This document shows, one piece after another, positions 1-64,000 of a DNA stretch of 64,000 nucleotides; position 1 is the stretch's first letter, and the number at the start of each line of letters is the position of its first letter. A program made the position numbers and the translations under genes. Source of the stretch: Rhynchopus sp. YZ270_cl-10 (taxonomy: Eukaryota > Euglenozoa > Diplonemea > Diplonemida > Diplonemidae); assembly GCA_964035575.1 (NCBI GenBank), contig OZ037900.1, positions 1,240,001-1,304,000 of the forward strand, in the 5' to 3' direction. The notes below the pieces were generated by a model. That model did no database searches. It was not told where the DNA came from and worked only from the letters and a program-made list of their open reading frames with translations.

Positions 1-307
1 AGACTGTACTCTACACAGGATCTGTTTTTGAGTGCATTCGTGTTGAAGATTGTTTTCTTCGGCACAAGACCAAAGCTGGATGATGACATAGGTTGGGCAT
101 GTGCAGCATGAGCACTTGCGATGATTGTCACATACTTCTTGTATTGTTTTGTCTCTCCCCTGTATGGCGCAGGGAAGAGTACCAGGCACAGCCCTTCCAC
201 TTACAGCTTGTTTTTAAGAAAAAAAACCCTAAAAAAGGCTTCACATGACTTTTTTCACCTTCAAGGACATCTTGATCGATAGTTACCTCACTATCCTCGC
301 TATCAAC

Positions 308-316
308 ACGCTTCCA
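308..316 (+). promoter_or_regulatory. Class II upstream box of U5
   Basis: The box reads ACGCTTCCA here and ATGCTTCCA in unit 3 (54101). It starts 50 bp before the inferred U5 5' end, the same spacing as in the SL and U2 genes. The promoter role is inferred from position and recurrence. Confidence 0.6.
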
Positions 317-357
317 CGTGTAGCAAAGTGCATACAGCAATAGAACAAAACAGAGCC

Positions 358-466
358 ATATCACGGTTCTTGCCCATATCGAACTCATCTTTCGCCTTTT
401 ACTAAAGATGACCGTGGGTAAGAGCCACTAAGTGAAAGCATAATTTTTGAAGGGGCCTTTGTGTCT
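358..466 (+). ncRNA. U5: U5 spliceosomal snRNA
   Basis: U5 is the snRNA whose loop 1 holds exon ends during splicing. The invariant loop core GCCTTTTAC lies near 393-402 inside a stem CATCTTT/AAAGATG. The outer stem GGTTCTTGCCCA pairs with TGGGTAAGAGCC. An Sm-type site, AATTTTTGA, follows at 442-450. The start was chosen because ATATCACGGTT resembles the usual U5 5' end and lies 50 bp from the upstream box. The 3' hairpin is weak (GGG with CTC), so the 3' end is approximate. A T5 tract follows at 473-477. Confidence 0.92.
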
Positions 467-494
467 CATCTGTTTTTAAGTCTTGACAACCACT

Positions 495-503
495 ATGCTT
501 CCC
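495..503 (+). promoter_or_regulatory. Class II upstream box of U1
   Basis: An exact ATGCTTCCC (ACGCTTCCC in unit 3), as upstream of SLa. It lies 54 bp before the U1 start used here, or exactly 50 bp if the RNA starts at 545. Confidence 0.6.
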
Positions 504-548
504 TGCTGGTGTTGGAGTTTTGCATGTTGTTAAACTCAGCTAGAGGTT

Positions 549-705
549 ACATACCTTACTGGTGTCTGACCTGATCAACAAGGGCGTCGACACACCAGTG
601 GCCCTTGCATTGCACTGCGCAGGGGATACTGGTGGCACTAGCTTCGGCTGGCTTGCACAGTGAAATTTTTGACAGCGGCGGTGCTGTGCTTTGCACAAAC
701 CCGCC
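549..705 (+). ncRNA. U1: U1 spliceosomal snRNA
   Basis: U1 recognises 5' splice sites. After an unpaired 5' end containing CATACC comes stem-loop I, whose loop CCTGATCAACAAGG resembles the U1-70K loop (GATCACGAAG). Stem-loop II carries CATTGCAC, like the U1A loop ATTGCACTCC. A third hairpin with a TTCG loop follows, then an Sm site AAATTTTTGAC near 663-673 and a final hairpin GGCGG...CCGCC, followed by T5. The length (~157 nt) is close to the human RNA (164 nt). The exact 5' end may be 545-551. CATACC can pair with the GGTATG splice donor of the SL RNA. Confidence 0.88.
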
Positions 706-994
706 TTTTTAAACAAACAAACAAACCAAAACAAACGTGATCACACAAACCATCATGTCACCCAGTAAACCCAGTAAACCCAGCACACTGGTCTAGAGGG
801 ATCGACCACTGAGTGGTGACCTGTGAGCACACAGGCACCTGCTCCGATGCAGTAGTGCAGCGCACTAAGTGCTGTGCTAAGGACTGGCCAAACTTGTTAA
901 ACCTGCTGACCCACAAACCGGTTTTCACAACCGAAGCAAAAACAAGCTCAGAAATAAAAAGCTCTTCAAAGGTTTTCGAACCTGACTCAGTATT

Positions 995-1113
995 GGATTC
1001 GGCCATACTCTGGTGAATACACCTCATCCCGCCTGATTTGAGAAGTTAAGCACCAGCAGGCCTGGATAGTACTGGCGTGGGTGACCAGCTGGGAAGTCCG
1101 GGTGCTTGAATCC
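995..1113 (+). rRNA. 5S: 5S ribosomal RNA
   Basis: A 119-nt 5S rRNA. Helix I is GGATTC at the 5' end pairing with GAATCC at the 3' end. Inside are GCCTGATTTGAGAAGTTAAG, GGCCTGGATAGTACTGG and GACCAGCTGGGAA, matching the eukaryotic 5S core and internal Pol III promoter. A T5 terminator follows at once. Confidence 0.96.
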
Positions 1114-1161
1114 TTTTTGCTTTTCTTCCGTGTTGGTGTGTGGTTTTAGGACATCCAGACC

Positions 1162-1180
1162 CTGACCCACCTCCAACAAG
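1162..1180 (+). promoter_or_regulatory. Class III upstream box of Y (copy 1)
   Basis: CTGACCCACCTCCAACAAG, followed by an AAGAC...GTCTT inverted repeat. The same box lies 57 bp before U6, 7SL and both X RNAs, so it marks a start near 1219. Confidence 0.65.
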
Positions 1181-1218
1181 ACAACCCTGTCTTGTATCCC
1201 TGTGTTTGTTGCACTATC

Positions 1219-1596
1219 CAGAGAGCAGAAATGAGGGGAGACTACACCACCGACGGTGCTTCAGCCTACAGGAGCATGCTGGAATGTGAATGCTGCATGA
1301 CAGCATTCACAATTTCACCTTTGGTGAGATGGAGATGAGCGCAAAGGTGCAAAAATGCACAACAAAAACTGAGGAAGAGGCATCCATACTCCCCAGAAGG
1401 GACGTGCGCACCTGCAGCCAAAAATTCTCCTGTGCTTAATATCATGCGCGCTGGGGATGCCGAAATAGCTAAACTGTTGCAAGAAGTGGGACTAATTCCC
1501 AGGCAGTTGCCCTGTACAACATGCAAGTCCACAATGCCAGAAACACTGTACTGGACACCAAGATACTCCAAGAAGATCGCAAACTGGCCTTATTTT
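1219..1596 (+). ncRNA. Unidentified RNA locus Y, copy 1
   Basis: No family recognised. The start is inferred by placing it 57 bp after the class III box. The end is the first TTTT tract. The locus holds a strong 10-bp hairpin (GTGAATGCTG/CAGCATTCAC) near 1281-1305 followed by AATTTCACC and a small hairpin TCACC/GGTGA. It is identical in both copies of unit 1 and nearly so in units 2 and 3. I looked for U3, U4, RNase P and RNase MRP signatures and found none that convinced me. A minus-strand 101-codon ORF overlaps it and has no support as a gene. Confidence 0.45.
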
Positions 1597-1749
1597 AGGT
1601 GAAATGACCTAATGCAGAGTGCAGCGGAACAGGGGAGACAAATAAAGTTTCCTGTACCATGCAACACCCAAGACCTTTTGCACAAGTGAAGCAAAAACAA
1701 GCTCAGAAATAAAAAGCTCTTCAAAGGTTTTCGAACCTGACTCAGTATT

Positions 1750-1868
1750 GGATTCGGCCATACTCTGGTGAATGCACCTCATCCCGCCTGATTTGAGAAG
1801 TTAAGCACCAGCAGGCCTGGATAGTACTGGCGTGGGTGACCAGCTGGGAAGTCCGGGTGCTTGAATCC
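1750..1868 (+). rRNA. 5S: 5S ribosomal RNA
   Basis: Second 5S of the 755-bp modules. It differs from the first by A to G in the GAATACACC stretch (GAATGCACC here). Confidence 0.96.
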
Positions 1869-1916
1869 TTTTTGCTTTTCTTCCGTGTTGGTGTGTGGTT
1901 TTAGGACATCCAGACC

Positions 1917-1935
1917 CTGACCCACCTCCAACAAG
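1917..1935 (+). promoter_or_regulatory. Class III upstream box of Y (copy 2)
   Basis: Same 19-bp box as at 1162, one module further on. Confidence 0.65.
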
Positions 1936-1973
1936 ACAACCCTGTCTTGTATCCCTGTGTTTGTTGCACTATC

Positions 1974-2351
1974 CAGAGAGCAGAAATGAGGGGAGACTAC
2001 ACCACCGACGGTGCTTCAGCCTACAGGAGCATGCTGGAATGTGAATGCTGCATGACAGCATTCACAATTTCACCTTTGGTGAGATGGAGATGAGCGCAAA
2101 GGTGCAAAAATGCACAACAAAAACTGAGGAAGAGGCATCCATACTCCCCAGAAGGGACGTGCGCACCTGCAGCCAAAAATTCTCCTGTGCTTAATATCAT
2201 GCGCGCTGGGGATGCCGAAATAGCTAAACTGTTGCAAGAAGTGGGACTAATTCCCAGGCAGTTGCCCTGTACAACATGCAAGTCCACAATGCCAGAAACA
2301 CTGTACTGGACACCAAGATACTCCAAGAAGATCGCAAACTGGCCTTATTTT
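1974..2351 (+). ncRNA. Unidentified RNA locus Y, copy 2
   Basis: Exact 755-bp repeat of the locus at 1219. No family assigned. Confidence 0.45.
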
Positions 2352-2504
2352 AGGTGAAATGACCTAATGCAGAGTGCAGCGGAACAGGGGAGACAAATAA
2401 AGTTTCCTGTACCATGCAACACCCAAGACCTTTTGCACAAGTGAAGCAAAAACAAGCTCAGAAATATAAAGCTCTTCAAAGGTTTTCCACCCAGACCCAT
2501 TATT

Positions 2505-2623
2505 GGATTCGGCCATACTCTGGTGAATACACCTCATCCCGCCTGATTTGAGAAGTTAAGCACCAGCAGGCCTGGATAGTACTGGCGTGGGTGACCAGCT
2601 GGGAAGTCCGGGTGCTTGAATCC
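2505..2623 (+). rRNA. 5S: 5S ribosomal RNA
   Basis: Third 5S gene. Body as at 995, ending in a T6 tract. It is not followed by a Y locus; tRNA-Cys comes next. Confidence 0.96.
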
Positions 2624-2706
2624 TTTTTTCCTTATTTGTGGTGTAACACACAGAAGTTGGTTGAAAAGTGAACTGATAGTATTCAGCGCAAAGCATGATT
2701 ATTGAA

Positions 2707-2778
2707 GGGTATATAGCTCAGTGGTAGAGCATTCGGCTGCAGTCCGAACGGTCCCTGGTTCGAACCCGGGTGTGCCCT
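2707..2778 (+). tRNA. tRNA-Cys(GCA)
   Basis: Full cloverleaf. Anticodon stem TTCGG/CCGAA encloses loop CTGCAGT. The T-arm loop is TTCGAAC. Acceptor GGGTATA pairs with TGTGCCC through G-T wobbles. A T5 tract lies shortly downstream. Confidence 0.96.
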
Positions 2779-2879
2779 CTCTTTTTGTTTCAAGACCAGA
2801 TTTTCTCTTGAGTGTTACTTCTCCCTTTTTGGTTTTGAATTCCATCCCCACCTTGTAAAGATTCGTTTAAGAAATGTAA

Positions 2880-2952
2880 GGGGGTTTAGCTCAAATGGTA
2901 GAGCGCTCGCTCAGCATGCGAGAGGTAGAGGGATCGATACCCTCAATCTCCA
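2880..2952 (+). tRNA. tRNA-Ala(AGC), odd loops
   Basis: Acceptor GGGGGTT/AATCTCC, anticodon stem CTCGC/GCGAG, loop TCAGCAT. Position 33 is C instead of the near-universal T. The T loop is ATCGATA, with A54 and A60-side changes, so the B box is also atypical. No long T tract follows directly (CATTTTTT begins 3 bases on). Confidence 0.88.
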
Positions 2953-3043
2953 AACATTTTTTGGCTTGGAAACACTGTTGTGATATTTCCAGATCTCAAT
3001 TCTTTTTGGTACCAAAGAAAAAGAAGGAAGCGACAGAATTGTA

Positions 3044-3115
3044 TCTCCTATGGTGTAGTGGTTAGCACTCGAGACTCTGAATCTCGCGACCGCGGTTCGA
3101 ATCCGCGTAGGAGAA
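3044..3115 (+). tRNA. tRNA-Gln(CTG)
   Basis: Acceptor TCTCCTA/TAGGAGA, anticodon stem CGAGA/TCTCG with loop CTCTGAA, T loop TTCGAAT. Confidence 0.96.
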
Positions 3116-3208
3116 CTTTCCTTTTTCTCCGTTTCGTCCCTTGTTATTCTCCTCTGTGACTGGTTGAAACGCATTCCCACTTCCATATTCTTGTTGGCTT
3201 TTATTGAA

Positions 3209-3290
3209 GGCGAGATGGCCGAGTGGTCTAAGGCGCCAGGTTAAGGCCCTGGTCCCTTCGGGGGCGTGGGTTCAAACCCCACTCTCGTCA
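3209..3290 (+). tRNA. tRNA-Leu(AAG)
   Basis: Class II tRNA with a long variable arm closed on TTCG. Anticodon stem CCAGG/CCTGG with loop TTAAGGC. Acceptor GGCGAGA/TCTCGTC. Confidence 0.95.
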
Positions 3291-3379
3291 CTTGTTATTC
3301 TTTTTCATTTTCATTTTCAATCTATCCCTTTTGTTTTGTTTTCAAGATTGTGCAAAACACAAAAAGCACACTTGTCAGG

Positions 3380-3452
3380 TCCTCCTTGGCGCAGTCGGTA
3401 GCGCGTCAGGCTGTTAACCTGCAGGTCGTTGGTTCGAACCCAACAGGAGGAG
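3380..3452 (+). tRNA. tRNA-Asn(GTT)
   Basis: Anticodon loop CTGTTAA in stem CAGG/CCTG, acceptor TCCTCCT/AGGAGGA, discriminator G. A second copy lies at 8864. T6 terminator. Confidence 0.96.
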
Positions 3453-3511
3453 ACTTTTTTCCCTTCTCAAACCATTTTCTGTTCTTTGCAAAAGTCATAA
3501 AAAACTGGGAA

Positions 3512-3593
3512 GGCGAGATGGCCGAGCGGTCTAAGGCGCCAGGTTTAGGCCCTGGTCTCTTCGGAGGCGTGGGTTCAAACCCCACTCTCGTCA
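3512..3593 (+). tRNA. tRNA-Leu(TAG)
   Basis: Close paralog of the Leu(AAG) gene at 3209. Anticodon loop TTTAGGC; variable arm CTCTTCGGAG. Confidence 0.95.
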
Positions 3594-3657
3594 CGTTATT
3601 ACCATTTTTCCGCAGAAAACCCACCTCTTGTGGAAAACAGTTCCGGTCATTATTGTA

Positions 3658-3730
3658 GCAGCTATCGTCTAGTGGTTAGGACGCTCGCCTCACACGCGAG
3701 AGATCGTCGGTTCAATCCCGACTAGCTGTA
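3658..3730 (+). tRNA. tRNA-Val(CAC)
   Basis: Anticodon stem CTCGC/GCGAG with loop CTCACAC, T loop TTCAATC, acceptor GCAGCTA/TAGCTGT (G1-T72 wobble). Confidence 0.95.
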
Positions 3731-3820
3731 ATTTCTTTTTGAACTTTCCTTCACATTTTCGTTCAATGCAACGATCGAAAAGATGTCCCCATGCAGATAA
3801 TAGTTTTGCCTACTATCAGA

Positions 3821-3892
3821 TCCGCTGTAGTATAGTGGTTAGAACAGCCGGCTCTCACCCGGCAGACCGGGGTTCAATTCCCCGCAGCGGAA
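3821..3892 (+). tRNA. tRNA-Glu(CTC)
   Basis: Anticodon stem GCCGG/CCGGC with loop CTCTCAC, acceptor TCCGCTG/CAGCGGA. Confidence 0.96.
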
Positions 3893-3986
3893 AATACCTT
3901 TTTTTAGACCAAGTTTTGGAGAGAAGAATTTCTGACTTTTGAATATTAACGCCATCATGTAAATCTGGATGAAGAAAATAATCAGT

Positions 3987-4058
3987 GGCTTAGTGGTCTA
4001 GTGGCATGATTCTCGCTTCGGGTGCGAGAGGTCCAGGGTTCGATTCCCTGCTGAGCCC
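3987..4058 (+). tRNA. tRNA-Pro(CGG)
   Basis: Anticodon loop TTCGGGT in stem CTCGC/GCGAG, T loop TTCGATT, discriminator C as expected for Pro. Confidence 0.96.
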
Positions 4059-4272
4059 CTCTTTTTATTTAGGTAGTTTCTTGCTTGGGAATTGTTTAGA
4101 AAAATTATTTCCACATCTTTTCGACCACCAAAATCCCAAGATGAAGAAGTTTGGAAAAGTGCATTTTTGTGAAAGTATTTTGCCATATCTTTGTTGTCAC
4201 CAAAATCCCAAGATGGTGAGAGAATCTTGAAAAATCATTTTCCATATTTTCACTTCCCAGTGAAAAAGAGAA

Positions 4273-4345
4273 TACCCATGGTGGGGATCGAACCCACAAT
4301 CTTTCGCTTAGGAAGCGAACGCCTTATCCATTGGGCTACACGGGC
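4273..4345 (-). tRNA. tRNA-Arg(CCT)
   Basis: Minus strand. Anticodon stem TTCGC/GCGAA with loop TTCCTAA, acceptor GCCCGTG/CATGGGT with wobbles. Confidence 0.95.
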
Positions 4346-4451
4346 CTAATAGTTTTACCTTCTTTCCTTTTCTCTGGGGTGGTCAAATTTAGGACAAGAG
4401 ACTTTTCTGCATGACCACCCCACAATGATTCTTTGGTTTAAATGAATGTGA

Positions 4452-4524
4452 GCCTCCCTAGCTCAGTCGGTAGAGCGCAAGGCCCTTAACCTTGTGGTCG
4501 CGGGTTCGAGCCCCGCGGGAGGTG
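4452..4524 (+). tRNA. tRNA-Lys(CTT)
   Basis: Anticodon stem CAAGG/CCTTG with loop CCCTTAA, acceptor GCCTCCC/GGGAGGT. The same gene recurs on the other strand at 9494. Confidence 0.96.
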
Positions 4525-4859
4525 CTTTTCTTTTTGAATGTTCACGATTTTGCAGGTTTCTGAGATTTTGAGGCAAATGAAAACCAAAAAATATTTCCTC
4601 CACTTGATCTCAGTTCTGTTTCGTTGGCAAGTTGAGAGTGGAATTTGGGTGAAAATATGTGTTTTCCGAACCAACACAGGACTCCCACCGACCGGTGTAG
4701 GTTTTGCGTTCAACCAGGTGTGAACTGCTTCCACTCGCGAAAAGTGCCAGACCCTTTTGCTGGGGATAGCACGTTTCAGCCCCACAACTTATCTCCTTTC
4801 TGGGCATGTCCAGTGTGCTCAGCTGCCGCTTCTTGGCGACTCACCAGTACAGAGTGGTG

Positions 4860-5192
4860 GAATCCAGCACAGAATGGAATGGCTGGGAAATCCTTAGCAA
4901 TCCATAATTCAGATGGAAAAACTCCTGACCCGGCTATTGAATTTTCGGATCATTTTCTCAGTCACAATGCAAGCACAGAATGGAAACCAAAACCAAGCAC
5001 AGAATGGAACACGGCTATAAGACTCCAGCCATTCCATTCTGTGCTGGTTTTTCGTTTCCATTCTGTGCTTGCATTGTGACTGAGAAAATGATCTGAAAAT
5101 TCAATACCCGGGTCAGGAGTTTTTTTTTCCACTCCTAACAAATCCTTACAGTAAGCCTATAAGTCTCCAGCCATTCCATTCTGTGCTGGTTT
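4860..5192. repeat. Inverted-repeat (fold-back) element
   Basis: Left arm ~4860-4990 is inverted as ~5054-5192: CCAGCACAGAATGGAATGG against CCATTCCATTCTGTGCTGG, and CAGTCACAATGCAAGCACAG against its complement. A smaller inverted repeat of the same AGCACAGAATGG motif fills the middle. The element lies in the 0.8-kb gap between tRNA-Lys and tRNA-Thr, is present in all three units, and shows no ORF or clear target duplication. It looks like a MITE-type relic. Confidence 0.75.
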
Positions 5193-5342
5193 TTGGAGCC
5201 CATTCTGTGAGCACTCGCTCGGGCCTGTACTGGAGTATAGCGGCCAGGCCATCTCCCTTCTGCGTTCCTGCCTGTCACATCCAGTGCTCAGTTGCTGCTT
5301 CTTCAGCACAACCGCATCACATCACATCACCAAAAAATAGAA

Positions 5343-5414
5343 AGGCAACTGGGGGGATCGAACCCCCGACCCTTGGTTTACAAGACCAATGCTCTGCCAC
5401 TGAGCTAAATCGCC
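5343..5414 (-). tRNA. tRNA-Thr(TGT)
   Basis: Anticodon stem TTGGT/ACCAA with loop CTTGTAA (normal T33, unlike the other two Thr genes), acceptor GGCGATT/AGTTGCC. Confidence 0.95.
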
Positions 5415-5496
5415 GCTGATTAAGATGCTTTTGCTGTTTCTCCTGCGAAGAAGTTTTTCAAGACAACACAGAAAGGAAAGTGTGTAAAAAAAGAAA

Positions 5497-5567
5497 TGAC
5501 CCTAGACGGAATCGAACCGCCGTTGATGGATTTGGAATCCATAGTGCTACCGCTACACCATAGGGCC
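5497..5567 (-). tRNA. tRNA-Trp(CCA)
   Basis: Anticodon stem ATGGA/TCCAT with loop TTCCAAA, acceptor GGCCCTA/TAGGGTC. Confidence 0.95.
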
Positions 5568-5652
5568 CATGATTTAGGGCTTCAATGCGTTTAGCATGAA
5601 GGTGGAAATTTTGCTGAAAATCCCACACAAAGGAAAAAGACACACAAAAAAG

Positions 5653-5725
5653 TGCGAGGTGCCAGGATCGAACTGACGACCTTAGGATTATGGGACCTAC
5701 GCGCTCCCGACTGCGCCAACCTCGC
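5653..5725 (-). tRNA. tRNA-Met(CAT), elongator type
   Basis: Acceptor GCGAGGT/ACCTCGC and a normal T loop (TTCGATC) argue for the elongator; the initiator is at 12985. Anticodon loop CCCATAA has C at position 33. Confidence 0.92.
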
Positions 5726-5849
5726 CTTGATATTATCGTATCATTAAGAAATACATGGGGTGCAAATTTCTACAGGTTTGTGTGGCAAAAAAATTTTTTT
5801 GAGCCAAAAAATTTTATGGGCTTCTGTGAAAACAATGACAGTTGTAGAA

Positions 5850-5933
5850 CCTCTCGTAGCTCAATTGGTAGAGCGCTCGACTGTAGAATACTCGGTTATC
5901 GAGCGGTCGCTGGTTCGATTCCGGCCGAGAGGA
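5850..5933 (+). tRNA. tRNA-Tyr(GTA) with 11-nt intron
   Basis: Stem CTCGA/TCGAG encloses an 18-nt stretch, 11 more than a normal loop. The loop reads CTGTAG then an intron of about AATACTCGGTT, then A38. Tyr is the only intron-bearing tRNA in the unit, the commonest intron position in eukaryotes (37/38). Acceptor CCTCTCG/CGAGAGG; T7 follows. Confidence 0.94.
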
Positions 5934-6010
5934 TTTTTTTCATTTTCGTGTTCCAGGTTATATTCTTCAAACAGATGACTGCCTAAAAACAAAGAACGGT
6001 GAGAATTACA

Positions 6011-6092
6011 GCAGTCGTATCCAAGTGGTTACGGAGGTGGACTAGAAATCCATTGGGCTCTGCCCGCGCAGGTTCAAGTCCTGCCGACTGCG
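6011..6092 (+). tRNA. tRNA-Ser(AGA)
   Basis: Class II tRNA. Anticodon stem GTGGA/TCCAT with loop CTAGAAA, long variable arm, acceptor GCAGTCG/CGACTGC, discriminator G. Confidence 0.95.
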
Positions 6093-6190
6093 ATTCATTT
6101 TTTGTTCACAAATTTTCGTGCATTTTCGTCGTTTCTGTGCTCATTTTAGACCATTTTGATGCGCGAAAATAAATCAGAGTGAAGATTGTA

Positions 6191-6262
6191 TCCTCGGTAG
6201 TATAGAGGTCAGTATTTCCGCCTGTCACGCGGAAGACCCGGGTTCAATTCCCGGCCGGGGAA
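6191..6262 (+). tRNA. tRNA-Asp(GTC)
   Basis: Anticodon loop CTGTCAC in stem TCCGC/GCGGA, acceptor TCCTCGG/CCGGGGA. A second copy is at 12487. Confidence 0.96.
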
Positions 6263-6324
6263 TTCTTTTTTGTACAGGGCTCCCACTCATTGTTTCGTTT
6301 CTTTTCTGATGAAAATCAAATCAG

Positions 6325-6397
6325 GCCCCGTTGGCGCAATGGATAGCGCGTTGGACTTCGAATCCAAAGGTTGCGGGTTCGAGTCCCGCACGGGGTT
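6325..6397 (+). tRNA. tRNA-Arg(TCG)
   Basis: Anticodon stem TTGGA/TCCAA with loop CTTCGAA, acceptor GCCCCGT/ACGGGGT. Confidence 0.96.
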
Positions 6398-6667
6398 AAC
6401 TTTTTGAACATTGTTTTTTTGAACTTTTTTGAAAACACAAAAAAGTGAGGTTGGTGTCAAGTGAAATCACAGTGGAACAACAGATACAAATTTGGGTCCA
6501 GTGGGAAGGGGTCTCCCAGGAATTTTGGATTTTTTGGCAGTCAACCCATCCAGAAGAACCTTAAAAAATCTTGGGAAAAACTTGAAAACTGGAAATTCTT
6601 TGAAAAGCTGACATTTCAGAATTTTTTTCTGAACATGAAAATTTTACTTCCTCCTAAAAAAAAGAAC

Positions 6668-6739
6668 TGCACTTACCGGGAGTCGAACCCGGGCCGCTCG
6701 CTTGGAAGGCGAGAATACTAACCGTTATACCATAAGTGC
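6668..6739 (-). tRNA. tRNA-Gly(TCC)
   Basis: Anticodon loop CTTCCAA in stem CTCGC/GCGAG, acceptor GCACTTA/TAAGTGC, T loop TTCGACT. Confidence 0.95.
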
Positions 6740-6828
6740 TGTTACTTTCATGCAAAGTGTTTTCTTTGTGGGGGGCAATTTCAAAATAAAAAAAATTTGA
6801 AATTGTTCAAATTGCCCAAAAAAAGAAG

Positions 6829-6900
6829 CAACCGTGGCAGGACTCGAACCTGCAACCGCCTGATCCGTGGTCAGGCGCTCTTCCATTGAGCCACACGGTC
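6829..6900 (-). tRNA. tRNA-Arg(ACG)
   Basis: Anticodon stem CCTGA/TCAGG with loop CCACGGA (C33), acceptor GACCGTG/CACGGTT with a G1-T72 wobble, discriminator G. Confidence 0.92.
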
Positions 6901-6987
6901 CATGTCTTTAGGCAATAGTATTTTTTATGTGGCCTGCATATTTTTGGAGTTGGAAAAAATGAAAATGGTTGATTGCACAGCTAAAAA

Positions 6988-7059
6988 AGCGGTTACCGAG
7001 AATTGAACTCGGGTCTCCCGTGCCACAAACGGGTGTTCTAACCACTAAACCATAACCGC
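6988..7059 (-). tRNA. tRNA-His(GTG)
   Basis: Anticodon stem CCCGT/ACGGG with loop TTGTGGC, acceptor GCGGTTA/TAACCGC. The genome has A, not G, at position -1, so G-1 would be added after transcription as in other eukaryotes. Confidence 0.95.
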
Positions 7060-7175
7060 TTGAATATTCCCACTTATTGGGATCTCAGAAAGGGTTTTAT
7101 TTCCTGGGATATTGTGAAATATTTTTCAAACATGCAACGAGCGGCAACTCGAGCACAATTTCGACTAATATCGTA

Positions 7176-7246
7176 GCGTAATTGGTCTAGTGGTAGAATG
7201 GCCCCCCGCCACGGGGTCGGCCCGGGTTCGATTCCCGGATTACGCA
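7176..7246 (+). tRNA. tRNA-Gly(GCC)
   Basis: Anticodon loop CCGCCAC in a CCCC/GGGG stem, acceptor GCGTAAT/ATTACGC, T loop TTCGATT. Confidence 0.95.
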
Positions 7247-7603
7247 CTCTCTTTTTGCGTTTGGCAAAAGCAAAACAATATGTTTCGGACAGTTTCAGGT
7301 CGGTCACAAACTCGTTCAAAACGAAAAAGTGGAAATGATATGTACTCTTTCTTGCGTAAGGATTATTAGTAGAGAAAAAAATTTCTTGTCTGATGATACG
7401 GGTTTTTGCTCGACATAGTTTGCGAGTAAGTCAGTTCGGTCACAACTTCCATCACAATTGCAAAAAAAATTGGGACTACAACATGTTCATAAACCCAACC
7501 TGACTTACATGTTTATTTCTTCACAAAATTCCCAGTAAATAAACATGCACATCAGTATGGCCGGTGCGCTGGTCAGAGACATCACGTTTGCGGGCCAACC
7601 CCT

Positions 7604-7797
7604 CTGTGCGCCCGATTAGGAATATCCCCCTGTGCGCCCGATTAGCTTACCCCCCTGTGCGCCCGATTAGGAATATCCCCCTGTGCGCCCGATTAGCTTA
7701 CCCCCCTGTGCGCCCGATTAGGGACCCCCCTGTGCGCCCGGTTAGCTTTACCCCCCTGTGCGCCCGATTAGGAATATCCCCCTGTGCGCCCGATTAG
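7604..7797. repeat. Tandem array of a ~26-bp motif
   Basis: About eight copies of CTGTGCGCCCGATTAG separated by alternating spacers GGAATATCCCC and CTTACCCCCC. It lies in a ~1-kb gene-free gap that also has duplicated GTCACTGTGACCAGGTGCC stretches (7830, 7978) and two GGTATGTCGGG tips (7880, 8056). Confidence 0.9.
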
Positions 7798-8298
7798 GAA
7801 CCACTCTGTGCACCTACCTAGTCACTGTGACCAGGTGCCCCTACTAATATGCCTTACCAATATGGCCTGGGCTGTGTGGTATGTCGGGTGTACTACATGC
7901 TGGGACCTAAAGAGGAACCACATGCTGGAACACAGCTTTAAGCCCCCACCCATTTCAGCTGTGGTTCCTACTGTGCCCAGTCACTGTGACCAGGTGCCTG
8001 GTCAGATCTGACCAGGTACCCTTACTAATATGCCTGACCAATATGGCCAGGGGTGGTATGTCGGGTGCACAAGGGAGTTTCACGATGGGTTATCTTATGC
8101 ACAGGTACAGTGGATGTAGAAAACCCACAAACCCATTGTGTGTGGGTTTTCTGGCATAGGACTGTATGGAAAGTGCACGGGTCCACCACAGTACAACCAG
8201 TCATGCACCAAGGGACACTGGCTGTTTTATCACTTTTTGAACTTTTTTAGACACTGCCAAACCTTCTCCATAATCTGAGATCTTGGGAAACAAGATAA

Positions 8299-8370
8299 GC
8301 TCGCGTGGCGCAATGGAAGCGCGTCGGTTCCCGACGCCGGAGGTTGCGGGTTCGATCCCCGCCGCGAGTA
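8299..8370 (+). tRNA. tRNA-Arg(CCG)
   Basis: Acceptor GCTCGCG/CGCGAGT, anticodon stem TCGGT/GCCGG with wobbles at both ends, loop TCCCGAC (C33). Confidence 0.9.
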
Positions 8371-8507
8371 CTTTTTATTCATTCCAAAATATTTTTAGAT
8401 TTCCTTCTTCTCAGAGATTTCTTGTCACAAAACTTTGCCAAATTGAAAATTCAGAAATGCGAAAATATCAAAAAACAGCTCCGAAATTTGAAAGCAATCA
8501 AAAAGGA

Positions 8508-8579
8508 TTCCCCCTCCGGGGTTTGAACCCGGGTCGCCTGGGTGAAAGCCAGGTATACTAACCACTGTACTAAAGGGGA
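8508..8579 (-). tRNA. tRNA-Glu(TTC)
   Basis: Anticodon stem CCTGG/CCAGG with loop CTTTCAC, acceptor TCCCCTT/AGGGGGA. Confidence 0.95.
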
Positions 8580-8677
8580 GGTGATACTTAGGCACAATCC
8601 AAAAAGGGTACTTTTGTGCAAGCTACACGGAGTTTCAAACGAAAAAAAAAATTAAAAATGAAAATCCAAAAAGACAA

Positions 8678-8749
8678 GGGCTCGGCGGGGAATTGAACCC
8701 CGGACCTCTCGCACCCTAAGCGAGAATCATGCCACTAGACCACCGAGCC
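8678..8749 (-). tRNA. tRNA-Pro(AGG)
   Basis: Anticodon loop TTAGGGT in stem CTCGC/GCGAG, acceptor GGCTCGG/CCGAGCC, discriminator C. Confidence 0.96.
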
Positions 8750-8863
8750 ACGAATTCTCTCGCATTCTCTTCGTAACGCGGCCATATGTTTCCATCATTC
8801 CTTGTGTGTGTTTTCGTTTTGAATAAGGTCCCCATGTAAATGCTGTCTTCGCTAACAATCAGA

Positions 8864-8936
8864 TCCTCCTTGGCGCAGTCGGTAGCGCGTCAGGCTGTTA
8901 ACCTGCAGGTCGTTGGTTCGAACCCAACAGGAGGAG
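8864..8936 (+). tRNA. tRNA-Asn(GTT), second copy
   Basis: Same gene body as at 3380, in an unrelated flank. Confidence 0.96.
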
Positions 8937-9192
8937 ATTTTTCATTTTTTTGAGTTTTTGACTCTATTTTTTAATTTTGAGCTAAAAATCCACATTGTGT
9001 GTCATCTTGATGTTGGAACTATTTTTCAGGATTTCCAAGGTTGTCCCACCAAAAAAACCAAACATCTTTGGATGCTGACATAACTTGAAGATTCTTGACC
9101 TGAAGATAAAACAGATTTTGTCAGGTTTTTTTTTTGAGTTTGAAAAAGTTCAGAACAGAATGAAAAAAGGGATCGATGCAGTGTATAAAAAA

Positions 9193-9274
9193 CGCGAACG
9201 GCAAGGTTCGAACTTGCGCATGCAGAGCACACTCGCTTAGCAGGCGAGCCCCGTAACCACTTGGGTACGTCCGC
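9193..9274 (-). tRNA. tRNA-Ser(GCT)
   Basis: Class II tRNA, anticodon stem CTCGC/GCGAG with loop CTGCTAA, acceptor GCGGACG/CGTTCGC. Confidence 0.95.
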
Positions 9275-9493
9275 TTAATTACCTGTCAGTACTTAGGACG
9301 AAGCTTGTACTTTGTTTAACGACACGTTAGTGATCACTTGCGTGGTCACCAAAAATCATCGCAATTGTGACCACCAAAAAAAATTTTTGGGCACGATTTC
9401 GCACGATGGCGGGCTCATTGCACGACGGCCGACACACCATGTTTTCTCACAAATAAAAAAAATCCAGAAAAATTCAGGTATCAATACAAAAAG

Positions 9494-9566
9494 CACCTCC
9501 CGCGGGGCTCGAACCCGCGACCACAAGGTTAAGGGCCTTGCGCTCTACCGACTGAGCTAGGGAGGC
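9494..9566 (-). tRNA. tRNA-Lys(CTT), second copy
   Basis: Same body as the gene at 4452, on the opposite strand. Confidence 0.96.
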
Positions 9567-9668
9567 TCATATTAACTTAAATCAAAGAATCAACATGGGG
9601 TACTTGTGTGTACCTGCAGCCACCAAATTTTCCATCGTTGTTGCGTGAACAAAAGGATCCGGATTATC

Positions 9669-9740
9669 TCTCCTATGGTGTAGTGGTTAGCACCCTGGAC
9701 TTTGAATCCAGTAGCCGCGGTTCAAACCCGCGTGGGAGAA
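9669..9740 (+). tRNA. tRNA-Gln(TTG)
   Basis: Anticodon stem CTGGA/TCCAG with loop CTTTGAA, acceptor TCTCCTA/TGGGAGA. Confidence 0.96.
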
Positions 9741-9855
9741 CTTTTCTTTTTCCAAGTGTTTTCAATATTTTTTGGAGCTTTGTCACACACATCTTCAATC
9801 TTTGCATTTGATGGCAAAAACATAAATCACAGAAATCAAACGAAAAGGTAAAGAA

Positions 9856-9937
9856 CGCTGACGGCAGGGTTCGAACCTGCGCGGGCAGAGCCCAGTGGAT
9901 TTCAAGTCCACCTCCGTAACCACTTGGATACGTCAGC
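9856..9937 (-). tRNA. tRNA-Ser(TGA)
   Basis: Class II tRNA, anticodon stem GTGGA/TCCAC with loop CTTGAAA, acceptor GCTGACG/CGTCAGC, discriminator G. Confidence 0.95.
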
Positions 9938-10014
9938 ATAGTTGAGGAAGTACAACGCCCCAGATCCTGAAAATGGGCACAAAAAAGAGAATCCAATCGA
10001 TCCAAAAAAGTAGG

Positions 10015-10086
10015 CACCCGCCGTGGGGATCGAACCCACGACCATTGGATTAAAAGTCCAACGCTCTACCGCTGAGCTAGGCGGGC
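10015..10086 (-). tRNA. tRNA-Lys(TTT)
   Basis: Anticodon stem TTGGA/TCCAA with loop CTTTTAA, acceptor GCCCGCC/GGCGGGT. Confidence 0.96.
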
Positions 10087-10201
10087 ATTCGTTTTAAAGG
10101 AAAGAGTCAATTTCAAGGCTTGTTCAGTTCTTGAAAAAAAACTGACAAAAAAGACGAACAGAACGTGCCCCAAGTACCTCTCCTTGAGGGACATTTATCA
10201 G

Positions 10202-10273
10202 GGGCGTTTAGCTCAGTGGTAGAGCGCCCGTTCTGCATACGGGAGGCCGAGGGTTCGAACCCCTCAATGTCCA
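10202..10273 (+). tRNA. tRNA-Ala(TGC)
   Basis: Acceptor GGGCGTT/AATGTCC, anticodon stem CCCGT/ACGGG with loop TCTGCAT (C33), T loop TTCGAAC. T7 follows. Confidence 0.93.
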
Positions 10274-10329
10274 TTTTTTTGCCATATTTTGTTGATTATT
10301 TTTTGGTTGGGCCAGTCAAACACACAAAA

Positions 10330-10975
10330 ATATGAACTGACATCATTGTGCAGTGCCTGCGATGAGGATGTGTGTGATGGTCCAATTGGCGAGTCTGACC
10401 TCATAATGCGTTCAGGAACATCCAAATGACCCATTTTCCCAACGTTTTCACATTTTTGAGCATTTTGCTATTACGCAATAGTGGTACAATAGGCATTTTA
10501 CTGGGTCATTTTAACCAACTCTATCAGGACACTTCTGATGCTCCAATTGGCGATTCTGACCTCATAATGGCTTCATGAGCAGCCGAATAACCCGTTTTCC
10601 CAATATTTTCACATTTTTGAACGTTTTGCCATTCGTGGAATGGTGGCACAAAAGTCATTTTAGTGGGTCATTTTCGCCAACTCGATCAGGGCACTTCTGG
10701 TGCTCCAATTTGCGGTTCTGACCTCATAATGGATTCAAGAGCACCCAAATAACCCATTTTCCCAACGTTTTCACATTTTAGACTATTTTTGCTATTGCGG
10801 AATGGCAGTACAATAGGCAGTTTACTGGGTCATTTTCGCCAACTCGATCAGGATACTTCTGATGCTCTAATCACATCGTTTAACCTCATAATGCATTCAG
10901 GAGCACCCAAATAACCCATTTTCCCAATGTTTTCGCATTTTTGACCACTTTGCTGTTGCAGAGTATCAGTAAGAT
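10330..10975 (+). repeat. Satellite family S, ~162-bp period
   Basis: About four diverged tandem copies, marked by GATGCTCCAATT-like starts at 10376, 10537, 10699 and 10861 (spacings 161-162). The core reads GACCTCATAATG, then ATTCAGGAGCACCCAAATA, then CCCATTTTCCCAACG. It fills the gap between tRNA-Ala and tRNA-Ile. Confidence 0.88.
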
Positions 10976-11058
10976 GAGGTCATGCAAATACAGTTTTGTG
11001 CACAATAGAAAAAAATAGTGTGTACCCCAGCTTGGCGATTCCTTTCGTCATTATTGTC

Positions 11059-11131
11059 GGTCGTGTAGCTCAGTCGGTAGAGCATTGGTCTAATAAGCCA
11101 ACGGTCCCAGGTTCGAGCCCTGTCACGACCA
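11059..11131 (+). tRNA. tRNA-Ile(AAT)
   Basis: Anticodon stem TTGGT/GCCAA with loop CTAATAA, acceptor GGTCGTG/CACGACC. Confidence 0.96.
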
Positions 11132-11211
11132 ATACTTTTTCTACTACTTTGACTTTGACCTGTTGTCAAAAAATGTTGGCCGTGTAAAAAATATGCATAC
11201 CCTAAAACAAG

Positions 11212-11218
11212 GCCTCTT

Positions 11219-11267
<49 letters not shown>

Positions 11268-11284
11268 AATCCCAGGTGGAGGCA
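11212..11284 (+). tRNA. tRNA-Phe(GAA)
   Basis: Anticodon stem TCAGA/TCTGA with loop CTGAAGA. Acceptor GCCTCTT/TGGAGGC has a T-T mismatch at the last pair (7-66). Confidence 0.94.
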
Positions 11285-11395
11285 CTTCTCTTTTTTCCCC
11301 TCAGCTCTAATAACAATTTTCAAGGTGCGCTGTGCTACTACATTGGAAAAGTGCGCTGTGCTACTACATCCCAATTTTTTGGACGAAAATTTTTT

Positions 11396-11510
11396 GGTAT
11401 GTCGGGCGCACAGCTCAGACCCCGATATGGGCGCACAGAACACCCCCCCATTGTGGGCGCACAGAACAGGCCCTCCGTTGTGGGCGCACAGCTCACTGTG
11501 TGCTGTGCAA
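11396..11510. repeat. Relic of the GGTATGTCGGG repeat family
   Basis: Begins GGTATGTCGGGCGCACAGC, the same tip as the fold-back element inserted in unit 2 (38474), and continues with several GGGCGCACAG repeats. No matching opposite end is visible, so it looks truncated. The surrounding Phe-Val gap also holds a direct repeat of GTGCGCTGTGCTACTACA and a small inverted repeat of GGAAGCACATGTGGAAA (to ~11750). Confidence 0.7.
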
Positions 11511-11928
11511 GTTTCAGCATATGGCTTCTGGCAACAAAAACTTAAAAAAAAATTTTGGCCGAAAATTATTTTTTGGCCTGCAATCAAGTTGAGCTGAGAT
11601 GCTATGTAACATGTAAGTCAGTCTGTTTCATGTTTCCGCTGATCAAAGTTCGTTCGAGATGGAAAGGACTGAAAAGGAAGCACATGTGGAAAAGGAAGCA
11701 CATGTGGAAATGTTAAGGAATCCCCACCCATTTCCGCATGTGCTTCCGGCAACAAAAACTGATTGCTCCGGGATTTGATTTTGGTACCATTTTTCACCAA
11801 ATCCAAAAAAATTGGCAGAGTAGCACAGCCGCAAACGTTAGCATTATGACACGTGTTTGCGGATGTGCTCTCACCCCCAAAAAAAATGGGCAATACAAGG
11901 CCAAAAAACAAACGCACAAAAAGAAGTG

Positions 11929-12002
11929 TACACCTATCCGGGTTTGAACCGGAGACCTCCTCGGTGTTAACGAGGCGTCATAACCAACTAGACCATAGGT
12001 GC
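11929..12002 (-). tRNA. tRNA-Val(AAC)
   Basis: Anticodon stem CCTCG/CGAGG with loop TTAACAC, acceptor GCACCTA/TAGGTGT, T loop TTCAAAC. Confidence 0.95.
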
Positions 12003-12123
12003 TGACATTTATATGGTTCGTAGAAACGAGATGGTGTGTGCATTCACCACCCAAAACCCAAAACTGTGTCAAAATAAAAAAAATTTTGGACAGAAGAAAA
12101 TGGGAATATGGGTACAAAACGAA

Positions 12124-12195
12124 GGCTTAGTGGTCTAGTGGCATGATTCTCGCTTTGGGTGCGAGAGGTCCAGGGTTCGATTCCCTGCTGAGCCC
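12124..12195 (+). tRNA. tRNA-Pro(TGG)
   Basis: Differs from the Pro(CGG) gene at 3987 in the anticodon base (loop TTTGGGT). Confidence 0.96.
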
Positions 12196-12302
12196 CTCTT
12201 TTTTTCAAGTTTTTGTGTCACAGATTTTTTGTCAGAAAAACAAATTGTGAAAAAAACTGATCCCTTGAAAAATTGATTCTGGACAATAGAAGGAAAAAAG
12301 TG

Positions 12303-12384
12303 TGACAGGAGTGGGGTTTGAACCCACGCCTCCGAAGAGAAAGGAACTTGAGTCCTCCGCCTTAGACCTCTCGGCCATCCTGCC
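12303..12384 (-). tRNA. tRNA-Leu(CAA)
   Basis: Class II tRNA with a long variable arm. Anticodon loop CTCAAGT in stem GAGGA/TCCTT, acceptor GGCAGGA/TCCTGTC. Confidence 0.93.
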
Positions 12385-12486
12385 TTGCCAACAGATTTAT
12401 ATTAGAAATGAAATGAGAATGATGAGAAAGGACAACCAAAACAGAGCAAAAGGAAAAACAGAAAAAAACACAACACATAAAAAGAA

Positions 12487-12558
12487 TTCCCCGGCCGGGA
12501 ATTGAACCCGGGTCTTCCGCGTGACAGGCGGAAATACTGACCTCTATACTACCGAGGA
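12487..12558 (-). tRNA. tRNA-Asp(GTC), second copy
   Basis: Same body as the gene at 6191. Its unit-2 counterpart is split by a fold-back insertion. Confidence 0.96.
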
Positions 12559-12646
12559 TACAATGAAGCCTGTTTTTAAAAAGAATGCGTCCAGAGAAAG
12601 TCTTCAATCACACCGAATCTGAAAAATAAAAAACAAAGAAAAGAAT

Positions 12647-12719
12647 TACCCCATGTGGGACTCGAACCCACAACCTTTGGATTAGAAGTCCAACGCGCTA
12701 TCCATTGCGCCAATGGGGC
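12647..12719 (-). tRNA. tRNA-Arg(TCT)
   Basis: Anticodon stem TTGGA/TCCAA with loop CTTCTAA, acceptor GCCCCAT/ATGGGGT. Confidence 0.96.
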
Positions 12720-12810
12720 TTGTTTCATATTCTTTTCTTGTTTTAAGGAAGTGTCCCTTCACAGTCAACACCACCTGTAAAAATTGTGAAGGAAATTCAA
12801 AAATGAAAAG

Positions 12811-12883
12811 TACAACTAGCTGGGATTGAACCAGCGATCTTCCGCGTGTAAGGCGGACGTCCTAACCACTAGACGATAGCTGC
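12811..12883 (-). tRNA. tRNA-Val(TAC)
   Basis: Anticodon stem TCCGC/GCGGA with loop CTTACAC, acceptor GCAGCTA/TAGTTGT. Confidence 0.95.
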
Positions 12884-12984
12884 CCAAACTTAGTGAGATG
12901 TTGGCAAGGGTCTGACCAACTTTTTTTTGGTGTGCAAAAAATTTTTTTCAAGTCAAAAAAATGGGTTCACTGAAAAAGGTTTTC

Positions 12985-13057
12985 TAGCAGAGATAGGTTT
13001 CGATCCTATGACCTGTGGGTTATGAGCCCACCGCGCTGACCACTGCGCCACTCTGCT
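12985..13057 (-). tRNA. Initiator tRNA-Met(CAT)
   Basis: Initiator hallmarks are present: A1-T72 end pair (AGCAGAG/CTCTGCT), G-C rich anticodon stem GTGGG/CCCAC and T loop ATCGAAA with A54. The anticodon loop is CTCATAA with ordinary T33. Confidence 0.95.
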
Positions 13058-13107
13058 TCTAATTACTTCCAACGATGTTTTCTACATGCCCAGCTTAAAA
13101 AAGGCTA

Positions 13108-13178
13108 TGCGACCGCCGGGAATCGAACCCGGGTCGAACCCTTGGGAGGGGTCCATCATGCCACTAGACCACGGTCGC
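13108..13178 (-). tRNA. tRNA-Gly(CCC)
   Basis: Anticodon stem GACCC/GGGTT with loop CTCCCAA, acceptor GCGACCG/CGGTCGC. Confidence 0.94.
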
Positions 13179-13204
13179 CTTATCAAGGGATAAAAGGGCT
13201 CGAC

Positions 13205-13277
13205 GCTCTCGTGGCCTAGTGGTTAAGGCACAGGTCTTATGAGCCTGGGATCGCGGGTTCAAACCCCGCCGGGAGCA
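13205..13277 (+). tRNA. tRNA-Ile(TAT)
   Basis: Anticodon stem CAGGT/GCCTG with loop CTTATGA, so G rather than A at position 37. Acceptor GCTCTCG/CGGGAGC. No intron, unlike many Ile(TAT) genes. Confidence 0.92.
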
Positions 13278-13357
13278 AAGCCTTTTTTTGTTCGATGAAT
13301 CTTGTTCAGTTCTCCTCGTCTTTCGATGACTCCTCCAGAAGTTGCAAAGGAACAGTA

Positions 13358-13439
13358 GCGGACGTATCCAAGTGGTTACGGAGGTGCACTCGAAATGCAT
13401 TGGGCTCTGCCCGCGCAGGTTCAAATCCTGCCGTCCGCG
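13358..13439 (+). tRNA. tRNA-Ser(CGA)
   Basis: Class II tRNA. Anticodon stem GTGCA/TGCAT with loop CTCGAAA, acceptor GCGGACG/CGTCCGC. Confidence 0.95.
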
Positions 13440-13504
13440 TTATTGCCTTTTTGCTGTGCAGGGGGAAGTCCTGTACATTCCACACATCCCAAATAAATTT
13501 TCAC

Positions 13505-14095
13505 TGGGAGTAAGTGATTAGGGCATGATGTGTGATGCTCCAATTTGCGGTTACGACTTCATAATGGATTCAGGAGCATCCAAACATCCCATTTTCCCGT
13601 TAGTTTCCCATTTTTGACGATCTGGCTATTGCAGAATAGCAGTGAATATGACATTTTGCTGGGTCATTTTAGCCACCTCGATTAGGACACTTCTGATGCT
13701 CTAATTTGCGTTTACAACATCATAATGCATTCAGGAGCAGCCGAATAACCCATTATCCCAACGTTTTCGCGTTTTTGACCATTTTTGCTGTTACGAAATA
13801 TCCGGTGAAAAATGGGAAAATTCCATGTTTCACTGAGGATATGTGTGATACTCCAATTTGTGGTTACAACATCACAATGCATTCAGGAGCGCCCAAATAA
13901 CCCATTTTCCCAACGTTTTTGCGTTTTTGGCCATTTTTGCTATTGCAGAATAGAGGCAAAAAAGACAGTTTACTGGGTCATTTTCGCCAAATCGATCAGG
14001 GCACTTCTGATGCTCCAATCAAATCGTCCAACCTCATAATGCATTCAGGAGCACCCAAATAACACATATTCCCAACGTTTTCGCGTTTTTGATCC
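13505..14095 (+). repeat. Satellite family S, second block
   Basis: Four diverged copies with GATGCTC-type starts at 13534, 13695, 13847 and 14009 (spacings 161, 152, 162). Same orientation as the block at 10330. Confidence 0.87.
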
Positions 14096-14145
14096 TGTGT
14101 GAGCAATCCAGAACAACTTTGTGCTTCAGTAAAAAATAGTAAAAA

Positions 14146-14264
14146 GGATTCAAGCACCCGGACTTCCCAGCTGGTCACCCACGCCAGTACTATCCAGGCC
14201 TGCTGGTGCTTAACTTCTCAAATCAGGCGGGATGAGGTGTATTCACCAGAGTATGGCCGAATCC
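14146..14264 (-). rRNA. 5S: 5S ribosomal RNA (minus strand)
   Basis: Full 119-nt 5S in reverse, away from the 5S-Y modules. T5 terminator on its 3' side (AAAAA at 14141). Matches the body at 995. Confidence 0.95.
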
Positions 14265-14348
14265 AATACAGAGTCATGGTGGACAACATGTGAACAGGTT
14301 GTTTGTGACCTAACAACGGACTAGAAATAGAACAGTGAACAAAAAACA

Positions 14349-14421
14349 AGGCACTAGAGGGGATCGAACCCTCGACCTCTCGCTTACTGGGCGAGCGCTC
14401 TAACCACTGAGCTATAGCGCC
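14349..14421 (-). tRNA. tRNA-Thr(AGT)
   Basis: Anticodon stem CTCGC/GCGAG with loop CCAGTAA (C33), acceptor GGCGCTA/TAGTGCC. Trypanosomes edit tRNA-Thr(AGT) at neighbouring C32. Confidence 0.93.
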
Positions 14422-14542
14422 ATGCTTTCTCTCCATCTTCTTTTCTTTGAAGGGGGTCTTTTGAAATGTACAGAGCACACATCAAAAATTTCCTTCATAC
14501 CTCCGCAATGGTGAAAAAATTTTTAACGAAGGAGCCTAGTAA

Positions 14543-14624
14543 GGCGAGGTGGCCGAGTGGTCTAAGGCGCTACGTTCAGGTCGTAGTCTCTTCGGGGGCG
14601 TGAGTTCAAACCTCACCCTCGTCA
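14543..14624 (+). tRNA. tRNA-Leu(CAG)
   Basis: Class II tRNA. Anticodon stem CTACG/CGTAG with loop TTCAGGT, acceptor GGCGAGG/CCTCGTC. Confidence 0.95.
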
Positions 14625-14701
14625 CTTTTTCTTCGTTGTGTGATCATCTAAAACCTATTTCCGCCCAAAGCTTGTTGTTTTATAGAAGCATCATAATTGT
14701 G

Positions 14702-14773
14702 GGGCTCTTAGCTCAGTGGAAGAGCGCCCGTTCCGCATACGGGAGGCCGAGAGTTCGAACCTCTCAGGGTCCA
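14702..14773 (+). tRNA. tRNA-Ala(CGC)
   Basis: Acceptor GGGCTCT/AGGGTCC, anticodon stem CCCGT/ACGGG with loop TCCGCAT (C33). T8 follows. Confidence 0.93.
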
Positions 14774-14847
14774 CAGTTTTTTTTCTGATTTGTTTCCTCC
14801 TGTGTAAATTGGTTCTCAGAGCTTTCACACCTTGCTCCCTAAAATGT

Positions 14848-14919
14848 GGCTGTTTAGCTCAGTGGTAGAGCACATCATCCGTAATGATGGGGTCGTGGGT
14901 TCAATCCCCACAGCGGCCT
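14848..14919 (+). tRNA. tRNA-Thr(CGT)
   Basis: Anticodon stem CATCA/TGATG with loop TCCGTAA (C33), acceptor GGCTGTT/AGCGGCC. Last tRNA gene of the unit. Confidence 0.92.
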
Positions 14920-15030
14920 AGGTTTTTTTCAGAGCTTTCCTTTCAGACCTTTACAACCTAACTTGGGGTTTGTGGGTTTGCGGTCACTGGTGCACACATG
15001 GCCTGTGGACGGGCAGGGGCAAAAAAAATT

Positions 15031-15360
15031 GGGTGCTTGCGTTGTGTGCTGGATCGGGACCACCAGTAAACTGGCAGCCCCACATCCAGTTCTAATATTT
15101 GAAGTGTGAAATAGAACGCAATCGGAAGATTAGTTTACACGAATGTAAGAATAATATCGTCATGGTAATATTCTGTACAGATTGTACGGGATTTACTATC
15201 ATATGAGAGTAGTCCGTCGCAGGCCACATCGGGCCCGCAACATGACCGGTCTTCACACAAAATTGTAAAAGAATTTTCCTTGGAAAAAATGTCTTTTTCA
15301 AGTTTTTGTTGTTGCTGAACGAGTTGTTTGGTTTCGAAGTAGCACACTAACTTAGCACCC
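15031..15360 (-). ncRNA. Unidentified structured RNA X, paralog X2
   Basis: Related to X1 (24682). In both, the 5' end GGGTGCT pairs with AGCACCC at the 3' end, and GTGTGCT pairs with AGCACAC just inside. A 3' hairpin CTGGAT...ATCCAG carries an inner CCAGT/ACTGG stem. About 55 nt at the 5' end and 100 nt at the 3' end are conserved while the middle is diverged, as for a folded RNA. A class III box starts 57 bp upstream and a T8 tract lies just past the 3' end. Caution: a T6 run inside the RNA would be expected to stop Pol III. I could not assign it to RNase P, MRP, U3, 7SK or telomerase RNA. Confidence 0.65.
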
Positions 15361-15398
15361 AAACATGCAGCAAACATCGGAATACAAGACAGGGTCGT

Positions 15399-15417
15399 CT
15401 TGTTGGAGGTGGGTCAG
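15399..15417 (-). promoter_or_regulatory. Class III upstream box of X2
   Basis: CTGACCCACCTCCAACAAG on the minus strand, starting 57 bp before the X2 5' end, as at U6 and 7SL. Confidence 0.75.
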
Positions 15418-15470
15418 GGTCTGGACATCCTCAAATGTGCACACCTAATACAACAGAAGAAAAGGAAAAA

Positions 15471-15589
15471 GGATTCAAGCACCCGGACTTCCCAGCTGGT
15501 CACCCACGCCAGTACTATCCAGGCCTGCTGGTGCTTAACTTCTCAAATCAGGCGGGATGAGGTGTATTCACCAGAGTATGGCCGAATCC
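15471..15589 (-). rRNA. 5S: 5S ribosomal RNA (minus strand)
   Basis: Fifth 5S of the unit, upstream of X2 on the same strand. Full length, with an A5 run (T5 on its own strand) at its 3' side. Confidence 0.95.
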
Positions 15590-15642
15590 AATAATAGGTC
15601 TGGATAGAAAAGCTGGGAAGACTTATTACCAGTCCGTTTTTA

Positions 15643-15697
15643 CCTGAGAAGTTAGACACCTCCAAGCCTGGATAGTACTGGCGCGGGTGACCAACTG
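15643..15697 (+). pseudogene. 5S rRNA fragment
   Basis: Matches the middle of 5S (CCTGAGAAGTTAGACACC, then GCCTGGATAGTACTGGCG) with substitutions. The 5' third and 3' end are missing, so helix I cannot form. It lies 54 bp from an intact 5S of opposite strand. Confidence 0.85.
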
Positions 15698-15949
15698 GAT
15701 AAATACACCGAAAAATAGATCTAAATTGTCAGACCGGTTCTTAGCTGTGCGCATCCATAAAAAACTAAAAAAATACTTGCGTCAGAAAATCCTAGTGTGT
15801 TGTACCGTGGTCCGATATTCTTTCGGTCCCGGGTTCAACACCTGAGACAGATAATATATTTTGACTTTTTCAGATTTTTCTCATTTTTTTGTCTCCTCAC
15901 TCTTTCTGAGAATCTTCAAAATTGTCAAAAGTGAGAAATTTTTGGGAAA

Positions 15950-17400
15950 ATGGCATATTTAGGGGCTCCTGAATCCATTATGAGGTCAGATGAATCAATC
16001 TGAGCATCACACATATCCTAATAGACAAAATGTCCGTTTATCAAAATACCTGAAAATGCCTCTTTATCCTATCTAAGGATGTCAGAAACCCTTAAAAGTG
16101 CAAAAATCTTGGGAATATAGGGTTTTTGGGCCATTCTGAATCCATTGCGGGGTCGGACGATTTGATTGGAGCATCAGAAGTATCCTAATCGGTAAAATGT
16201 CGCAAAAATATGGGCAAAATGCCTTTATACCCTATCTAAGCAATTAGAATGTGCTCTAAAACGCAAAAATCTTGGGAATATGGGGTTTTTGGGCACATCT
16301 GAGTTCATTGCGGGGTCGTACGATCAGATCTGAGCATCACATAATGTCTAGAATTTTACAGGTGCAACAAACACCTGTATTTTGGTGTAACATGCATATA
16401 ACCATATCTGAATACCTTAAATTTGCACGAAAATGCAAAAATCTTGGGAATATGGGTTTTTTGGGCACATCTGAGTCAATTGCGGGGTCGCACGATCAGA
16501 TCCGAGCATCACACAATACCTAGAATTTCAACTATGCAATAAACATGTCTATTTTGGGTAAAATGGCTAATAACCACATGTAAGTAGCTTAAAAATGCTC
16601 TAAAATGCAATAATCTTGGGAATATGGGGTTTTTGGGCACATTTGAGTTCATTGCGGGGTCGCACGATCAGATCCGAGTATCACACAATGTCTAGAATTT
16701 CAAAAAAGCAACAATCACATGTATTTTGGTGTAAAATGCATATAACCATATCTGAATGTCTCAAATACGCATGAAAATGAAGAAATCTTGGGTATATAGG
16801 GTTTTTGGGCACATCTGAGTCAATTGCGGGGTCGTACGGTCAGATCCGAGCATCAGACAATGTCTAGAATTTTAGCTATGCAACAAACACCTGTATATTG
16901 GGTAAAATGGCTAATAATCATATCTAAATGGCTCATATATGCTCGAAAATGCAAAAATCTTGGGAATGTGGGGTTTTTGGACATTTTTGAGTCAATTGCG
17001 GGGTCGTACGATCAGATTAGAGCATCACACAATGTCTCAAATTTTACAGGTGCAACAAACACCTGTATTTTGGTGTAACATGCAAACAACCATATCTAAA
17101 TACCTCAAATTTGCACGAAAATGAAGAAATCTTGGGTATATAGGGTTTTTGGGCCAATCTGAGTCAATTGCGGGGTCGCACGGTCAATTCCGAGTATCAG
17201 GCCCTCTCTACAACTTAGCCGGTGCTCAAACATAGGGGTTACAGGCAAATATACCTGTACACAGGCATATGACCTCTGTACGAACCTTCTTTTCACTCGA
17301 AAATGCAATTTTCTTGGGTATATGGGGTATTTGAGCACATCTGAGTCAATTGCGGGGTCGTACGCTCAGATCCGAGCATCACACACTGTCTAACTGAGAA
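15950..17400 (-). repeat. Satellite family S, reverse orientation, ~172-bp period
   Basis: Core CGGGGTCG recurs at 16311, 16482, 16654, 16826, 16999, 17171 and 17352 (mostly 171-173 apart), with diverged copies before. Read on the minus strand each copy has GATGCTC, GACCCCGCAAT, GTGCCCAAAAACCC and CCCAAGATTTTTGC in the same order as the blocks at 10330 and 13505, so all belong to one family. Confidence 0.88.
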
Positions 17401-17417
17401 ATATTTTGAAAAAAGTC

Positions 17418-18620
17418 GATTTTTTGGTGAAAATATTTTTCACAGAAAATCGAATTTTACTATTAAGATTGGCTTTGGGCATGACCCAGTAAGGTTACTA
17501 TGGGCCCCATGGGACATATACACCCGAATACCAGGCCGTATTTTCAAAAAGTTGATAATCCCAGTATATGGTATGGCCCTGTGGTACGAAATTTTTGGCC
17601 GAAAAAATCGACCAAAAAATCGTCATTTTTGGGGGTCACGGTGACAAAAAGTTGCATTTTTTCACGAAAAATGGTCGGAATGTGACTTGAATGGGCTCTA
17701 ATGGGTATATTATGCACATAACATACCTAAATTATGTCGATATTTCACCGGCGGAGCCGAAAAAATCGATTTTCAGGGTGTGCAAAACTGTAAAAATGAC
17801 GAAAATCGGAAAAATGACGATTTTTTGGTGAAAATATTTTTCACAGAAAATCGAATTTTACTATTAAGATTGGCTTTGGGCATGACCCAGTAAGGTTACT
17901 ATGGGCCCCATGGGACATATACACCCGAATACCAGGCCGTATTTTCAAAAAGTTGATAATCCCAGTATATGGTATGGCCCTGTGGTACGAAATTTTTGGC
18001 CGAAAAAATCGACCAAAAAATCGTCATTTTTGGGGGTCACGGTGACAAAAAGTTGCATTTTTTCACGAAAAATGGTCGGAATGTGACTTGAATGGGCTCT
18101 AATGGGTATATTATGCACATAACATACCTAAATTATGTCGATATTTCACCGGCGGAGCCGAAAAAATCGATTTTCAGGGTGTGCAAAACTGTAAAAATGA
18201 CGAAAATCGGAAAAATGACGATTTTTTGGTCAAAATATTTTTCACAGAAAATCGAATTTTACTATTAAGATTGGCTTTGGGCATGACCCAGTAAGGTTAC
18301 TATGGGCCCCATGGGACATATACACCCGAATACCAGGCCGTATTTTCAAAAAGTTGATAATCCCAGTATATGGTATGGCCCTGTGGTACGAAATTTTTGG
18401 CCGAAAAAATCGACCAAAAAATCGTCATTTTTGGGGGTCACGGTGACAAAAAGTTGCATTTTTTCACGAAAAATGGTCGGAATGTGACTTGAATGGGCTC
18501 TAATGGGTATATTATGCACATAACATACCTAAATTATGTCGATATTTCACCGGCGGAGCCGAAAAAATCGATTTTCAGGGTGTGCAAAACTGTAAAAATC
18601 ACCAAAATCCCAAAAATCAC
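17418..18620. repeat. Three tandem copies of a 401-bp block
   Basis: Copies start at 17418, 17819 and 18220 and are almost exact. Each has a 61-codon ORF that simply follows the repeat. A decayed fourth start (CACGATTTTTTTT) follows at ~18618. Confidence 0.95.
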
Positions 18621-21600
18621 GATTTTTTTTCAAAAATATTTTTTTCAAAAAAATCGATTTTAAAATATTGGTTTGGCTTGTGCGGGGACCTGAATTTGGG
18701 GCAACATACCCTGTGGGACATACTGGGCCCGATGCAAGGCCGATTTTTCAAAAATATGGTTGCCCCGGTAGACGGTATGGCCCTGCAGGTCAGTGCATCG
18801 GGCCAAAAATCATGAAAAAATCATGATTTTGGGGTCTGGCACCCCATGGGCACATATATCTGGGGGTGTGAAATATGCATGGAATCGACCGATTGGGGGT
18901 GTTATAGGTCCTGGGGGCCCACATGGGCCATATTTCACGCTATTGGGTCACGGGAAAGTGATTTTGACATTTTTTCATCGATTTTAGCTGTGAGAACCCT
19001 TCAAAAACACTGATTTTGGGGTGTTTCTGAGACGGTACGCTATACCCAGGGTCATATTAGGTATTAGTCCGGTCGACTTTTTGAAAAAACGACCCCGCAA
19101 TGGACTCAGGGGTGCCAGATAGTGTATATGCACCAGAATGGATTCACGGGAAAAGTCAAAATTGGGTGTCAGATACATGCTGCCATAAGTGACGAATTTC
19201 AAAAGTTGAGATTTTTCGAAAATCAGGGTTCAGTACACGCTGTACCCAATCCTGGGGGCCAAAATTTTCAACTTTTTGAAAAAACGGGCGGTATATGGCC
19301 CTAAAGTGTCAAAATGAGTTAATTGCGACCTCGGACGGCCTCCGGAGATGAGTAGAAGTTTATTTACTGAAAAAAAAAGTCAAAACACAGGCAAAATCCC
19401 ACCTTCCACAGGTACAGTCAAAACTTTTATCCAGATCTCATGTTTTTTCAAAAAATTTTAAATTGTTTTTATGACTAACACCTCCGAAATTTTTCCTGAT
19501 AAGATGGAATATGGTCCTGTCGTAGTATGCAGTGTGTTTGCAGGCAAAAATTTGCATTTTCTCGCCCCAGACATTTTTTTATACATAAAAGTGCATAAAG
19601 GGACCCCTGACCCCAAAATCCGGGTTCCAGCTTTTTGAAGGGGTCACCCTACAGGCCACCTCAAAAAGTTGGCCCGTAGGGCCAACTTTTTGAAAAAACG
19701 GGGTTGCGATGTGTCCTGGGGGCCCGAAGGGCCCCCAGGACACATCGCTGGGAAAAAAATATTAGGTTTTTTGGGGTCTATATAGGGTTGCTGTGGGGGT
19801 CACATGGCCGAAAAATGGCCATTTTTGGCCTATTTTTGGCCATTTTTTTAAGGTAAAAAATCCACTTTTTTTTTGTACATCCCCTTGCCCCCGGTAAAAT
19901 TTACCAAACATATGGCCCTGTTGGACATACTGGGCCCATGAGTCGGTCGCTGGATCACCAAACTAGTTGCCCTATTTGCTAAAATCATGTTTTCAGGGTC
20001 AAAAATAGGGTGTTTTTTAGGGTCAAAAATAGGGTGTTTTTCAGGGGTATGTTAACCACGTATGTGTCTTAGGGACCAAATTTTCCAGGAATGTGAACCA
20101 ATCGGGTCGCAATGGGTCCAGGGGGCCCGGAGGGCCCCCATGCAGGGAAAATTTGCAACAATCCTGGGCAATGCTGGGGGCCGATAGGGTGTGCCTATAC
20201 ACGTGTTTTTACGTGTTTTTGGGCACTTTTCAGGATTTTCGAAAATTTTTGCAACACCAAAATCAAAAATTTCGGTCTAGGAGGCCCATATCTGGAAAAA
20301 ATCGATATTCCAATGGCCTCATTGGGACATATTGGGCCCAGGACCCTATTTTCAGGTCCCAGGAAAAGCCAAAACAATAAAAAAAATAGCTCAGGCGACC
20401 CCCAAAAATAGGCGAAAAACAGCCATTTTTAGGGTGTTTTTTAGGGGTATTTTTACACACACAAATTGTTTACCATAGCACACCCCCAGGCTGCCTCAAA
20501 ATTTTATCTTTATTTGATTTTTCCAACCCACATAGGGGTATTGGAGGCACAACTTTCACCAAGCCTGGGGAATTCGGCACTGCACACACACAACTGAAAA
20601 AGGCAAAAATCACCTGTTTTTCAAGGTGTCGCAGAGTAAATGTTGTTCCTTAAAAACCAAATTTTTTCTAAAAAATAGGCCCTGCGGGTGAAAAAACGAC
20701 ACTATGGGGGGTATTCCAGGGTGTGGGGGCCCCAAAAATCCGGTTTAAGACCACGAGAGGGTCCGAATACACACCTGAGAAGGTCCCGGGGAGTAAAAAA
20801 ATGGCCATTTTTGGGGGGTCAAAATCTCACTTTTTGGGGGGATGTTTGTATACCCAGTACCGACCCACTAGCTGGGATGCCCAACTTTTCGCGAATATGG
20901 GGGCCCGTAGGGCCCCCGGGGCCCAGGGGGCCCAAAATATCGTGTTGCAGATGCCAGGAGAACATGTTTCAATATTTTGGATACATTTTTCCATAAGGTC
21001 ATTTTCAAAAGCACTGATTTTAGGGGTATTGAGCGAGGTACCCATACCCATGGGTTATCCTATATATTAGTTTTCACTCGGATGTGAAAAAACGATGTCG
21101 CAATGGATTCAGGGGGCCCAAATAGGGTATATGGCCCAGGAAATTTTCAAAAAGTTGACCCAACCAGGTATACAGGCATACAAGCCGGTAGGTCAACAGA
21201 TAGGGTGTTTTCCGCACCCAAAATATGGGGTCATGACCATGTGGGTCAGACCTGAATTGATAAATGTTTCGCACAGGTTTTCGCGAATACCCCCTCTATT
21301 CCGAATGCGCTACAAGAGTTTTAAATTTTTGGCTATTTAGATTCACTTTTAAAAACAAAATGGGTCTCCAGAACACACATGAGGTTCACATGTACCTCTA
21401 CAGAAACCTTGGTTTTGGTCGGATTTTGAGGCCAATTTTTGGGTTCCCACCAATTTCCTAGGGTATACTGGGATATTGCCCGTGTGTCCAAAAGTGATTT
21501 TTGGGGCCTTAGGACCCCGGAGAATCCATTTAACGGTCGTTTTTGCACCGGAAAGACCTATCTAGTACCCAAAAATCGAATTTTCATATTTTTGAAAAAG
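18620..21600. repeat. Degenerate GC-rich repeat landscape
   Basis: No gene recognised. Motifs seen in the 401-bp blocks recur in decayed form, for example GGGACATA..GGGCCC followed by AGGCCG and TTTTTCAAAAA (18715, 19930, 20320), and CGCAATGGA.TCAGGGG as in satellite S (19095, 21100). GGGCCC-type hairpins are frequent. Confidence 0.7.
19661..19748. repeat. Two adjacent perfect hairpins
   Basis: 19661-19693 is a 15-bp perfect stem (TCAAAAAGTTGGCCC) with loop GTA. 19706-19748 is a 20-bp perfect stem beginning GCGATGTGTCC and ending in GGGGGCCC before loop GAA. Shorter relatives occur at 20121-20139 and near 20903. Confidence 0.9.
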
Positions 21601-21819
21601 TGACCAAAAATCGACTTTTTTTGGTAACATTGTATGGCATAAATTATTCTACATAATGTGTGATGCTTGAATAAAAACTTACGACCCCATAATGTACTCG
21701 GAACTCACCCATGTAATTGTTGAGAAAAAAAAACTTTCCGAAAAAATGAAATTTCAACCCGAATATGCACATTTGGGTCATTTTACGGCTATGTAGGTCA
21801 TTTTGTATGTGTTTTTCGA

Positions 21820-22060
21820 TTATATAGGTGATTAGGATATGTGTGATGCTCAGATTAAATCGTAAGACCCCGCAATTGACTCAAATGTGCCCAAAAACCC
21901 TATATACCCAAGATTATTAACTTTTCCAGCATATTGGACATCCTTAGGTATGGTTATAAGCCATGATACGGCTATTGCTGGAAAAATAGCCGTAAATTGT
22001 GGTTGGTATTGATTTCAGAAATTATGTGATGCTTAGATCATGCCATAGACGCTTTTAATG
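21820..22060 (+). repeat. Satellite family S, isolated copy
   Basis: GATGCTCAGATTAAATCG, then GACCCCGCAATTGACTCA, then GTGCCCAAAAACCC: the satellite core in plus orientation. Another copy follows at about 22866-23000 between SLb and SLc. Confidence 0.75.
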
Positions 22061-22212
22061 GATTCATATGAGCTCATACTACCCATATACCCCTTCAGAA
22101 GCCCCTTTTGACTCTTATGAATATCCTTATATAGGCTTCCACTTGTGCAGAACCTTCTCAGTGTACAAGATGTTAGGTACAAAAAAACCATCATATTTTT
22201 TACACTACTGGC

Positions 22213-22221
22213 ATGCTTCCC
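22213..22221 (+). promoter_or_regulatory. Class II upstream box of SLa
   Basis: ATGCTTCCC exactly 50 bp before the SL exon. A second conserved block, GTTGTAGAG, starts about 19 bp before the exon in SLa, SLb and SLc. Confidence 0.75.
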
Positions 22222-22262
22222 AGGACACGTCTGTACTCAGAACGTTGTAGAGAAAAAAGGCA

Positions 22263-22375
22263 ACCAACGATTTCTAAAGCTACAGTTTCTGTACTTCATT
22301 GGTATGGAAGCATGAAGATTATATCTTCTCACACAACTTTGTCAAACATGGCCAGTCTCGAAAGAGACTGGCCTT
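22263..22375 (+). ncRNA. SL: Spliced-leader RNA, SLa
   Basis: Donates its 39-nt exon to mRNAs by trans-splicing. Exon 22263-22301 starts ACCAACGA, holds CTACAGTTTCTGTACTT and ends CATTG; the intron starts GTATGG. The intron has a GAAGAT/ATCTTC hairpin, an Sm-like stretch AACTTTGTC and a perfect 3' stem GGCCAGTCTC-GAAA-GAGACTGGCC, then T6. Length ~113 nt fits diplonemid SL RNAs. The 39-nt exon and lack of euglenid-type sequence support a diplonemid source. Confidence 0.95.
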
Positions 22376-22646
22376 TTTTACGTTAGCATGATCGTCTTGT
22401 GCACAAGAAGCAAACCCAAAAACACACACGATTCACACATGACATAACACACAAGTGCTTACTGCACCCCATTTTTATATCGCCTGCAAAACCATATTTG
22501 TGACACTTGTTCCCCTTCAGAAGCCACTGTTGACTCTGTCGAATATCCTTCTGTAGGATCACACTTAAGGATATTTTTATGTAGAACCTTCACAGTGACC
22601 AAGATGTCAGGTACGAAAAAGCAACCGTATTATAGACATTGGCAGA

Positions 22647-22655
22647 AGGCTTCCC
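22647..22655 (+). promoter_or_regulatory. Class II upstream box of SLb
   Basis: AGGCTTCCC at -50. Confidence 0.65.
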
Positions 22656-22696
22656 AGAACAAGTGGGTACCTAGAACATTGTAGAGAAAAAGGGCA

Positions 22697-22809
22697 ACCA
22701 ACGATTTCTAAAGCTACAGTTTCTGTACTTCATTGGTATGGAAGCATGAAGATTATATTCTTCACACAACTTTGTCAAAACATGGCCAGTTTCGAAAGAG
22801 ACTGGCCTT
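22697..22809 (+). ncRNA. SL: Spliced-leader RNA, SLb
   Basis: Exon identical to SLa. In the 3' stem GGCCAGTTTC pairs with GAGACTGGCC through one G-T wobble. Confidence 0.95.
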
Positions 22810-23065
22810 TTTTACGTTAACATCACCTTGTGCAAACCCAAAAAACACACATGATTCCCATGTTCTTCGAATATTTTGGTGATTAGGATATGTGTAATGC
22901 TCAGATTAAATTGTACGACCACGCAATTGACTCAAATGAGCCCAAATATCCCGTATTCCCAAGATTTTTGGACTTTCGAGCACATTGGGCATCCTTAGGT
23001 ATGTTTATAAGCCACTCTACGGCTATGTTAGAAAAAAAACCCACCATAATAATGATACATATGGC

Positions 23066-23074
23066 ATGATTCCC
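23066..23074 (+). promoter_or_regulatory. Class II upstream box of SLc
   Basis: ATGATTCCC at -50. Confidence 0.65.
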
Positions 23075-23115
23075 AGAACATGTTGGCACTTAGAACATTG
23101 TAGAGAAAAAGGGCA

Positions 23116-23229
23116 ACCAACGATTTCTAAAGCTACAGTTTCTGTACTTCATTGGTATGGAAGCATGAAGATTATTCTTCTCACACAACTTTGTCAAAAC
23201 ATGGCCAGTTTCGAAAGAGACTGGCCTTT
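23116..23229 (+). ncRNA. SL: Spliced-leader RNA, SLc
   Basis: Exon identical to SLa; intron hairpin region GAAGATTATTCTTC; 3' stem as SLb. Confidence 0.95.
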
Positions 23230-23313
23230 TTTACGTTAACACGATCGTCTTGTGCACAAGAAGCAAAAAAAACCCACACAACAACAGCAGAAGTTTAGAA
23301 CCACATTCAGACC

Positions 23314-23332
23314 CTGACCCAACTCCAACAAG
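23314..23332 (+). promoter_or_regulatory. Class III upstream box of U6
   Basis: CTGACCCAACTCCAACAAG, one base different from the consensus, starting 57 bp before U6. Confidence 0.75.
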
Positions 23333-23370
23333 GGGCCCCTGTCTTGTCAACCACCTTGTGCATTTTTACT

Positions 23371-23475
23371 GGACCCCAGAAATGGGACATCCGTTAAAAT
23401 TGGATCGATACAGAGAAGATTAGCATGGTCCCTGCGCAAGGATGACACGCATTAATCGAGAAAGTATCAACTTTT
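23371..23475 (+). ncRNA. U6: U6 spliceosomal snRNA
   Basis: Catalytic snRNA of the spliceosome. ACAGAGA lies at 23410-23416, followed by AAGATTAGCATGG, CCCTGCGCAAGGATGACACG (U4-pairing and internal stem-loop region) and a 3' part ending CAAC before T9. The 5' hairpin is probably CCCC/GGG around AGAAAT. It sits between SLc and SLd. Confidence 0.97.
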
Positions 23476-23645
23476 TTTTTGTCCCCCGGATCACACGTAT
23501 TTTTTACACTGGTGTCTTCTTCATGCTTCCCAGACCAACACATATGTGCAGACATACCCATCACCCACAGGTGGCAAGTGGCAGGCTGCAGTAACCCATT
23601 GAAATATTGGTTTCAAAAAACGACCATATGCTTTATGCTACTGGC

Positions 23646-23654
23646 ATGCATCCC
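23646..23654 (+). promoter_or_regulatory. Class II upstream box of SLd
   Basis: ATGCATCCC at -50 (ATGCTTCCC in unit 2). Confidence 0.7.
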
Positions 23655-23695
23655 TGAGCATATACATGTCGAAAGCTGTGTAGAGAAAAAGAGCA

Positions 23696-23809
23696 ACCAA
23701 CGATTTCTAAAGCTACAGTTTCTGTACTTCATTGGTATGGAAGCATGAAGATTACTCTTCTCACACAACTTTGTCAAAACATGGCCGGTTTCGAAAGAGA
23801 CTGGCCTTT
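23696..23809 (+). ncRNA. SL: Spliced-leader RNA, SLd
   Basis: Exon identical to SLa; 3' stem GGCCGGTTTC/GAGACTGGCC keeps pairing with wobbles. Confidence 0.94.
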
Positions 23810-23903
23810 TTTACGTTAGCATGATTGTCTTTGTGTGTCTTTGTGCAAAGCAAAAAAAAAAACACACACAAGAAGTGAGGATCTTCAAAACCACGTTTTT
23901 GAC

Positions 23904-23922
23904 CTGACCCACCTCCAACTAG
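23904..23922 (+). promoter_or_regulatory. Class III upstream box of 7SL
   Basis: CTGACCCACCTCCAACTAG, starting 57 bp before the 7SL 5' end. Confidence 0.75.
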
Positions 23923-23960
23923 ACAACCCTGTCTTGTATTCCGACAATATGGTATCTATT

Positions 23961-24275
23961 GAGCCGGGATGTGTTGGCTGCATCCTGAAACCCCTAGCTT
24001 CTGGGGGGGCAAGCTTCTCCAGAACTGGGCACTCTTTGAGGTGGACCAAAGGCACCTTCAACTTCTGTGTTGATGTGTTGTCCGTGTTAGTCTACTGTCC
24101 TGTTTGCGGCCTTGGTGTAAACCAGGGCAACAATCAGAGTGAAATGGGGTGAACCGGGCCAGGCTGGTCTCACAGAGCAGCTCATAACTCCTGCAGTGGA
24201 CAGTTCAAGGATCGCAGCACAGAGCAGAGTGAGGGTGTTTCCAACTCAATGGCTTGAACTGGAGAAGCGTTTCTT
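23961..24275 (+). ncRNA. 7SL: 7SL RNA of the signal recognition particle
   Basis: RNA core of SRP, which targets ribosomes to the ER. The 5' part GAGCCGGGATGTGTTGGCTG resembles the Alu-domain start. The S-domain block has GGGGTGAACCGGGCCAGG, AGAGCAG, ATAACTCC and GGATCGC, in the order of human 7SL helices 6 and 8. GCTTCTCCAG near 24010 pairs with CTGGAGAAGC near 24258, closing the long helix 5. Length ~315 nt and the T6 end fit. The helix 8 tip reads CTG-GTCTCA-CAG rather than a GNRA tetraloop. Confidence 0.9.
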
Positions 24276-24388
24276 TTTTACATTTTTCCATGTGAACATT
24301 GTTTCCACATCACCATACACATGTGTTGTTGATACACCCCACCACGTTGCCCAGACCATTCCTACCCACATTATTCACCACAAGTGGC

Positions 24389-24397
24389 ATGTTTACC
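24389..24397 (+). promoter_or_regulatory. Class II upstream box of SLe
   Basis: ATGTTTACC, the weakest match, still at -50. Confidence 0.5.
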
Positions 24398-24438
24398 AGC
24401 ACATGTTGGTGCTTAGAGCAATGTTAAGAAAAAGGGCA

Positions 24439-24553
24439 ACCAACGATTTCTAAAGCTACAGTTTCTGTACTTCATTGGTATGGAAGCATGAAGATTATAT
24501 TCTTCTCACACAACTTTGTCAAACATGGCCAGCCTCGAAAGAGACTGGCCTTT
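24439..24553 (+). ncRNA. SL: Spliced-leader RNA, SLe
   Basis: Exon identical to SLa. The 3' stem GGCCAGCCTC/GAGACTGGCC has one C-A mismatch, and the upstream box is degenerate, so it may be a weaker gene. Confidence 0.92.
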
Positions 24554-24624
24554 TTTACGTCACCATGAGAAAAAACATTCACACATATGATGCATGTACA
24601 AAGTGCACAGGTGTGTGTGTCACC

Positions 24625-24643
24625 CTGACCCACCTCCAACAAG
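24625..24643 (+). promoter_or_regulatory. Class III upstream box of X1
   Basis: CTGACCCACCTCCAACAAG followed by AAGAC...GTCTT, starting 57 bp before X1. Confidence 0.75.
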
Positions 24644-24681
24644 ACAACCCTGTCTTGTTTTCCCATACTCTCCCTATGTTT

Positions 24682-25003
24682 GGGTGCTAAGTTAGTGTGC
24701 TACTTCGAAACCAAACAACTCGTTCAGCAACAGCTAAAACTTGAAAAGACCTTTCTTATCAGAAAATTCTTTACAATTTTTATGATGTGTCCTGCTGTGG
24801 GCCTGATATGGCCCAAGGCGGAACCACTTTCATATGATGTAAATCCCGTACGTTCGTACAGAATATTACCCATGATGATTATTCTTACATTAGCGTGTAA
24901 CACTAATTCTGACTGCGTTCTATTTCACACTTCAAATATTAGAACTGGATGTGGGGCTGCCAGTTTACTGGTGGTCCCGATCCAGCACACAACGCAAGCA
25001 CCC
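24682..25003 (+). ncRNA. Unidentified structured RNA X, paralog X1
   Basis: Starts GGGTGCTAAGTTAGTGTGCT and ends AGCACCC; end helices GGGTGCT/AGCACCC and GTGTGCT/AGCACAC are the same as in X2, as is the CTGGAT...ATCCAG hairpin. The middle differs from X2 by many substitutions and indels. T6 follows at 25004. An internal T5 is a caution for Pol III. An ORF running through it is explained by the RNA. Confidence 0.65.
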
Positions 25004-25090
25004 TTTTTTATATTACCCCACCCAGTACCCCCCCTGTGTCTGTGTTGTTGCCTAAAAAAGCATCACCTTTTACAGGCTTCCTTGTGGGGA

Positions 25091-25193
25091 GTGTTCGGTC
25101 AAGTGATAGTGATGAAGAAGGACAGGGGCGAGTTTTCTCGTGAAATGCTTTGAAGCCTCTGACATTGAGAGGCTCGCTCCGACCTCTGTTTTT
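25091..25193 (+). ncRNA. Possible small RNA between X1 and U2
   Basis: Block kept between units 1 and 2 while both flanks carry indels. It ends in a 7-bp hairpin AGCCTCT/AGAGGCT then GACCTCTGTTTTT. It also has TGATGA and CTGA boxes, but no terminal stem that would prove a C/D snoRNA. Identity unknown. Confidence 0.3.
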
Positions 25194-25290
25194 AATAACC
25201 CTTACCGGTAACCACTGTGTATGTATGGTATGTATGGTATGTATGATATGTTGCCTTTGTGTGTTTGTTTTTGTTTTGTTAAAAAAGAGG

Positions 25291-25476
25291 GTATGCCACT
25301 CCTGGATGTTGTGCAGCTCCAGGGCAACATGTGTGAACGGACCAGGTTGCCCTGGCGACCCGTCACCCCAATGAGAAATTGCGTTAATATCATCAGTGCA
25401 CAAGGCACTGTATCAGATATTAAGCTGATAAGAACAGATAATACACTTGATCTTAGCCAAAAGGCCGAGAAGGTAT
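25291..25476 (-). ncRNA. U2: U2 spliceosomal snRNA
   Basis: Binds the intron branch point. Minus strand: 5' ATACCTTCTCGGCCTTTTGG, then CTAAGATCAAGTGTATTATC, TGTTCTTATCAG, ATATCTGATAC, an Sm site AATTTCT and two 3' hairpins, the last CCTGGA/TCCAGG ending GGCATACC. Length 186 nt (human 188). The branch-recognition GTAGTA of other U2 RNAs reads GTATTA. A T6 tract follows after CTC. Confidence 0.96.
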
Positions 25477-25517
25477 GACTTCTTTTTAGTCCATACCGAA
25501 TTCGACACCCATGTACA

Positions 25518-25526
25518 GGGAAGCAT
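25518..25526 (-). promoter_or_regulatory. Class II upstream box of U2
   Basis: ATGCTTCCC on the minus strand, 50 bp before the U2 5' end, identical to the SLa box. Confidence 0.75.
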
Positions 25527-26290
25527 GATTATGATCAATATTACTAGGAAACAACAAGGCAAGCAGATTACACACCCATGTCACAGGGAAGTAAGTGAAG
25601 GTGATGATCAATCTTATTAGTAAAAACAAGGCCGCCGAAGCAGCTACACAAATTGCCAATGTGGCAACGCCGAAGCGGCCCATGGCGGGAATTGGGTAGT
25701 TTTCAACCAGCAATCTCTCCACAGCGTCCCTATTTGGTCATTGCTTATGGAATTATCCCGAGCGCAAGAATACCTCCTTTTCTCCCAGTCGTGTCACAAA
25801 GCTATGTCCACAGGGAAGTGTGTTGGGGTGGTAACATATAGACACCACGTAAAGTTAACACACCAAAACTACCACCGCCAATGTGCCTCCCTATAGACAT
25901 CTGTGCAGCCGATAGGTGGAACAAACAAGGGCAAGACTGTACTCTACACAGGATCTGTTTTTGAGTGCATTCGTGTTGAAGATTGTTTTCTTCGGCACAA
26001 GACCAAAGCTGGATGATGACATAGGTTGGGCATGTGCAGCATGAGCACTTGCGATGATTGTCACATACTTCTTGTATTGTTTTGTCTCTCCCCTGTATGG
26101 CGCAGGGAAGAGTACCAGGCACAGCCCTTCCACTTACAGCTTGTTTTTAAGAAAAAAAACCCTAAAAAAGGCTTCACATGACTTTTTTCACCTTCAAGGA
26201 CATCTTGATCGATAGTTACCTCACTATCCTCGCTATCAACACGCTTCCACGTGTAGCAAAGTGCATACAGCAATAGAACAAAACAGAGCC
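25527..26290. other. Gene-free stretch between U2 and the next U5
   Basis: I see no RNA gene or repeat here. A 78-codon minus-strand ORF (25486-25722) and an 86-codon one (26061-26321) have hydrophobic segments but overlap the U2 promoter and the U5 gene, and the second is not kept in unit 3, so neither is called. The units join inside this stretch. Confidence 0.6.
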
Positions 26291-26399
26291 ATATCACGGT
26301 TCTTGCCCATATCGAACTCATCTTTCGCCTTTTACTAAAGATGACCGTGGGTAAGAGCCACTAAGTGAAAGCATAATTTTTGAAGGGGCCTTTGTGTCT
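26291..26399 (+). ncRNA. U5: U5 snRNA, unit 2
   Basis: Reads the same as the copy at 358, with its upstream box at 26241. Confidence 0.92.
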
Positions 26400-26481
26400 C
26401 ATCTGTTTTTAAGTCTTGACAACCACTATGCTTCCCTGCTGGTGTTGGAGTTTTGCATGTTGTTAAACTCAGCTAGAGGTT

Positions 26482-26638
26482 ACATACCTTACTGGTGTCT
26501 GACCTGATCAACAAGGGCGTCGACACACCAGTGGCCCTTGCATTGCACTGCGCAGGGGATACTGGTGGCACTAGCTTCGGCTGGCTTGCACAGTGAAATT
26601 TTTGACAGCGGCGGTGCTGTGCTTTGCACAAACCCGCC
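26482..26638 (+). ncRNA. U1: U1 snRNA, unit 2
   Basis: Reads the same as the copy at 549; upstream box at 26428. Confidence 0.88.
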
Positions 26639-26927
26639 TTTTTAAACAAACAAACAAACCAAAACAAACGTGATCACACAAACCATCATGTCACCCAGTA
26701 AACCCAGTAAACCCAGCACACTGGTCTAGAGGGATCGACCACTGAGTGGTGACCTGTGAGCACACAGGCACCTGCTCCGATGCAGTAGTGCAGCGCACTA
26801 AGTGCTGTGCTAAGGACTGGCCAAACTTGTTAAACCTGCTGACCCACAAACCGGTTTTCACAACCGAAGCAAAAACAAGCTCAGAAATAAAAAGCTCTTC
26901 AAAGGTTTTCGAACCTGACTCAGTATT

Positions 26928-27046
26928 GGATTCGGCCATACTCTGGTGAATACACCTCATCCCGCCTGATTTGAGAAGTTAAGCACCAGCAGGCCTGGAT
27001 AGTACTGGCGTGGGTGACCAGCTGGGAAGTCCGGGTGCTTGAATCC
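26928..27046 (+). rRNA. 5S: 5S rRNA, unit 2
   Basis: First of three module copies, as at 995. Confidence 0.96.
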
Positions 27047-27151
27047 TTTTTGCTTTTCTTCCGTGTTGGTGTGTGGTTTTAGGACATCCAGACCCTGACC
27101 CACCTCCAACAAGACAACCCTGTCTTGTATCCCTGTGTTTGTTGCACTATC

Positions 27152-27529
27152 CAGAGAGCAGAAATGAGGGGAGACTACACCACCGACGGTGCTTCAGCCT
27201 ACAGGAGCATGCTGGAATGTGAATGCTGCATGACAGCATTCACAATTTCACCTTTGGTGAGATGGAGATGAGCGCAAAGGTGCAAAAATGCACAACAAAA
27301 ACTGAGGAAGAGGCATCCATACTCCCCAGAAGGGACGTGCGCACCTGCAGCCAAAAATTCTCCTGTGCTTAATATCATGCGCGCTGGGGATGCCGAAATA
27401 GCTAAACTGTTGCAAGAAGTGGGACTAATTCCCAGGCAGTTGCCCTGTACAACATGCAAGTCCACAATGCCAGAAACACTGTACTGGACACCAAGATACT
27501 CCAAGAAGATCGCAAACTGGCCTTATTTT
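27152..27529 (+). ncRNA. RNA locus Y copy 1, unit 2
   Basis: Same as at 1219; class III box at 27095. Confidence 0.45.
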
Positions 27530-27682
27530 AGGTGAAATGACCTAATGCAGAGTGCAGCGGAACAGGGGAGACAAATAAAGTTTCCTGTACCATGCAACAC
27601 CCAAGACCTTTTGCACAAGTGAAGCAAAAACAAGCTCAGAAATAAAAAGCTCTTCAAAGGTTTTCGAACCTGACTCAGTATT

Positions 27683-27801
27683 GGATTCGGCCATACTCTG
27701 GTGAATGCACCTCATCCCGCCTGATTTGAGAAGTTAAGCACCAGCAGGCCTGGATAGTACTGGCGTGGGTGACCAGCTGGGAAGTCCGGGTGCTTGAATC
27801 C
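27683..27801 (+). rRNA. 5S: 5S rRNA, unit 2
   Basis: Second module copy, as at 1750. Confidence 0.96.
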
Positions 27802-27906
27802 TTTTTGCTTTTCTTCCGTGTTGGTGTGTGGTTTTAGGACATCCAGACCCTGACCCACCTCCAACAAGACAACCCTGTCTTGTATCCCTGTGTTTGTTGC
27901 ACTATC

Positions 27907-28284
27907 CAGAGAGCAGAAATGAGGGGAGACTACACCACCGACGGTGCTTCAGCCTACAGGAGCATGCTGGAATGTGAATGCTGCATGACAGCATTCACAA
28001 TTTCACCTTTGGTGAGATGGAGATGAGCGCAAAGGTGCAAAAATGCACAACAAAAACTGAGGAAGAGGCATCCATACTCCCCAGAAGGGACGTGCGCACC
28101 TGCAGCCAAAAATTCTCCTGTGCTTAATATCATGCGCGCTGGGGATGCCGAAATAGCTAAACTGTTGCAAGAAGTGGGACTAATTCCCAGGCAGTTGCCC
28201 TGTACAACATGCAAGTCCACAATGCCAGAAACACTGTACTGGACACCAAGATACTCCAAGAAGATCGCAAACTGGCCTTATTTT
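27907..28284 (+). ncRNA. RNA locus Y copy 2, unit 2
   Basis: Same as at 1974; class III box at 27850. Confidence 0.45.
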
Positions 28285-28437
28285 AGGTGAAATGACCTAA
28301 TGCAGAGTGCAGCGGAACAGGGGAGACAAATAAAGTTTCCTGTACCATGCAACACCCAAGACCTTTTGCACAAGTGAAGCAAAAACAAGCTCAGAAATAT
28401 AAAGCTCTTCAAAGGTTTTCCACCCAGACCCATTATT

Positions 28438-28556
28438 GGATTCGGCCATACTCTGGTGAATACACCTCATCCCGCCTGATTTGAGAAGTTAAGCACCAGC
28501 AGGCCTGGATAGTACTGGCGTGGGTGACCAGCTGGGAAGTCCGGGTGCTTGAATCC
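28438..28556 (+). rRNA. 5S: 5S rRNA, unit 2
   Basis: Third module copy, as at 2505. Confidence 0.96.
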
Positions 28557-28639
28557 TTTTTTCCTTATTTGTGGTGTAACACACAGAAGTTGGTTGAAAA
28601 GTGAACTGATAGTATTCAGCGCAAAGCATGATTATTGAA

Positions 28640-28711
28640 GGGTATATAGCTCAGTGGTAGAGCATTCGGCTGCAGTCCGAACGGTCCCTGGTTCGAACCC
28701 GGGTGTGCCCT
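28640..28711 (+). tRNA. tRNA-Cys(GCA), unit 2
   Basis: Counterpart of 2707. Confidence 0.96.
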
Positions 28712-28812
28712 CTCTTTTTGTTTCAAGACCAGATTTTCTCTTGAGTGTTACTTCTCCCTTTTTGGTTTTGAATTCCATCCCCACCTTGTAAAGATTCGTT
28801 TAAGAAATGTAA

Positions 28813-28885
28813 GGGGGTTTAGCTCAAATGGTAGAGCGCTCGCTCAGCATGCGAGAGGTAGAGGGATCGATACCCTCAATCTCCA
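28813..28885 (+). tRNA. tRNA-Ala(AGC), unit 2
   Basis: Counterpart of 2880, with the same C33 and ATCGATA loop. Confidence 0.88.
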
Positions 28886-28976
28886 AACATTTTTTGGCTT
28901 GGAAACACTGTTGTGATATTTCCAGATCTCAATTCTTTTTGGTACCAAAGAAAAAGAAGGAAGCGACAGAATTGTA

Positions 28977-29048
28977 TCTCCTATGGTGTAGTGGTTAGCA
29001 CTCGAGACTCTGAATCTCGCGACCGCGGTTCGAATCCGCGTAGGAGAA
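28977..29048 (+). tRNA. tRNA-Gln(CTG), unit 2
   Basis: Counterpart of 3044. Confidence 0.96.
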
Positions 29049-29141
29049 CTTTCCTTTTTCTCCGTTTCGTCCCTTGTTATTCTCCTCTGTGACTGGTTGA
29101 AACGCATTCCCACTTCCATATTCTTGTTGGCTTTTATTGAA

Positions 29142-29223
29142 GGCGAGATGGCCGAGTGGTCTAAGGCGCCAGGTTAAGGCCCTGGTCCCTTCGGGGGCGT
29201 GGGTTCAAACCCCACTCTCGTCA
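29142..29223 (+). tRNA. tRNA-Leu(AAG), unit 2
   Basis: Counterpart of 3209. Confidence 0.95.
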
Positions 29224-29312
29224 CTTGTTATTCTTTTTCATTTTCATTTTCAATCTATCCCTTTTGTTTTGTTTTCAAGATTGTGCAAAACACAAAAAGC
29301 ACACTTGTCAGG

Positions 29313-29385
29313 TCCTCCTTGGCGCAGTCGGTAGCGCGTCAGGCTGTTAACCTGCAGGTCGTTGGTTCGAACCCAACAGGAGGAG
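29313..29385 (+). tRNA. tRNA-Asn(GTT), unit 2
   Basis: Counterpart of 3380. Confidence 0.96.
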
Positions 29386-29444
29386 ACTTTTTTCCCTTCT
29401 CAAACCATTTTCTGTTCTTTGCAAAAGTCATAAAAAACTGGGAA

Positions 29445-29526
29445 GGCGAGATGGCCGAGCGGTCTAAGGCGCCAGGTTTAGGCCCTGGTCTCTTCGGAGG
29501 CGTGGGTTCAAACCCCACTCTCGTCA
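29445..29526 (+). tRNA. tRNA-Leu(TAG), unit 2
   Basis: Counterpart of 3512. Confidence 0.95.
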
Positions 29527-29590
29527 CGTTATTACCATTTTTCCGCAGAAAACCCACCTCTTGTGGAAAACAGTTCCGGTCATTATTGTA

Positions 29591-29663
29591 GCAGCTATCG
29601 TCTAGTGGTTAGGACGCTCGCCTCACACGCGAGAGATCGTCGGTTCAATCCCGACTAGCTGTA
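29591..29663 (+). tRNA. tRNA-Val(CAC), unit 2
   Basis: Counterpart of 3658. Confidence 0.95.
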
Positions 29664-29753
29664 ATTTCTTTTTGAACTTTCCTTCACATTTTCGTTCAAT
29701 GCAACGATCGAAAAGATGTCCCCATGCAGATAATAGTTTTGCCTACTATCAGA

Positions 29754-29825
29754 TCCGCTGTAGTATAGTGGTTAGAACAGCCGGCTCTCACCCGGCAGAC
29801 CGGGGTTCAATTCCCCGCAGCGGAA
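29754..29825 (+). tRNA. tRNA-Glu(CTC), unit 2
   Basis: Counterpart of 3821. Confidence 0.96.
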
Positions 29826-29919
29826 AATACCTTTTTTTAGACCAAGTTTTGGAGAGAAGAATTTCTGACTTTTGAATATTAACGCCATCATGTAAATCTG
29901 GATGAAGAAAATAATCAGT

Positions 29920-29991
29920 GGCTTAGTGGTCTAGTGGCATGATTCTCGCTTCGGGTGCGAGAGGTCCAGGGTTCGATTCCCTGCTGAGCCC
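29920..29991 (+). tRNA. tRNA-Pro(CGG), unit 2
   Basis: Counterpart of 3987. Confidence 0.96.
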
Positions 29992-30205
29992 CTCTTTTTA
30001 TTTAGGTAGTTTCTTGCTTGGGAATTGTTTAGAAAAATTATTTCCACATCTTTTCGACCACCAAAATCCCAAGATGAAGAAGTTTGGAAAAGTGCATTTT
30101 TGTGAAAGTATTTTGCCATATCTTTGTTGTCACCAAAATCCCAAGATGGTGAGAGAATCTTGAAAAATCATTTTCCATATTTTCACTTCCCAGTGAAAAA
30201 GAGAA

Positions 30206-30278
30206 TACCCATGGTGGGGATCGAACCCACAATCTTTCGCTTAGGAAGCGAACGCCTTATCCATTGGGCTACACGGGC
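30206..30278 (-). tRNA. tRNA-Arg(CCT), unit 2
   Basis: Counterpart of 4273. Confidence 0.95.
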
Positions 30279-30384
30279 CTAATAGTTTTACCTTCTTTCC
30301 TTTTCTCTGGGGTGGTCAAATTTAGGACAAGAGACTTTTCTGCATGACCACCCCACAATGATTCTTTGGTTTAAATGAATGTGA

Positions 30385-30457
30385 GCCTCCCTAGCTCAGT
30401 CGGTAGAGCGCAAGGCCCTTAACCTTGTGGTCGCGGGTTCGAGCCCCGCGGGAGGTG
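30385..30457 (+). tRNA. tRNA-Lys(CTT), unit 2
   Basis: Counterpart of 4452. Confidence 0.96.
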
Positions 30458-30792
30458 CTTTTCTTTTTGAATGTTCACGATTTTGCAGGTTTCTGAGATT
30501 TTGAGGCAAATGAAAACCAAAAAATATTTCCTCCACTTGATCTCAGTTCTGTTTCGTTGGCAAGTTGAGAGTGGAATTTGGGTGAAAATATGTGTTTTCC
30601 GAACCAACACAGGACTCCCACCGACCGGTGTAGGTTTTGCGTTCAACCAGGTGTGAACTGCTTCCACTCGCGAAAAGTGCCAGACCCTTTTGCTGGGGAT
30701 AGCACGTTTCAGCCCCACAACTTATCTCCTTTCTGGGCATGTCCAGTGTGCTCAGCTGCCGCTTCTTGGCGACTCACCAGTACAGAATGGTG

Positions 30793-31125
30793 GAATCCAG
30801 CACAGAATGGAATGGCTGGGAAATCCTTAGCAATCCATAATTCAGATGGAAAAACTCCTGACCTGGCTATTGAATTTTCGGATCATTTTCTCAGTCACAA
30901 TGCAAGCACAGAATGGAAACCAAAACCAAGCACAGAATGGAACACGGCTATAAGACTCCAGCCATTCCATTCTGTGCTGGTTTTTCGTTTCCATTCTGTG
31001 CTTGCATTGTGACTGAGAAAATGATCTGAAAATTCAATACCCGGGTCAGGAGTTTTTTTTTCCACTCCTAACAAATCCTTACAGTAAGCCTATAAGTCTC
31101 CAGCCATTCCATTCTGTGCTGGTTT
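30793..31125. repeat. Inverted-repeat element, unit 2
   Basis: Same as at 4860 except for G to A in AGAGTGG just before the left arm and C to T in ACCCGG inside it (both as in unit 3). Confidence 0.75.
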
Positions 31126-31275
31126 TTGGAGCCCATTCTGTGAGCACTCGCTCGGGCCTGTACTGGAGTATAGCGGCCAGGCCATCTCCCTTCTGCGTTC
31201 CTGCCTGTCACATCCAGTGCTCAGTTGCTGCTTCTTCAGCACAACCGCATCACATCACATCACCAAAAAATAGAA

Positions 31276-31347
31276 AGGCAACTGGGGGGATCGAACCCCC
31301 GACCCTTGGTTTACAAGACCAATGCTCTGCCACTGAGCTAAATCGCC
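31276..31347 (-). tRNA. tRNA-Thr(TGT), unit 2
   Basis: Counterpart of 5343. Confidence 0.95.
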
Positions 31348-31429
31348 GCTGATTAAGATGCTTTTGCTGTTTCTCCTGCGAAGAAGTTTTTCAAGACAAC
31401 ACAGAAAGGAAAGTGTGTAAAAAAAGAAA

Positions 31430-31500
31430 TGACCCTAGACGGAATCGAACCGCCGTTGATGGATTTGGAATCCATAGTGCTACCGCTACACCATAGGGCC
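31430..31500 (-). tRNA. tRNA-Trp(CCA), unit 2
   Basis: Counterpart of 5497. Confidence 0.95.
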
Positions 31501-31585
31501 CATGATTTAGGGCTTCAATGCGTTTAGCATGAAGGTGGAAATTTTGCTGAAAATCCCACACAAAGGAAAAAGACACACAAAAAAG

Positions 31586-31658
31586 TGCGAGGTGCCAGGA
31601 TCGAACTGACGACCTTAGGATTATGGGACCTACGCGCTCCCGACTGCGCCAACCTCGC
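31586..31658 (-). tRNA. tRNA-Met(CAT) elongator, unit 2
   Basis: Counterpart of 5653. Confidence 0.92.
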
Positions 31659-31782
31659 CTTGATATTATCGTATCATTAAGAAATACATGGGGTGCAAAT
31701 TTCTACAGGTTTGTGTGGCAAAAAAATTTTTTTGAGCCAAAAAATTTTATGGGCTTCTGTGAAAACAATGACAGTTGTAGAA

Positions 31783-31866
31783 CCTCTCGTAGCTCAATTG
31801 GTAGAGCGCTCGACTGTAGAATACTCGGTTATCGAGCGGTCGCTGGTTCGATTCCGGCCGAGAGGA
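31783..31866 (+). tRNA. tRNA-Tyr(GTA) with intron, unit 2
   Basis: Counterpart of 5850, same 11-nt intron. Confidence 0.94.
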
Positions 31867-31943
31867 TTTTTTTCATTTTCGTGTTCCAGGTTATATTCTT
31901 CAAACAGATGACTGCCTAAAAACAAAGAACGGTGAGAATTACA

Positions 31944-32025
31944 GCAGTCGTATCCAAGTGGTTACGGAGGTGGACTAGAAATCCATTGGGCTCTGCCCGC
32001 GCAGGTTCAAGTCCTGCCGACTGCG
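31944..32025 (+). tRNA. tRNA-Ser(AGA), unit 2
   Basis: Counterpart of 6011. Confidence 0.95.
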
Positions 32026-32123
32026 ATTCATTTTTTGTTCACAAATTTTCGTGCATTTTCGTCGTTTCTGTGCTCATTTTAGACCATTTTGATGCGCGAA
32101 AATAAATCAGAGTGAAGATTGTA

Positions 32124-32195
32124 TCCTCGGTAGTATAGAGGTCAGTATTTCCGCCTGTCACGCGGAAGACCCGGGTTCAATTCCCGGCCGGGGAA
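32124..32195 (+). tRNA. tRNA-Asp(GTC), unit 2
   Basis: Counterpart of 6191; the only intact Asp gene of unit 2. Confidence 0.96.
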
Positions 32196-32257
32196 TTCTT
32201 TTTTGTACAGGGCTCCCACTCATTGTTTCGTTTCTTTTCTGATGAAAATCAAATCAG

Positions 32258-32330
32258 GCCCCGTTGGCGCAATGGATAGCGCGTTGGACTTCGAATCCAA
32301 AGGTTGCGGGTTCGAGTCCCGCACGGGGTT
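32258..32330 (+). tRNA. tRNA-Arg(TCG), unit 2
   Basis: Counterpart of 6325. Confidence 0.96.
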
Positions 32331-32600
32331 AACTTTTTGAACATTGTTTTTTTGAACTTTTTTGAAAACACAAAAAAGTGAGGTTGGTGTCAAGTGAAAT
32401 CACAGTGGAACAACAGATACAAATTTGGGTCCAGTGGGAAGGGGTCTCCCAGGAATTTTGGATTTTTTGGCAGTCAACCCATCCAGAAGAACCTTAAAAA
32501 ATCTTGGGAAAAACTTGAAAACTGGAAATTCTTTGAAAAGCTGACATTTCAGAATTTTTTTCTGAACATGAAAATTTTACTTCCTCCTAAAAAAAAGAAC

Positions 32601-32672
32601 TGCACTTACCGGGAGTCGAACCCGGGCCGCTCGCTTGGAAGGCGAGAATACTAACCGTTATACCATAAGTGC
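32601..32672 (-). tRNA. tRNA-Gly(TCC), unit 2
   Basis: Counterpart of 6668. Confidence 0.95.
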
Positions 32673-32761
32673 TGTTACTTTCATGCAAAGTGTTTTCTTT
32701 GTGGGGGGCAATTTCAAAATAAAAAAAATTTGAAATTGTTCAAATTGCCCAAAAAAAGAAG

Positions 32762-32833
32762 CAACCGTGGCAGGACTCGAACCTGCAACCGCCTGATCCG
32801 TGGTCAGGCGCTCTTCCATTGAGCCACACGGTC
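32762..32833 (-). tRNA. tRNA-Arg(ACG), unit 2
   Basis: Counterpart of 6829. Confidence 0.92.
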
Positions 32834-32920
32834 CATGTCTTTAGGCAATAGTATTTTTTATGTGGCCTGCATATTTTTGGAGTTGGAAAAAATGAAAATG
32901 GTTGATTGCACAGCTAAAAA

Positions 32921-32992
32921 AGCGGTTACCGAGAATTGAACTCGGGTCTCCCGTGCCACAAACGGGTGTTCTAACCACTAAACCATAACCGC
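32921..32992 (-). tRNA. tRNA-His(GTG), unit 2
   Basis: Counterpart of 6988. Confidence 0.95.
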
Positions 32993-33108
32993 TTGAATAT
33001 TCCCACTTATTGGGATCTCAGAAAGGGTTTTATTTCCTGGGATATTGTGAAATATTTTTCAAACATGCAACGAGCGGCAACTCGAGCACAATTTCGACTA
33101 ATATCGTA

Positions 33109-33179
33109 GCGTAATTGGTCTAGTGGTAGAATGGCCCCCCGCCACGGGGTCGGCCCGGGTTCGATTCCCGGATTACGCA
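33109..33179 (+). tRNA. tRNA-Gly(GCC), unit 2
   Basis: Counterpart of 7176. Confidence 0.95.
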
Positions 33180-33536
33180 CTCTCTTTTTGCGTTTGGCAA
33201 AAGCAAAACAATATGTTTCGGACAGTTTCAGGTCGGTCACAAACTCGTTCAAAACGAAAAAGTGGAAATGATATGTACTCTTTCTTGCGTAAGGATTATT
33301 AGTAGAGAAAAAAATTTCTTGTCTGATGATACGGGTTTTTGCTCGACATAGTTTGCGAGTAAGTCAGTTCGGTCACAACTTCCATCACAATTGCAAAAAA
33401 AATTGGGACTACAACATGTTCATAAACCCAACCTGACTTACATGTTTATTTCTTCACAAAATTCCCAGTAAATAAACATGCACATCAGTATGGCCGGTGC
33501 GCTGGTCAGAGACATCACGTTTGCGGGCCAACCCCT

Positions 33537-33730
33537 CTGTGCGCCCGATTAGGAATATCCCCCTGTGCGCCCGATTAGCTTACCCCCCTGTGCGCCCGAT
33601 TAGGAATATCCCCCTGTGCGCCCGATTAGCTTACCCCCCTGTGCGCCCGATTAGGGACCCCCCTGTGCGCCCGGTTAGCTTTACCCCCCTGTGCGCCCGA
33701 TTAGGAATATCCCCCTGTGCGCCCGATTAG
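33537..33730. repeat. ~26-bp repeat array, unit 2
   Basis: Same eight-copy array as at 7604. Confidence 0.9.
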
Positions 33731-34231
33731 GAACCACTCTGTGCACCTACCTAGTCACTGTGACCAGGTGCCCCTACTAATATGCCTTACCAATATGGCC
33801 TGGGCTGTGTGGTATGTCGGGTGTACTACATGCTGGGACCTAAAGAGGAACCACATGCTGGAACACAGCTTTAAGCCCCCACCCATTTCAGCTGTGGTTC
33901 CTACTGTGCCCAGTCACTGTGACCAGGTGCCTGGTCAGATCTGACCAGGTACCCTTACTAATATGCCTGACCAATATGGCCAGGGGTGGTATGTCGGGTG
34001 CACAAGGGAGTTTCACGATGGGTTATCTTATGCACAGGTACAGTGGATGTAGAAAACCCACAAACCCATTGTGTGTGGGTTTTCTGGCATAGGACTGTAT
34101 GGAAAGTGCACGGGTCCACCACAGTACAACCAGTCATGCACCAAGGGACACTGGCTGTTTTATCACTTTTTGAACTTTTTTAGACACTGCCAAACCTTCT
34201 CCATAATCTGAGATCTTGGGAAACAAGATAA

Positions 34232-34303
34232 GCTCGCGTGGCGCAATGGAAGCGCGTCGGTTCCCGACGCCGGAGGTTGCGGGTTCGATCCCCGCCGCGA
34301 GTA
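34232..34303 (+). tRNA. tRNA-Arg(CCG), unit 2
   Basis: Counterpart of 8299. Confidence 0.9.
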
Positions 34304-34440
34304 CTTTTTATTCATTCCAAAATATTTTTAGATTTCCTTCTTCTCAGAGATTTCTTGTCACAAAACTTTGCCAAATTGAAAATTCAGAAATGCGAAAATA
34401 TCAAAAAACAGCTCCGAAATTTGAAAGCAATCAAAAAGGA

Positions 34441-34512
34441 TTCCCCCTCCGGGGTTTGAACCCGGGTCGCCTGGGTGAAAGCCAGGTATACTAACCACTG
34501 TACTAAAGGGGA
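34441..34512 (-). tRNA. tRNA-Glu(TTC), unit 2
   Basis: Counterpart of 8508. Confidence 0.95.
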
Positions 34513-34610
34513 GGTGATACTTAGGCACAATCCAAAAAGGGTACTTTTGTGCAAGCTACACGGAGTTTCAAACGAAAAAAAAAATTAAAAATGAAAATCC
34601 AAAAAGACAA

Positions 34611-34682
34611 GGGCTCGGCGGGGAATTGAACCCCGGACCTCTCGCACCCTAAGCGAGAATCATGCCACTAGACCACCGAGCC
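34611..34682 (-). tRNA. tRNA-Pro(AGG), unit 2
   Basis: Counterpart of 8678. Confidence 0.96.
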
Positions 34683-34796
34683 ACGAATTCTCTCGCATTC
34701 TCTTCGTAACGCGGCCATATGTTTCCATCATTCCTTGTGTGTGTTTTCGTTTTGAATAAGGTCCCCATGTAAATGCTGTCTTCGCTAACAATCAGA

Positions 34797-34869
34797 TCCT
34801 CCTTGGCGCAGTCGGTAGCGCGTCAGGCTGTTAACCTGCAGGTCGTTGGTTCGAACCCAACAGGAGGAG
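34797..34869 (+). tRNA. tRNA-Asn(GTT) second copy, unit 2
   Basis: Counterpart of 8864. Confidence 0.96.
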
Positions 34870-35125
34870 ATTTTTCATTTTTTTGAGTTTTTGACTCTAT
34901 TTTTTAATTTTGAGCTAAAAATCCACATTGTGTGTCATCTTGATGTTGGAACTATTTTTCAGGATTTCCAAGGTTGTCCCACCAAAAAAACCAAACATCT
35001 TTGGATGCTGACATAACTTGAAGATTCTTGACCTGAAGATAAAACAGATTTTGTCAGGTTTTTTTTTTGAGTTTGAAAAAGTTCAGAACAGAATGAAAAA
35101 AGGGATCGATGCAGTGTATAAAAAA

Positions 35126-35207
35126 CGCGAACGGCAAGGTTCGAACTTGCGCATGCAGAGCACACTCGCTTAGCAGGCGAGCCCCGTAACCACTTGGGTA
35201 CGTCCGC
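35126..35207 (-). tRNA. tRNA-Ser(GCT), unit 2
   Basis: Counterpart of 9193. Confidence 0.95.
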
Positions 35208-35426
35208 TTAATTACCTGTCAGTACTTAGGACGAAGCTTGTACTTTGTTTAACGACACGTTAGTGATCACTTGCGTGGTCACCAAAAATCATCGCAATTG
35301 TGACCACCAAAAAAAATTTTTGGGCACGATTTCGCACGATGGCGGGCTCATTGCACGACGGCCGACACACCATGTTTTCTCACAAATAAAAAAAATCCAG
35401 AAAAATTCAGGTATCAATACAAAAAG

Positions 35427-35499
35427 CACCTCCCGCGGGGCTCGAACCCGCGACCACAAGGTTAAGGGCCTTGCGCTCTACCGACTGAGCTAGGGAGGC
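35427..35499 (-). tRNA. tRNA-Lys(CTT) second copy, unit 2
   Basis: Counterpart of 9494. Confidence 0.96.
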
Positions 35500-35601
35500 T
35501 CATATTAACTTAAATCAAAGAATCAACATGGGGTACTTGTGTGTACCTGCAGCCACCAAATTTTCCATCGTTGTTGCGTGAACAAAAGGATCCGGATTAT
35601 C

Positions 35602-35673
35602 TCTCCTATGGTGTAGTGGTTAGCACCCTGGACTTTGAATCCAGTAGCCGCGGTTCAAACCCGCGTGGGAGAA
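35602..35673 (+). tRNA. tRNA-Gln(TTG), unit 2
   Basis: Counterpart of 9669. Confidence 0.96.
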
Positions 35674-35788
35674 CTTTTCTTTTTCCAAGTGTTTTCAATA
35701 TTTTTTGGAGCTTTGTCACACACATCTTCAATCTTTGCATTTGATGGCAAAAACATAAATCACAGAAATCAAACGAAAAGGTAAAGAA

Positions 35789-35870
35789 CGCTGACGGCAG
35801 GGTTCGAACCTGCGCGGGCAGAGCCCAGTGGATTTCAAGTCCACCTCCGTAACCACTTGGATACGTCAGC
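35789..35870 (-). tRNA. tRNA-Ser(TGA), unit 2
   Basis: Counterpart of 9856. Confidence 0.95.
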
Positions 35871-35947
35871 ATAGTTGAGGAAGTACAACGCCCCAGATCC
35901 TGAAAATGGGCACAAAAAAGAGAATCCAATCGATCCAAAAAAGTAGG

Positions 35948-36019
35948 CACCCGCCGTGGGGATCGAACCCACGACCATTGGATTAAAAGTCCAACGCTCT
36001 ACCGCTGAGCTAGGCGGGC
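35948..36019 (-). tRNA. tRNA-Lys(TTT), unit 2
   Basis: Counterpart of 10015. Confidence 0.96.
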
Positions 36020-36134
36020 ATTCGTTTTAAAGGAAAGAGTCAATTTCAAGGCTTGTTCAGTTCTTGAAAAAAAACTGACAAAAAAGACGAACAGAACGTG
36101 CCCCAAGTACCTCTCCTTGAGGGACATTTATCAG

Positions 36135-36206
36135 GGGCGTTTAGCTCAGTGGTAGAGCGCCCGTTCTGCATACGGGAGGCCGAGGGTTCGAACCCCTCAA
36201 TGTCCA
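36135..36206 (+). tRNA. tRNA-Ala(TGC), unit 2
   Basis: Counterpart of 10202. Confidence 0.93.
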
Positions 36207-36262
36207 TTTTTTTGCCATATTTTGTTGATTATTTTTTGGTTGGGCCAGTCAAACACACAAAA

Positions 36263-36908
36263 ATATGAACTGACATCATTGTGCAGTGCCTGCGATGAGG
36301 ATGTGTGTGATGGTCCAATTGGCGAGTCTGACCTCATAATGCGTTCAGGAACATCCAAATGACCCATTTTCCCAACGTTTTCACATTTTTGAGCATTTTG
36401 CTATTACGCAATAGTGGTACAATAGGCATTTTACTGGGTCATTTTAACCAACTCTATCAGGACACTTCTGATGCTCCAATTGGCGATTCTGACCTCATAA
36501 TGGCTTCATGAGCAGCCGAATAACCCGTTTTCCCAATATTTTCACATTTTTGAACGTTTTGCCATTCGTGGAATGGTGGCACAAAAGTCATTTTAGTGGG
36601 TCATTTTCGCCAACTCGATCAGGGCACTTCTGGTGCTCCAATTTGCGGTTCTGACCTCATAATGGATTCAAGAGCACCCAAATAACCCATTTTCCCAACG
36701 TTTTCACATTTTAGACTATTTTTGCTATTGCGGAATGGCAGTACAATAGGCAGTTTACTGGGTCATTTTCGCCAACTCGATCAGGATACTTCTGATGCTC
36801 TAATCACATCGTTTAACCTCATAATGCATTCAGGAGCACCCAAATAACCCATTTTCCCAATGTTTTCGCATTTTTGACCACTTTGCTGTTGCAGAGTATC
36901 AGTAAGAT
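36263..36908 (+). repeat. Satellite S block, unit 2
   Basis: Counterpart of 10330. Confidence 0.88.
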
Positions 36909-36991
36909 GAGGTCATGCAAATACAGTTTTGTGCACAATAGAAAAAAATAGTGTGTACCCCAGCTTGGCGATTCCTTTCGTCATTATTGTC

Positions 36992-37064
36992 GGTCGTGTA
37001 GCTCAGTCGGTAGAGCATTGGTCTAATAAGCCAACGGTCCCAGGTTCGAGCCCTGTCACGACCA
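36992..37064 (+). tRNA. tRNA-Ile(AAT), unit 2
   Basis: Counterpart of 11059. Confidence 0.96.
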
Positions 37065-37144
37065 ATACTTTTTCTACTACTTTGACTTTGACCTGTTGTC
37101 AAAAAATGTTGGCCGTGTAAAAAATATGCATACCCTAAAACAAG

Positions 37145-37151
37145 GCCTCTT

Positions 37152-37200
<49 letters not shown>

Positions 37201-37217
37201 AATCCCAGGTGGAGGCA
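37145..37217 (+). tRNA. tRNA-Phe(GAA), unit 2
   Basis: Counterpart of 11212. Confidence 0.94.
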
Positions 37218-37328
37218 CTTCTCTTTTTTCCCCTCAGCTCTAATAACAATTTTCAAGGTGCGCTGTGCTACTACATTGGAAAAGTGCGCTGTGCTACTAC
37301 ATCCCAATTTTTTGGACGAAAATTTTTT

Positions 37329-37443
37329 GGTATGTCGGGCGCACAGCTCAGACCCCGATATGGGCGCACAGAACACCCCCCCATTGTGGGCGCACAGAAC
37401 AGGCCCTCCGTTGTGGGCGCACAGCTCACTGTGTGCTGTGCAA
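37329..37443. repeat. GGTATGTCGGG family relic, unit 2
   Basis: Counterpart of 11396. Confidence 0.7.
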
Positions 37444-37861
37444 GTTTCAGCATATGGCTTCTGGCAACAAAAACTTAAAAAAAAATTTTGGCCGAAAATT
37501 ATTTTTTGGCCTGCAATCAAGTTGAGCTGAGATGCTATGTAACATGTAAGTCAGTCTGTTTCATGTTTCCGCTGATCAAAGTTCGTTCGAGATGGAAAGG
37601 ACTGAAAAGGAAGCACATGTGGAAAAGGAAGCACATGTGGAAATGTTAAGGAATCCCCACCCATTTCCGCATGTGCTTCCGGCAACAAAAACTGATTGCT
37701 CCGGGATTTGATTTTGGTACCATTTTTCACCAAATCCAAAAAAATTGGCAGAGTAGCACAGCCGCAAACGTTAGCATTATGACACGTGTTTGCGGATGTG
37801 CTCTCACCCCCAAAAAAAATGGGCAATACAAGGCCAAAAAACAAACGCACAAAAAGAAGTG

Positions 37862-37935
37862 TACACCTATCCGGGTTTGAACCGGAGACCTCCTCGGTGT
37901 TAACGAGGCGTCATAACCAACTAGACCATAGGTGC
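37862..37935 (-). tRNA. tRNA-Val(AAC), unit 2
   Basis: Counterpart of 11929. Confidence 0.95.
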
Positions 37936-38056
37936 TGACATTTATATGGTTCGTAGAAACGAGATGGTGTGTGCATTCACCACCCAAAACCCAAAACTGT
38001 GTCAAAATAAAAAAAATTTTGGACAGAAGAAAATGGGAATATGGGTACAAAACGAA

Positions 38057-38128
38057 GGCTTAGTGGTCTAGTGGCATGATTCTCGCTTTGGGTGCGAGAG
38101 GTCCAGGGTTCGATTCCCTGCTGAGCCC
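38057..38128 (+). tRNA. tRNA-Pro(TGG), unit 2
   Basis: Counterpart of 12124. Confidence 0.96.
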
Positions 38129-38235
38129 CTCTTTTTTTCAAGTTTTTGTGTCACAGATTTTTTGTCAGAAAAACAAATTGTGAAAAAAACTGATCCCTTG
38201 AAAAATTGATTCTGGACAATAGAAGGAAAAAAGTG

Positions 38236-38317
38236 TGACAGGAGTGGGGTTTGAACCCACGCCTCCGAAGAGAAAGGAACTTGAGTCCTCCGCCTTAGAC
38301 CTCTCGGCCATCCTGCC
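38236..38317 (-). tRNA. tRNA-Leu(CAA), unit 2
   Basis: Counterpart of 12303. Confidence 0.93.
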
Positions 38318-38465
38318 TTGCCAACAGATTTATATTAGAAATGAAATGAGAATGATGAGAAAGGACAACCAAAACAGAGCAAAAGGAAAAACAGAAAAAA
38401 ACACAACACATAAAAAGAATTCCCCGGCCGGGAATTGAACCCGGGTCTTCCGCGTGACAGGCGGA

Positions 38466-38473
38466 AATACTGA
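38466..38473. repeat. 8-bp target-site duplication, left
   Basis: AATACTGA, present once in the intact unit-1 gene and repeated at 40421-40428. Confidence 0.95.
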
Positions 38474-40420
38474 GGTATGTCGGGCGCACAGCGCAGACCC
38501 CATTATGGGCGCACAGCACACCCCCTCATTATGGGCGCACAGCACACCCCCCCAATATGGGCGCACAGCGCAGACCCCATTATGGGCGCACAGCACACCT
38601 CCTCATTATGGGCGCACAGAACAGGCCCTCCGATATGGGCGCACAGCACACCCCCCCATTATGGGCGCACAGAACACACCAGCCGGCTTAGGCAACCTAG
38701 AACTAGTAGGTCCCGAGCACCCGCACCCACCAGCCAGATAACGCAACCTAGAACCAGCAGGTTCCCGCGCACCCGCACCCACCAGCCGGATAACGTGGCC
38801 AGTCGGGCGCACAGCGCAGACCCCATTATGGGCGCACAGCACACCCCCTCATTATGGGCGCACAGCGCACATGTGTGCTGTGCGCCCATAATGAGGGGGT
38901 GTGCTGTGCGCCCATAATGGGGTCTGCGCTGTGCGCCCATAATAGGGAGGTGTGCTGTGCGCCCAAAACGGAGAGCCTGTTCTGTGCGCCCATAATGGAG
39001 TGGTGTGCTGTGCGCCAATAATGGGGGGTACCCTTTGAGCCATACTGGAGACATGTGATATGTGATAGACACTTAACTGGTGGGTGGGTGCGGGTGCAAG
39101 GTTCTAGGTTGCGTTATCTGGCTGGTGTGGTTGTGCGGGTGTGCGGGGTTCGGGCAACGTTATCCGGCTGGTGTGGTGGTGCGGGTTTGCGGGGTTCGGC
39201 ACACGTTATCTGGTTCGTGTGGTTAAAAAGCTGGCTGGTGGGTGCGGGTGCGCGGGAACCTGCTGGTTCGAGGTTGCGTTATCCGGCTGGTGGTTGTGCG
39301 GGTTTGCGGGTTGACGGGTGCGCGGGTTTGCGGTCCCTAGCTGGTTCGTGTGGTTGTGCGGGTGCGCGGGGTTCGGGCAACGTTATCCGGCTGGTGTGGT
39401 TGTGCGGGTTTGCGGGGTTCGGGCAACGTTATCTGGTTCGTGTGGTCAATAAGCTGGCTGGTGGGTGCGGGTGCGCGGGAACCTGCTGGTTCTAGGTTGC
39501 GTTATCTGGCTGGTGGGTGCGGGTGCTCGGGACCTACTAGTTCTAGGTTGCCTAAGCCGGCTGGTGTGTTCTGTGCGCCCATAATGGGGGGGTGTGCTGT
39601 GCGCCCATATCGGAGGGCCTGTTCTGTGCGCCCATAATGAGGAGGTGTGCTGTGCGCCCATAATGGGGTCTGCGCTGTGCGCCCATATTGGGGGGGTGTG
39701 CTGTGCGCCCATAATGAGGGGGTGTGCTGTGCGCCCATAATGGGGTCTGCGCTGTGCGCCCGACATACCGATAACGTTGCCCGAACCCCGCAAACCCGCA
39801 CAACCACACCAGCCGGATAACGTTGCCCGAACCCCGCGCACCCGCACAACCACACGAACCAGCTAGGGACCGCAAACCCGCGCACCCGTCAACCCGCAAA
39901 CCCGCACAACCACCAGCCGGATAACGCAACCTCGAACCAGCAGGTTCCCGCGCACCCGCACCCACCAGCCAGCTTTTTAACCACACGAACCAGATAACGT
40001 GTGCCGAACCCCGCAAACCCGCACCACCACACCAGCCGGATAACGTTGCCCGAACCCCGCACACCCGCACAACCACACCAGCCAGATAACGCAACCTAGA
40101 ACCTGTAGGTTCCCGTGCACCCGCACCCACCCACCAGTTAAGTGTCTATCACATATCACATGTCTCCAGTATGGCTCAAAGGGTACCCCCCCCCATTATT
40201 GGCGCACAGCACACCACTCCATTATGGGCGCACAGAACAGGCTCTCCGTTATGGGCGCACAGCACACCTCCCTATTATGGGCGCACAGCGCAGACCCCAT
40301 TATGGGCGCACAGCACACCCCCTCATTATGGGCGCACAGCACACATGTGCGCTGTGCGCCCATAATGAGGGGGTGTGCTGTGCGCCCATAATGGGGTCTG
40401 CGCTGTGCGCCCGACTGGCC
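38474..40420. mobile_element. 1947-bp fold-back element
   Basis: The left end GGTATGTCGGGCGCACAGCG and the right end (reverse of GGCCAGTCGGGCGCACAGCG) agree for about 65 bp after the first few bases. Segment A (38474-38786) is inverted as A' (39457-39769), and segment B (38799-39431) as B' (39770-40420), giving the interleaved order A-B-A'-B'. A is mostly GGGCGCACAGCACACCCC repeats; the middle of B is GC-rich GTGCGGGT and GTTATCCGGCTGGT repeats. No transposase or other credible ORF, so it is non-autonomous. Length plus 8 bp equals the unit-2 size excess at this point. The 8-bp duplication would fit hAT- or P-like elements, but the ends do not settle the family. Confidence 0.93.
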
Positions 40421-40428
40421 AATACTGA
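40421..40428. repeat. 8-bp target-site duplication, right
   Basis: AATACTGA directly after the right end of the element. Confidence 0.95.
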
Positions 40429-40534
40429 CCTCTATACTACCGAGGATACAATGAAGCCTGTTTTTAAAAAGAATGCGTCCAGAGAAAGTCTTCAATCACA
40501 CCGAATCTGAAAAATAAAAAACAAAGAAAAGAAT

Positions 40535-40607
40535 TACCCCATGTGGGACTCGAACCCACAACCTTTGGATTAGAAGTCCAACGCGCTATCCATTGCGCCA
40601 ATGGGGC
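40535..40607 (-). tRNA. tRNA-Arg(TCT), unit 2
   Basis: Counterpart of 12647. Confidence 0.96.
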
Positions 40608-40698
40608 TTGTTTCATATTCTTTTCTTGTTTTAAGGAAGTGTCCCTTCACAGTCAACACCACCTGTAAAAATTGTGAAGGAAATTCAAAAATGAAAAG

Positions 40699-40771
40699 TA
40701 CAACTAGCTGGGATTGAACCAGCGATCTTCCGCGTGTAAGGCGGACGTCCTAACCACTAGACGATAGCTGC
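40699..40771 (-). tRNA. tRNA-Val(TAC), unit 2
   Basis: Counterpart of 12811. Confidence 0.95.
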
Positions 40772-40872
40772 CCAAACTTAGTGAGATGTTGGCAAGGGTC
40801 TGACCAACTTTTTTTTGGTGTGCAAAAAATTTTTTTCAAGTCAAAAAAATGGGTTCACTGAAAAAGGTTTTC

Positions 40873-40945
40873 TAGCAGAGATAGGTTTCGATCCTATGAC
40901 CTGTGGGTTATGAGCCCACCGCGCTGACCACTGCGCCACTCTGCT
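40873..40945 (-). tRNA. Initiator tRNA-Met(CAT), unit 2
   Basis: Counterpart of 12985. Confidence 0.95.
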
Positions 40946-40995
40946 TCTAATTACTTCCAACGATGTTTTCTACATGCCCAGCTTAAAAAAGGCTA

Positions 40996-41066
40996 TGCGA
41001 CCGCCGGGAATCGAACCCGGGTCGAACCCTTGGGAGGGGTCCATCATGCCACTAGACCACGGTCGC
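40996..41066 (-). tRNA. tRNA-Gly(CCC), unit 2
   Basis: Counterpart of 13108. Confidence 0.94.
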
Positions 41067-41092
41067 CTTATCAAGGGATAAAAGGGCTCGAC

Positions 41093-41165
41093 GCTCTCGT
41101 GGCCTAGTGGTTAAGGCACAGGTCTTATGAGCCTGGGATCGCGGGTTCAAACCCCGCCGGGAGCA
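41093..41165 (+). tRNA. tRNA-Ile(TAT), unit 2
   Basis: Counterpart of 13205. Confidence 0.92.
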
Positions 41166-41245
41166 AAGCCTTTTTTTGTTCGATGAATCTTGTTCAGTTC
41201 TCCTCGTCTTTCGATGACTCCTCCAGAAGTTGCAAAGGAACAGTA

Positions 41246-41327
41246 GCGGACGTATCCAAGTGGTTACGGAGGTGCACTCGAAATGCATTGGGCTCTGCCC
41301 GCGCAGGTTCAAATCCTGCCGTCCGCG
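41246..41327 (+). tRNA. tRNA-Ser(CGA), unit 2
   Basis: Counterpart of 13358. Confidence 0.95.
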
Positions 41328-41392
41328 TTATTGCCTTTTTGCTGTGCAGGGGGAAGTCCTGTACATTCCACACATCCCAAATAAATTTTCAC

Positions 41393-41983
41393 TGGGAGTA
41401 AGTGATTAGGGCATGATGTGTGATGCTCCAATTTGCGGTTACGACTTCATAATGGATTCAGGAGCATCCAAACATCCCATTTTCCCGTTAGTTTCCCATT
41501 TTTGACGATCTGGCTATTGCAGAATAGCAGTGAATATGACATTTTGCTGGGTCATTTTAGCCACCTCGATTAGGACACTTCTGATGCTCTAATTTGCGTT
41601 TACAACATCATAATGCATTCAGGAGCAGCCGAATAACCCATTATCCCAACGTTTTCGCGTTTTTGACCATTTTTGCTGTTACGAAATATCCGGTGAAAAA
41701 TGGGAAAATTCCATGTTTCACTGAGGATATGTGTGATACTCCAATTTGTGGTTACAACATCACAATGCATTCAGGAGCGCCCAAATAACCCATTTTCCCA
41801 ACGTTTTTGCGTTTTTGGCCATTTTTGCTATTGCAGAATAGAGGCAAAAAAGACAGTTTACTGGGTCATTTTCGCCAAATCGATCAGGGCACTTCTGATG
41901 CTCCAATCAAATCGTCCAACCTCATAATGCATTCAGGAGCACCCAAATAACACATATTCCCAACGTTTTCGCGTTTTTGATCC
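41393..41983 (+). repeat. Satellite S block, unit 2
   Basis: Counterpart of 13505. Confidence 0.87.
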
Positions 41984-42033
41984 TGTGTGAGCAATCCAGA
42001 ACAACTTTGTGCTTCAGTAAAAAATAGTAAAAA

Positions 42034-42152
42034 GGATTCAAGCACCCGGACTTCCCAGCTGGTCACCCACGCCAGTACTATCCAGGCCTGCTGGTGCTTA
42101 ACTTCTCAAATCAGGCGGGATGAGGTGTATTCACCAGAGTATGGCCGAATCC
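42034..42152 (-). rRNA. 5S: 5S rRNA (minus strand), unit 2
   Basis: Counterpart of 14146. Confidence 0.95.
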
Positions 42153-42236
42153 AATACAGAGTCATGGTGGACAACATGTGAACAGGTTGTTTGTGACCTA
42201 ACAACGGACTAGAAATAGAACAGTGAACAAAAAACA

Positions 42237-42309
42237 AGGCACTAGAGGGGATCGAACCCTCGACCTCTCGCTTACTGGGCGAGCGCTCTAACCACTGAGC
42301 TATAGCGCC
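42237..42309 (-). tRNA. tRNA-Thr(AGT), unit 2
   Basis: Counterpart of 14349. Confidence 0.93.
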
Positions 42310-42430
42310 ATGCTTTCTCTCCATCTTCTTTTCTTTGAAGGGGGTCTTTTGAAATGTACAGAGCACACATCAAAAATTTCCTTCATACCTCCGCAATGGT
42401 GAAAAAATTTTTAACGAAGGAGCCTAGTAA

Positions 42431-42512
42431 GGCGAGGTGGCCGAGTGGTCTAAGGCGCTACGTTCAGGTCGTAGTCTCTTCGGGGGCGTGAGTTCAAACC
42501 TCACCCTCGTCA
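42431..42512 (+). tRNA. tRNA-Leu(CAG), unit 2
   Basis: Counterpart of 14543. Confidence 0.95.
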
Positions 42513-42589
42513 CTTTTTCTTCGTTGTGTGATCATCTAAAACCTATTTCCGCCCAAAGCTTGTTGTTTTATAGAAGCATCATAATTGTG

Positions 42590-42661
42590 GGGCTCTTAGC
42601 TCAGTGGAAGAGCGCCCGTTCCGCATACGGGAGGCCGAGAGTTCGAACCTCTCAGGGTCCA
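42590..42661 (+). tRNA. tRNA-Ala(CGC), unit 2
   Basis: Counterpart of 14702. Confidence 0.93.
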
Positions 42662-42735
42662 CAGTTTTTTTTCTGATTTGTTTCCTCCTGTGTAAATTGG
42701 TTCTCAGAGCTTTCACACCTTGCTCCCTAAAATGT

Positions 42736-42807
42736 GGCTGTTTAGCTCAGTGGTAGAGCACATCATCCGTAATGATGGGGTCGTGGGTTCAATCCCCACA
42801 GCGGCCT
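42736..42807 (+). tRNA. tRNA-Thr(CGT), unit 2
   Basis: Counterpart of 14848. Confidence 0.92.
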
Positions 42808-42918
42808 AGGTTTTTTTCAGAGCTTTCCTTTCAGACCTTTACAACCTAACTTGGGGTTTGTGGGTTTGCGGTCACTGGTGCACACATGGCCTGTGGACGG
42901 GCAGGGGCAAAAAAAATT

Positions 42919-43248
42919 GGGTGCTTGCGTTGTGTGCTGGATCGGGACCACCAGTAAACTGGCAGCCCCACATCCAGTTCTAATATTTGAAGTGTGAAAT
43001 AGAACGCAATCGGAAGATTAGTTTACACGAATGTAAGAATAATATCGTCATGGTAATATTCTGTACAGATTGTACGGGATTTACTATCATATGAGAGTAG
43101 TCCGTCGCAGGCCACATCGGGCCCGCAACATGACCGGTCTTCACACAAAATTGTAAAAGAATTTTCCTTGGAAAAAATGTCTTTTTCAAGTTTTTGTTGT
43201 TGCTGAACGAGTTGTTTGGTTTCGAAGTAGCACACTAACTTAGCACCC
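42919..43248 (-). ncRNA. RNA X2, unit 2
   Basis: Counterpart of 15031, with its class III box at 43287-43305. Confidence 0.65.
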
Positions 43249-43358
43249 AAACATGCAGCAAACATCGGAATACAAGACAGGGTCGTCTTGTTGGAGGTGG
43301 GTCAGGGTCTGGACATCCTCAAATGTGCACACCTAATACAACAGAAGAAAAGGAAAAA

Positions 43359-43477
43359 GGATTCAAGCACCCGGACTTCCCAGCTGGTCACCCACGCCAG
43401 TACTATCCAGGCCTGCTGGTGCTTAACTTCTCAAATCAGGCGGGATGAGGTGTATTCACCAGAGTATGGCCGAATCC
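43359..43477 (-). rRNA. 5S: 5S rRNA (minus strand), unit 2
   Basis: Counterpart of 15471. Confidence 0.95.
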
Positions 43478-43530
43478 AATAATAGGTCTGGATAGAAAAG
43501 CTGGGAAGACTTATTACCAGTCCGTTTTTA

Positions 43531-43585
43531 CCTGAGAAGTTAGACACCTCCAAGCCTGGATAGTACTGGCGCGGGTGACCAACTG
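43531..43585 (+). pseudogene. 5S rRNA fragment, unit 2
   Basis: Counterpart of 15643. Confidence 0.85.
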
Positions 43586-43837
43586 GATAAATACACCGAA
43601 AAATAGATCTAAATTGTCAGACCGGTTCTTAGCTGTGCGCATCCATAAAAAACTAAAAAAATACTTGCGTCAGAAAATCCTAGTGTGTTGTACCGTGGTC
43701 CGATATTCTTTCGGTCCCGGGTTCAACACCTGAGACAGATAATATATTTTGACTTTTTCAGATTTTTCTCATTTTTTTGTCTCCTCACTCTTTCTGAGAA
43801 TCTTCAAAATTGTCAAAAGTGAGAAATTTTTGGGAAA

Positions 43838-45288
43838 ATGGCATATTTAGGGGCTCCTGAATCCATTATGAGGTCAGATGAATCAATCTGAGCATCACAC
43901 ATATCCTAATAGACAAAATGTCCGTTTATCAAAATACCTGAAAATGCCTCTTTATCCTATCTAAGGATGTCAGAAACCCTTAAAAGTGCAAAAATCTTGG
44001 GAATATAGGGTTTTTGGGCCATTCTGAATCCATTGCGGGGTCGGACGATTTGATTGGAGCATCAGAAGTATCCTAATCGGTAAAATGTCGCAAAAATATG
44101 GGCAAAATGCCTTTATACCCTATCTAAGCAATTAGAATGTGCTCTAAAACGCAAAAATCTTGGGAATATGGGGTTTTTGGGCACATCTGAGTTCATTGCG
44201 GGGTCGTACGATCAGATCTGAGCATCACATAATGTCTAGAATTTTACAGGTGCAACAAACACCTGTATTTTGGTGTAACATGCATATAACCATATCTGAA
44301 TACCTTAAATTTGCACGAAAATGCAAAAATCTTGGGAATATGGGTTTTTTGGGCACATCTGAGTCAATTGCGGGGTCGCACGATCAGATCCGAGCATCAC
44401 ACAATACCTAGAATTTCAACTATGCAATAAACATGTCTATTTTGGGTAAAATGGCTAATAACCACATGTAAGTAGCTTAAAAATGCTCTAAAATGCAATA
44501 ATCTTGGGAATATGGGGTTTTTGGGCACATTTGAGTTCATTGCGGGGTCGCACGATCAGATCCGAGTATCACACAATGTCTAGAATTTCAAAAAAGCAAC
44601 AATCACATGTATTTTGGTGTAAAATGCATATAACCATATCTGAATGTCTCAAATACGCATGAAAATGAAGAAATCTTGGGTATATAGGGTTTTTGGGCAC
44701 ATCTGAGTCAATTGCGGGGTCGTACGGTCAGATCCGAGCATCAGACAATGTCTAGAATTTTAGCTATGCAACAAACACCTGTATATTGGGTAAAATGGCT
44801 AATAATCATATCTAAATGGCTCATATATGCTCGAAAATGCAAAAATCTTGGGAATGTGGGGTTTTTGGACATTTTTGAGTCAATTGCGGGGTCGTACGAT
44901 CAGATTAGAGCATCACACAATGTCTCAAATTTTACAGGTGCAACAAACACCTGTATTTTGGTGTAACATGCAAACAACCATATCTAAATACCTCAAATTT
45001 GCACGAAAATGAAGAAATCTTGGGTATATAGGGTTTTTGGGCCAATCTGAGTCAATTGCGGGGTCGCACGGTCAATTCCGAGTATCAGGCCCTCTCTACA
45101 ACTTAGCCGGTGCTCAAACATAGGGGTTACAGGCAAATATACCTGTACACAGGCATATGACCTCTGTACGAACCTTCTTTTCACTCGAAAATGCAATTTT
45201 CTTGGGTATATGGGGTATTTGAGCACATCTGAGTCAATTGCGGGGTCGTACGCTCAGATCCGAGCATCACACACTGTCTAACTGAGAA
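43838..45288 (-). repeat. Satellite S, ~172-bp period, unit 2
   Basis: Counterpart of 15950. Confidence 0.88.
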
Positions 45289-45305
45289 ATATTTTGAAAA
45301 AAGTC

Positions 45306-46508
45306 GATTTTTTGGTGAAAATATTTTTCACAGAAAATCGAATTTTACTATTAAGATTGGCTTTGGGCATGACCCAGTAAGGTTACTATGGGCCCCATGG
45401 GACATATACACCCGAATACCAGGCCGTATTTTCAAAAAGTTGATAATCCCAGTATATGGTATGGCCCTGTGGTACGAAATTTTTGGCCGAAAAAATCGAC
45501 CAAAAAATCGTCATTTTTGGGGGTCACGGTGACAAAAAGTTGCATTTTTTCACGAAAAATGGTCGGAATGTGACTTGAATGGGCTCTAATGGGTATATTA
45601 TGCACATAACATACCTAAATTATGTCGATATTTCACCGGCGGAGCCGAAAAAATCGATTTTCAGGGTGTGCAAAACTGTAAAAATGACGAAAATCGGAAA
45701 AATGACGATTTTTTGGTGAAAATATTTTTCACAGAAAATCGAATTTTACTATTAAGATTGGCTTTGGGCATGACCCAGTAAGGTTACTATGGGCCCCATG
45801 GGACATATACACCCGAATACCAGGCCGTATTTTCAAAAAGTTGATAATCCCAGTATATGGTATGGCCCTGTGGTACGAAATTTTTGGCCGAAAAAATCGA
45901 CCAAAAAATCGTCATTTTTGGGGGTCACGGTGACAAAAAGTTGCATTTTTTCACGAAAAATGGTCGGAATGTGACTTGAATGGGCTCTAATGGGTATATT
46001 ATGCACATAACATACCTAAATTATGTCGATATTTCACCGGCGGAGCCGAAAAAATCGATTTTCAGGGTGTGCAAAACTGTAAAAATGACGAAAATCGGAA
46101 AAATGACGATTTTTTGGTCAAAATATTTTTCACAGAAAATCGAATTTTACTATTAAGATTGGCTTTGGGCATGACCCAGTAAGGTTACTATGGGCCCCAT
46201 GGGACATATACACCCGAATACCAGGCCGTATTTTCAAAAAGTTGATAATCCCAGTATATGGTATGGCCCTGTGGTACGAAATTTTTGGCCGAAAAAATCG
46301 ACCAAAAAATCGTCATTTTTGGGGGTCACGGTGACAAAAAGTTGCATTTTTTCACGAAAAATGGTCGGAATGTGACTTGAATGGGCTCTAATGGGTATAT
46401 TATGCACATAACATACCTAAATTATGTCGATATTTCACCGGCGGAGCCGAAAAAATCGATTTTCAGGGTGTGCAAAACTGTAAAAATCACCAAAATCCCA
46501 AAAATCAC
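45306..46508. repeat. 401-bp triplication, unit 2
   Basis: Counterpart of 17418; still exactly three copies. Confidence 0.95.
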
Positions 46509-49488
46509 GATTTTTTTTCAAAAATATTTTTTTCAAAAAAATCGATTTTAAAATATTGGTTTGGCTTGTGCGGGGACCTGAATTTGGGGCAACATACCCT
46601 GTGGGACATACTGGGCCCGATGCAAGGCCGATTTTTCAAAAATATGGTTGCCCCGGTAGACGGTATGGCCCTGCAGGTCAGTGCATCGGGCCAAAAATCA
46701 TGAAAAAATCATGATTTTGGGGTCTGGCACCCCATGGGCACATATATCTGGGGGTGTGAAATATGCATGGAATCGACCGATTGGGGGTGTTATAGGTCCT
46801 GGGGGCCCACATGGGCCATATTTCACGCTATTGGGTCACGGGAAAGTGATTTTGACATTTTTTCATCGATTTTAGCTGTGAGAACCCTTCAAAAACACTG
46901 ATTTTGGGGTGTTTCTGAGACGGTACGCTATACCCAGGGTCATATTAGGTATTAGTCCGGTCGACTTTTTGAAAAAACGACCCCGCAATGGACTCAGGGG
47001 TGCCAGATAGTGTATATGCACCAGAATGGATTCACGGGAAAAGTCAAAATTGGGTGTCAGATACATGCTGCCATAAGTGACGAATTTCAAAAGTTGAGAT
47101 TTTTCGAAAATCAGGGTTCAGTACACGCTGTACCCAATCCTGGGGGCCAAAATTTTCAACTTTTTGAAAAAACGGGCGGTATATGGCCCTAAAGTGTCAA
47201 AATGAGTTAATTGCGACCTCGGACGGCCTCCGGAGATGAGTAGAAGTTTATTTACTGAAAAAAAAAGTCAAAACACAGGCAAAATCCCACCTTCCACAGG
47301 TACAGTCAAAACTTTTATCCAGATCTCATGTTTTTTCAAAAAATTTTAAATTGTTTTTATGACTAACACCTCCGAAATTTTTCCTGATAAGATGGAATAT
47401 GGTCCTGTAGTAGTATGCAGTGTGTTTGCAGGCAAAAATTTGCATTTTCTCGCCCCAGACATTTTTTTATACATAAAAGTGCATAAAGGGACCCCTGACC
47501 CCAAAATCCGGGTTCCAGCTTTTTGAAGGGGTCACCCTACAGGCCACCTCAAAAAGTTGGCCCGTAGGGCCAACTTTTTGAAAAAACGGGGTTGCGATGT
47601 GTCCTGGGGGCCCGAAGGGCCCCCAGGACACATCGCTGGGAAAAAAATATTAGGTTTTTTGGGGTCTATATAGGGTTGCTGTGGGGGTCACATGGCCGAA
47701 AAATGGCCATTTTTGGCCTATTTTTGGCCATTTTTTTAAGGTAAAAAATCCACTTTTTTTTTGTACATCCCCTTGCCCCCGGTAAAATTTACCAAACATA
47801 TGGCCCTGTTGGACATACTGGGCCCATGAGTCGGTCGCTGGATCACCAAACTAGTTGCCCTATTTGCTAAAATCATGTTTTCAGGGTCAAAAATAGGGTG
47901 TTTTTTAGGGTCAAAAATAGGGTGTTTTTCAGGGGTATGTTAACCACGTATGTGTCTTAGGGACCAAATTTTCCAGGAATGTGAACCAATCGGGTCGCAA
48001 TGGGTCCAGGGGGCCCGGAGGGCCCCCATGCAGGGAAAATTTGCAACAATCCTGGGCAATGCTGGGGGCCGATAGGGTGTGCCTATACACGTGTTTTTAC
48101 GTGTTTTTGGGCACTTTTCAGGATTTTCGAAAATTTTTGCAACACCAAAATCAAAAATTTCGGTCTAGGAGGCCCATATCTGGAAAAAATCGATATTCCA
48201 ATGGCCTCATTGGGACATATTGGGCCCAGGACCCTATTTTCAGGTCCCAGGAAAAGCCAAAACAATAAAAAAAATAGCTCAGGCGACCCCCAAAAATAGG
48301 CCAAAAACAGCCATTTTTAGGGTGTTTTTTAGGGGTATTTTTACACACACAAATTGTTTACCATAGCACACCCCCAGGCTGCCTCAAAATTTTATCTTTA
48401 TTTGATTTTTCCAACCCACATAGGGGTATTGGAGGCACAACTTTCACCAAGCCTGGGGAATTCGGCACTGCACACACACAACTGAAAAAGGCAAAAATCA
48501 CCTGTTTTTCAAGGTGTCGCAGGGTAAATGTTGTTCCTTAAAAACCAAATTTTTTCTAAAAAATCGGCCCTGCGGGTGAAAAAACGACACTATGGGGGGT
48601 ATTCCAGGGTGTGGGGGCCCCAAAAATCCGGTTTAAGACCACGAGAGGGTCCGAATACACACCTGAGAAGGTCCCGGGGAGTAAAAAAATGGCCATTTTT
48701 GGGGGGTCAAAATCTCACTTTTTGGGGGGATGTTTGTATACCCAGTACCGACCCACTAGCTGGGATGCCCAACTTTTCGCGAATATGGGGGCCCGTAGGG
48801 CCCCCGGGGCCCAGGGGGCCCAAAATATCGTGTTGCAGATGCCAGGAGAACATGTTTCAATATTTTGGATACATTTTTCCATAGGGTCATTTTCAAAAGC
48901 ACTGATTTTAGGGGTATTGAGCGAGGTACCCATACCCATGGGTTATCCTATATATTAGTTTTCACTCGGATGTGAAAAAACGATGTCGCAATGGATTCAG
49001 GGGGCCCAAATAGGGTATATGGCCCAGGAAATTTTCAAAAAGTTGACCCAACCAGGTATACAGGCATACAAGCCGGTAGGTCAACAGATAGGGTGTTTTC
49101 CGCACCCAAAATATGGGGTCATGACCATGTGGGTCAGACCTGAATTGATAAATGTTTCGCACAGGTTTTCGCGAATACCCCCTCTATTCCGAATGCGCTA
49201 CAAGAGTTTTAAATTTTTGGCTATTTAGATTCACTTTTAAAAACAAAATGGGTCTCCAGAACACACATGAGGTTCACATGTACCTCTACAGAAACCTTGG
49301 TTTTGGTCGGATTTTGAGGCCAATTTTTGGGTTCCCACCAATTTCCTAGGGTATACTGGGATATTGCCCGTGTGTCCAAAAGTGATTTTTGGGGCCTTAG
49401 GACCCCGGAGAATCCATTTAACGGTCGTTTTTGCACCGGAAAGACCTATCTAGTACCCAAAAATCGAATTTTCATATTTTTGAAAAAG
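46508..49488. repeat. Degenerate GC-rich repeat landscape, unit 2
   Basis: Counterpart of 18620. Several single-base differences from unit 1 lie here. Confidence 0.7.
47549..47636. repeat. Two adjacent perfect hairpins, unit 2
   Basis: Counterpart of 19661; both stems unchanged. Confidence 0.9.
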
Positions 49489-50150
49489 TGACCAAAAATC
49501 GACTTTTTTTGGTAACATTGTATGGCATAAATTATTCTACATAATGTGTGATGCTTGAATAAAAACTTACGACCCCATAATGTACTCGGAACTCACCCAT
49601 GTAATTGTTGAGAAAAAAAAACTTTCCGAAAAAATGAAATTTCAACCCGAATATGCACATTTGGGTCATTTTACGGCTATGTAGGTCATTTTGTATGTGT
49701 TTTTCGATTATATAGGTGATTAGGATATGTGTGATGCTCAGATTAAATCGTAAGACCCCGCAATTGACTCAAATGTGCCCAAAAACCCTATACACCCAAG
49801 ATTATTAACTTTTCCAGCATATTGGACATCCTTAGGTATGGTTATAAGCCATGATACGGCTATTGCTGGAAAAATAGCCGTAAATTGTGGTTGGTATTGA
49901 TTTCAGAAATTATGTGATGCTTAGATCATGCCATAGACGCTTTTAATGGATTCATATGAGCTCATACTACCCATATACCCCTTCAGAAGCCCCTTTTGAC
50001 TCTTATGAATATCCTTATATAGGCTTCCACTTGTGCAGAACCTTCTCAGTGTACAAGATGTTAGGTACAAAAAAACCATCATATTTTTTACACTACTGGC
50101 ATGCTTCCCAGGACACGTCTGTACTCAGAACGTTGTAGAGAAAAAAGGCA

Positions 50151-50263
50151 ACCAACGATTTCTAAAGCTACAGTTTCTGTACTTCATTGGTATGGAAGCA
50201 TGAAGATTATATCTTCTCACACAACTTTGTCAAACATGGCCAGTCCCGAAAGAGACTGGCCTT
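50151..50263 (+). ncRNA. SL: Spliced-leader RNA SLa, unit 2
   Basis: Counterpart of 22263. One change in the 3' stem (CAGTCCC for CAGTCTC) makes a C-A mismatch next to the loop. Class II box at 50101. Confidence 0.94.
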
Positions 50264-50584
50264 TTTTACGTTAGCATGATCGTCTTGTGCACAAGAAGCA
50301 AACCCAAAAACACACACGATTCACACATGACATAACACACAAGTGCTTACTGCACCCCATTTTTATATCGCCTGCAAAACCATATTTGTGACACTTGTTC
50401 CCCTTCAGAAGCCACTGTTGACTCTGTCGAATATCCTTCTGTAGGATCACACTTAAGGATATTTTTATGTAGAACCTTCACAGTGACCAAGATGTCAGGT
50501 ACGAAAAAGCAACCGTATTATAGACATTGGCAGAAGGCTTCCCAGAACAAGTGGGTACCTAGAACATTGTAGAGAAAAAGGGCA

Positions 50585-50697
50585 ACCAACGATTTCTAAA
50601 GCTACAGTTTCTGTACTTCATTGGTATGGAAGCATGAAGATTATATTCTTCACACAACTTTGTCAAAACATGGCCAGTTTCGAAAGAGACTGGCCTT
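50585..50697 (+). ncRNA. SL: Spliced-leader RNA SLb, unit 2
   Basis: Counterpart of 22697. Confidence 0.95.
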
Positions 50698-51003
50698 TTT
50701 TACGTTAACATCACCTTGTGCAAACCCAAAAAACACACATGATTCCCATGTTCTTCGAATATTTTGGTGATTAGGATATGTGTAATGCTCAGATTAAATT
50801 GTACGACCACGCAATTGACTCAAATGAGCCCAAATATCCCGTATTCCCAAGATTTTTGGACTTTCGAGCACATTGGGCATCCTTAGGTATGTTTATAAGC
50901 CACTCTACGGCTATGTTAGAAAAAAAACCCACCATAATAATGATACATATGGCATGATTCCCAGAACATGTTGGCACTTAGAACATTGTAGAGAAAAAGG
51001 GCA

Positions 51004-51117
51004 ACCAACGATTTCTAAAGCTACAGTTTCTGTACTTCATTGGTATGGAAGCATGAAGATTATTCTTCTCACACAACTTTGTCAAAACATGGCCAGTTTC
51101 GAAAGAGACTGGCCTTT
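51004..51117 (+). ncRNA. SL: Spliced-leader RNA SLc, unit 2
   Basis: Counterpart of 23116. Confidence 0.95.
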
Positions 51118-51257
51118 TTTACGTTAACACGATCGTCTTGTGCACAAGAAGCAAAAAAACCCACACAACAACAGCAGAAGTTTAGAACCACATTCAGACC
51201 CTGACCCAACTCCAACAAGGGGCCCCTGTCTTGTCAACCACCTTGTGCATATATACT

Positions 51258-51362
51258 GGACCCCAGAAATGGGACATCCGTTAAAATTGGATCGATACAG
51301 AGAAGATTAGCATGGTCCCTGCGCAAGGATGACACGCATTAATCGAGAAAGTATCAACTTTT
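51258..51362 (+). ncRNA. U6: U6 snRNA, unit 2
   Basis: Same RNA body as at 23371. The base run just upstream reads GCATATATACTGG here and GCATTTTTACTGG in unit 1. Confidence 0.97.
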
Positions 51363-51582
51363 TTTTTGTCCCCCGGATCACACGTATTTTTTACACTGGT
51401 GTCTTCTTCATGCTTCCCAGACCAACACATATGTGCAGACATACCCATCACCCACAGGTGGCAAGTGGCAGGCTGCAGTAACCCATTGAAATATTGGTTT
51501 CAAAAAACGACCATATGGTTTATGCTACTGGCATGCTTCCCTGAGCATATACATGTCGAAAGCTGTGTAGAGAAAAAGAGCA

Positions 51583-51697
51583 ACCAACGATTTCTAAAGC
51601 TACAGTTTCTGTACTTCATTGGTATGGAAGCATGAAGATTATATTCTTCTCACACAACTTTGTCAAACATGGCCGGTTTCGAAAGAGACTGGCCTTT
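51583..51697 (+). ncRNA. SL: Spliced-leader RNA SLd, unit 2
   Basis: Counterpart of 23696, with intron changes (GATTATATTC for GATTACTC). Upstream box ATGCTTCCC at 51533. Confidence 0.94.
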
Positions 51698-51846
51698 TTT
51701 ACGTTAGCATGATTGTCTTTGTGTGTCTTTGTGCAAAGCAAAAAAAAACACACACAAGAAGTGAGGATCTTCAAAACCACGTTTTTGACCTGACCCACCT
51801 CCAACTAGACAACCCTGTCTTGTATTCCGACAATATGGTATCTATT

Positions 51847-52161
51847 GAGCCGGGATGTGTTGGCTGCATCCTGAAACCCCTAGCTTCTGGGGGGGCAAGC
51901 TTCTCCAGAACTGGGCACTCTTTGAGGTGGACCAAAGGCACCTTCAACTTCTGTGTTGATGTGTTGTCCGTGTTAGTCTACTGTCCTGTTTGCGGCCTTG
52001 GTGTAAACCAGGGCAACAATCAGAGTGAAATGGGGTGAACCGGGCCAGGCTGGTCTCACAGAGCAGCTCATAACTCCTGCAGTGGACAGTTCAAGGATCG
52101 CAGCACAGAGCAGAGTGAGGGTGTTTCCAACTCAATGGCTTGAACTGGAGAAGCGTTTCTT
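51847..52161 (+). ncRNA. 7SL: 7SL (SRP) RNA, unit 2
   Basis: Counterpart of 23961; class III box 57 bp upstream. Confidence 0.9.
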
Positions 52162-52324
52162 TTTTACATTTTTCCATGTGAACATTGTTTCCACATCACC
52201 ATACACATGTGTTGTTGATACACCCCACCACGTTGCCCAGACCATTCCTACCCACATTATTCACCACAAGTGGCATGTTTACCAGTACATGTTGGTGCTT
52301 AGAGCAATGTTAAGAAAAAGGGCA

Positions 52325-52439
52325 ACCAACGATTTCTAAAGCTACAGTTTCTGTACTTCATTGGTATGGAAGCATGAAGATTATATTCTTCTCACACAAC
52401 TTTGTCAAACATGGCCAGCCTCGAAAGAGACTGGCCTTT
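52325..52439 (+). ncRNA. SL: Spliced-leader RNA SLe, unit 2
   Basis: Counterpart of 24439. Confidence 0.92.
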
Positions 52440-52557
52440 TTTACGTCACCATGAGAAAAAACATTCACACATATGATGCATGTACAAAGTGTGTGTCACC
52501 CTGACCCACCTCCAACAAGACAACCCTGTCTTGTTTTCCCATACTCTCCCTATGTTT

Positions 52558-52882
52558 GGGTGCTAAGTTAGTGTGCTACTTCGAAACCAAACAACTCGTT
52601 CAGCAACAGCTAAAACTTGAAAAGACCTTTCTATTTAAGAAAATTCTTTACAATTTTTATGATGCGGTCCTGCTGTTGGGCCTGATATGGCCCAAGGCGG
52701 AACTACTTTCATATGATGTAAATCCCGTACGTTCGTACAGAATATTACCCATGATGATTATTCTTACATTAGCGTGTAACACTAATTCTGACTGCGTTCT
52801 ATTTCACACTTCAAATATTAGAACTGGATGTGGGGCTGCCAGTTTACTGGTGGTCCCGATCCAGCACACAACGCAAGCACCC
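52558..52882 (+). ncRNA. RNA X1, unit 2
   Basis: Counterpart of 24682. Differences are confined to the middle (for example CTATTTAAGAAAATTC for CTTATCAGAAAATTC, and GATGCGGTCCTGCTGTTGGG); both end domains are unchanged. Confidence 0.65.
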
Positions 52883-52965
52883 TTTTTTATATTTTCCCAC
52901 CCAGCACCCCCCCTGTGTCTGTGTTGTTGCCTAAGCATCGCCTTTTACAGGCTTCCTTGCAGGGA

Positions 52966-53068
52966 GTGTTCGGTCAAGTGATAGTGATGAAGAAGGACAG
53001 GGGCGAGTTTTCTCGTGAAATGCTTTGAAGCCTCTGACATTGAGAGGCTCGCTCCGACCTCTGTTTTT
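52966..53068 (+). ncRNA. Possible small RNA, unit 2
   Basis: Counterpart of 25091, unchanged although both flanks differ from unit 1. Confidence 0.3.
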
Positions 53069-53148
53069 AATAACCCACATCACAGTGGTAACCACTGTGT
53101 ATGTATGGTATGTATGGTATGTTTGTTTTTGTTTTGTTAAAAAAGAGG

Positions 53149-53334
53149 GTATGCCACTCCTGGATGTTGTGCAGCTCCAGGGCAACATGTGTGAACGGAC
53201 CAGGTTGCCCTGGCGACCCGTCACCCCAATGAGAAATTGCGTTAATATCATCAGTGCACAAGGCACTGTATCAGATATTAAGCTGATAAGAACAGATAAT
53301 ACACTTGATCTTAGCCAAAAGGCCGAGAAGGTAT
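53149..53334 (-). ncRNA. U2: U2 snRNA, unit 2
   Basis: Counterpart of 25291. The TATG microsatellite beyond its 3' end is shorter here than in unit 1. Confidence 0.96.
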
Positions 53335-54150
53335 GACTTCTTTTTAGTCCATACCGAATTCGACACCCATGTACAGGGAAGCATGATTATGATCAATATT
53401 ACTAGGAAACAACAAGGCAAGCAGATTACACACCCATGTCACAGGGAAGTAAGTGAAGGTGATGATCAATCTTATTAGTAAAAACAAGGCCGCCGAAGCA
53501 GCTACACAAATTGCCAATGTGGCAACGCCGAAGCGGCCCATGGCGGGAATTGGGTAGTTTTCAACCAGCAATCTCTCCACAGCGTCCCTATTTGGTCATT
53601 GCTTATGGAATTATCCCGAGCGCAAGAATACCTCCTTTTCTCCCAGTCGTGTCACAAAGCTATGTCCACAGGGAAGTGTGTTGGGGTGGTAACATATAGA
53701 CACCACGTAAAGTTAACACACCAAAACTACCACCGCCAATGTGCCTCCCTATAGACATCTGTGCAGCCGATAGGTGGAACAAACAAGGGCAAGACTGTAC
53801 TCTACACAGGATCTGTTTTTGAGTGCATTCGTGTTGAAGATTGTTTTCTTCGGCACAAGACCAAAGCTGGATGATGACATAGGTTGGGCATGTGCAGCAT
53901 GAGCACTTGCGATGATTGTCACATACTTCTTGTATTGTTTTGTCTCTCCCCTGTATGGCGCAGGGAAGAGTACCAGGCACAGCCCTTCCACTTACAGCTT
54001 GTTTTTAAGAAAAACCTCAAAAAAGGCTTCACATTACTTTTTTCACCTTCAAGGACATCTTGATCAATCAAGAAGTTACCACACTATCCTCGCTCTCAAC
54101 ATGCTTCCATGTGTAGCAAAGTGCACACAGCAATAGAACAAAACAGAGCC

Positions 54151-54259
54151 ATATCACGGTTCTTGCCCATATCGAACTCATCTTTCGCCTTTTACTAAAG
54201 ATGACCGTGGGTAAGAGCCACTAAGTGAAAGCATAATTTTTGAAGGGGCCTTTGTGTCT
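54151..54259 (+). ncRNA. U5: U5 snRNA, unit 3
   Basis: RNA body as at 358 although the ~150 bp upstream are changed. Upstream box ATGCTTCCA at 54101, still at -50. Confidence 0.92.
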
Positions 54260-54341
54260 CATCTGTTTTTAAGTCTTGACAACCACTACGCTTCCCTGAA
54301 GGTGTTGGAGTTTCGCATGTTGTTAAACTCAGCTAGAGGTT

Positions 54342-54498
54342 ACATACCTTACTGGTGTCTGACCTGATCAACAAGGGCGTCGACACACCAGTGGCCCTTG
54401 CATTGCACTGCGCAGGGGATACTGGTGGCACTAGCTTCGGCTGGCTTGCACAGTGAAATTTTTGACAGCGGCGGTGCTGTGCTTTGCACAAACCCGCC
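54342..54498 (+). ncRNA. U1: U1 snRNA, unit 3
   Basis: Body as at 549; upstream box ACGCTTCCC at 54288. Confidence 0.88.
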
Positions 54499-54787
54499 TT
54501 TTTAAACAAACAAACAAACCAAAACAAACGTGATCACACAAACCATCATGTTACCCAGTAAACCCAGTAAACCCAGCACACTGGTCTAGAGGGATCGACC
54601 ACTGAGTGGTGACCTGTGAGCACACAGGCACCTGCTCCGATGCAGTAGTGCAGCGCACTAAGTGCTGTGCTAAGGACTGGCCAAACTTGTTAAACCTGCT
54701 GACCCACAAACCGGTTTTCACAACCGAAGCAAAAACAAGCTCAGAAATAAAAAGCTCTTCAAAGGTTTTCGAACCTGACTCAGTATT

Positions 54788-54906
54788 GGATTCGGCCATA
54801 CTCTGGTGAATACACCTCATCCCGCCTGATTTGAGAAGTTAAGCACCAGCAGGCCTGGATAGTACTGGCGTGGGTGACCAGCTGGGAAGTCCGGGTGCTT
54901 GAATCC
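54788..54906 (+). rRNA. 5S: 5S rRNA, unit 3
   Basis: First of only two module copies in this unit. Confidence 0.96.
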
Positions 54907-55011
54907 TTTTTGCTTTTCTTCCGTGTTGGTGTGTGGTTTTAGGACATCCAGACCCTGACCCACCTCCAACAAGACAACCCTGTCTTGTATCCCTGTGTTT
55001 GTTGCACTATC

Positions 55012-55389
55012 CAGAGAGCAGAAATGAGGGGAGACTACACCACCGACGGTGCTTCAGCCTACAGGAGCATGCTGGAATGTGAATGCTGCATGACAGCATT
55101 CACAATTTCACCTTTGGTGAGATGGAGATGAGCGCAAAGGTGCAAAAATGCACAACAAAAACTGAGGAAGAGGCATCCATACTCCCCAGAAGGGACGTGC
55201 GCACCTGCAGCCAAAAATTCTCCTGTGCTTAATATCATGCGCGCTGGGGATGCCGAAATAGCTAAATTGTTGCAAGAAGTGGGACTAATTCCCAGGCAGT
55301 TGCCCTGTACAACATGCAAGTCCACAATGCCAGAAACACTGTACTGGACACCAAGATACTCCAAGAAGATCGCAAACTGGCCTTATTTT
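55012..55389 (+). ncRNA. RNA locus Y, unit 3
   Basis: The only Y copy of unit 3, one substitution seen (AAATTGTTGC for AAACTGTTGC). Class III box at 54955. Confidence 0.45.
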
Positions 55390-55542
55390 AGGTGAAATGA
55401 CCTAATGCAGAGTGCAGCGGAACAGGGGAGACAAATAAAGTTTCCTGTACCATGCAACACCCAAGACCTTTTGCACAAGTGAAGCAAAAACAAGCTCAGA
55501 AATAAAAAGCTCTTCAAAGGTTTTCCACCCAGACCCATTATT

Positions 55543-55661
55543 GGATTCGGCCATACTCTGGTGAATACACCTCATCCCGCCTGATTTGAGAAGTTAAGCA
55601 CCAGCAGGCCTGGATAGTACTGGCGTGGGTGACCAGCTGGGAAGTCCGGGTGCTTGAATCC
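55543..55661 (+). rRNA. 5S: 5S rRNA, unit 3
   Basis: Flanked upstream by the CCACCCAGACCC variant of the third unit-1 copy but with the AATAAAAAGC variant of the first two, so a recombinant module. Confidence 0.96.
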
Positions 55662-55744
55662 TTTTTTCCTTATTTGTGGTGTAACACACAGAAGTTGGTT
55701 GAAAAGTGAACTGATAGTATTCAGCGCAAAGCATGATTATTGAA

Positions 55745-55816
55745 GGGTATATAGCTCAGTGGTAGAGCATTCGGCTGCAGTCCGAACGGTCCCTGGTTCG
55801 AACCCGGGTGTGCCCT
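55745..55816 (+). tRNA. tRNA-Cys(GCA), unit 3
   Basis: Counterpart of 2707. Confidence 0.96.
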
Positions 55817-55917
55817 CTCTTTTTGTTTCAAGACCAGATTTTCTCTTGAGTGTTACTTCTCCCTTTTTGGTTTTGAATTCCATCCCCACCTTGTAAAGAT
55901 TCGTTTAAGAAATGTAA

Positions 55918-55990
55918 GGGGGTTTAGCTCAAATGGTAGAGCGCTCGCTCAGCATGCGAGAGGTAGAGGGATCGATACCCTCAATCTCCA
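55918..55990 (+). tRNA. tRNA-Ala(AGC), unit 3
   Basis: Counterpart of 2880, same odd loops kept. Confidence 0.88.
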
Positions 55991-56081
55991 AACATTTTTT
56001 GGCTTGGAAACACTGTTGTGATATTTCCAGATCTCGATTCTTTTTGGTACCAAAGAAAAAGAAGGAAGCGACAGAATTGTA

Positions 56082-56153
56082 TCTCCTATGGTGTAGTGGT
56101 TAGCACTCGAGACTCTGAATCTCGCGACCGCGGTTCGAATCCGCGTAGGAGAA
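56082..56153 (+). tRNA. tRNA-Gln(CTG), unit 3
   Basis: Counterpart of 3044. Confidence 0.96.
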
Positions 56154-56246
56154 CTTTCCTTTTTCTCCATTTCGTCCCTTGTTATTCTCCTCTATGACTG
56201 GTTGAAACACATTCCCACTTCCATATTCTTGTTGGCTTTTATTGAA

Positions 56247-56328
56247 GGCGAGATGGCCGAGTGGTCTAAGGCGCCAGGTTAAGGCCCTGGTCCCTTCGGG
56301 GGCGTGGGTTCAAACCCCACTCTCGTCA
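56247..56328 (+). tRNA. tRNA-Leu(AAG), unit 3
   Basis: Counterpart of 3209. Confidence 0.95.
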
Positions 56329-56417
56329 CTTGTTATTCTTTTTCATTTTCATTTTCAATCTATCCCTTTTGTTTTGTTTTCAAGATTGTGCAAAACACAA
56401 AAAGCACACTTGTCAGG

Positions 56418-56490
56418 TCCTCCTTGGCGCAGTCGGTAGCGCGTCAGGCTGTTAACCTGCAGGTCGTTGGTTCGAACCCAACAGGAGGAG
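56418..56490 (+). tRNA. tRNA-Asn(GTT), unit 3
   Basis: Counterpart of 3380. Confidence 0.96.
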
Positions 56491-56549
56491 ACTTTTTTCC
56501 CTTCTCAAACCATTTTCTGTTCTTTGCAAAAGTCATAAAAAACTGGGAA

Positions 56550-56631
56550 GGCGAGATGGCCGAGCGGTCTAAGGCGCCAGGTTTAGGCCCTGGTCTCTTC
56601 GGAGGCGTGGGTTCAAACCCCACTCTCGTCA
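56550..56631 (+). tRNA. tRNA-Leu(TAG), unit 3
   Basis: Counterpart of 3512. Confidence 0.95.
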
Positions 56632-56695
56632 CGTTATTACCATTTTTCCGCAGAAAACCCACCTCTTGTGGAAAACAGTTCCGGTCATTATTGTA

Positions 56696-56768
56696 GCAGC
56701 TATCGTCTAGTGGTTAGGACGCTCGCCTCACACGCGAGAGATCGTCGGTTCAATCCCGACTAGCTGTA
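56696..56768 (+). tRNA. tRNA-Val(CAC), unit 3
   Basis: Counterpart of 3658. Confidence 0.95.
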
Positions 56769-56858
56769 ATTTCTTTTTGAACTTTCCTTCACATTTTCGT
56801 TCAATGCAACGATCGAAAAGATGTCCCCATGCAGATAATAGTTTTGCCTACTATCAGA

Positions 56859-56930
56859 TCCGCTGTAGTATAGTGGTTAGAACAGCCGGCTCTCACCCGG
56901 CAGACCGGGGTTCAATTCCCCGCAGCGGAA
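56859..56930 (+). tRNA. tRNA-Glu(CTC), unit 3
   Basis: Counterpart of 3821. Confidence 0.96.
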
Positions 56931-57024
56931 AATACCTTTTTTTAGACCAAGTTTTGGAGAGAAGAATTTCTGACTTTTGAATATTAACGCCATCATGTAA
57001 ATCTGGATGAAGAAAATAATCAGT

Positions 57025-57096
57025 GGCTTAGTGGTCTAGTGGCATGATTCTCGCTTCGGGTGCGAGAGGTCCAGGGTTCGATTCCCTGCTGAGCCC
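57025..57096 (+). tRNA. tRNA-Pro(CGG), unit 3
   Basis: Counterpart of 3987. Confidence 0.96.
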
Positions 57097-57310
57097 CTCT
57101 TTTTATTTAGGTAGTTTCTTGCTTGGGAATTGTTTAGAAAAATTATTTCCACATCTTTTCGACCACCAAAATCCCAAGATGAGGAAGTTTGGAAAAGTGC
57201 ATTTTTGTGAAAGTATTTTGCCATATCTTTGTTGTCACCAAAATCCCAAGATGGTGAGAGAATCTTGAAAAATCATTTTCCATATTTTCACTTCCCAGTG
57301 AAAAAGAGAA

Positions 57311-57383
57311 TACCCATGGTGGGGATCGAACCCACAATCTTTCGCTTAGGAAGCGAACGCCTTATCCATTGGGCTACACGGGC
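57311..57383 (-). tRNA. tRNA-Arg(CCT), unit 3
   Basis: Counterpart of 4273. Confidence 0.95.
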
Positions 57384-57489
57384 CTAATAGTTTTACCTTC
57401 TTTCCTTTTCTCTGGGGTGGTCAAATTTAGGACAAGAGACTTTTCTGCATGACCACCCCACAATGATTCTTTGGTTTAAATGAATGTGA

Positions 57490-57562
57490 GCCTCCCTAGC
57501 TCAGTCGGTAGAGCGCAAGGCCCTTAACCTTGTGGTCGCGGGTTCGAGCCCCGCGGGAGGTG
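57490..57562 (+). tRNA. tRNA-Lys(CTT), unit 3
   Basis: Counterpart of 4452. Confidence 0.96.
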
Positions 57563-57897
57563 CTTTTCTTTTTGAATGTTTACGATTTTGCAGGTTTCTG
57601 AGATTTTGAGGCAAATGAAAACCAAAAAATATTTCCTCCACTTGATCTCAGTTCTGTTTCGTTGGCAAGTTGAGAGTGGAATTTGGGTGAAAATATGTGT
57701 TTTCCGAACCAACACAGGACTCCCACCGACCGGTGTAGGTTTTGCGTTCAACCAGGTGTGAACTGCTTCCACTCGCGAAAAGTGCCAGACCCTTTTGCTG
57801 GGGATAGCACGTTTCAGCCCCACAACTTATCTCCTTTCTGGGCATGTCCAGTGTGCTCAGCTGCCGCTTCTTGGCGACTCACCAGTACAGAATGGTG

Positions 57898-58230
57898 GAA
57901 TCCAGCACAGAATGGAATGGCTGGGAAATCCTTAGCAATCCATAATTCAGATGGAAAAACTCCTGACCTGGCTATTGAATTTTCGGATCATTTTCTCAGT
58001 CACAATGCAAGCACAGAATGGAAACCAAAACCAAGCACAGAATGGAACACGGCTATAAGACTCCAGCCATTCCATTCTGTGCTGGTTTTTCGTTTCCATT
58101 CTGTGCTTGCATTGTGACTGAGAAAATGATCTGAAAATTCAATACCCGGGTCAGGAGTTTTTTTTTCCACTCCTAACAAATCCTTACAGTAAGCCTATAA
58201 GTCTCCAGCCATTCCATTCTGTGCTGGTTT
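57898..58230. repeat. Inverted-repeat element, unit 3
   Basis: Counterpart of 4860; shares the two unit-2 variants. Confidence 0.75.
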
Positions 58231-58382
58231 TTGGAGCCCATTCTGTGAGCACTCGCTCGGGCCTGTACTGGAGTATAGCGGCCAGGCCATCTCCCTTCTG
58301 CGTTCCTGCCTGTCACATCCAGTGCTCAGTTGCTGCTTCTTCAGCACAACCGCATCACACATCACATCACCAAAAAATAGAA

Positions 58383-58454
58383 AGGCAACTGGGGGGATCG
58401 AACCCCCGACCCTTGGTTTACAAGACCAATGCTCTGCCACTGAGCTAAATCGCC
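58383..58454 (-). tRNA. tRNA-Thr(TGT), unit 3
   Basis: Counterpart of 5343. Confidence 0.95.
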
Positions 58455-58536
58455 GCTGATTAAGATGCTTTTGCTGTTTCTCCTGCGAAGAAGTTTTTCA
58501 AGACAACACAGAAAGGAAAGTGTGTAAAAAAAGAAA

Positions 58537-58607
58537 TGACCCTAGACGGAATCGAACCGCCGTTGATGGATTTGGAATCCATAGTGCTACCGCTACACCA
58601 TAGGGCC
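58537..58607 (-). tRNA. tRNA-Trp(CCA), unit 3
   Basis: Counterpart of 5497. Confidence 0.95.
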
Positions 58608-58692
58608 CATGATTTAGGGCTTCAATGCGTTTAGCATGAAGGTGGAAATTTTGCTGAAAATCCCACACAAAGGAAAAAGACACACAAAAAAG

Positions 58693-58765
58693 TGCGAGGT
58701 GCCAGGATCGAACTGACGACCTTAGGATTATGGGACCTACGCGCTCCCGACTGCGCCAACCTCGC
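58693..58765 (-). tRNA. tRNA-Met(CAT) elongator, unit 3
   Basis: Counterpart of 5653. Confidence 0.92.
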
Positions 58766-58889
58766 CTTGATATTATCGTATCATTAAGAAATACATGGGG
58801 TGCAAATTTCTACAGGTTTGTGTGGCAAAAAAATTTTTTTGAGCCAAAAAATTTTATGGGCTTCTGTGAAAACAATGACAGTTGTAGAA

Positions 58890-58973
58890 CCTCTCGTAGC
58901 TCAATTGGTAGAGCGCTCGACTGTAGAATACTCGGTTATCGAGCGGTCGCTGGTTCGATTCCGGCCGAGAGGA
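58890..58973 (+). tRNA. tRNA-Tyr(GTA) with intron, unit 3
   Basis: Counterpart of 5850. Confidence 0.94.
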
Positions 58974-59050
58974 TTTTTTTCGTTTTCGTGTTCCAGATTA
59001 TTTTCTGCAAACAGATGACTGCCTAAAAACAAAGAACGGTGAGAATTACA

Positions 59051-59132
59051 GCAGTCGTATCCAAGTGGTTACGGAGGTGGACTAGAAATCCATTGGGCTC
59101 TGCCCGCGCAGGTTCAAGTCCTGCCGACTGCG
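59051..59132 (+). tRNA. tRNA-Ser(AGA), unit 3
   Basis: Counterpart of 6011. Confidence 0.95.
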
Positions 59133-59230
59133 ATTCATTTTTTGTTCACGAATTTTCGTGCATTTTCGTCGTTTCTGTGCTCATTTTAGACCATTTTGAT
59201 GCGCGAAATTAAATCAGAGTGAAGATTGTA

Positions 59231-59302
59231 TCCTCGGTAGTATAGAGGTCAGTATTTCCGCCTGTCACGCGGAAGACCCGGGTTCAATTCCCGGCCGGGG
59301 AA
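59231..59302 (+). tRNA. tRNA-Asp(GTC), unit 3
   Basis: Counterpart of 6191. Confidence 0.96.
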
Positions 59303-59364
59303 TTCTTTTTTGTACAGGGCTCCCACTCATTGTTTCGTTTCTTTTCTGATGAAAATCAAATCAG

Positions 59365-59437
59365 GCCCCGTTGGCGCAATGGATAGCGCGTTGGACTTCG
59401 AATCCAAAGGTTGCGGGTTCGAGTCCCGCACGGGGTT
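59365..59437 (+). tRNA. tRNA-Arg(TCG), unit 3
   Basis: Counterpart of 6325. Confidence 0.96.
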
Positions 59438-59723
59438 AACTTTTTGAACATTGTTTTTTTGAACTTTTTTGAAAACACAAAAAAGTGAGAGGTTGGTGTC
59501 AAATGAATTACAGTGACAAGTTACAGTCACAACAGATAAAAACATTGGGTCCAGTGGGAAGGGGTCACCCCGGGATTTTGGATTTTTTGGTAGTCAACCC
59601 ACCCATAAGAACCTTGAAAAAATTTTGGGAAAAACTTGAAAACTGGAAATTCTTTGAAAAGCTGACATTTCAGAAAAAATTTTCTGAACATGAAAATTTT
59701 GCTTCCCCCTTTAAAAAAAGAAC

Positions 59724-59795
59724 TGCACTTACCGGGAGTCGAACCCGGGCCGCTCGCTTGGAAGGCGAGAATACTAACCGTTATACCATAAGTGC
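59724..59795 (-). tRNA. tRNA-Gly(TCC), unit 3
   Basis: Counterpart of 6668; the spacer before it is clearly diverged while the gene is not. Confidence 0.95.
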
Positions 59796-59884
59796 TGTTA
59801 CTTTCATGCAAAGTGTTTTCTTTGTGAGGGGCGATTTCAAAATGAAAATAATTTCAAATTCTTCAAATTGCCTAAAAAAAGAAG

Positions 59885-59956
59885 CAACCGTGGCAGGACT
59901 CGAACCTGCAACCGCCTGATCCGTGGTCAGGCGCTCTTCCATTGAGCCACACGGTC
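59885..59956 (-). tRNA. tRNA-Arg(ACG), unit 3
   Basis: Counterpart of 6829. Confidence 0.92.
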
Positions 59957-60045
59957 CATGTCTTTAGGCAATAGTATTTTTTATGTGGCCTGCATATTTT
60001 TGGAGTTGAAAAAAAAATTTAGACGGTTGATTGTACAGCTAAAAA

Positions 60046-60117
60046 AGCGGTTACCGAGAATTGAACTCGGGTCTCCCGTGCCACAAACGGGTGTTCTAAC
60101 CACTAAACCATAACCGC
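60046..60117 (-). tRNA. tRNA-His(GTG), unit 3
   Basis: Counterpart of 6988. Confidence 0.95.
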
Positions 60118-60233
60118 TTGAATATTCCCACTTATTGGGATCTCAGAAAGGGTTTTATTTCGAGGGATATTGTGAAATATTTTTCAACCATGCAACGAGC
60201 GGCAACTCGAGCACAATTTCGACTAATATCGTA

Positions 60234-60304
60234 GCGTAATTGGTCTAGTGGTAGAATGGCCCCCCGCCACGGGGTCGGCCCGGGTTCGATTCCCGGATTA
60301 CGCA
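60234..60304 (+). tRNA. tRNA-Gly(GCC), unit 3
   Basis: Counterpart of 7176. Confidence 0.95.
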
Positions 60305-60477
60305 CTCTCTTTTTGCGATTGACAAAAGCAAAACAATATGGTTTCGGACAGTTTCAGGTCAGTCACAAACTCGTTCAAAACGAAAAAGTGGAAATGATAT
60401 GTACTCTTTCTTGTGTAAGGATTCTTAGTGGAGAAAGAAATTTTTTGTCTGATGCCGGTTTTTGCTCGACATAGTAA

Positions 60478-60800
60478 GTCAGTTCAGTCACAACTTCCGT
60501 CACAATCGAAAAAAAATTTGACTCATATGTTTATAAACCCATGCTGACTTACATGTTTATTTGTTCACAAAAATCCCAGTTCATAAACATGTAAGTCAGT
60601 ATGGCCGCTCTGGTGGCCGCATGTTTTTGGGTTAACTTACGTGTTTATGAAAAACCTGACTTACATGTTTATTTGTTCACAAAATTCCCTGGGTTAATAA
60701 CCATGTAAGTCAGGTTTTTCATAACCATGTAAGTCAGGTTGGGACTACAACATGTTCATAAACCCAACCTGACTTACATGTATATTTCTTCACAAAATTC
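60478..60800. repeat. Expanded inverted repeats of TGACTTACATGTTTAT
   Basis: Several copies of ACATGTAAGTCAG and its complement within 300 bp, forming hairpins. The matching spot in units 1 and 2 (about 7480-7560) has only one pair. Confidence 0.8.
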
Positions 60801-60854
60801 CCAAGATATGGCCGGTGCACTGGTCAGAGACATCACGTTTGCGGGCCAACCCCC

Positions 60855-60963
60855 CTGTGCGCCCGATTAGCTTACCCCCCTGTGCGCCCGATTAGGAATA
60901 CCCCCCTGTGCGCCCGATTAGGGATCCCCCTGTGCGCCCGATTAGCTTACCCCCTGTGCGCCC
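60855..60963. repeat. ~26-bp repeat array, unit 3 (shorter)
   Basis: About five copies of CTGTGCGCCC(GATTAG), against eight in units 1 and 2. Confidence 0.88.
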
Positions 60964-61323
60964 ACCTACCTAGTCACTGTGACCAGGTGCCTGGTCAGAT
61001 CTGACCAGGTACCCTTACTAATATGCCTTACCAATATGGCCAGGGGTGTGGTATGTTGGGTGCACAAGGGAGTTTCACGATGGGGGAATACATGCTGGAC
61101 ATGTGCCTTATCTTATGCACAGGTGCAATGGATGGCATAGCAAACCCGTATGCCCATTGCGTGTGTGGGTTTGCTGGCCTAGGACTGTACGGAAAGTGCA
61201 CGGGTCCACCACAGTACAACCAGTCATGCACCAAGGGCAACTGGCTGTTTTATCAATTTTTGAACTTTTTTTTAGACATTGCCAAACCTTCTCCATAATC
61301 TGAGATCTTGGGAAACAAGATAA

Positions 61324-61395
61324 GCTCGCGTGGCGCAATGGAAGCGCGTCGGTTCCCGACGCCGGAGGTTGCGGGTTCGATCCCCGCCGCGAGTA
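61324..61395 (+). tRNA. tRNA-Arg(CCG), unit 3
   Basis: Counterpart of 8299. Confidence 0.9.
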
Positions 61396-61506
61396 CTTTT
61401 TGTTCATTCCAAAATATTTTTAGATTTCCTCCTTTGCCAAATTGAAAATTCAGAAATGCGAAAATATCAAAAAACAGCTCCGAAATTTGAAAGCAATTAA
61501 AAAGGA

Positions 61507-61578
61507 TTCCCCCTCCGGGGTTTGAACCCGGGTCGCCTGGGTGAAAGCCAGGTATACTAACCACTGTACTAAAGGGGA
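61507..61578 (-). tRNA. tRNA-Glu(TTC), unit 3
   Basis: Counterpart of 8508. Confidence 0.95.
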
Positions 61579-61675
61579 GGTGATACTTAGGCACAATCCA
61601 AAAAGGGTACTTTTGTGCAAGGAACACGGAATTTCAAACGAAAAAATAAATAAAAATGAAAATCCAAAAAGACAA

Positions 61676-61747
61676 GGGCTCGGCGGGGAATTGAACCCCG
61701 GACCTCTCGCACCCTAAGCGAGAATCATGCCACTAGACCACCGAGCC
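61676..61747 (-). tRNA. tRNA-Pro(AGG), unit 3
   Basis: Counterpart of 8678. Confidence 0.96.
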
Positions 61748-61861
61748 ACGAATTCTCTCGCATTCTCTTCGTAACGCGGCCATAAGTTTCCATCATTCCT
61801 TGTGTGTGTTTTCGTTTTGAATAAGGTCCCCATGTAAATGCTGTCTTCGCTAACAATCAGA

Positions 61862-61934
61862 TCCTCCTTGGCGCAGTCGGTAGCGCGTCAGGCTGTTAAC
61901 CTGCAGGTCGTTGGTTCGAACCCAACAGGAGGAG
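61862..61934 (+). tRNA. tRNA-Asn(GTT) second copy, unit 3
   Basis: Counterpart of 8864. Confidence 0.96.
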
Positions 61935-62187
61935 ATTTTTCATTTTTTTGAGTTTTTGATTCTATTTTTGATTTTGAGCTAAAAATCCACATTGTGTGTC
62001 ATCTTGATGTTGAAACTATTTTTCAGATTTCCAAGGTTGTCTCACCAAAAAAACCAAACATCTTGAATGCTGTCCTAACTTGGAGATTGTTGACCTGAAG
62101 ATAAAACAGATTTTGTCAGGTTTTTTTTTTGAGTTTGAAAAAGTTCAGAACAGAATGAAAAAAGGGATCGATGCAGTGTATAAAAAA

Positions 62188-62269
62188 CGCGAACGGCAAG
62201 GTTCGAACTTGCGCATGCAGAGCACACTCGCTTAGCAGGCGAGCCCCGTAACCACTTGGGTACGTCCGC
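62188..62269 (-). tRNA. tRNA-Ser(GCT), unit 3
   Basis: Counterpart of 9193. Confidence 0.95.
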
Positions 62270-62489
62270 TTAATTACCTGTCAGTACTTAGGACGAAGCT
62301 TGTACTTTGTTTAACGACACGTTAGTGATCACTTGTGTGGTCACCAAAAATCATCGCAATTGTGACCACCAAAAAAATTTTTTGGGCACGATTTCGCGCG
62401 ATGGTGAGCTCATTGCACGACGGCCGACACACCATGTTTTCCAACAAATTTAAAAAATTCCAGAAAAATTCAGGTATCAATACAAAAAG

Positions 62490-62562
62490 CACCTCCCGCG
62501 GGGCTCGAACCCGCGACCACAAGGTTAAGGGCCTTGCGCTCTACCGACTGAGCTAGGGAGGC
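62490..62562 (-). tRNA. tRNA-Lys(CTT) second copy, unit 3
   Basis: Counterpart of 9494. Confidence 0.96.
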
Positions 62563-62664
62563 TCATATTAACTTAAATCAAAGAATCAACGTGGGGTACT
62601 TGTGTGTACCTGCAACCACCAAATTTTCCATCGTTGTTGCGTGAACAAAAGGATCCGGATTATC

Positions 62665-62736
62665 TCTCCTATGGTGTAGTGGTTAGCACCCTGGACTTTG
62701 AATCCAGTAGCCGCGGTTCAAACCCGCGTGGGAGAA
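62665..62736 (+). tRNA. tRNA-Gln(TTG), unit 3
   Basis: Counterpart of 9669. Confidence 0.96.
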
Positions 62737-62850
62737 CTTTTCTTTTTCCAAGTGTTTTCAATATTTTTTGGAGCTTTGTCACACACATCTTCAATCTCTG
62801 CATTTGATGACAAAACATAGATCACAGAAATCAAACGAAAAGGTAAAGAA

Positions 62851-62932
62851 CGCTGACGGCAGGGTTCGAACCTGCGCGGGCAGAGCCCAGTGGATTTCAA
62901 GTCCACCTCCGTAACCACTTGGATACGTCAGC
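62851..62932 (-). tRNA. tRNA-Ser(TGA), unit 3
   Basis: Counterpart of 9856. Confidence 0.95.
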
Positions 62933-63009
62933 ATAGTTGAGGAAGTACAACGCCCCAGATCCTGAAAATGAGCGCAAAAAAGAGAATCCAATTGATCCAA
63001 AAAAGTAGG

Positions 63010-63081
63010 CACCCGCCGTGGGGATCGAACCCACGACCATTGGATTAAAAGTCCAACGCTCTACCGCTGAGCTAGGCGGGC
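63010..63081 (-). tRNA. tRNA-Lys(TTT), unit 3
   Basis: Counterpart of 10015. Confidence 0.96.
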
Positions 63082-63194
63082 ATTCGTTTTAAAGGAAAGA
63101 GTCAATTTCAAGGCTTGTTGCGTTCTTGAAAAAAACTGACAAAAAGACGAACAGAAAGTGCCCCAAGTACGTCTCCTTGAGGGACATTTATCAG

Positions 63195-63266
63195 GGGCGT
63201 TTAGCTCAGTGGTAGAGCGCCCGTTCTGCATACGGGAGGCCGAGGGTTCGAACCCCTCAATGTCCA
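63195..63266 (+). tRNA. tRNA-Ala(TGC), unit 3
   Basis: Counterpart of 10202. Confidence 0.93.
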
Positions 63267-63339
63267 TTTTTTTGCCTTATTTTGTTGATTATTTTTTGGT
63301 TGGGCCAGTTAACACACAAAAATATGAACTGGCACCATT

Positions 63340-63815
63340 GTGCAGTGCCTGCGATGAGGATGTGTGTGATGGTCCAATTGGCGAGTCTGATGTCATAATG
63401 TGTTCAGGAACATCCAAATGACCCATTTTCCCAACGTTTTCACATTTTTGAGCATTTTGCTATTACGCAATAGTGGTACAATAGGCATTTTACTGGGTCA
63501 TTTTAACCAACTCTATCAGGACACTTCTGATGCTCCAATTGGCGATTCTGACCTCATAATGGCTTCATGAGCAGCCGAATAACCCGTTTTCCAAATATTT
63601 TCACATTTTTGAACATTTTGCCATTCGTGGAATGGTGGCACAAAAGTCATTTTACTGGGTCATTTTCGCCAACTCGATCAGGGGACACTTCTGGTGCTCC
63701 AATTTGCGGTTCTGACCTCATAATGGATTCAAGAGCACCCAAATAACCCATTTTCCCAACGTTTTCACATTTTTGACCATTTTGCTGTTGCAGAGTATCA
63801 GTAAGATGAGGTCAT
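63340..63815 (+). repeat. Satellite S block, unit 3 (one copy shorter)
   Basis: Counterpart of 10330 with about one 162-bp copy fewer before tRNA-Ile. Confidence 0.87.
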
Positions 63816-63891
63816 GCAAATACAGTTTTGTGCACAACAGAAAAAAAATAGTGTGTACCCCAGGTTGGCGATTCCTTTCGTCATTATTGTC

Positions 63892-63964
63892 GGTCGTGTA
63901 GCTCAGTCGGTAGAGCATTGGTCTAATAAGCCAACGGTCCCAGGTTCGAGCCCTGTCACGACCA
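63892..63964 (+). tRNA. tRNA-Ile(AAT), unit 3
   Basis: Counterpart of 11059; last gene before the window end. Confidence 0.96.
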
Positions 63965-64000
63965 ATACTTTTTCTACTACTTTGACTTTGACCTGTTCAA

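Follow-up and report, generated by a model that had tools for sequence, protein, structure and literature searches.

The locus analysed here raises the question of whether one tandem unit can carry nearly the whole set of small stable RNA genes of a cell, and whether such genes also reside elsewhere in the genome. By self-BLAST, we found that the window, meaning the whole 64,000-bp stretch of contig C68 under analysis, holds two full units arranged head to tail and an incomplete third one. Unit 1 occupies positions 1-25933 (25,933 bp), unit 2 occupies 25934-53791 (27,858 bp, of which 1,947 bp are an insertion) and unit 3, at 53792-64000, is cut by the window edge. On the left, the tandem continues with an adjoining unit (C68:1,214,068-1,240,000) that shows 100% identity to unit 1 over 25,933 bases, and beyond the window the array runs as far as the contig end (C68:1,312,958). 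These results verified the head-to-tail unit of 26-28 kb described in the first-pass annotation. Within its 25.9 kb, 65 genes were counted in unit 1.

ARAGORN and Rfam placed a block of 48 tRNA genes, lying on both strands, between positions 2707 and 14919 of unit 1. The gene number agreed with the earlier annotation, but its figure of 45 anticodons plus the initiator proved too high by one, because we counted 44 distinct anticodons and a separate initiator, giving 45 tRNA species. From the usual anticodon set, only Leu-UAA is absent in unit 1, and a strict pattern for this tRNA, which a divergent gene could escape, had 0 matches in the whole genome. We take the gene at 12985-13057 (- strand) to be the initiator tRNA-Met, since it has A1 and T72 at its end and GGG/CCC in the anticodon stem; tRNA-Tyr(GTA) at 5850-5933 (+) carries an 11-nt intron (ARAGORN, introns allowed). 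In unit 2, the 1,947-bp insertion (38474-40420), which has inverted repeats and an 8-bp target duplication, breaks the tRNA-Asp(GTC) gene and leaves 47 tRNA genes. The RF00001 model located five 5S rRNA genes in unit 1, namely genes a to c on the + strand (995-1114, 1750-1869 and 2505-2624; 89.3/88.7 bits) and genes d and e on the - strand (14145-14264, 89.3 bits, and 15470-15589); unit 2 also has five, and the visible part of unit 3 has two rather than three on the + strand. Rfam offered nothing credible for the stretch 3' of 5S genes a and b (about 1221-1600).

The remaining Rfam hits of unit 1 are U5 (359-469, +; RF00020, 85.8 bits), U6 (23372-23477, +; RF00026, 93.7 bits), 7SL (SRP) RNA (23963-24270, +; RF00017, 129.3 bits), U2 (25286-25476, -; RF00004, 141.6 bits) and U4 (25632-25771, -; RF00015, 63.3 bits), all of which surpassed their gathering scores, together with U1 (547-705, +; RF00003, 68.0 bits, E 4e-15), which slightly missed its gathering score of 69.5. 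A candidate U3 snoRNA at 2-209 (+) scored 34.3 bits with the Plant_U3 model, whose gathering score is 80 (E = 8e-6 in a 26-kb search and 8e-8 in a 260-base search), and its alignment retains the 5' ACAGGATCTGT block and the TGATGA box. U4 and the U3 candidate had not been named before and are probably the two unidentified RNAs of the first-pass annotation, whose five 5S and five SL genes, U1, U2, U5, U6 and 7SL were all located. Rfam and ARAGORN scores this strong across so many genes are not due to chance. SL RNA gene 1, with inferred ends at 22262 and 22377 (+), consists of a 40-nt leader followed by an intron with a stem-loop and a T run; SL genes 2 to 5 of unit 1 start at 22696, 23115, 23695 and 24438. 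Among published leaders, we compared it with the 'Euglenozoa 14' entry, which we presume to be that of Diplonema. The leader AACCAACGATTTCTAAAGCTACAGTTTCTGTACTTCATTG differs from this 39-nt sequence by a one-base insertion and two substitutions (PMC3795323), and within the window there was no exact match to the leaders of dinoflagellates, trypanosomes or Euglena. Together with the tRNA set, the leader suggests that the organism is a diplonemid (Euglenozoa); open reading frames of two flanking loci, inspected by eye, offered no usable marker.

Two classes of upstream element accompany these genes. A CTTCCCWG-like box (at least 6 of 8 letters) lies at -46 to -49 in all ten of SL1-5, U1, U2, U3, U4 and U5, for example at -46 of SL1 (22216-22223, +). 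Another element, of 35 nt, lies at -59 of U6 (23313-23347, +) and at -60 of 7SL (23903-23937, +), with letter matches of 30/35 and 34/35; more copies occur at 1161 (+), 1916 (+), 24624 (+) and 15384 (-). The RNA genes examined terminate at or close to a T run, and TTTT is found within 30 nt downstream of all 48 tRNA genes of unit 1.

Pattern searches of the genome covered four of the 48 tRNA genes, U6 and SL, and the counts leave aside copies with more than three mismatches. Allowing up to three mismatches, we found 82 copies of tRNA-Trp (82/82 exact), 86 of the initiator Met (85/86), 81 of tRNA-Phe (81/81) and 97 of tRNA-Cys (97/97), so that 345 of the 346 pooled copies are exact. U6 has 128 copies, all exact among the 100 matches listed, and SL has 654 exact copies, compared with 0 for the reversed pattern. 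Another kind of array marker lies within 35 kb of 340/346 tRNA copies and of 92 of the 100 listed U6 copies (128 in total), the other 8 of the 100 lacking one. In the interior of C3 lies an isolated piece of the array carrying 5 tRNA genes; five further tRNA copies without another counted marker at this distance are Trp at C6:86507 and C14:4718, the initiator at C109:22761, and Cys at C40:1453937 and C51:1402705. A 30-kb array stretch on C2 has the same cyclic gene order and orientation as the window, with 50/50 tRNA genes read, and also carries U2, U4, U5, U6, 7SL and three 5S genes. That nearly all tRNA genes lie in tandem arrays holds for the four of four counted among the 48 in the unit, and for these tRNAs the searches, at up to three mismatches, revealed no separate gene set. 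The proposal that a single tandem unit carries almost all kinds of small stable RNA is supported by these data, and for the genes tested the composite repeat appears to be practically the only genomic source. The idea that the array fixes gene ratios is not supported as it was put, since the genome totals are 81-97 for the four tRNAs, 128 for U6 and 654 for SL, owing to the large number of incomplete units.

Array markers occur on at least 46 of contigs C1-C102, often close to contig ends; for 46 of the 204 contig ends, a marker (Trp, the initiator or one of the first 100 U6 copies) is no more than 300 kb away. This spread across many contigs, with frequent near-end positions, had not been part of the earlier annotation. 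Genome searches with RF00001 (best 47 of 7,254 candidates) and RF00005 (best 63 of 7,713), as well as a search with U2-U4 DNA (best 40 of 131), served for location and not for counts. On C29, the unit sequence stops at 1,575,988, and from 1,576,048 onwards the terminal (CCCGCAAA)n repeat shows its first perfect run; (CCCTAA)4 was not found in the assembly. It is conceivable, if on balance doubtful, that the entire small stable RNA supply sits in arrays doubling as chromosome-end DNA, where recombination among the ends would both maintain them and homogenise the RNA genes. Two internal arrays (C1, 1.35-1.50 Mb; C2, 0.95-1.05 Mb) indicate that the array is not confined to subtelomeres.

By comparing units, we found that genes are near-identical while spacers diverge by 0.15-2.6%. 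Relative to unit 1, mismatches number 2/5,993 gene bases versus 30/19,940 spacer bases in unit 2, 0/5,275 versus 187/18,719 on C2, and 1/4,070 versus 359/13,999 in the last window unit plus L009. The view that everything in the array evolves together is therefore correct only in part, and selection on genes appears to act beside homogenisation. Certain spacer stretches, for example within 17,417-20,156, match the genes in uniformity, which suggests that recent homogenisation contributes too. The spacers hold satellites and mobile-element-like repeats; a 401-bp satellite has about three copies within unit 1 (17408-18662) and about 77 copies flanking the array on C68. A paralogous pair of 322 and 330 nt (24,682-25,003, +, and 15,360-15,031, -), lying 3' of elements of the U6/7SL type, has the look of a new RNA, with a closing helix and a T run, and Rfam gave no credible match for it. 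The 322-nt member has 4/322 differences on C2, which is the spacer level, whereas the 330-nt member has 4/330 in the last window unit and 2/330 on C2, about half the spacer level or less yet above the known genes. Because the pair is more variable between units than known genes, we do not claim it as an RNA gene.

Several other explanations should be weighed. The two upstream-element classes lying side by side fit the earlier claim that Pol II- and Pol III-type RNAs share one array, in which different polymerases would presumably act. Every gene of the unit, U1-U5 included, might instead be made by Pol III in the trypanosomatid manner, leaving no mixing of polymerases except for SL. In trypanosomatids, a neighbouring tRNA gene in divergent orientation, with its Pol III boxes, accompanies small RNA genes other than U3. 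The same linkage is described for U3, whose expression needs the divergent upstream tRNA gene (PMC2784804), and the ends of the examined genes at or near T runs are in keeping with Pol III as well. However, the gene coordinates of unit 1 place no tRNA gene within 2 kb upstream of U1-U6, U3 or 7SL, the -46/-49 box of U1-U5 is common to SL and not to U6 and 7SL, and kinetoplastid SL is a Pol II product (PMC1888695); we consider this alternative rather unlikely.

A different concern is that amplification at chromosome ends left the array as a partly degenerate by-product, with the working genes elsewhere. The many partial units (U6 128 versus Phe 81) and the satellites and mobile-element-like repeats within spacers would suit such a by-product, but searches at up to three mismatches gave no separate gene set for Trp, the initiator, Phe or Cys, the copies are exact and near other array markers in the proportions given above, and genes vary far less than spacers, so we give it hardly any credence. 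Misjoined or duplicated contigs could also have produced the adjacency or the copy number: two C68 units are 100% identical across 25,933 bp, Trp spacing on C2 is exactly 29,214 bp two times, and C68, C1, C17 and C66 end inside the array. The copy numbers might thus be in error, and misjoining could account for the internal arrays of C1 and C2. Against such an artefact, Trp spacings in the C22 array vary from 12 to 30 kb, which shows that each unit there is distinct from the others, the spacers of units 1 and 3 of the window diverge by about 2.6%, the gene order recurs on C2, and the window contains no N; we consider it very improbable.

We favour, with a probability of roughly 0.8, a composite repeat as the main small-RNA source, with separately transcribed genes, spread by recombination and gene bodies under selection. 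A single tandem repeat of this kind would supply tRNAs, 5S, SL, the five major snRNAs, 7SL and probably U3, each gene presumably being its own transcription unit ending in a T run. The tRNA and 5S genes would rely on internal promoters, U6 and 7SL may use one upstream element, and SL and U1-U5 may use another box. Unequal and ectopic recombination could amplify the repeat and spread copies largely among chromosome ends, while purifying selection, perhaps with gene conversion, would hold gene bodies near-invariant and let spacers drift. The outcome, and possibly the benefit of the array, would be that a single type of locus provides the RNA parts needed in translation and splicing at high dosage.

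If true, this is an extreme concerted organisation of RNA genes, with the decoding set, spliceosomal RNAs, trans-splicing leader and SRP RNA in one repeat. It would offer a natural test of three things: how 80 to 130 gene copies stay identical while the intervening DNA drifts, how RNAs from more than one promoter class are supplied by a single type of locus, and whether chromosome ends can include arrays of RNA genes. A further suggestion is that array copy number, rather than dispersed duplication, can determine how many tRNA genes a protist genome has.

Known arrays are simpler, as the first-pass annotation had stated, and the accessible sections of the open-licence PMC papers searched yielded no description of an all-in-one small-RNA unit. 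In those sections, Diplonema papillatum is reported to have SL RNA-5S rRNA-U2 snRNA tandem repeats, up to 27 in a row and called exceptional, 211 tRNA genes with up to 10 identical copies, and a genome without tRNA-Leu(UAA) (PMC10161547). Our unit likewise combines these genes (five of SL, five of 5S and a single U2), and tRNA-Leu(UAA) is again missing from the genome, here by a strict pattern, but to the three gene types the unit adds all major snRNAs, the U3 candidate, 7SL and 48 tRNA genes. Euglenozoan SL-5S(-U2) arrays in general have a short repeat of two or three alternating genes, in contrast to 65 genes in 25.9 kb. Euglena gracilis has SL-5S repeats and a linked, convergent U3-U5 pair that is not shown to be arrayed (PMC2784804); here SL also occurs with 5S and the U3 candidate also lies beside U5, but the latter two run in the same direction within the unit. 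As in trypanosomatids, small RNA genes cluster with tRNA genes, yet the divergent tRNA gene that stands some 100 bp before the snRNA, U3 or 7SL gene there has no counterpart within 2 kb. Almost all Entamoeba tRNA genes are arrayed. The arrays are of 25 different types, each covering 1-5 tRNA acceptor types; 5S is included in three of them and a suspected snRNA in one, and a chromosome-end position was proposed that could not be tested there (PMC2652664). Our arrays share the tandem tRNA genes and the inclusion of 5S, but show one unit type with 44 anticodons in identical order on C2, plus SL, snRNAs and 7SL, and are seen adjoining a contig-terminal repeat; if the chromosome-end reading is true, the idea raised in Entamoeba of RNA arrays as chromosome-end structures becomes testable. 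The unit is therefore a far more complete version of previously known arrays, the nearest being the Diplonema SL-5S-U2 repeats and the Entamoeba tRNA arrays.

Self-comparison divided the window into a first unit at 1-25,933, a second at 25,934-53,791 and a partial unit running to the window end. In unit 1, ARAGORN found 48 tRNA genes, including, when introns were allowed, a tRNA-Tyr gene at 5,850 with an 11-nt intron. By our own count these genes represent 44 anticodons and a separate initiator Met, which corrects the 45 plus initiator of the first-pass annotation. Measured against the usual eukaryotic anticodon set, unit 1 lacks only Leu-UAA, and a strict pattern for this tRNA gave 0 matches in the genome. 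Five 5S genes, U2, U4, U5, U6 and 7SL scored above the Rfam gathering thresholds, U1 reached 68.0 bits against a gathering score of 69.5 (E 4e-15), and five SL genes are present. A U3 candidate at 2-209 matched Plant_U3 at 34.3 bits, well under the gathering score of 80 (E 8e-6, or 8e-8 in a smaller search), and its alignment retains the 5' block ACAGGATCTGT together with a TGATGA box. The two RNAs left unnamed at first pass are probably U4 and this U3 candidate. Apart from such small corrections, the three analyses (ARAGORN, Rfam and self-comparison) confirmed that a single tandem unit holds nearly the whole small stable RNA set.

The window lies at 1,240,001-1,304,000 of contig C68 in an assembly of 126 contigs and 152.4 Mb. 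On C68, the unit directly before unit 1 is 100% identical to it across 25,933 bases, and the array continues up to position 1,312,958, where the contig breaks off while still within it. Leftward come truncated units, followed by a 401-bp satellite in about 77 copies (30.8 kb); this satellite also occurs in about three copies inside each unit. The tRNA-Asp gene of unit 2 is interrupted by a GC-rich 1,947-bp insertion (38474-40420) with long inverted repeats and an 8-bp target duplication, AATACTGA; 26-bp repeats resembling those of the insertion lie in spacers at 7598 and 11399 and near the terminal-repeat junction of contig C29. On contig C123 (174 kb) the array is inverted, with units running one way up to about 94 kb and the opposite way from about 100 kb.

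A 30-kb stretch of the array on contig C2 contains 50 tRNA genes in a cyclic order and orientation matching unit 1, together with U2, U4, U5, U6, 7SL and three 5S genes, versus five in unit 1. Five SL copies were located at C2:957,986-960,198; no U1 or U3 in the stretch exceeded Rfam gathering, and the corresponding DNA aligns at 98.9%. Considering matches of at least 2 kb only, mismatches to unit 1 in genes versus spacers were 0/5,275 versus 187/18,719 for the C2 unit, 1/4,070 versus 359/13,999 for the last window unit taken jointly with locus L009, and 2/5,993 versus 30/19,940 for unit 2; deleted bases were 0 versus 62, 0 versus 109 and 1 versus 36, respectively. These contrasts indicate that gene copies are kept nearly invariant while spacers drift. 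However, parts of the spacers, 19,522-20,156 for example, are free of any difference between the compared units, which counts against pure selection. Recent homogenization is therefore real as well.

Pattern counts over the complete assembly covered four of the 48 tRNA genes, U6 and SL, with up to 3 mismatches permitted for tRNAs and U6. We obtained 82 copies of tRNA-Trp (every one exact), 86 of initiator Met (85 exact, one with a single mismatch), 81 exact copies of tRNA-Phe, 97 exact copies of tRNA-Cys and 128 copies of U6 (100/100 exact among the matches listed), while the SL 40-mer gave 654 exact copies (about 100 places listed) versus 0 for its reversed control. Because these totals differ between genes, the array does not fix gene ratios; the first-pass interpretation thus stands for one unit with nearly the whole RNA set and fails for ratios. 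A marker of another kind (Trp, iMet, Phe, Cys or one of the first 100 U6) was present no farther than 35 kb from 79/82 Trp, 85/86 iMet, 81/81 Phe and 95/97 Cys copies, and from 92/100 among the U6 matches listed. Six tRNA copies lack such a neighbor: C3:615974, C6:86507 and C14:4718 (Trp), C109:22761 (iMet), and C40:1453937 and C51:1402705 (Cys). The one whose surroundings were read, C3:615974, is a dispersed copy, sitting in a 1.19-kb internal unit fragment that is 97.4% identical and carries 5 tRNA genes (L050:4325-5511, that is, C3:615,325-616,511).

Arrays are frequently positioned near contig ends. Among C1-C102 (at least 0.88 Mb each, versus less than 0.18 Mb for later contigs, as sampled), 46/102 contigs carry markers, and Trp, iMet or the first 100 U6 fall within 300 kb of 46 of the 204 ends. 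Deeper copies of these markers belong only to the arrays inside C1 (~1.35-1.50 Mb) and C2 (~0.95-1.05 Mb), to the C3 fragment and to the C22 array where it reaches farthest inward (up to 303 kb); a further 19 Trp and 22 iMet copies sit on small contigs. Assembly breaks that fall at repeats might inflate this bias, except at 11 examined ends that finish in terminal repeat with a marker 0.3 to 87 kb inside: the left ends of C6 (supported by a single Trp and a single Lys copy), C28, C29, C33, C67 and C95, and the right ends of C29, C31, C35, C46 and C86. On C29, unit sequence stops at 1,575,988 and, after a short degenerate stretch, the first perfect (CCCGCAAA)n run starts at 1,576,048, the repeat occupying the final 2.3 kb. 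Contig starts showed (TTTGCGGG)n in 8 of 13 examined, a ninth, C1, reaching the repeat after ~560 bp, and contig ends showed (CCCGCAAA)n in 9 of 17; the reverse polarity was absent from all 13 starts and 17 ends. With this polarity the 3' end lies on the C-rich strand, the opposite of what ordinary telomeres show, and the repeat may be either the telomere or a subterminal satellite. (CCCTAA)4 had 0 exact matches in the assembly, and its letter-reversed form, (AATCCC)4, had 43.

Upstream of the genes, CTTCCCWG (at least 6/8 letters) begins at -46 to -49 of 10/10 SL1-5 and U1-U5 genes, the latter taken from Rfam model starts; 0.7% of all unit positions, counting both strands, match equally well, a descriptive figure, since the motif was derived from the same ten genes. 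A match occurs somewhere in the wider span of -60 to -43 for 5/48 tRNA genes, and elsewhere at -39 of 7SL and -31 of 5S gene e (8/8 letters). U6 and 7SL have a common 35-nt element at -59 and -60 (30/35 and 34/35 letters), with four further copies elsewhere in the unit, and a T run lies at or near the end of genes. On the simplest reading of these elements, one promoter type would serve SL and U1-U5 and another U6 and 7SL. Of the four further copies of the 35-nt element, exact ones stand at 1161 and 1916 (+), behind 5S genes a and b, and no RNA was identified after them in the window. Two paralogous stretches, 322 nt at 24682-25003 (+) and 330 nt at 15031-15360 (-), each behind a U6/7SL-type element, have a closing helix GGGTGCT/AGCACCC and a T run, vary more between units than known genes do, and gave no credible match in Rfam.

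We take the 'Euglenozoa 14' leader entry to be that of Diplonema. The 40-nt leader found here, with an inferred start, differs from this 39-nt leader (PMC3795323) by 1 inserted and 2 changed bases, and tRNA-Leu(UAA) is also missing from D. papillatum (PMC10161547). Leader likeness and the missing Leu-UAA together suggest that the source is probably a diplonemid.

Excerpts of the open-licence PMC literature searched contained no described unit like this all-in-one repeat, and their arrays are simpler, as first proposed, with fewer gene kinds each. D. papillatum, with 211 tRNA genes, has SL-5S-U2 repeats, termed exceptional and seemingly absent from other diplonemids (PMC10161547); Entamoeba has 25 array types with 1-5 tRNA types each, three with 5S (PMC2652664); and Euglena links U3 to U5 and SL to 5S (PMC2784804). 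The trypanosomatid U3 arrangement outlined in that last paper has an upstream tRNA gene, whereas no U gene here has one within 2 kb. In the window the neighbor order is SL, U2, U4, U3, U5, U1, 5S.
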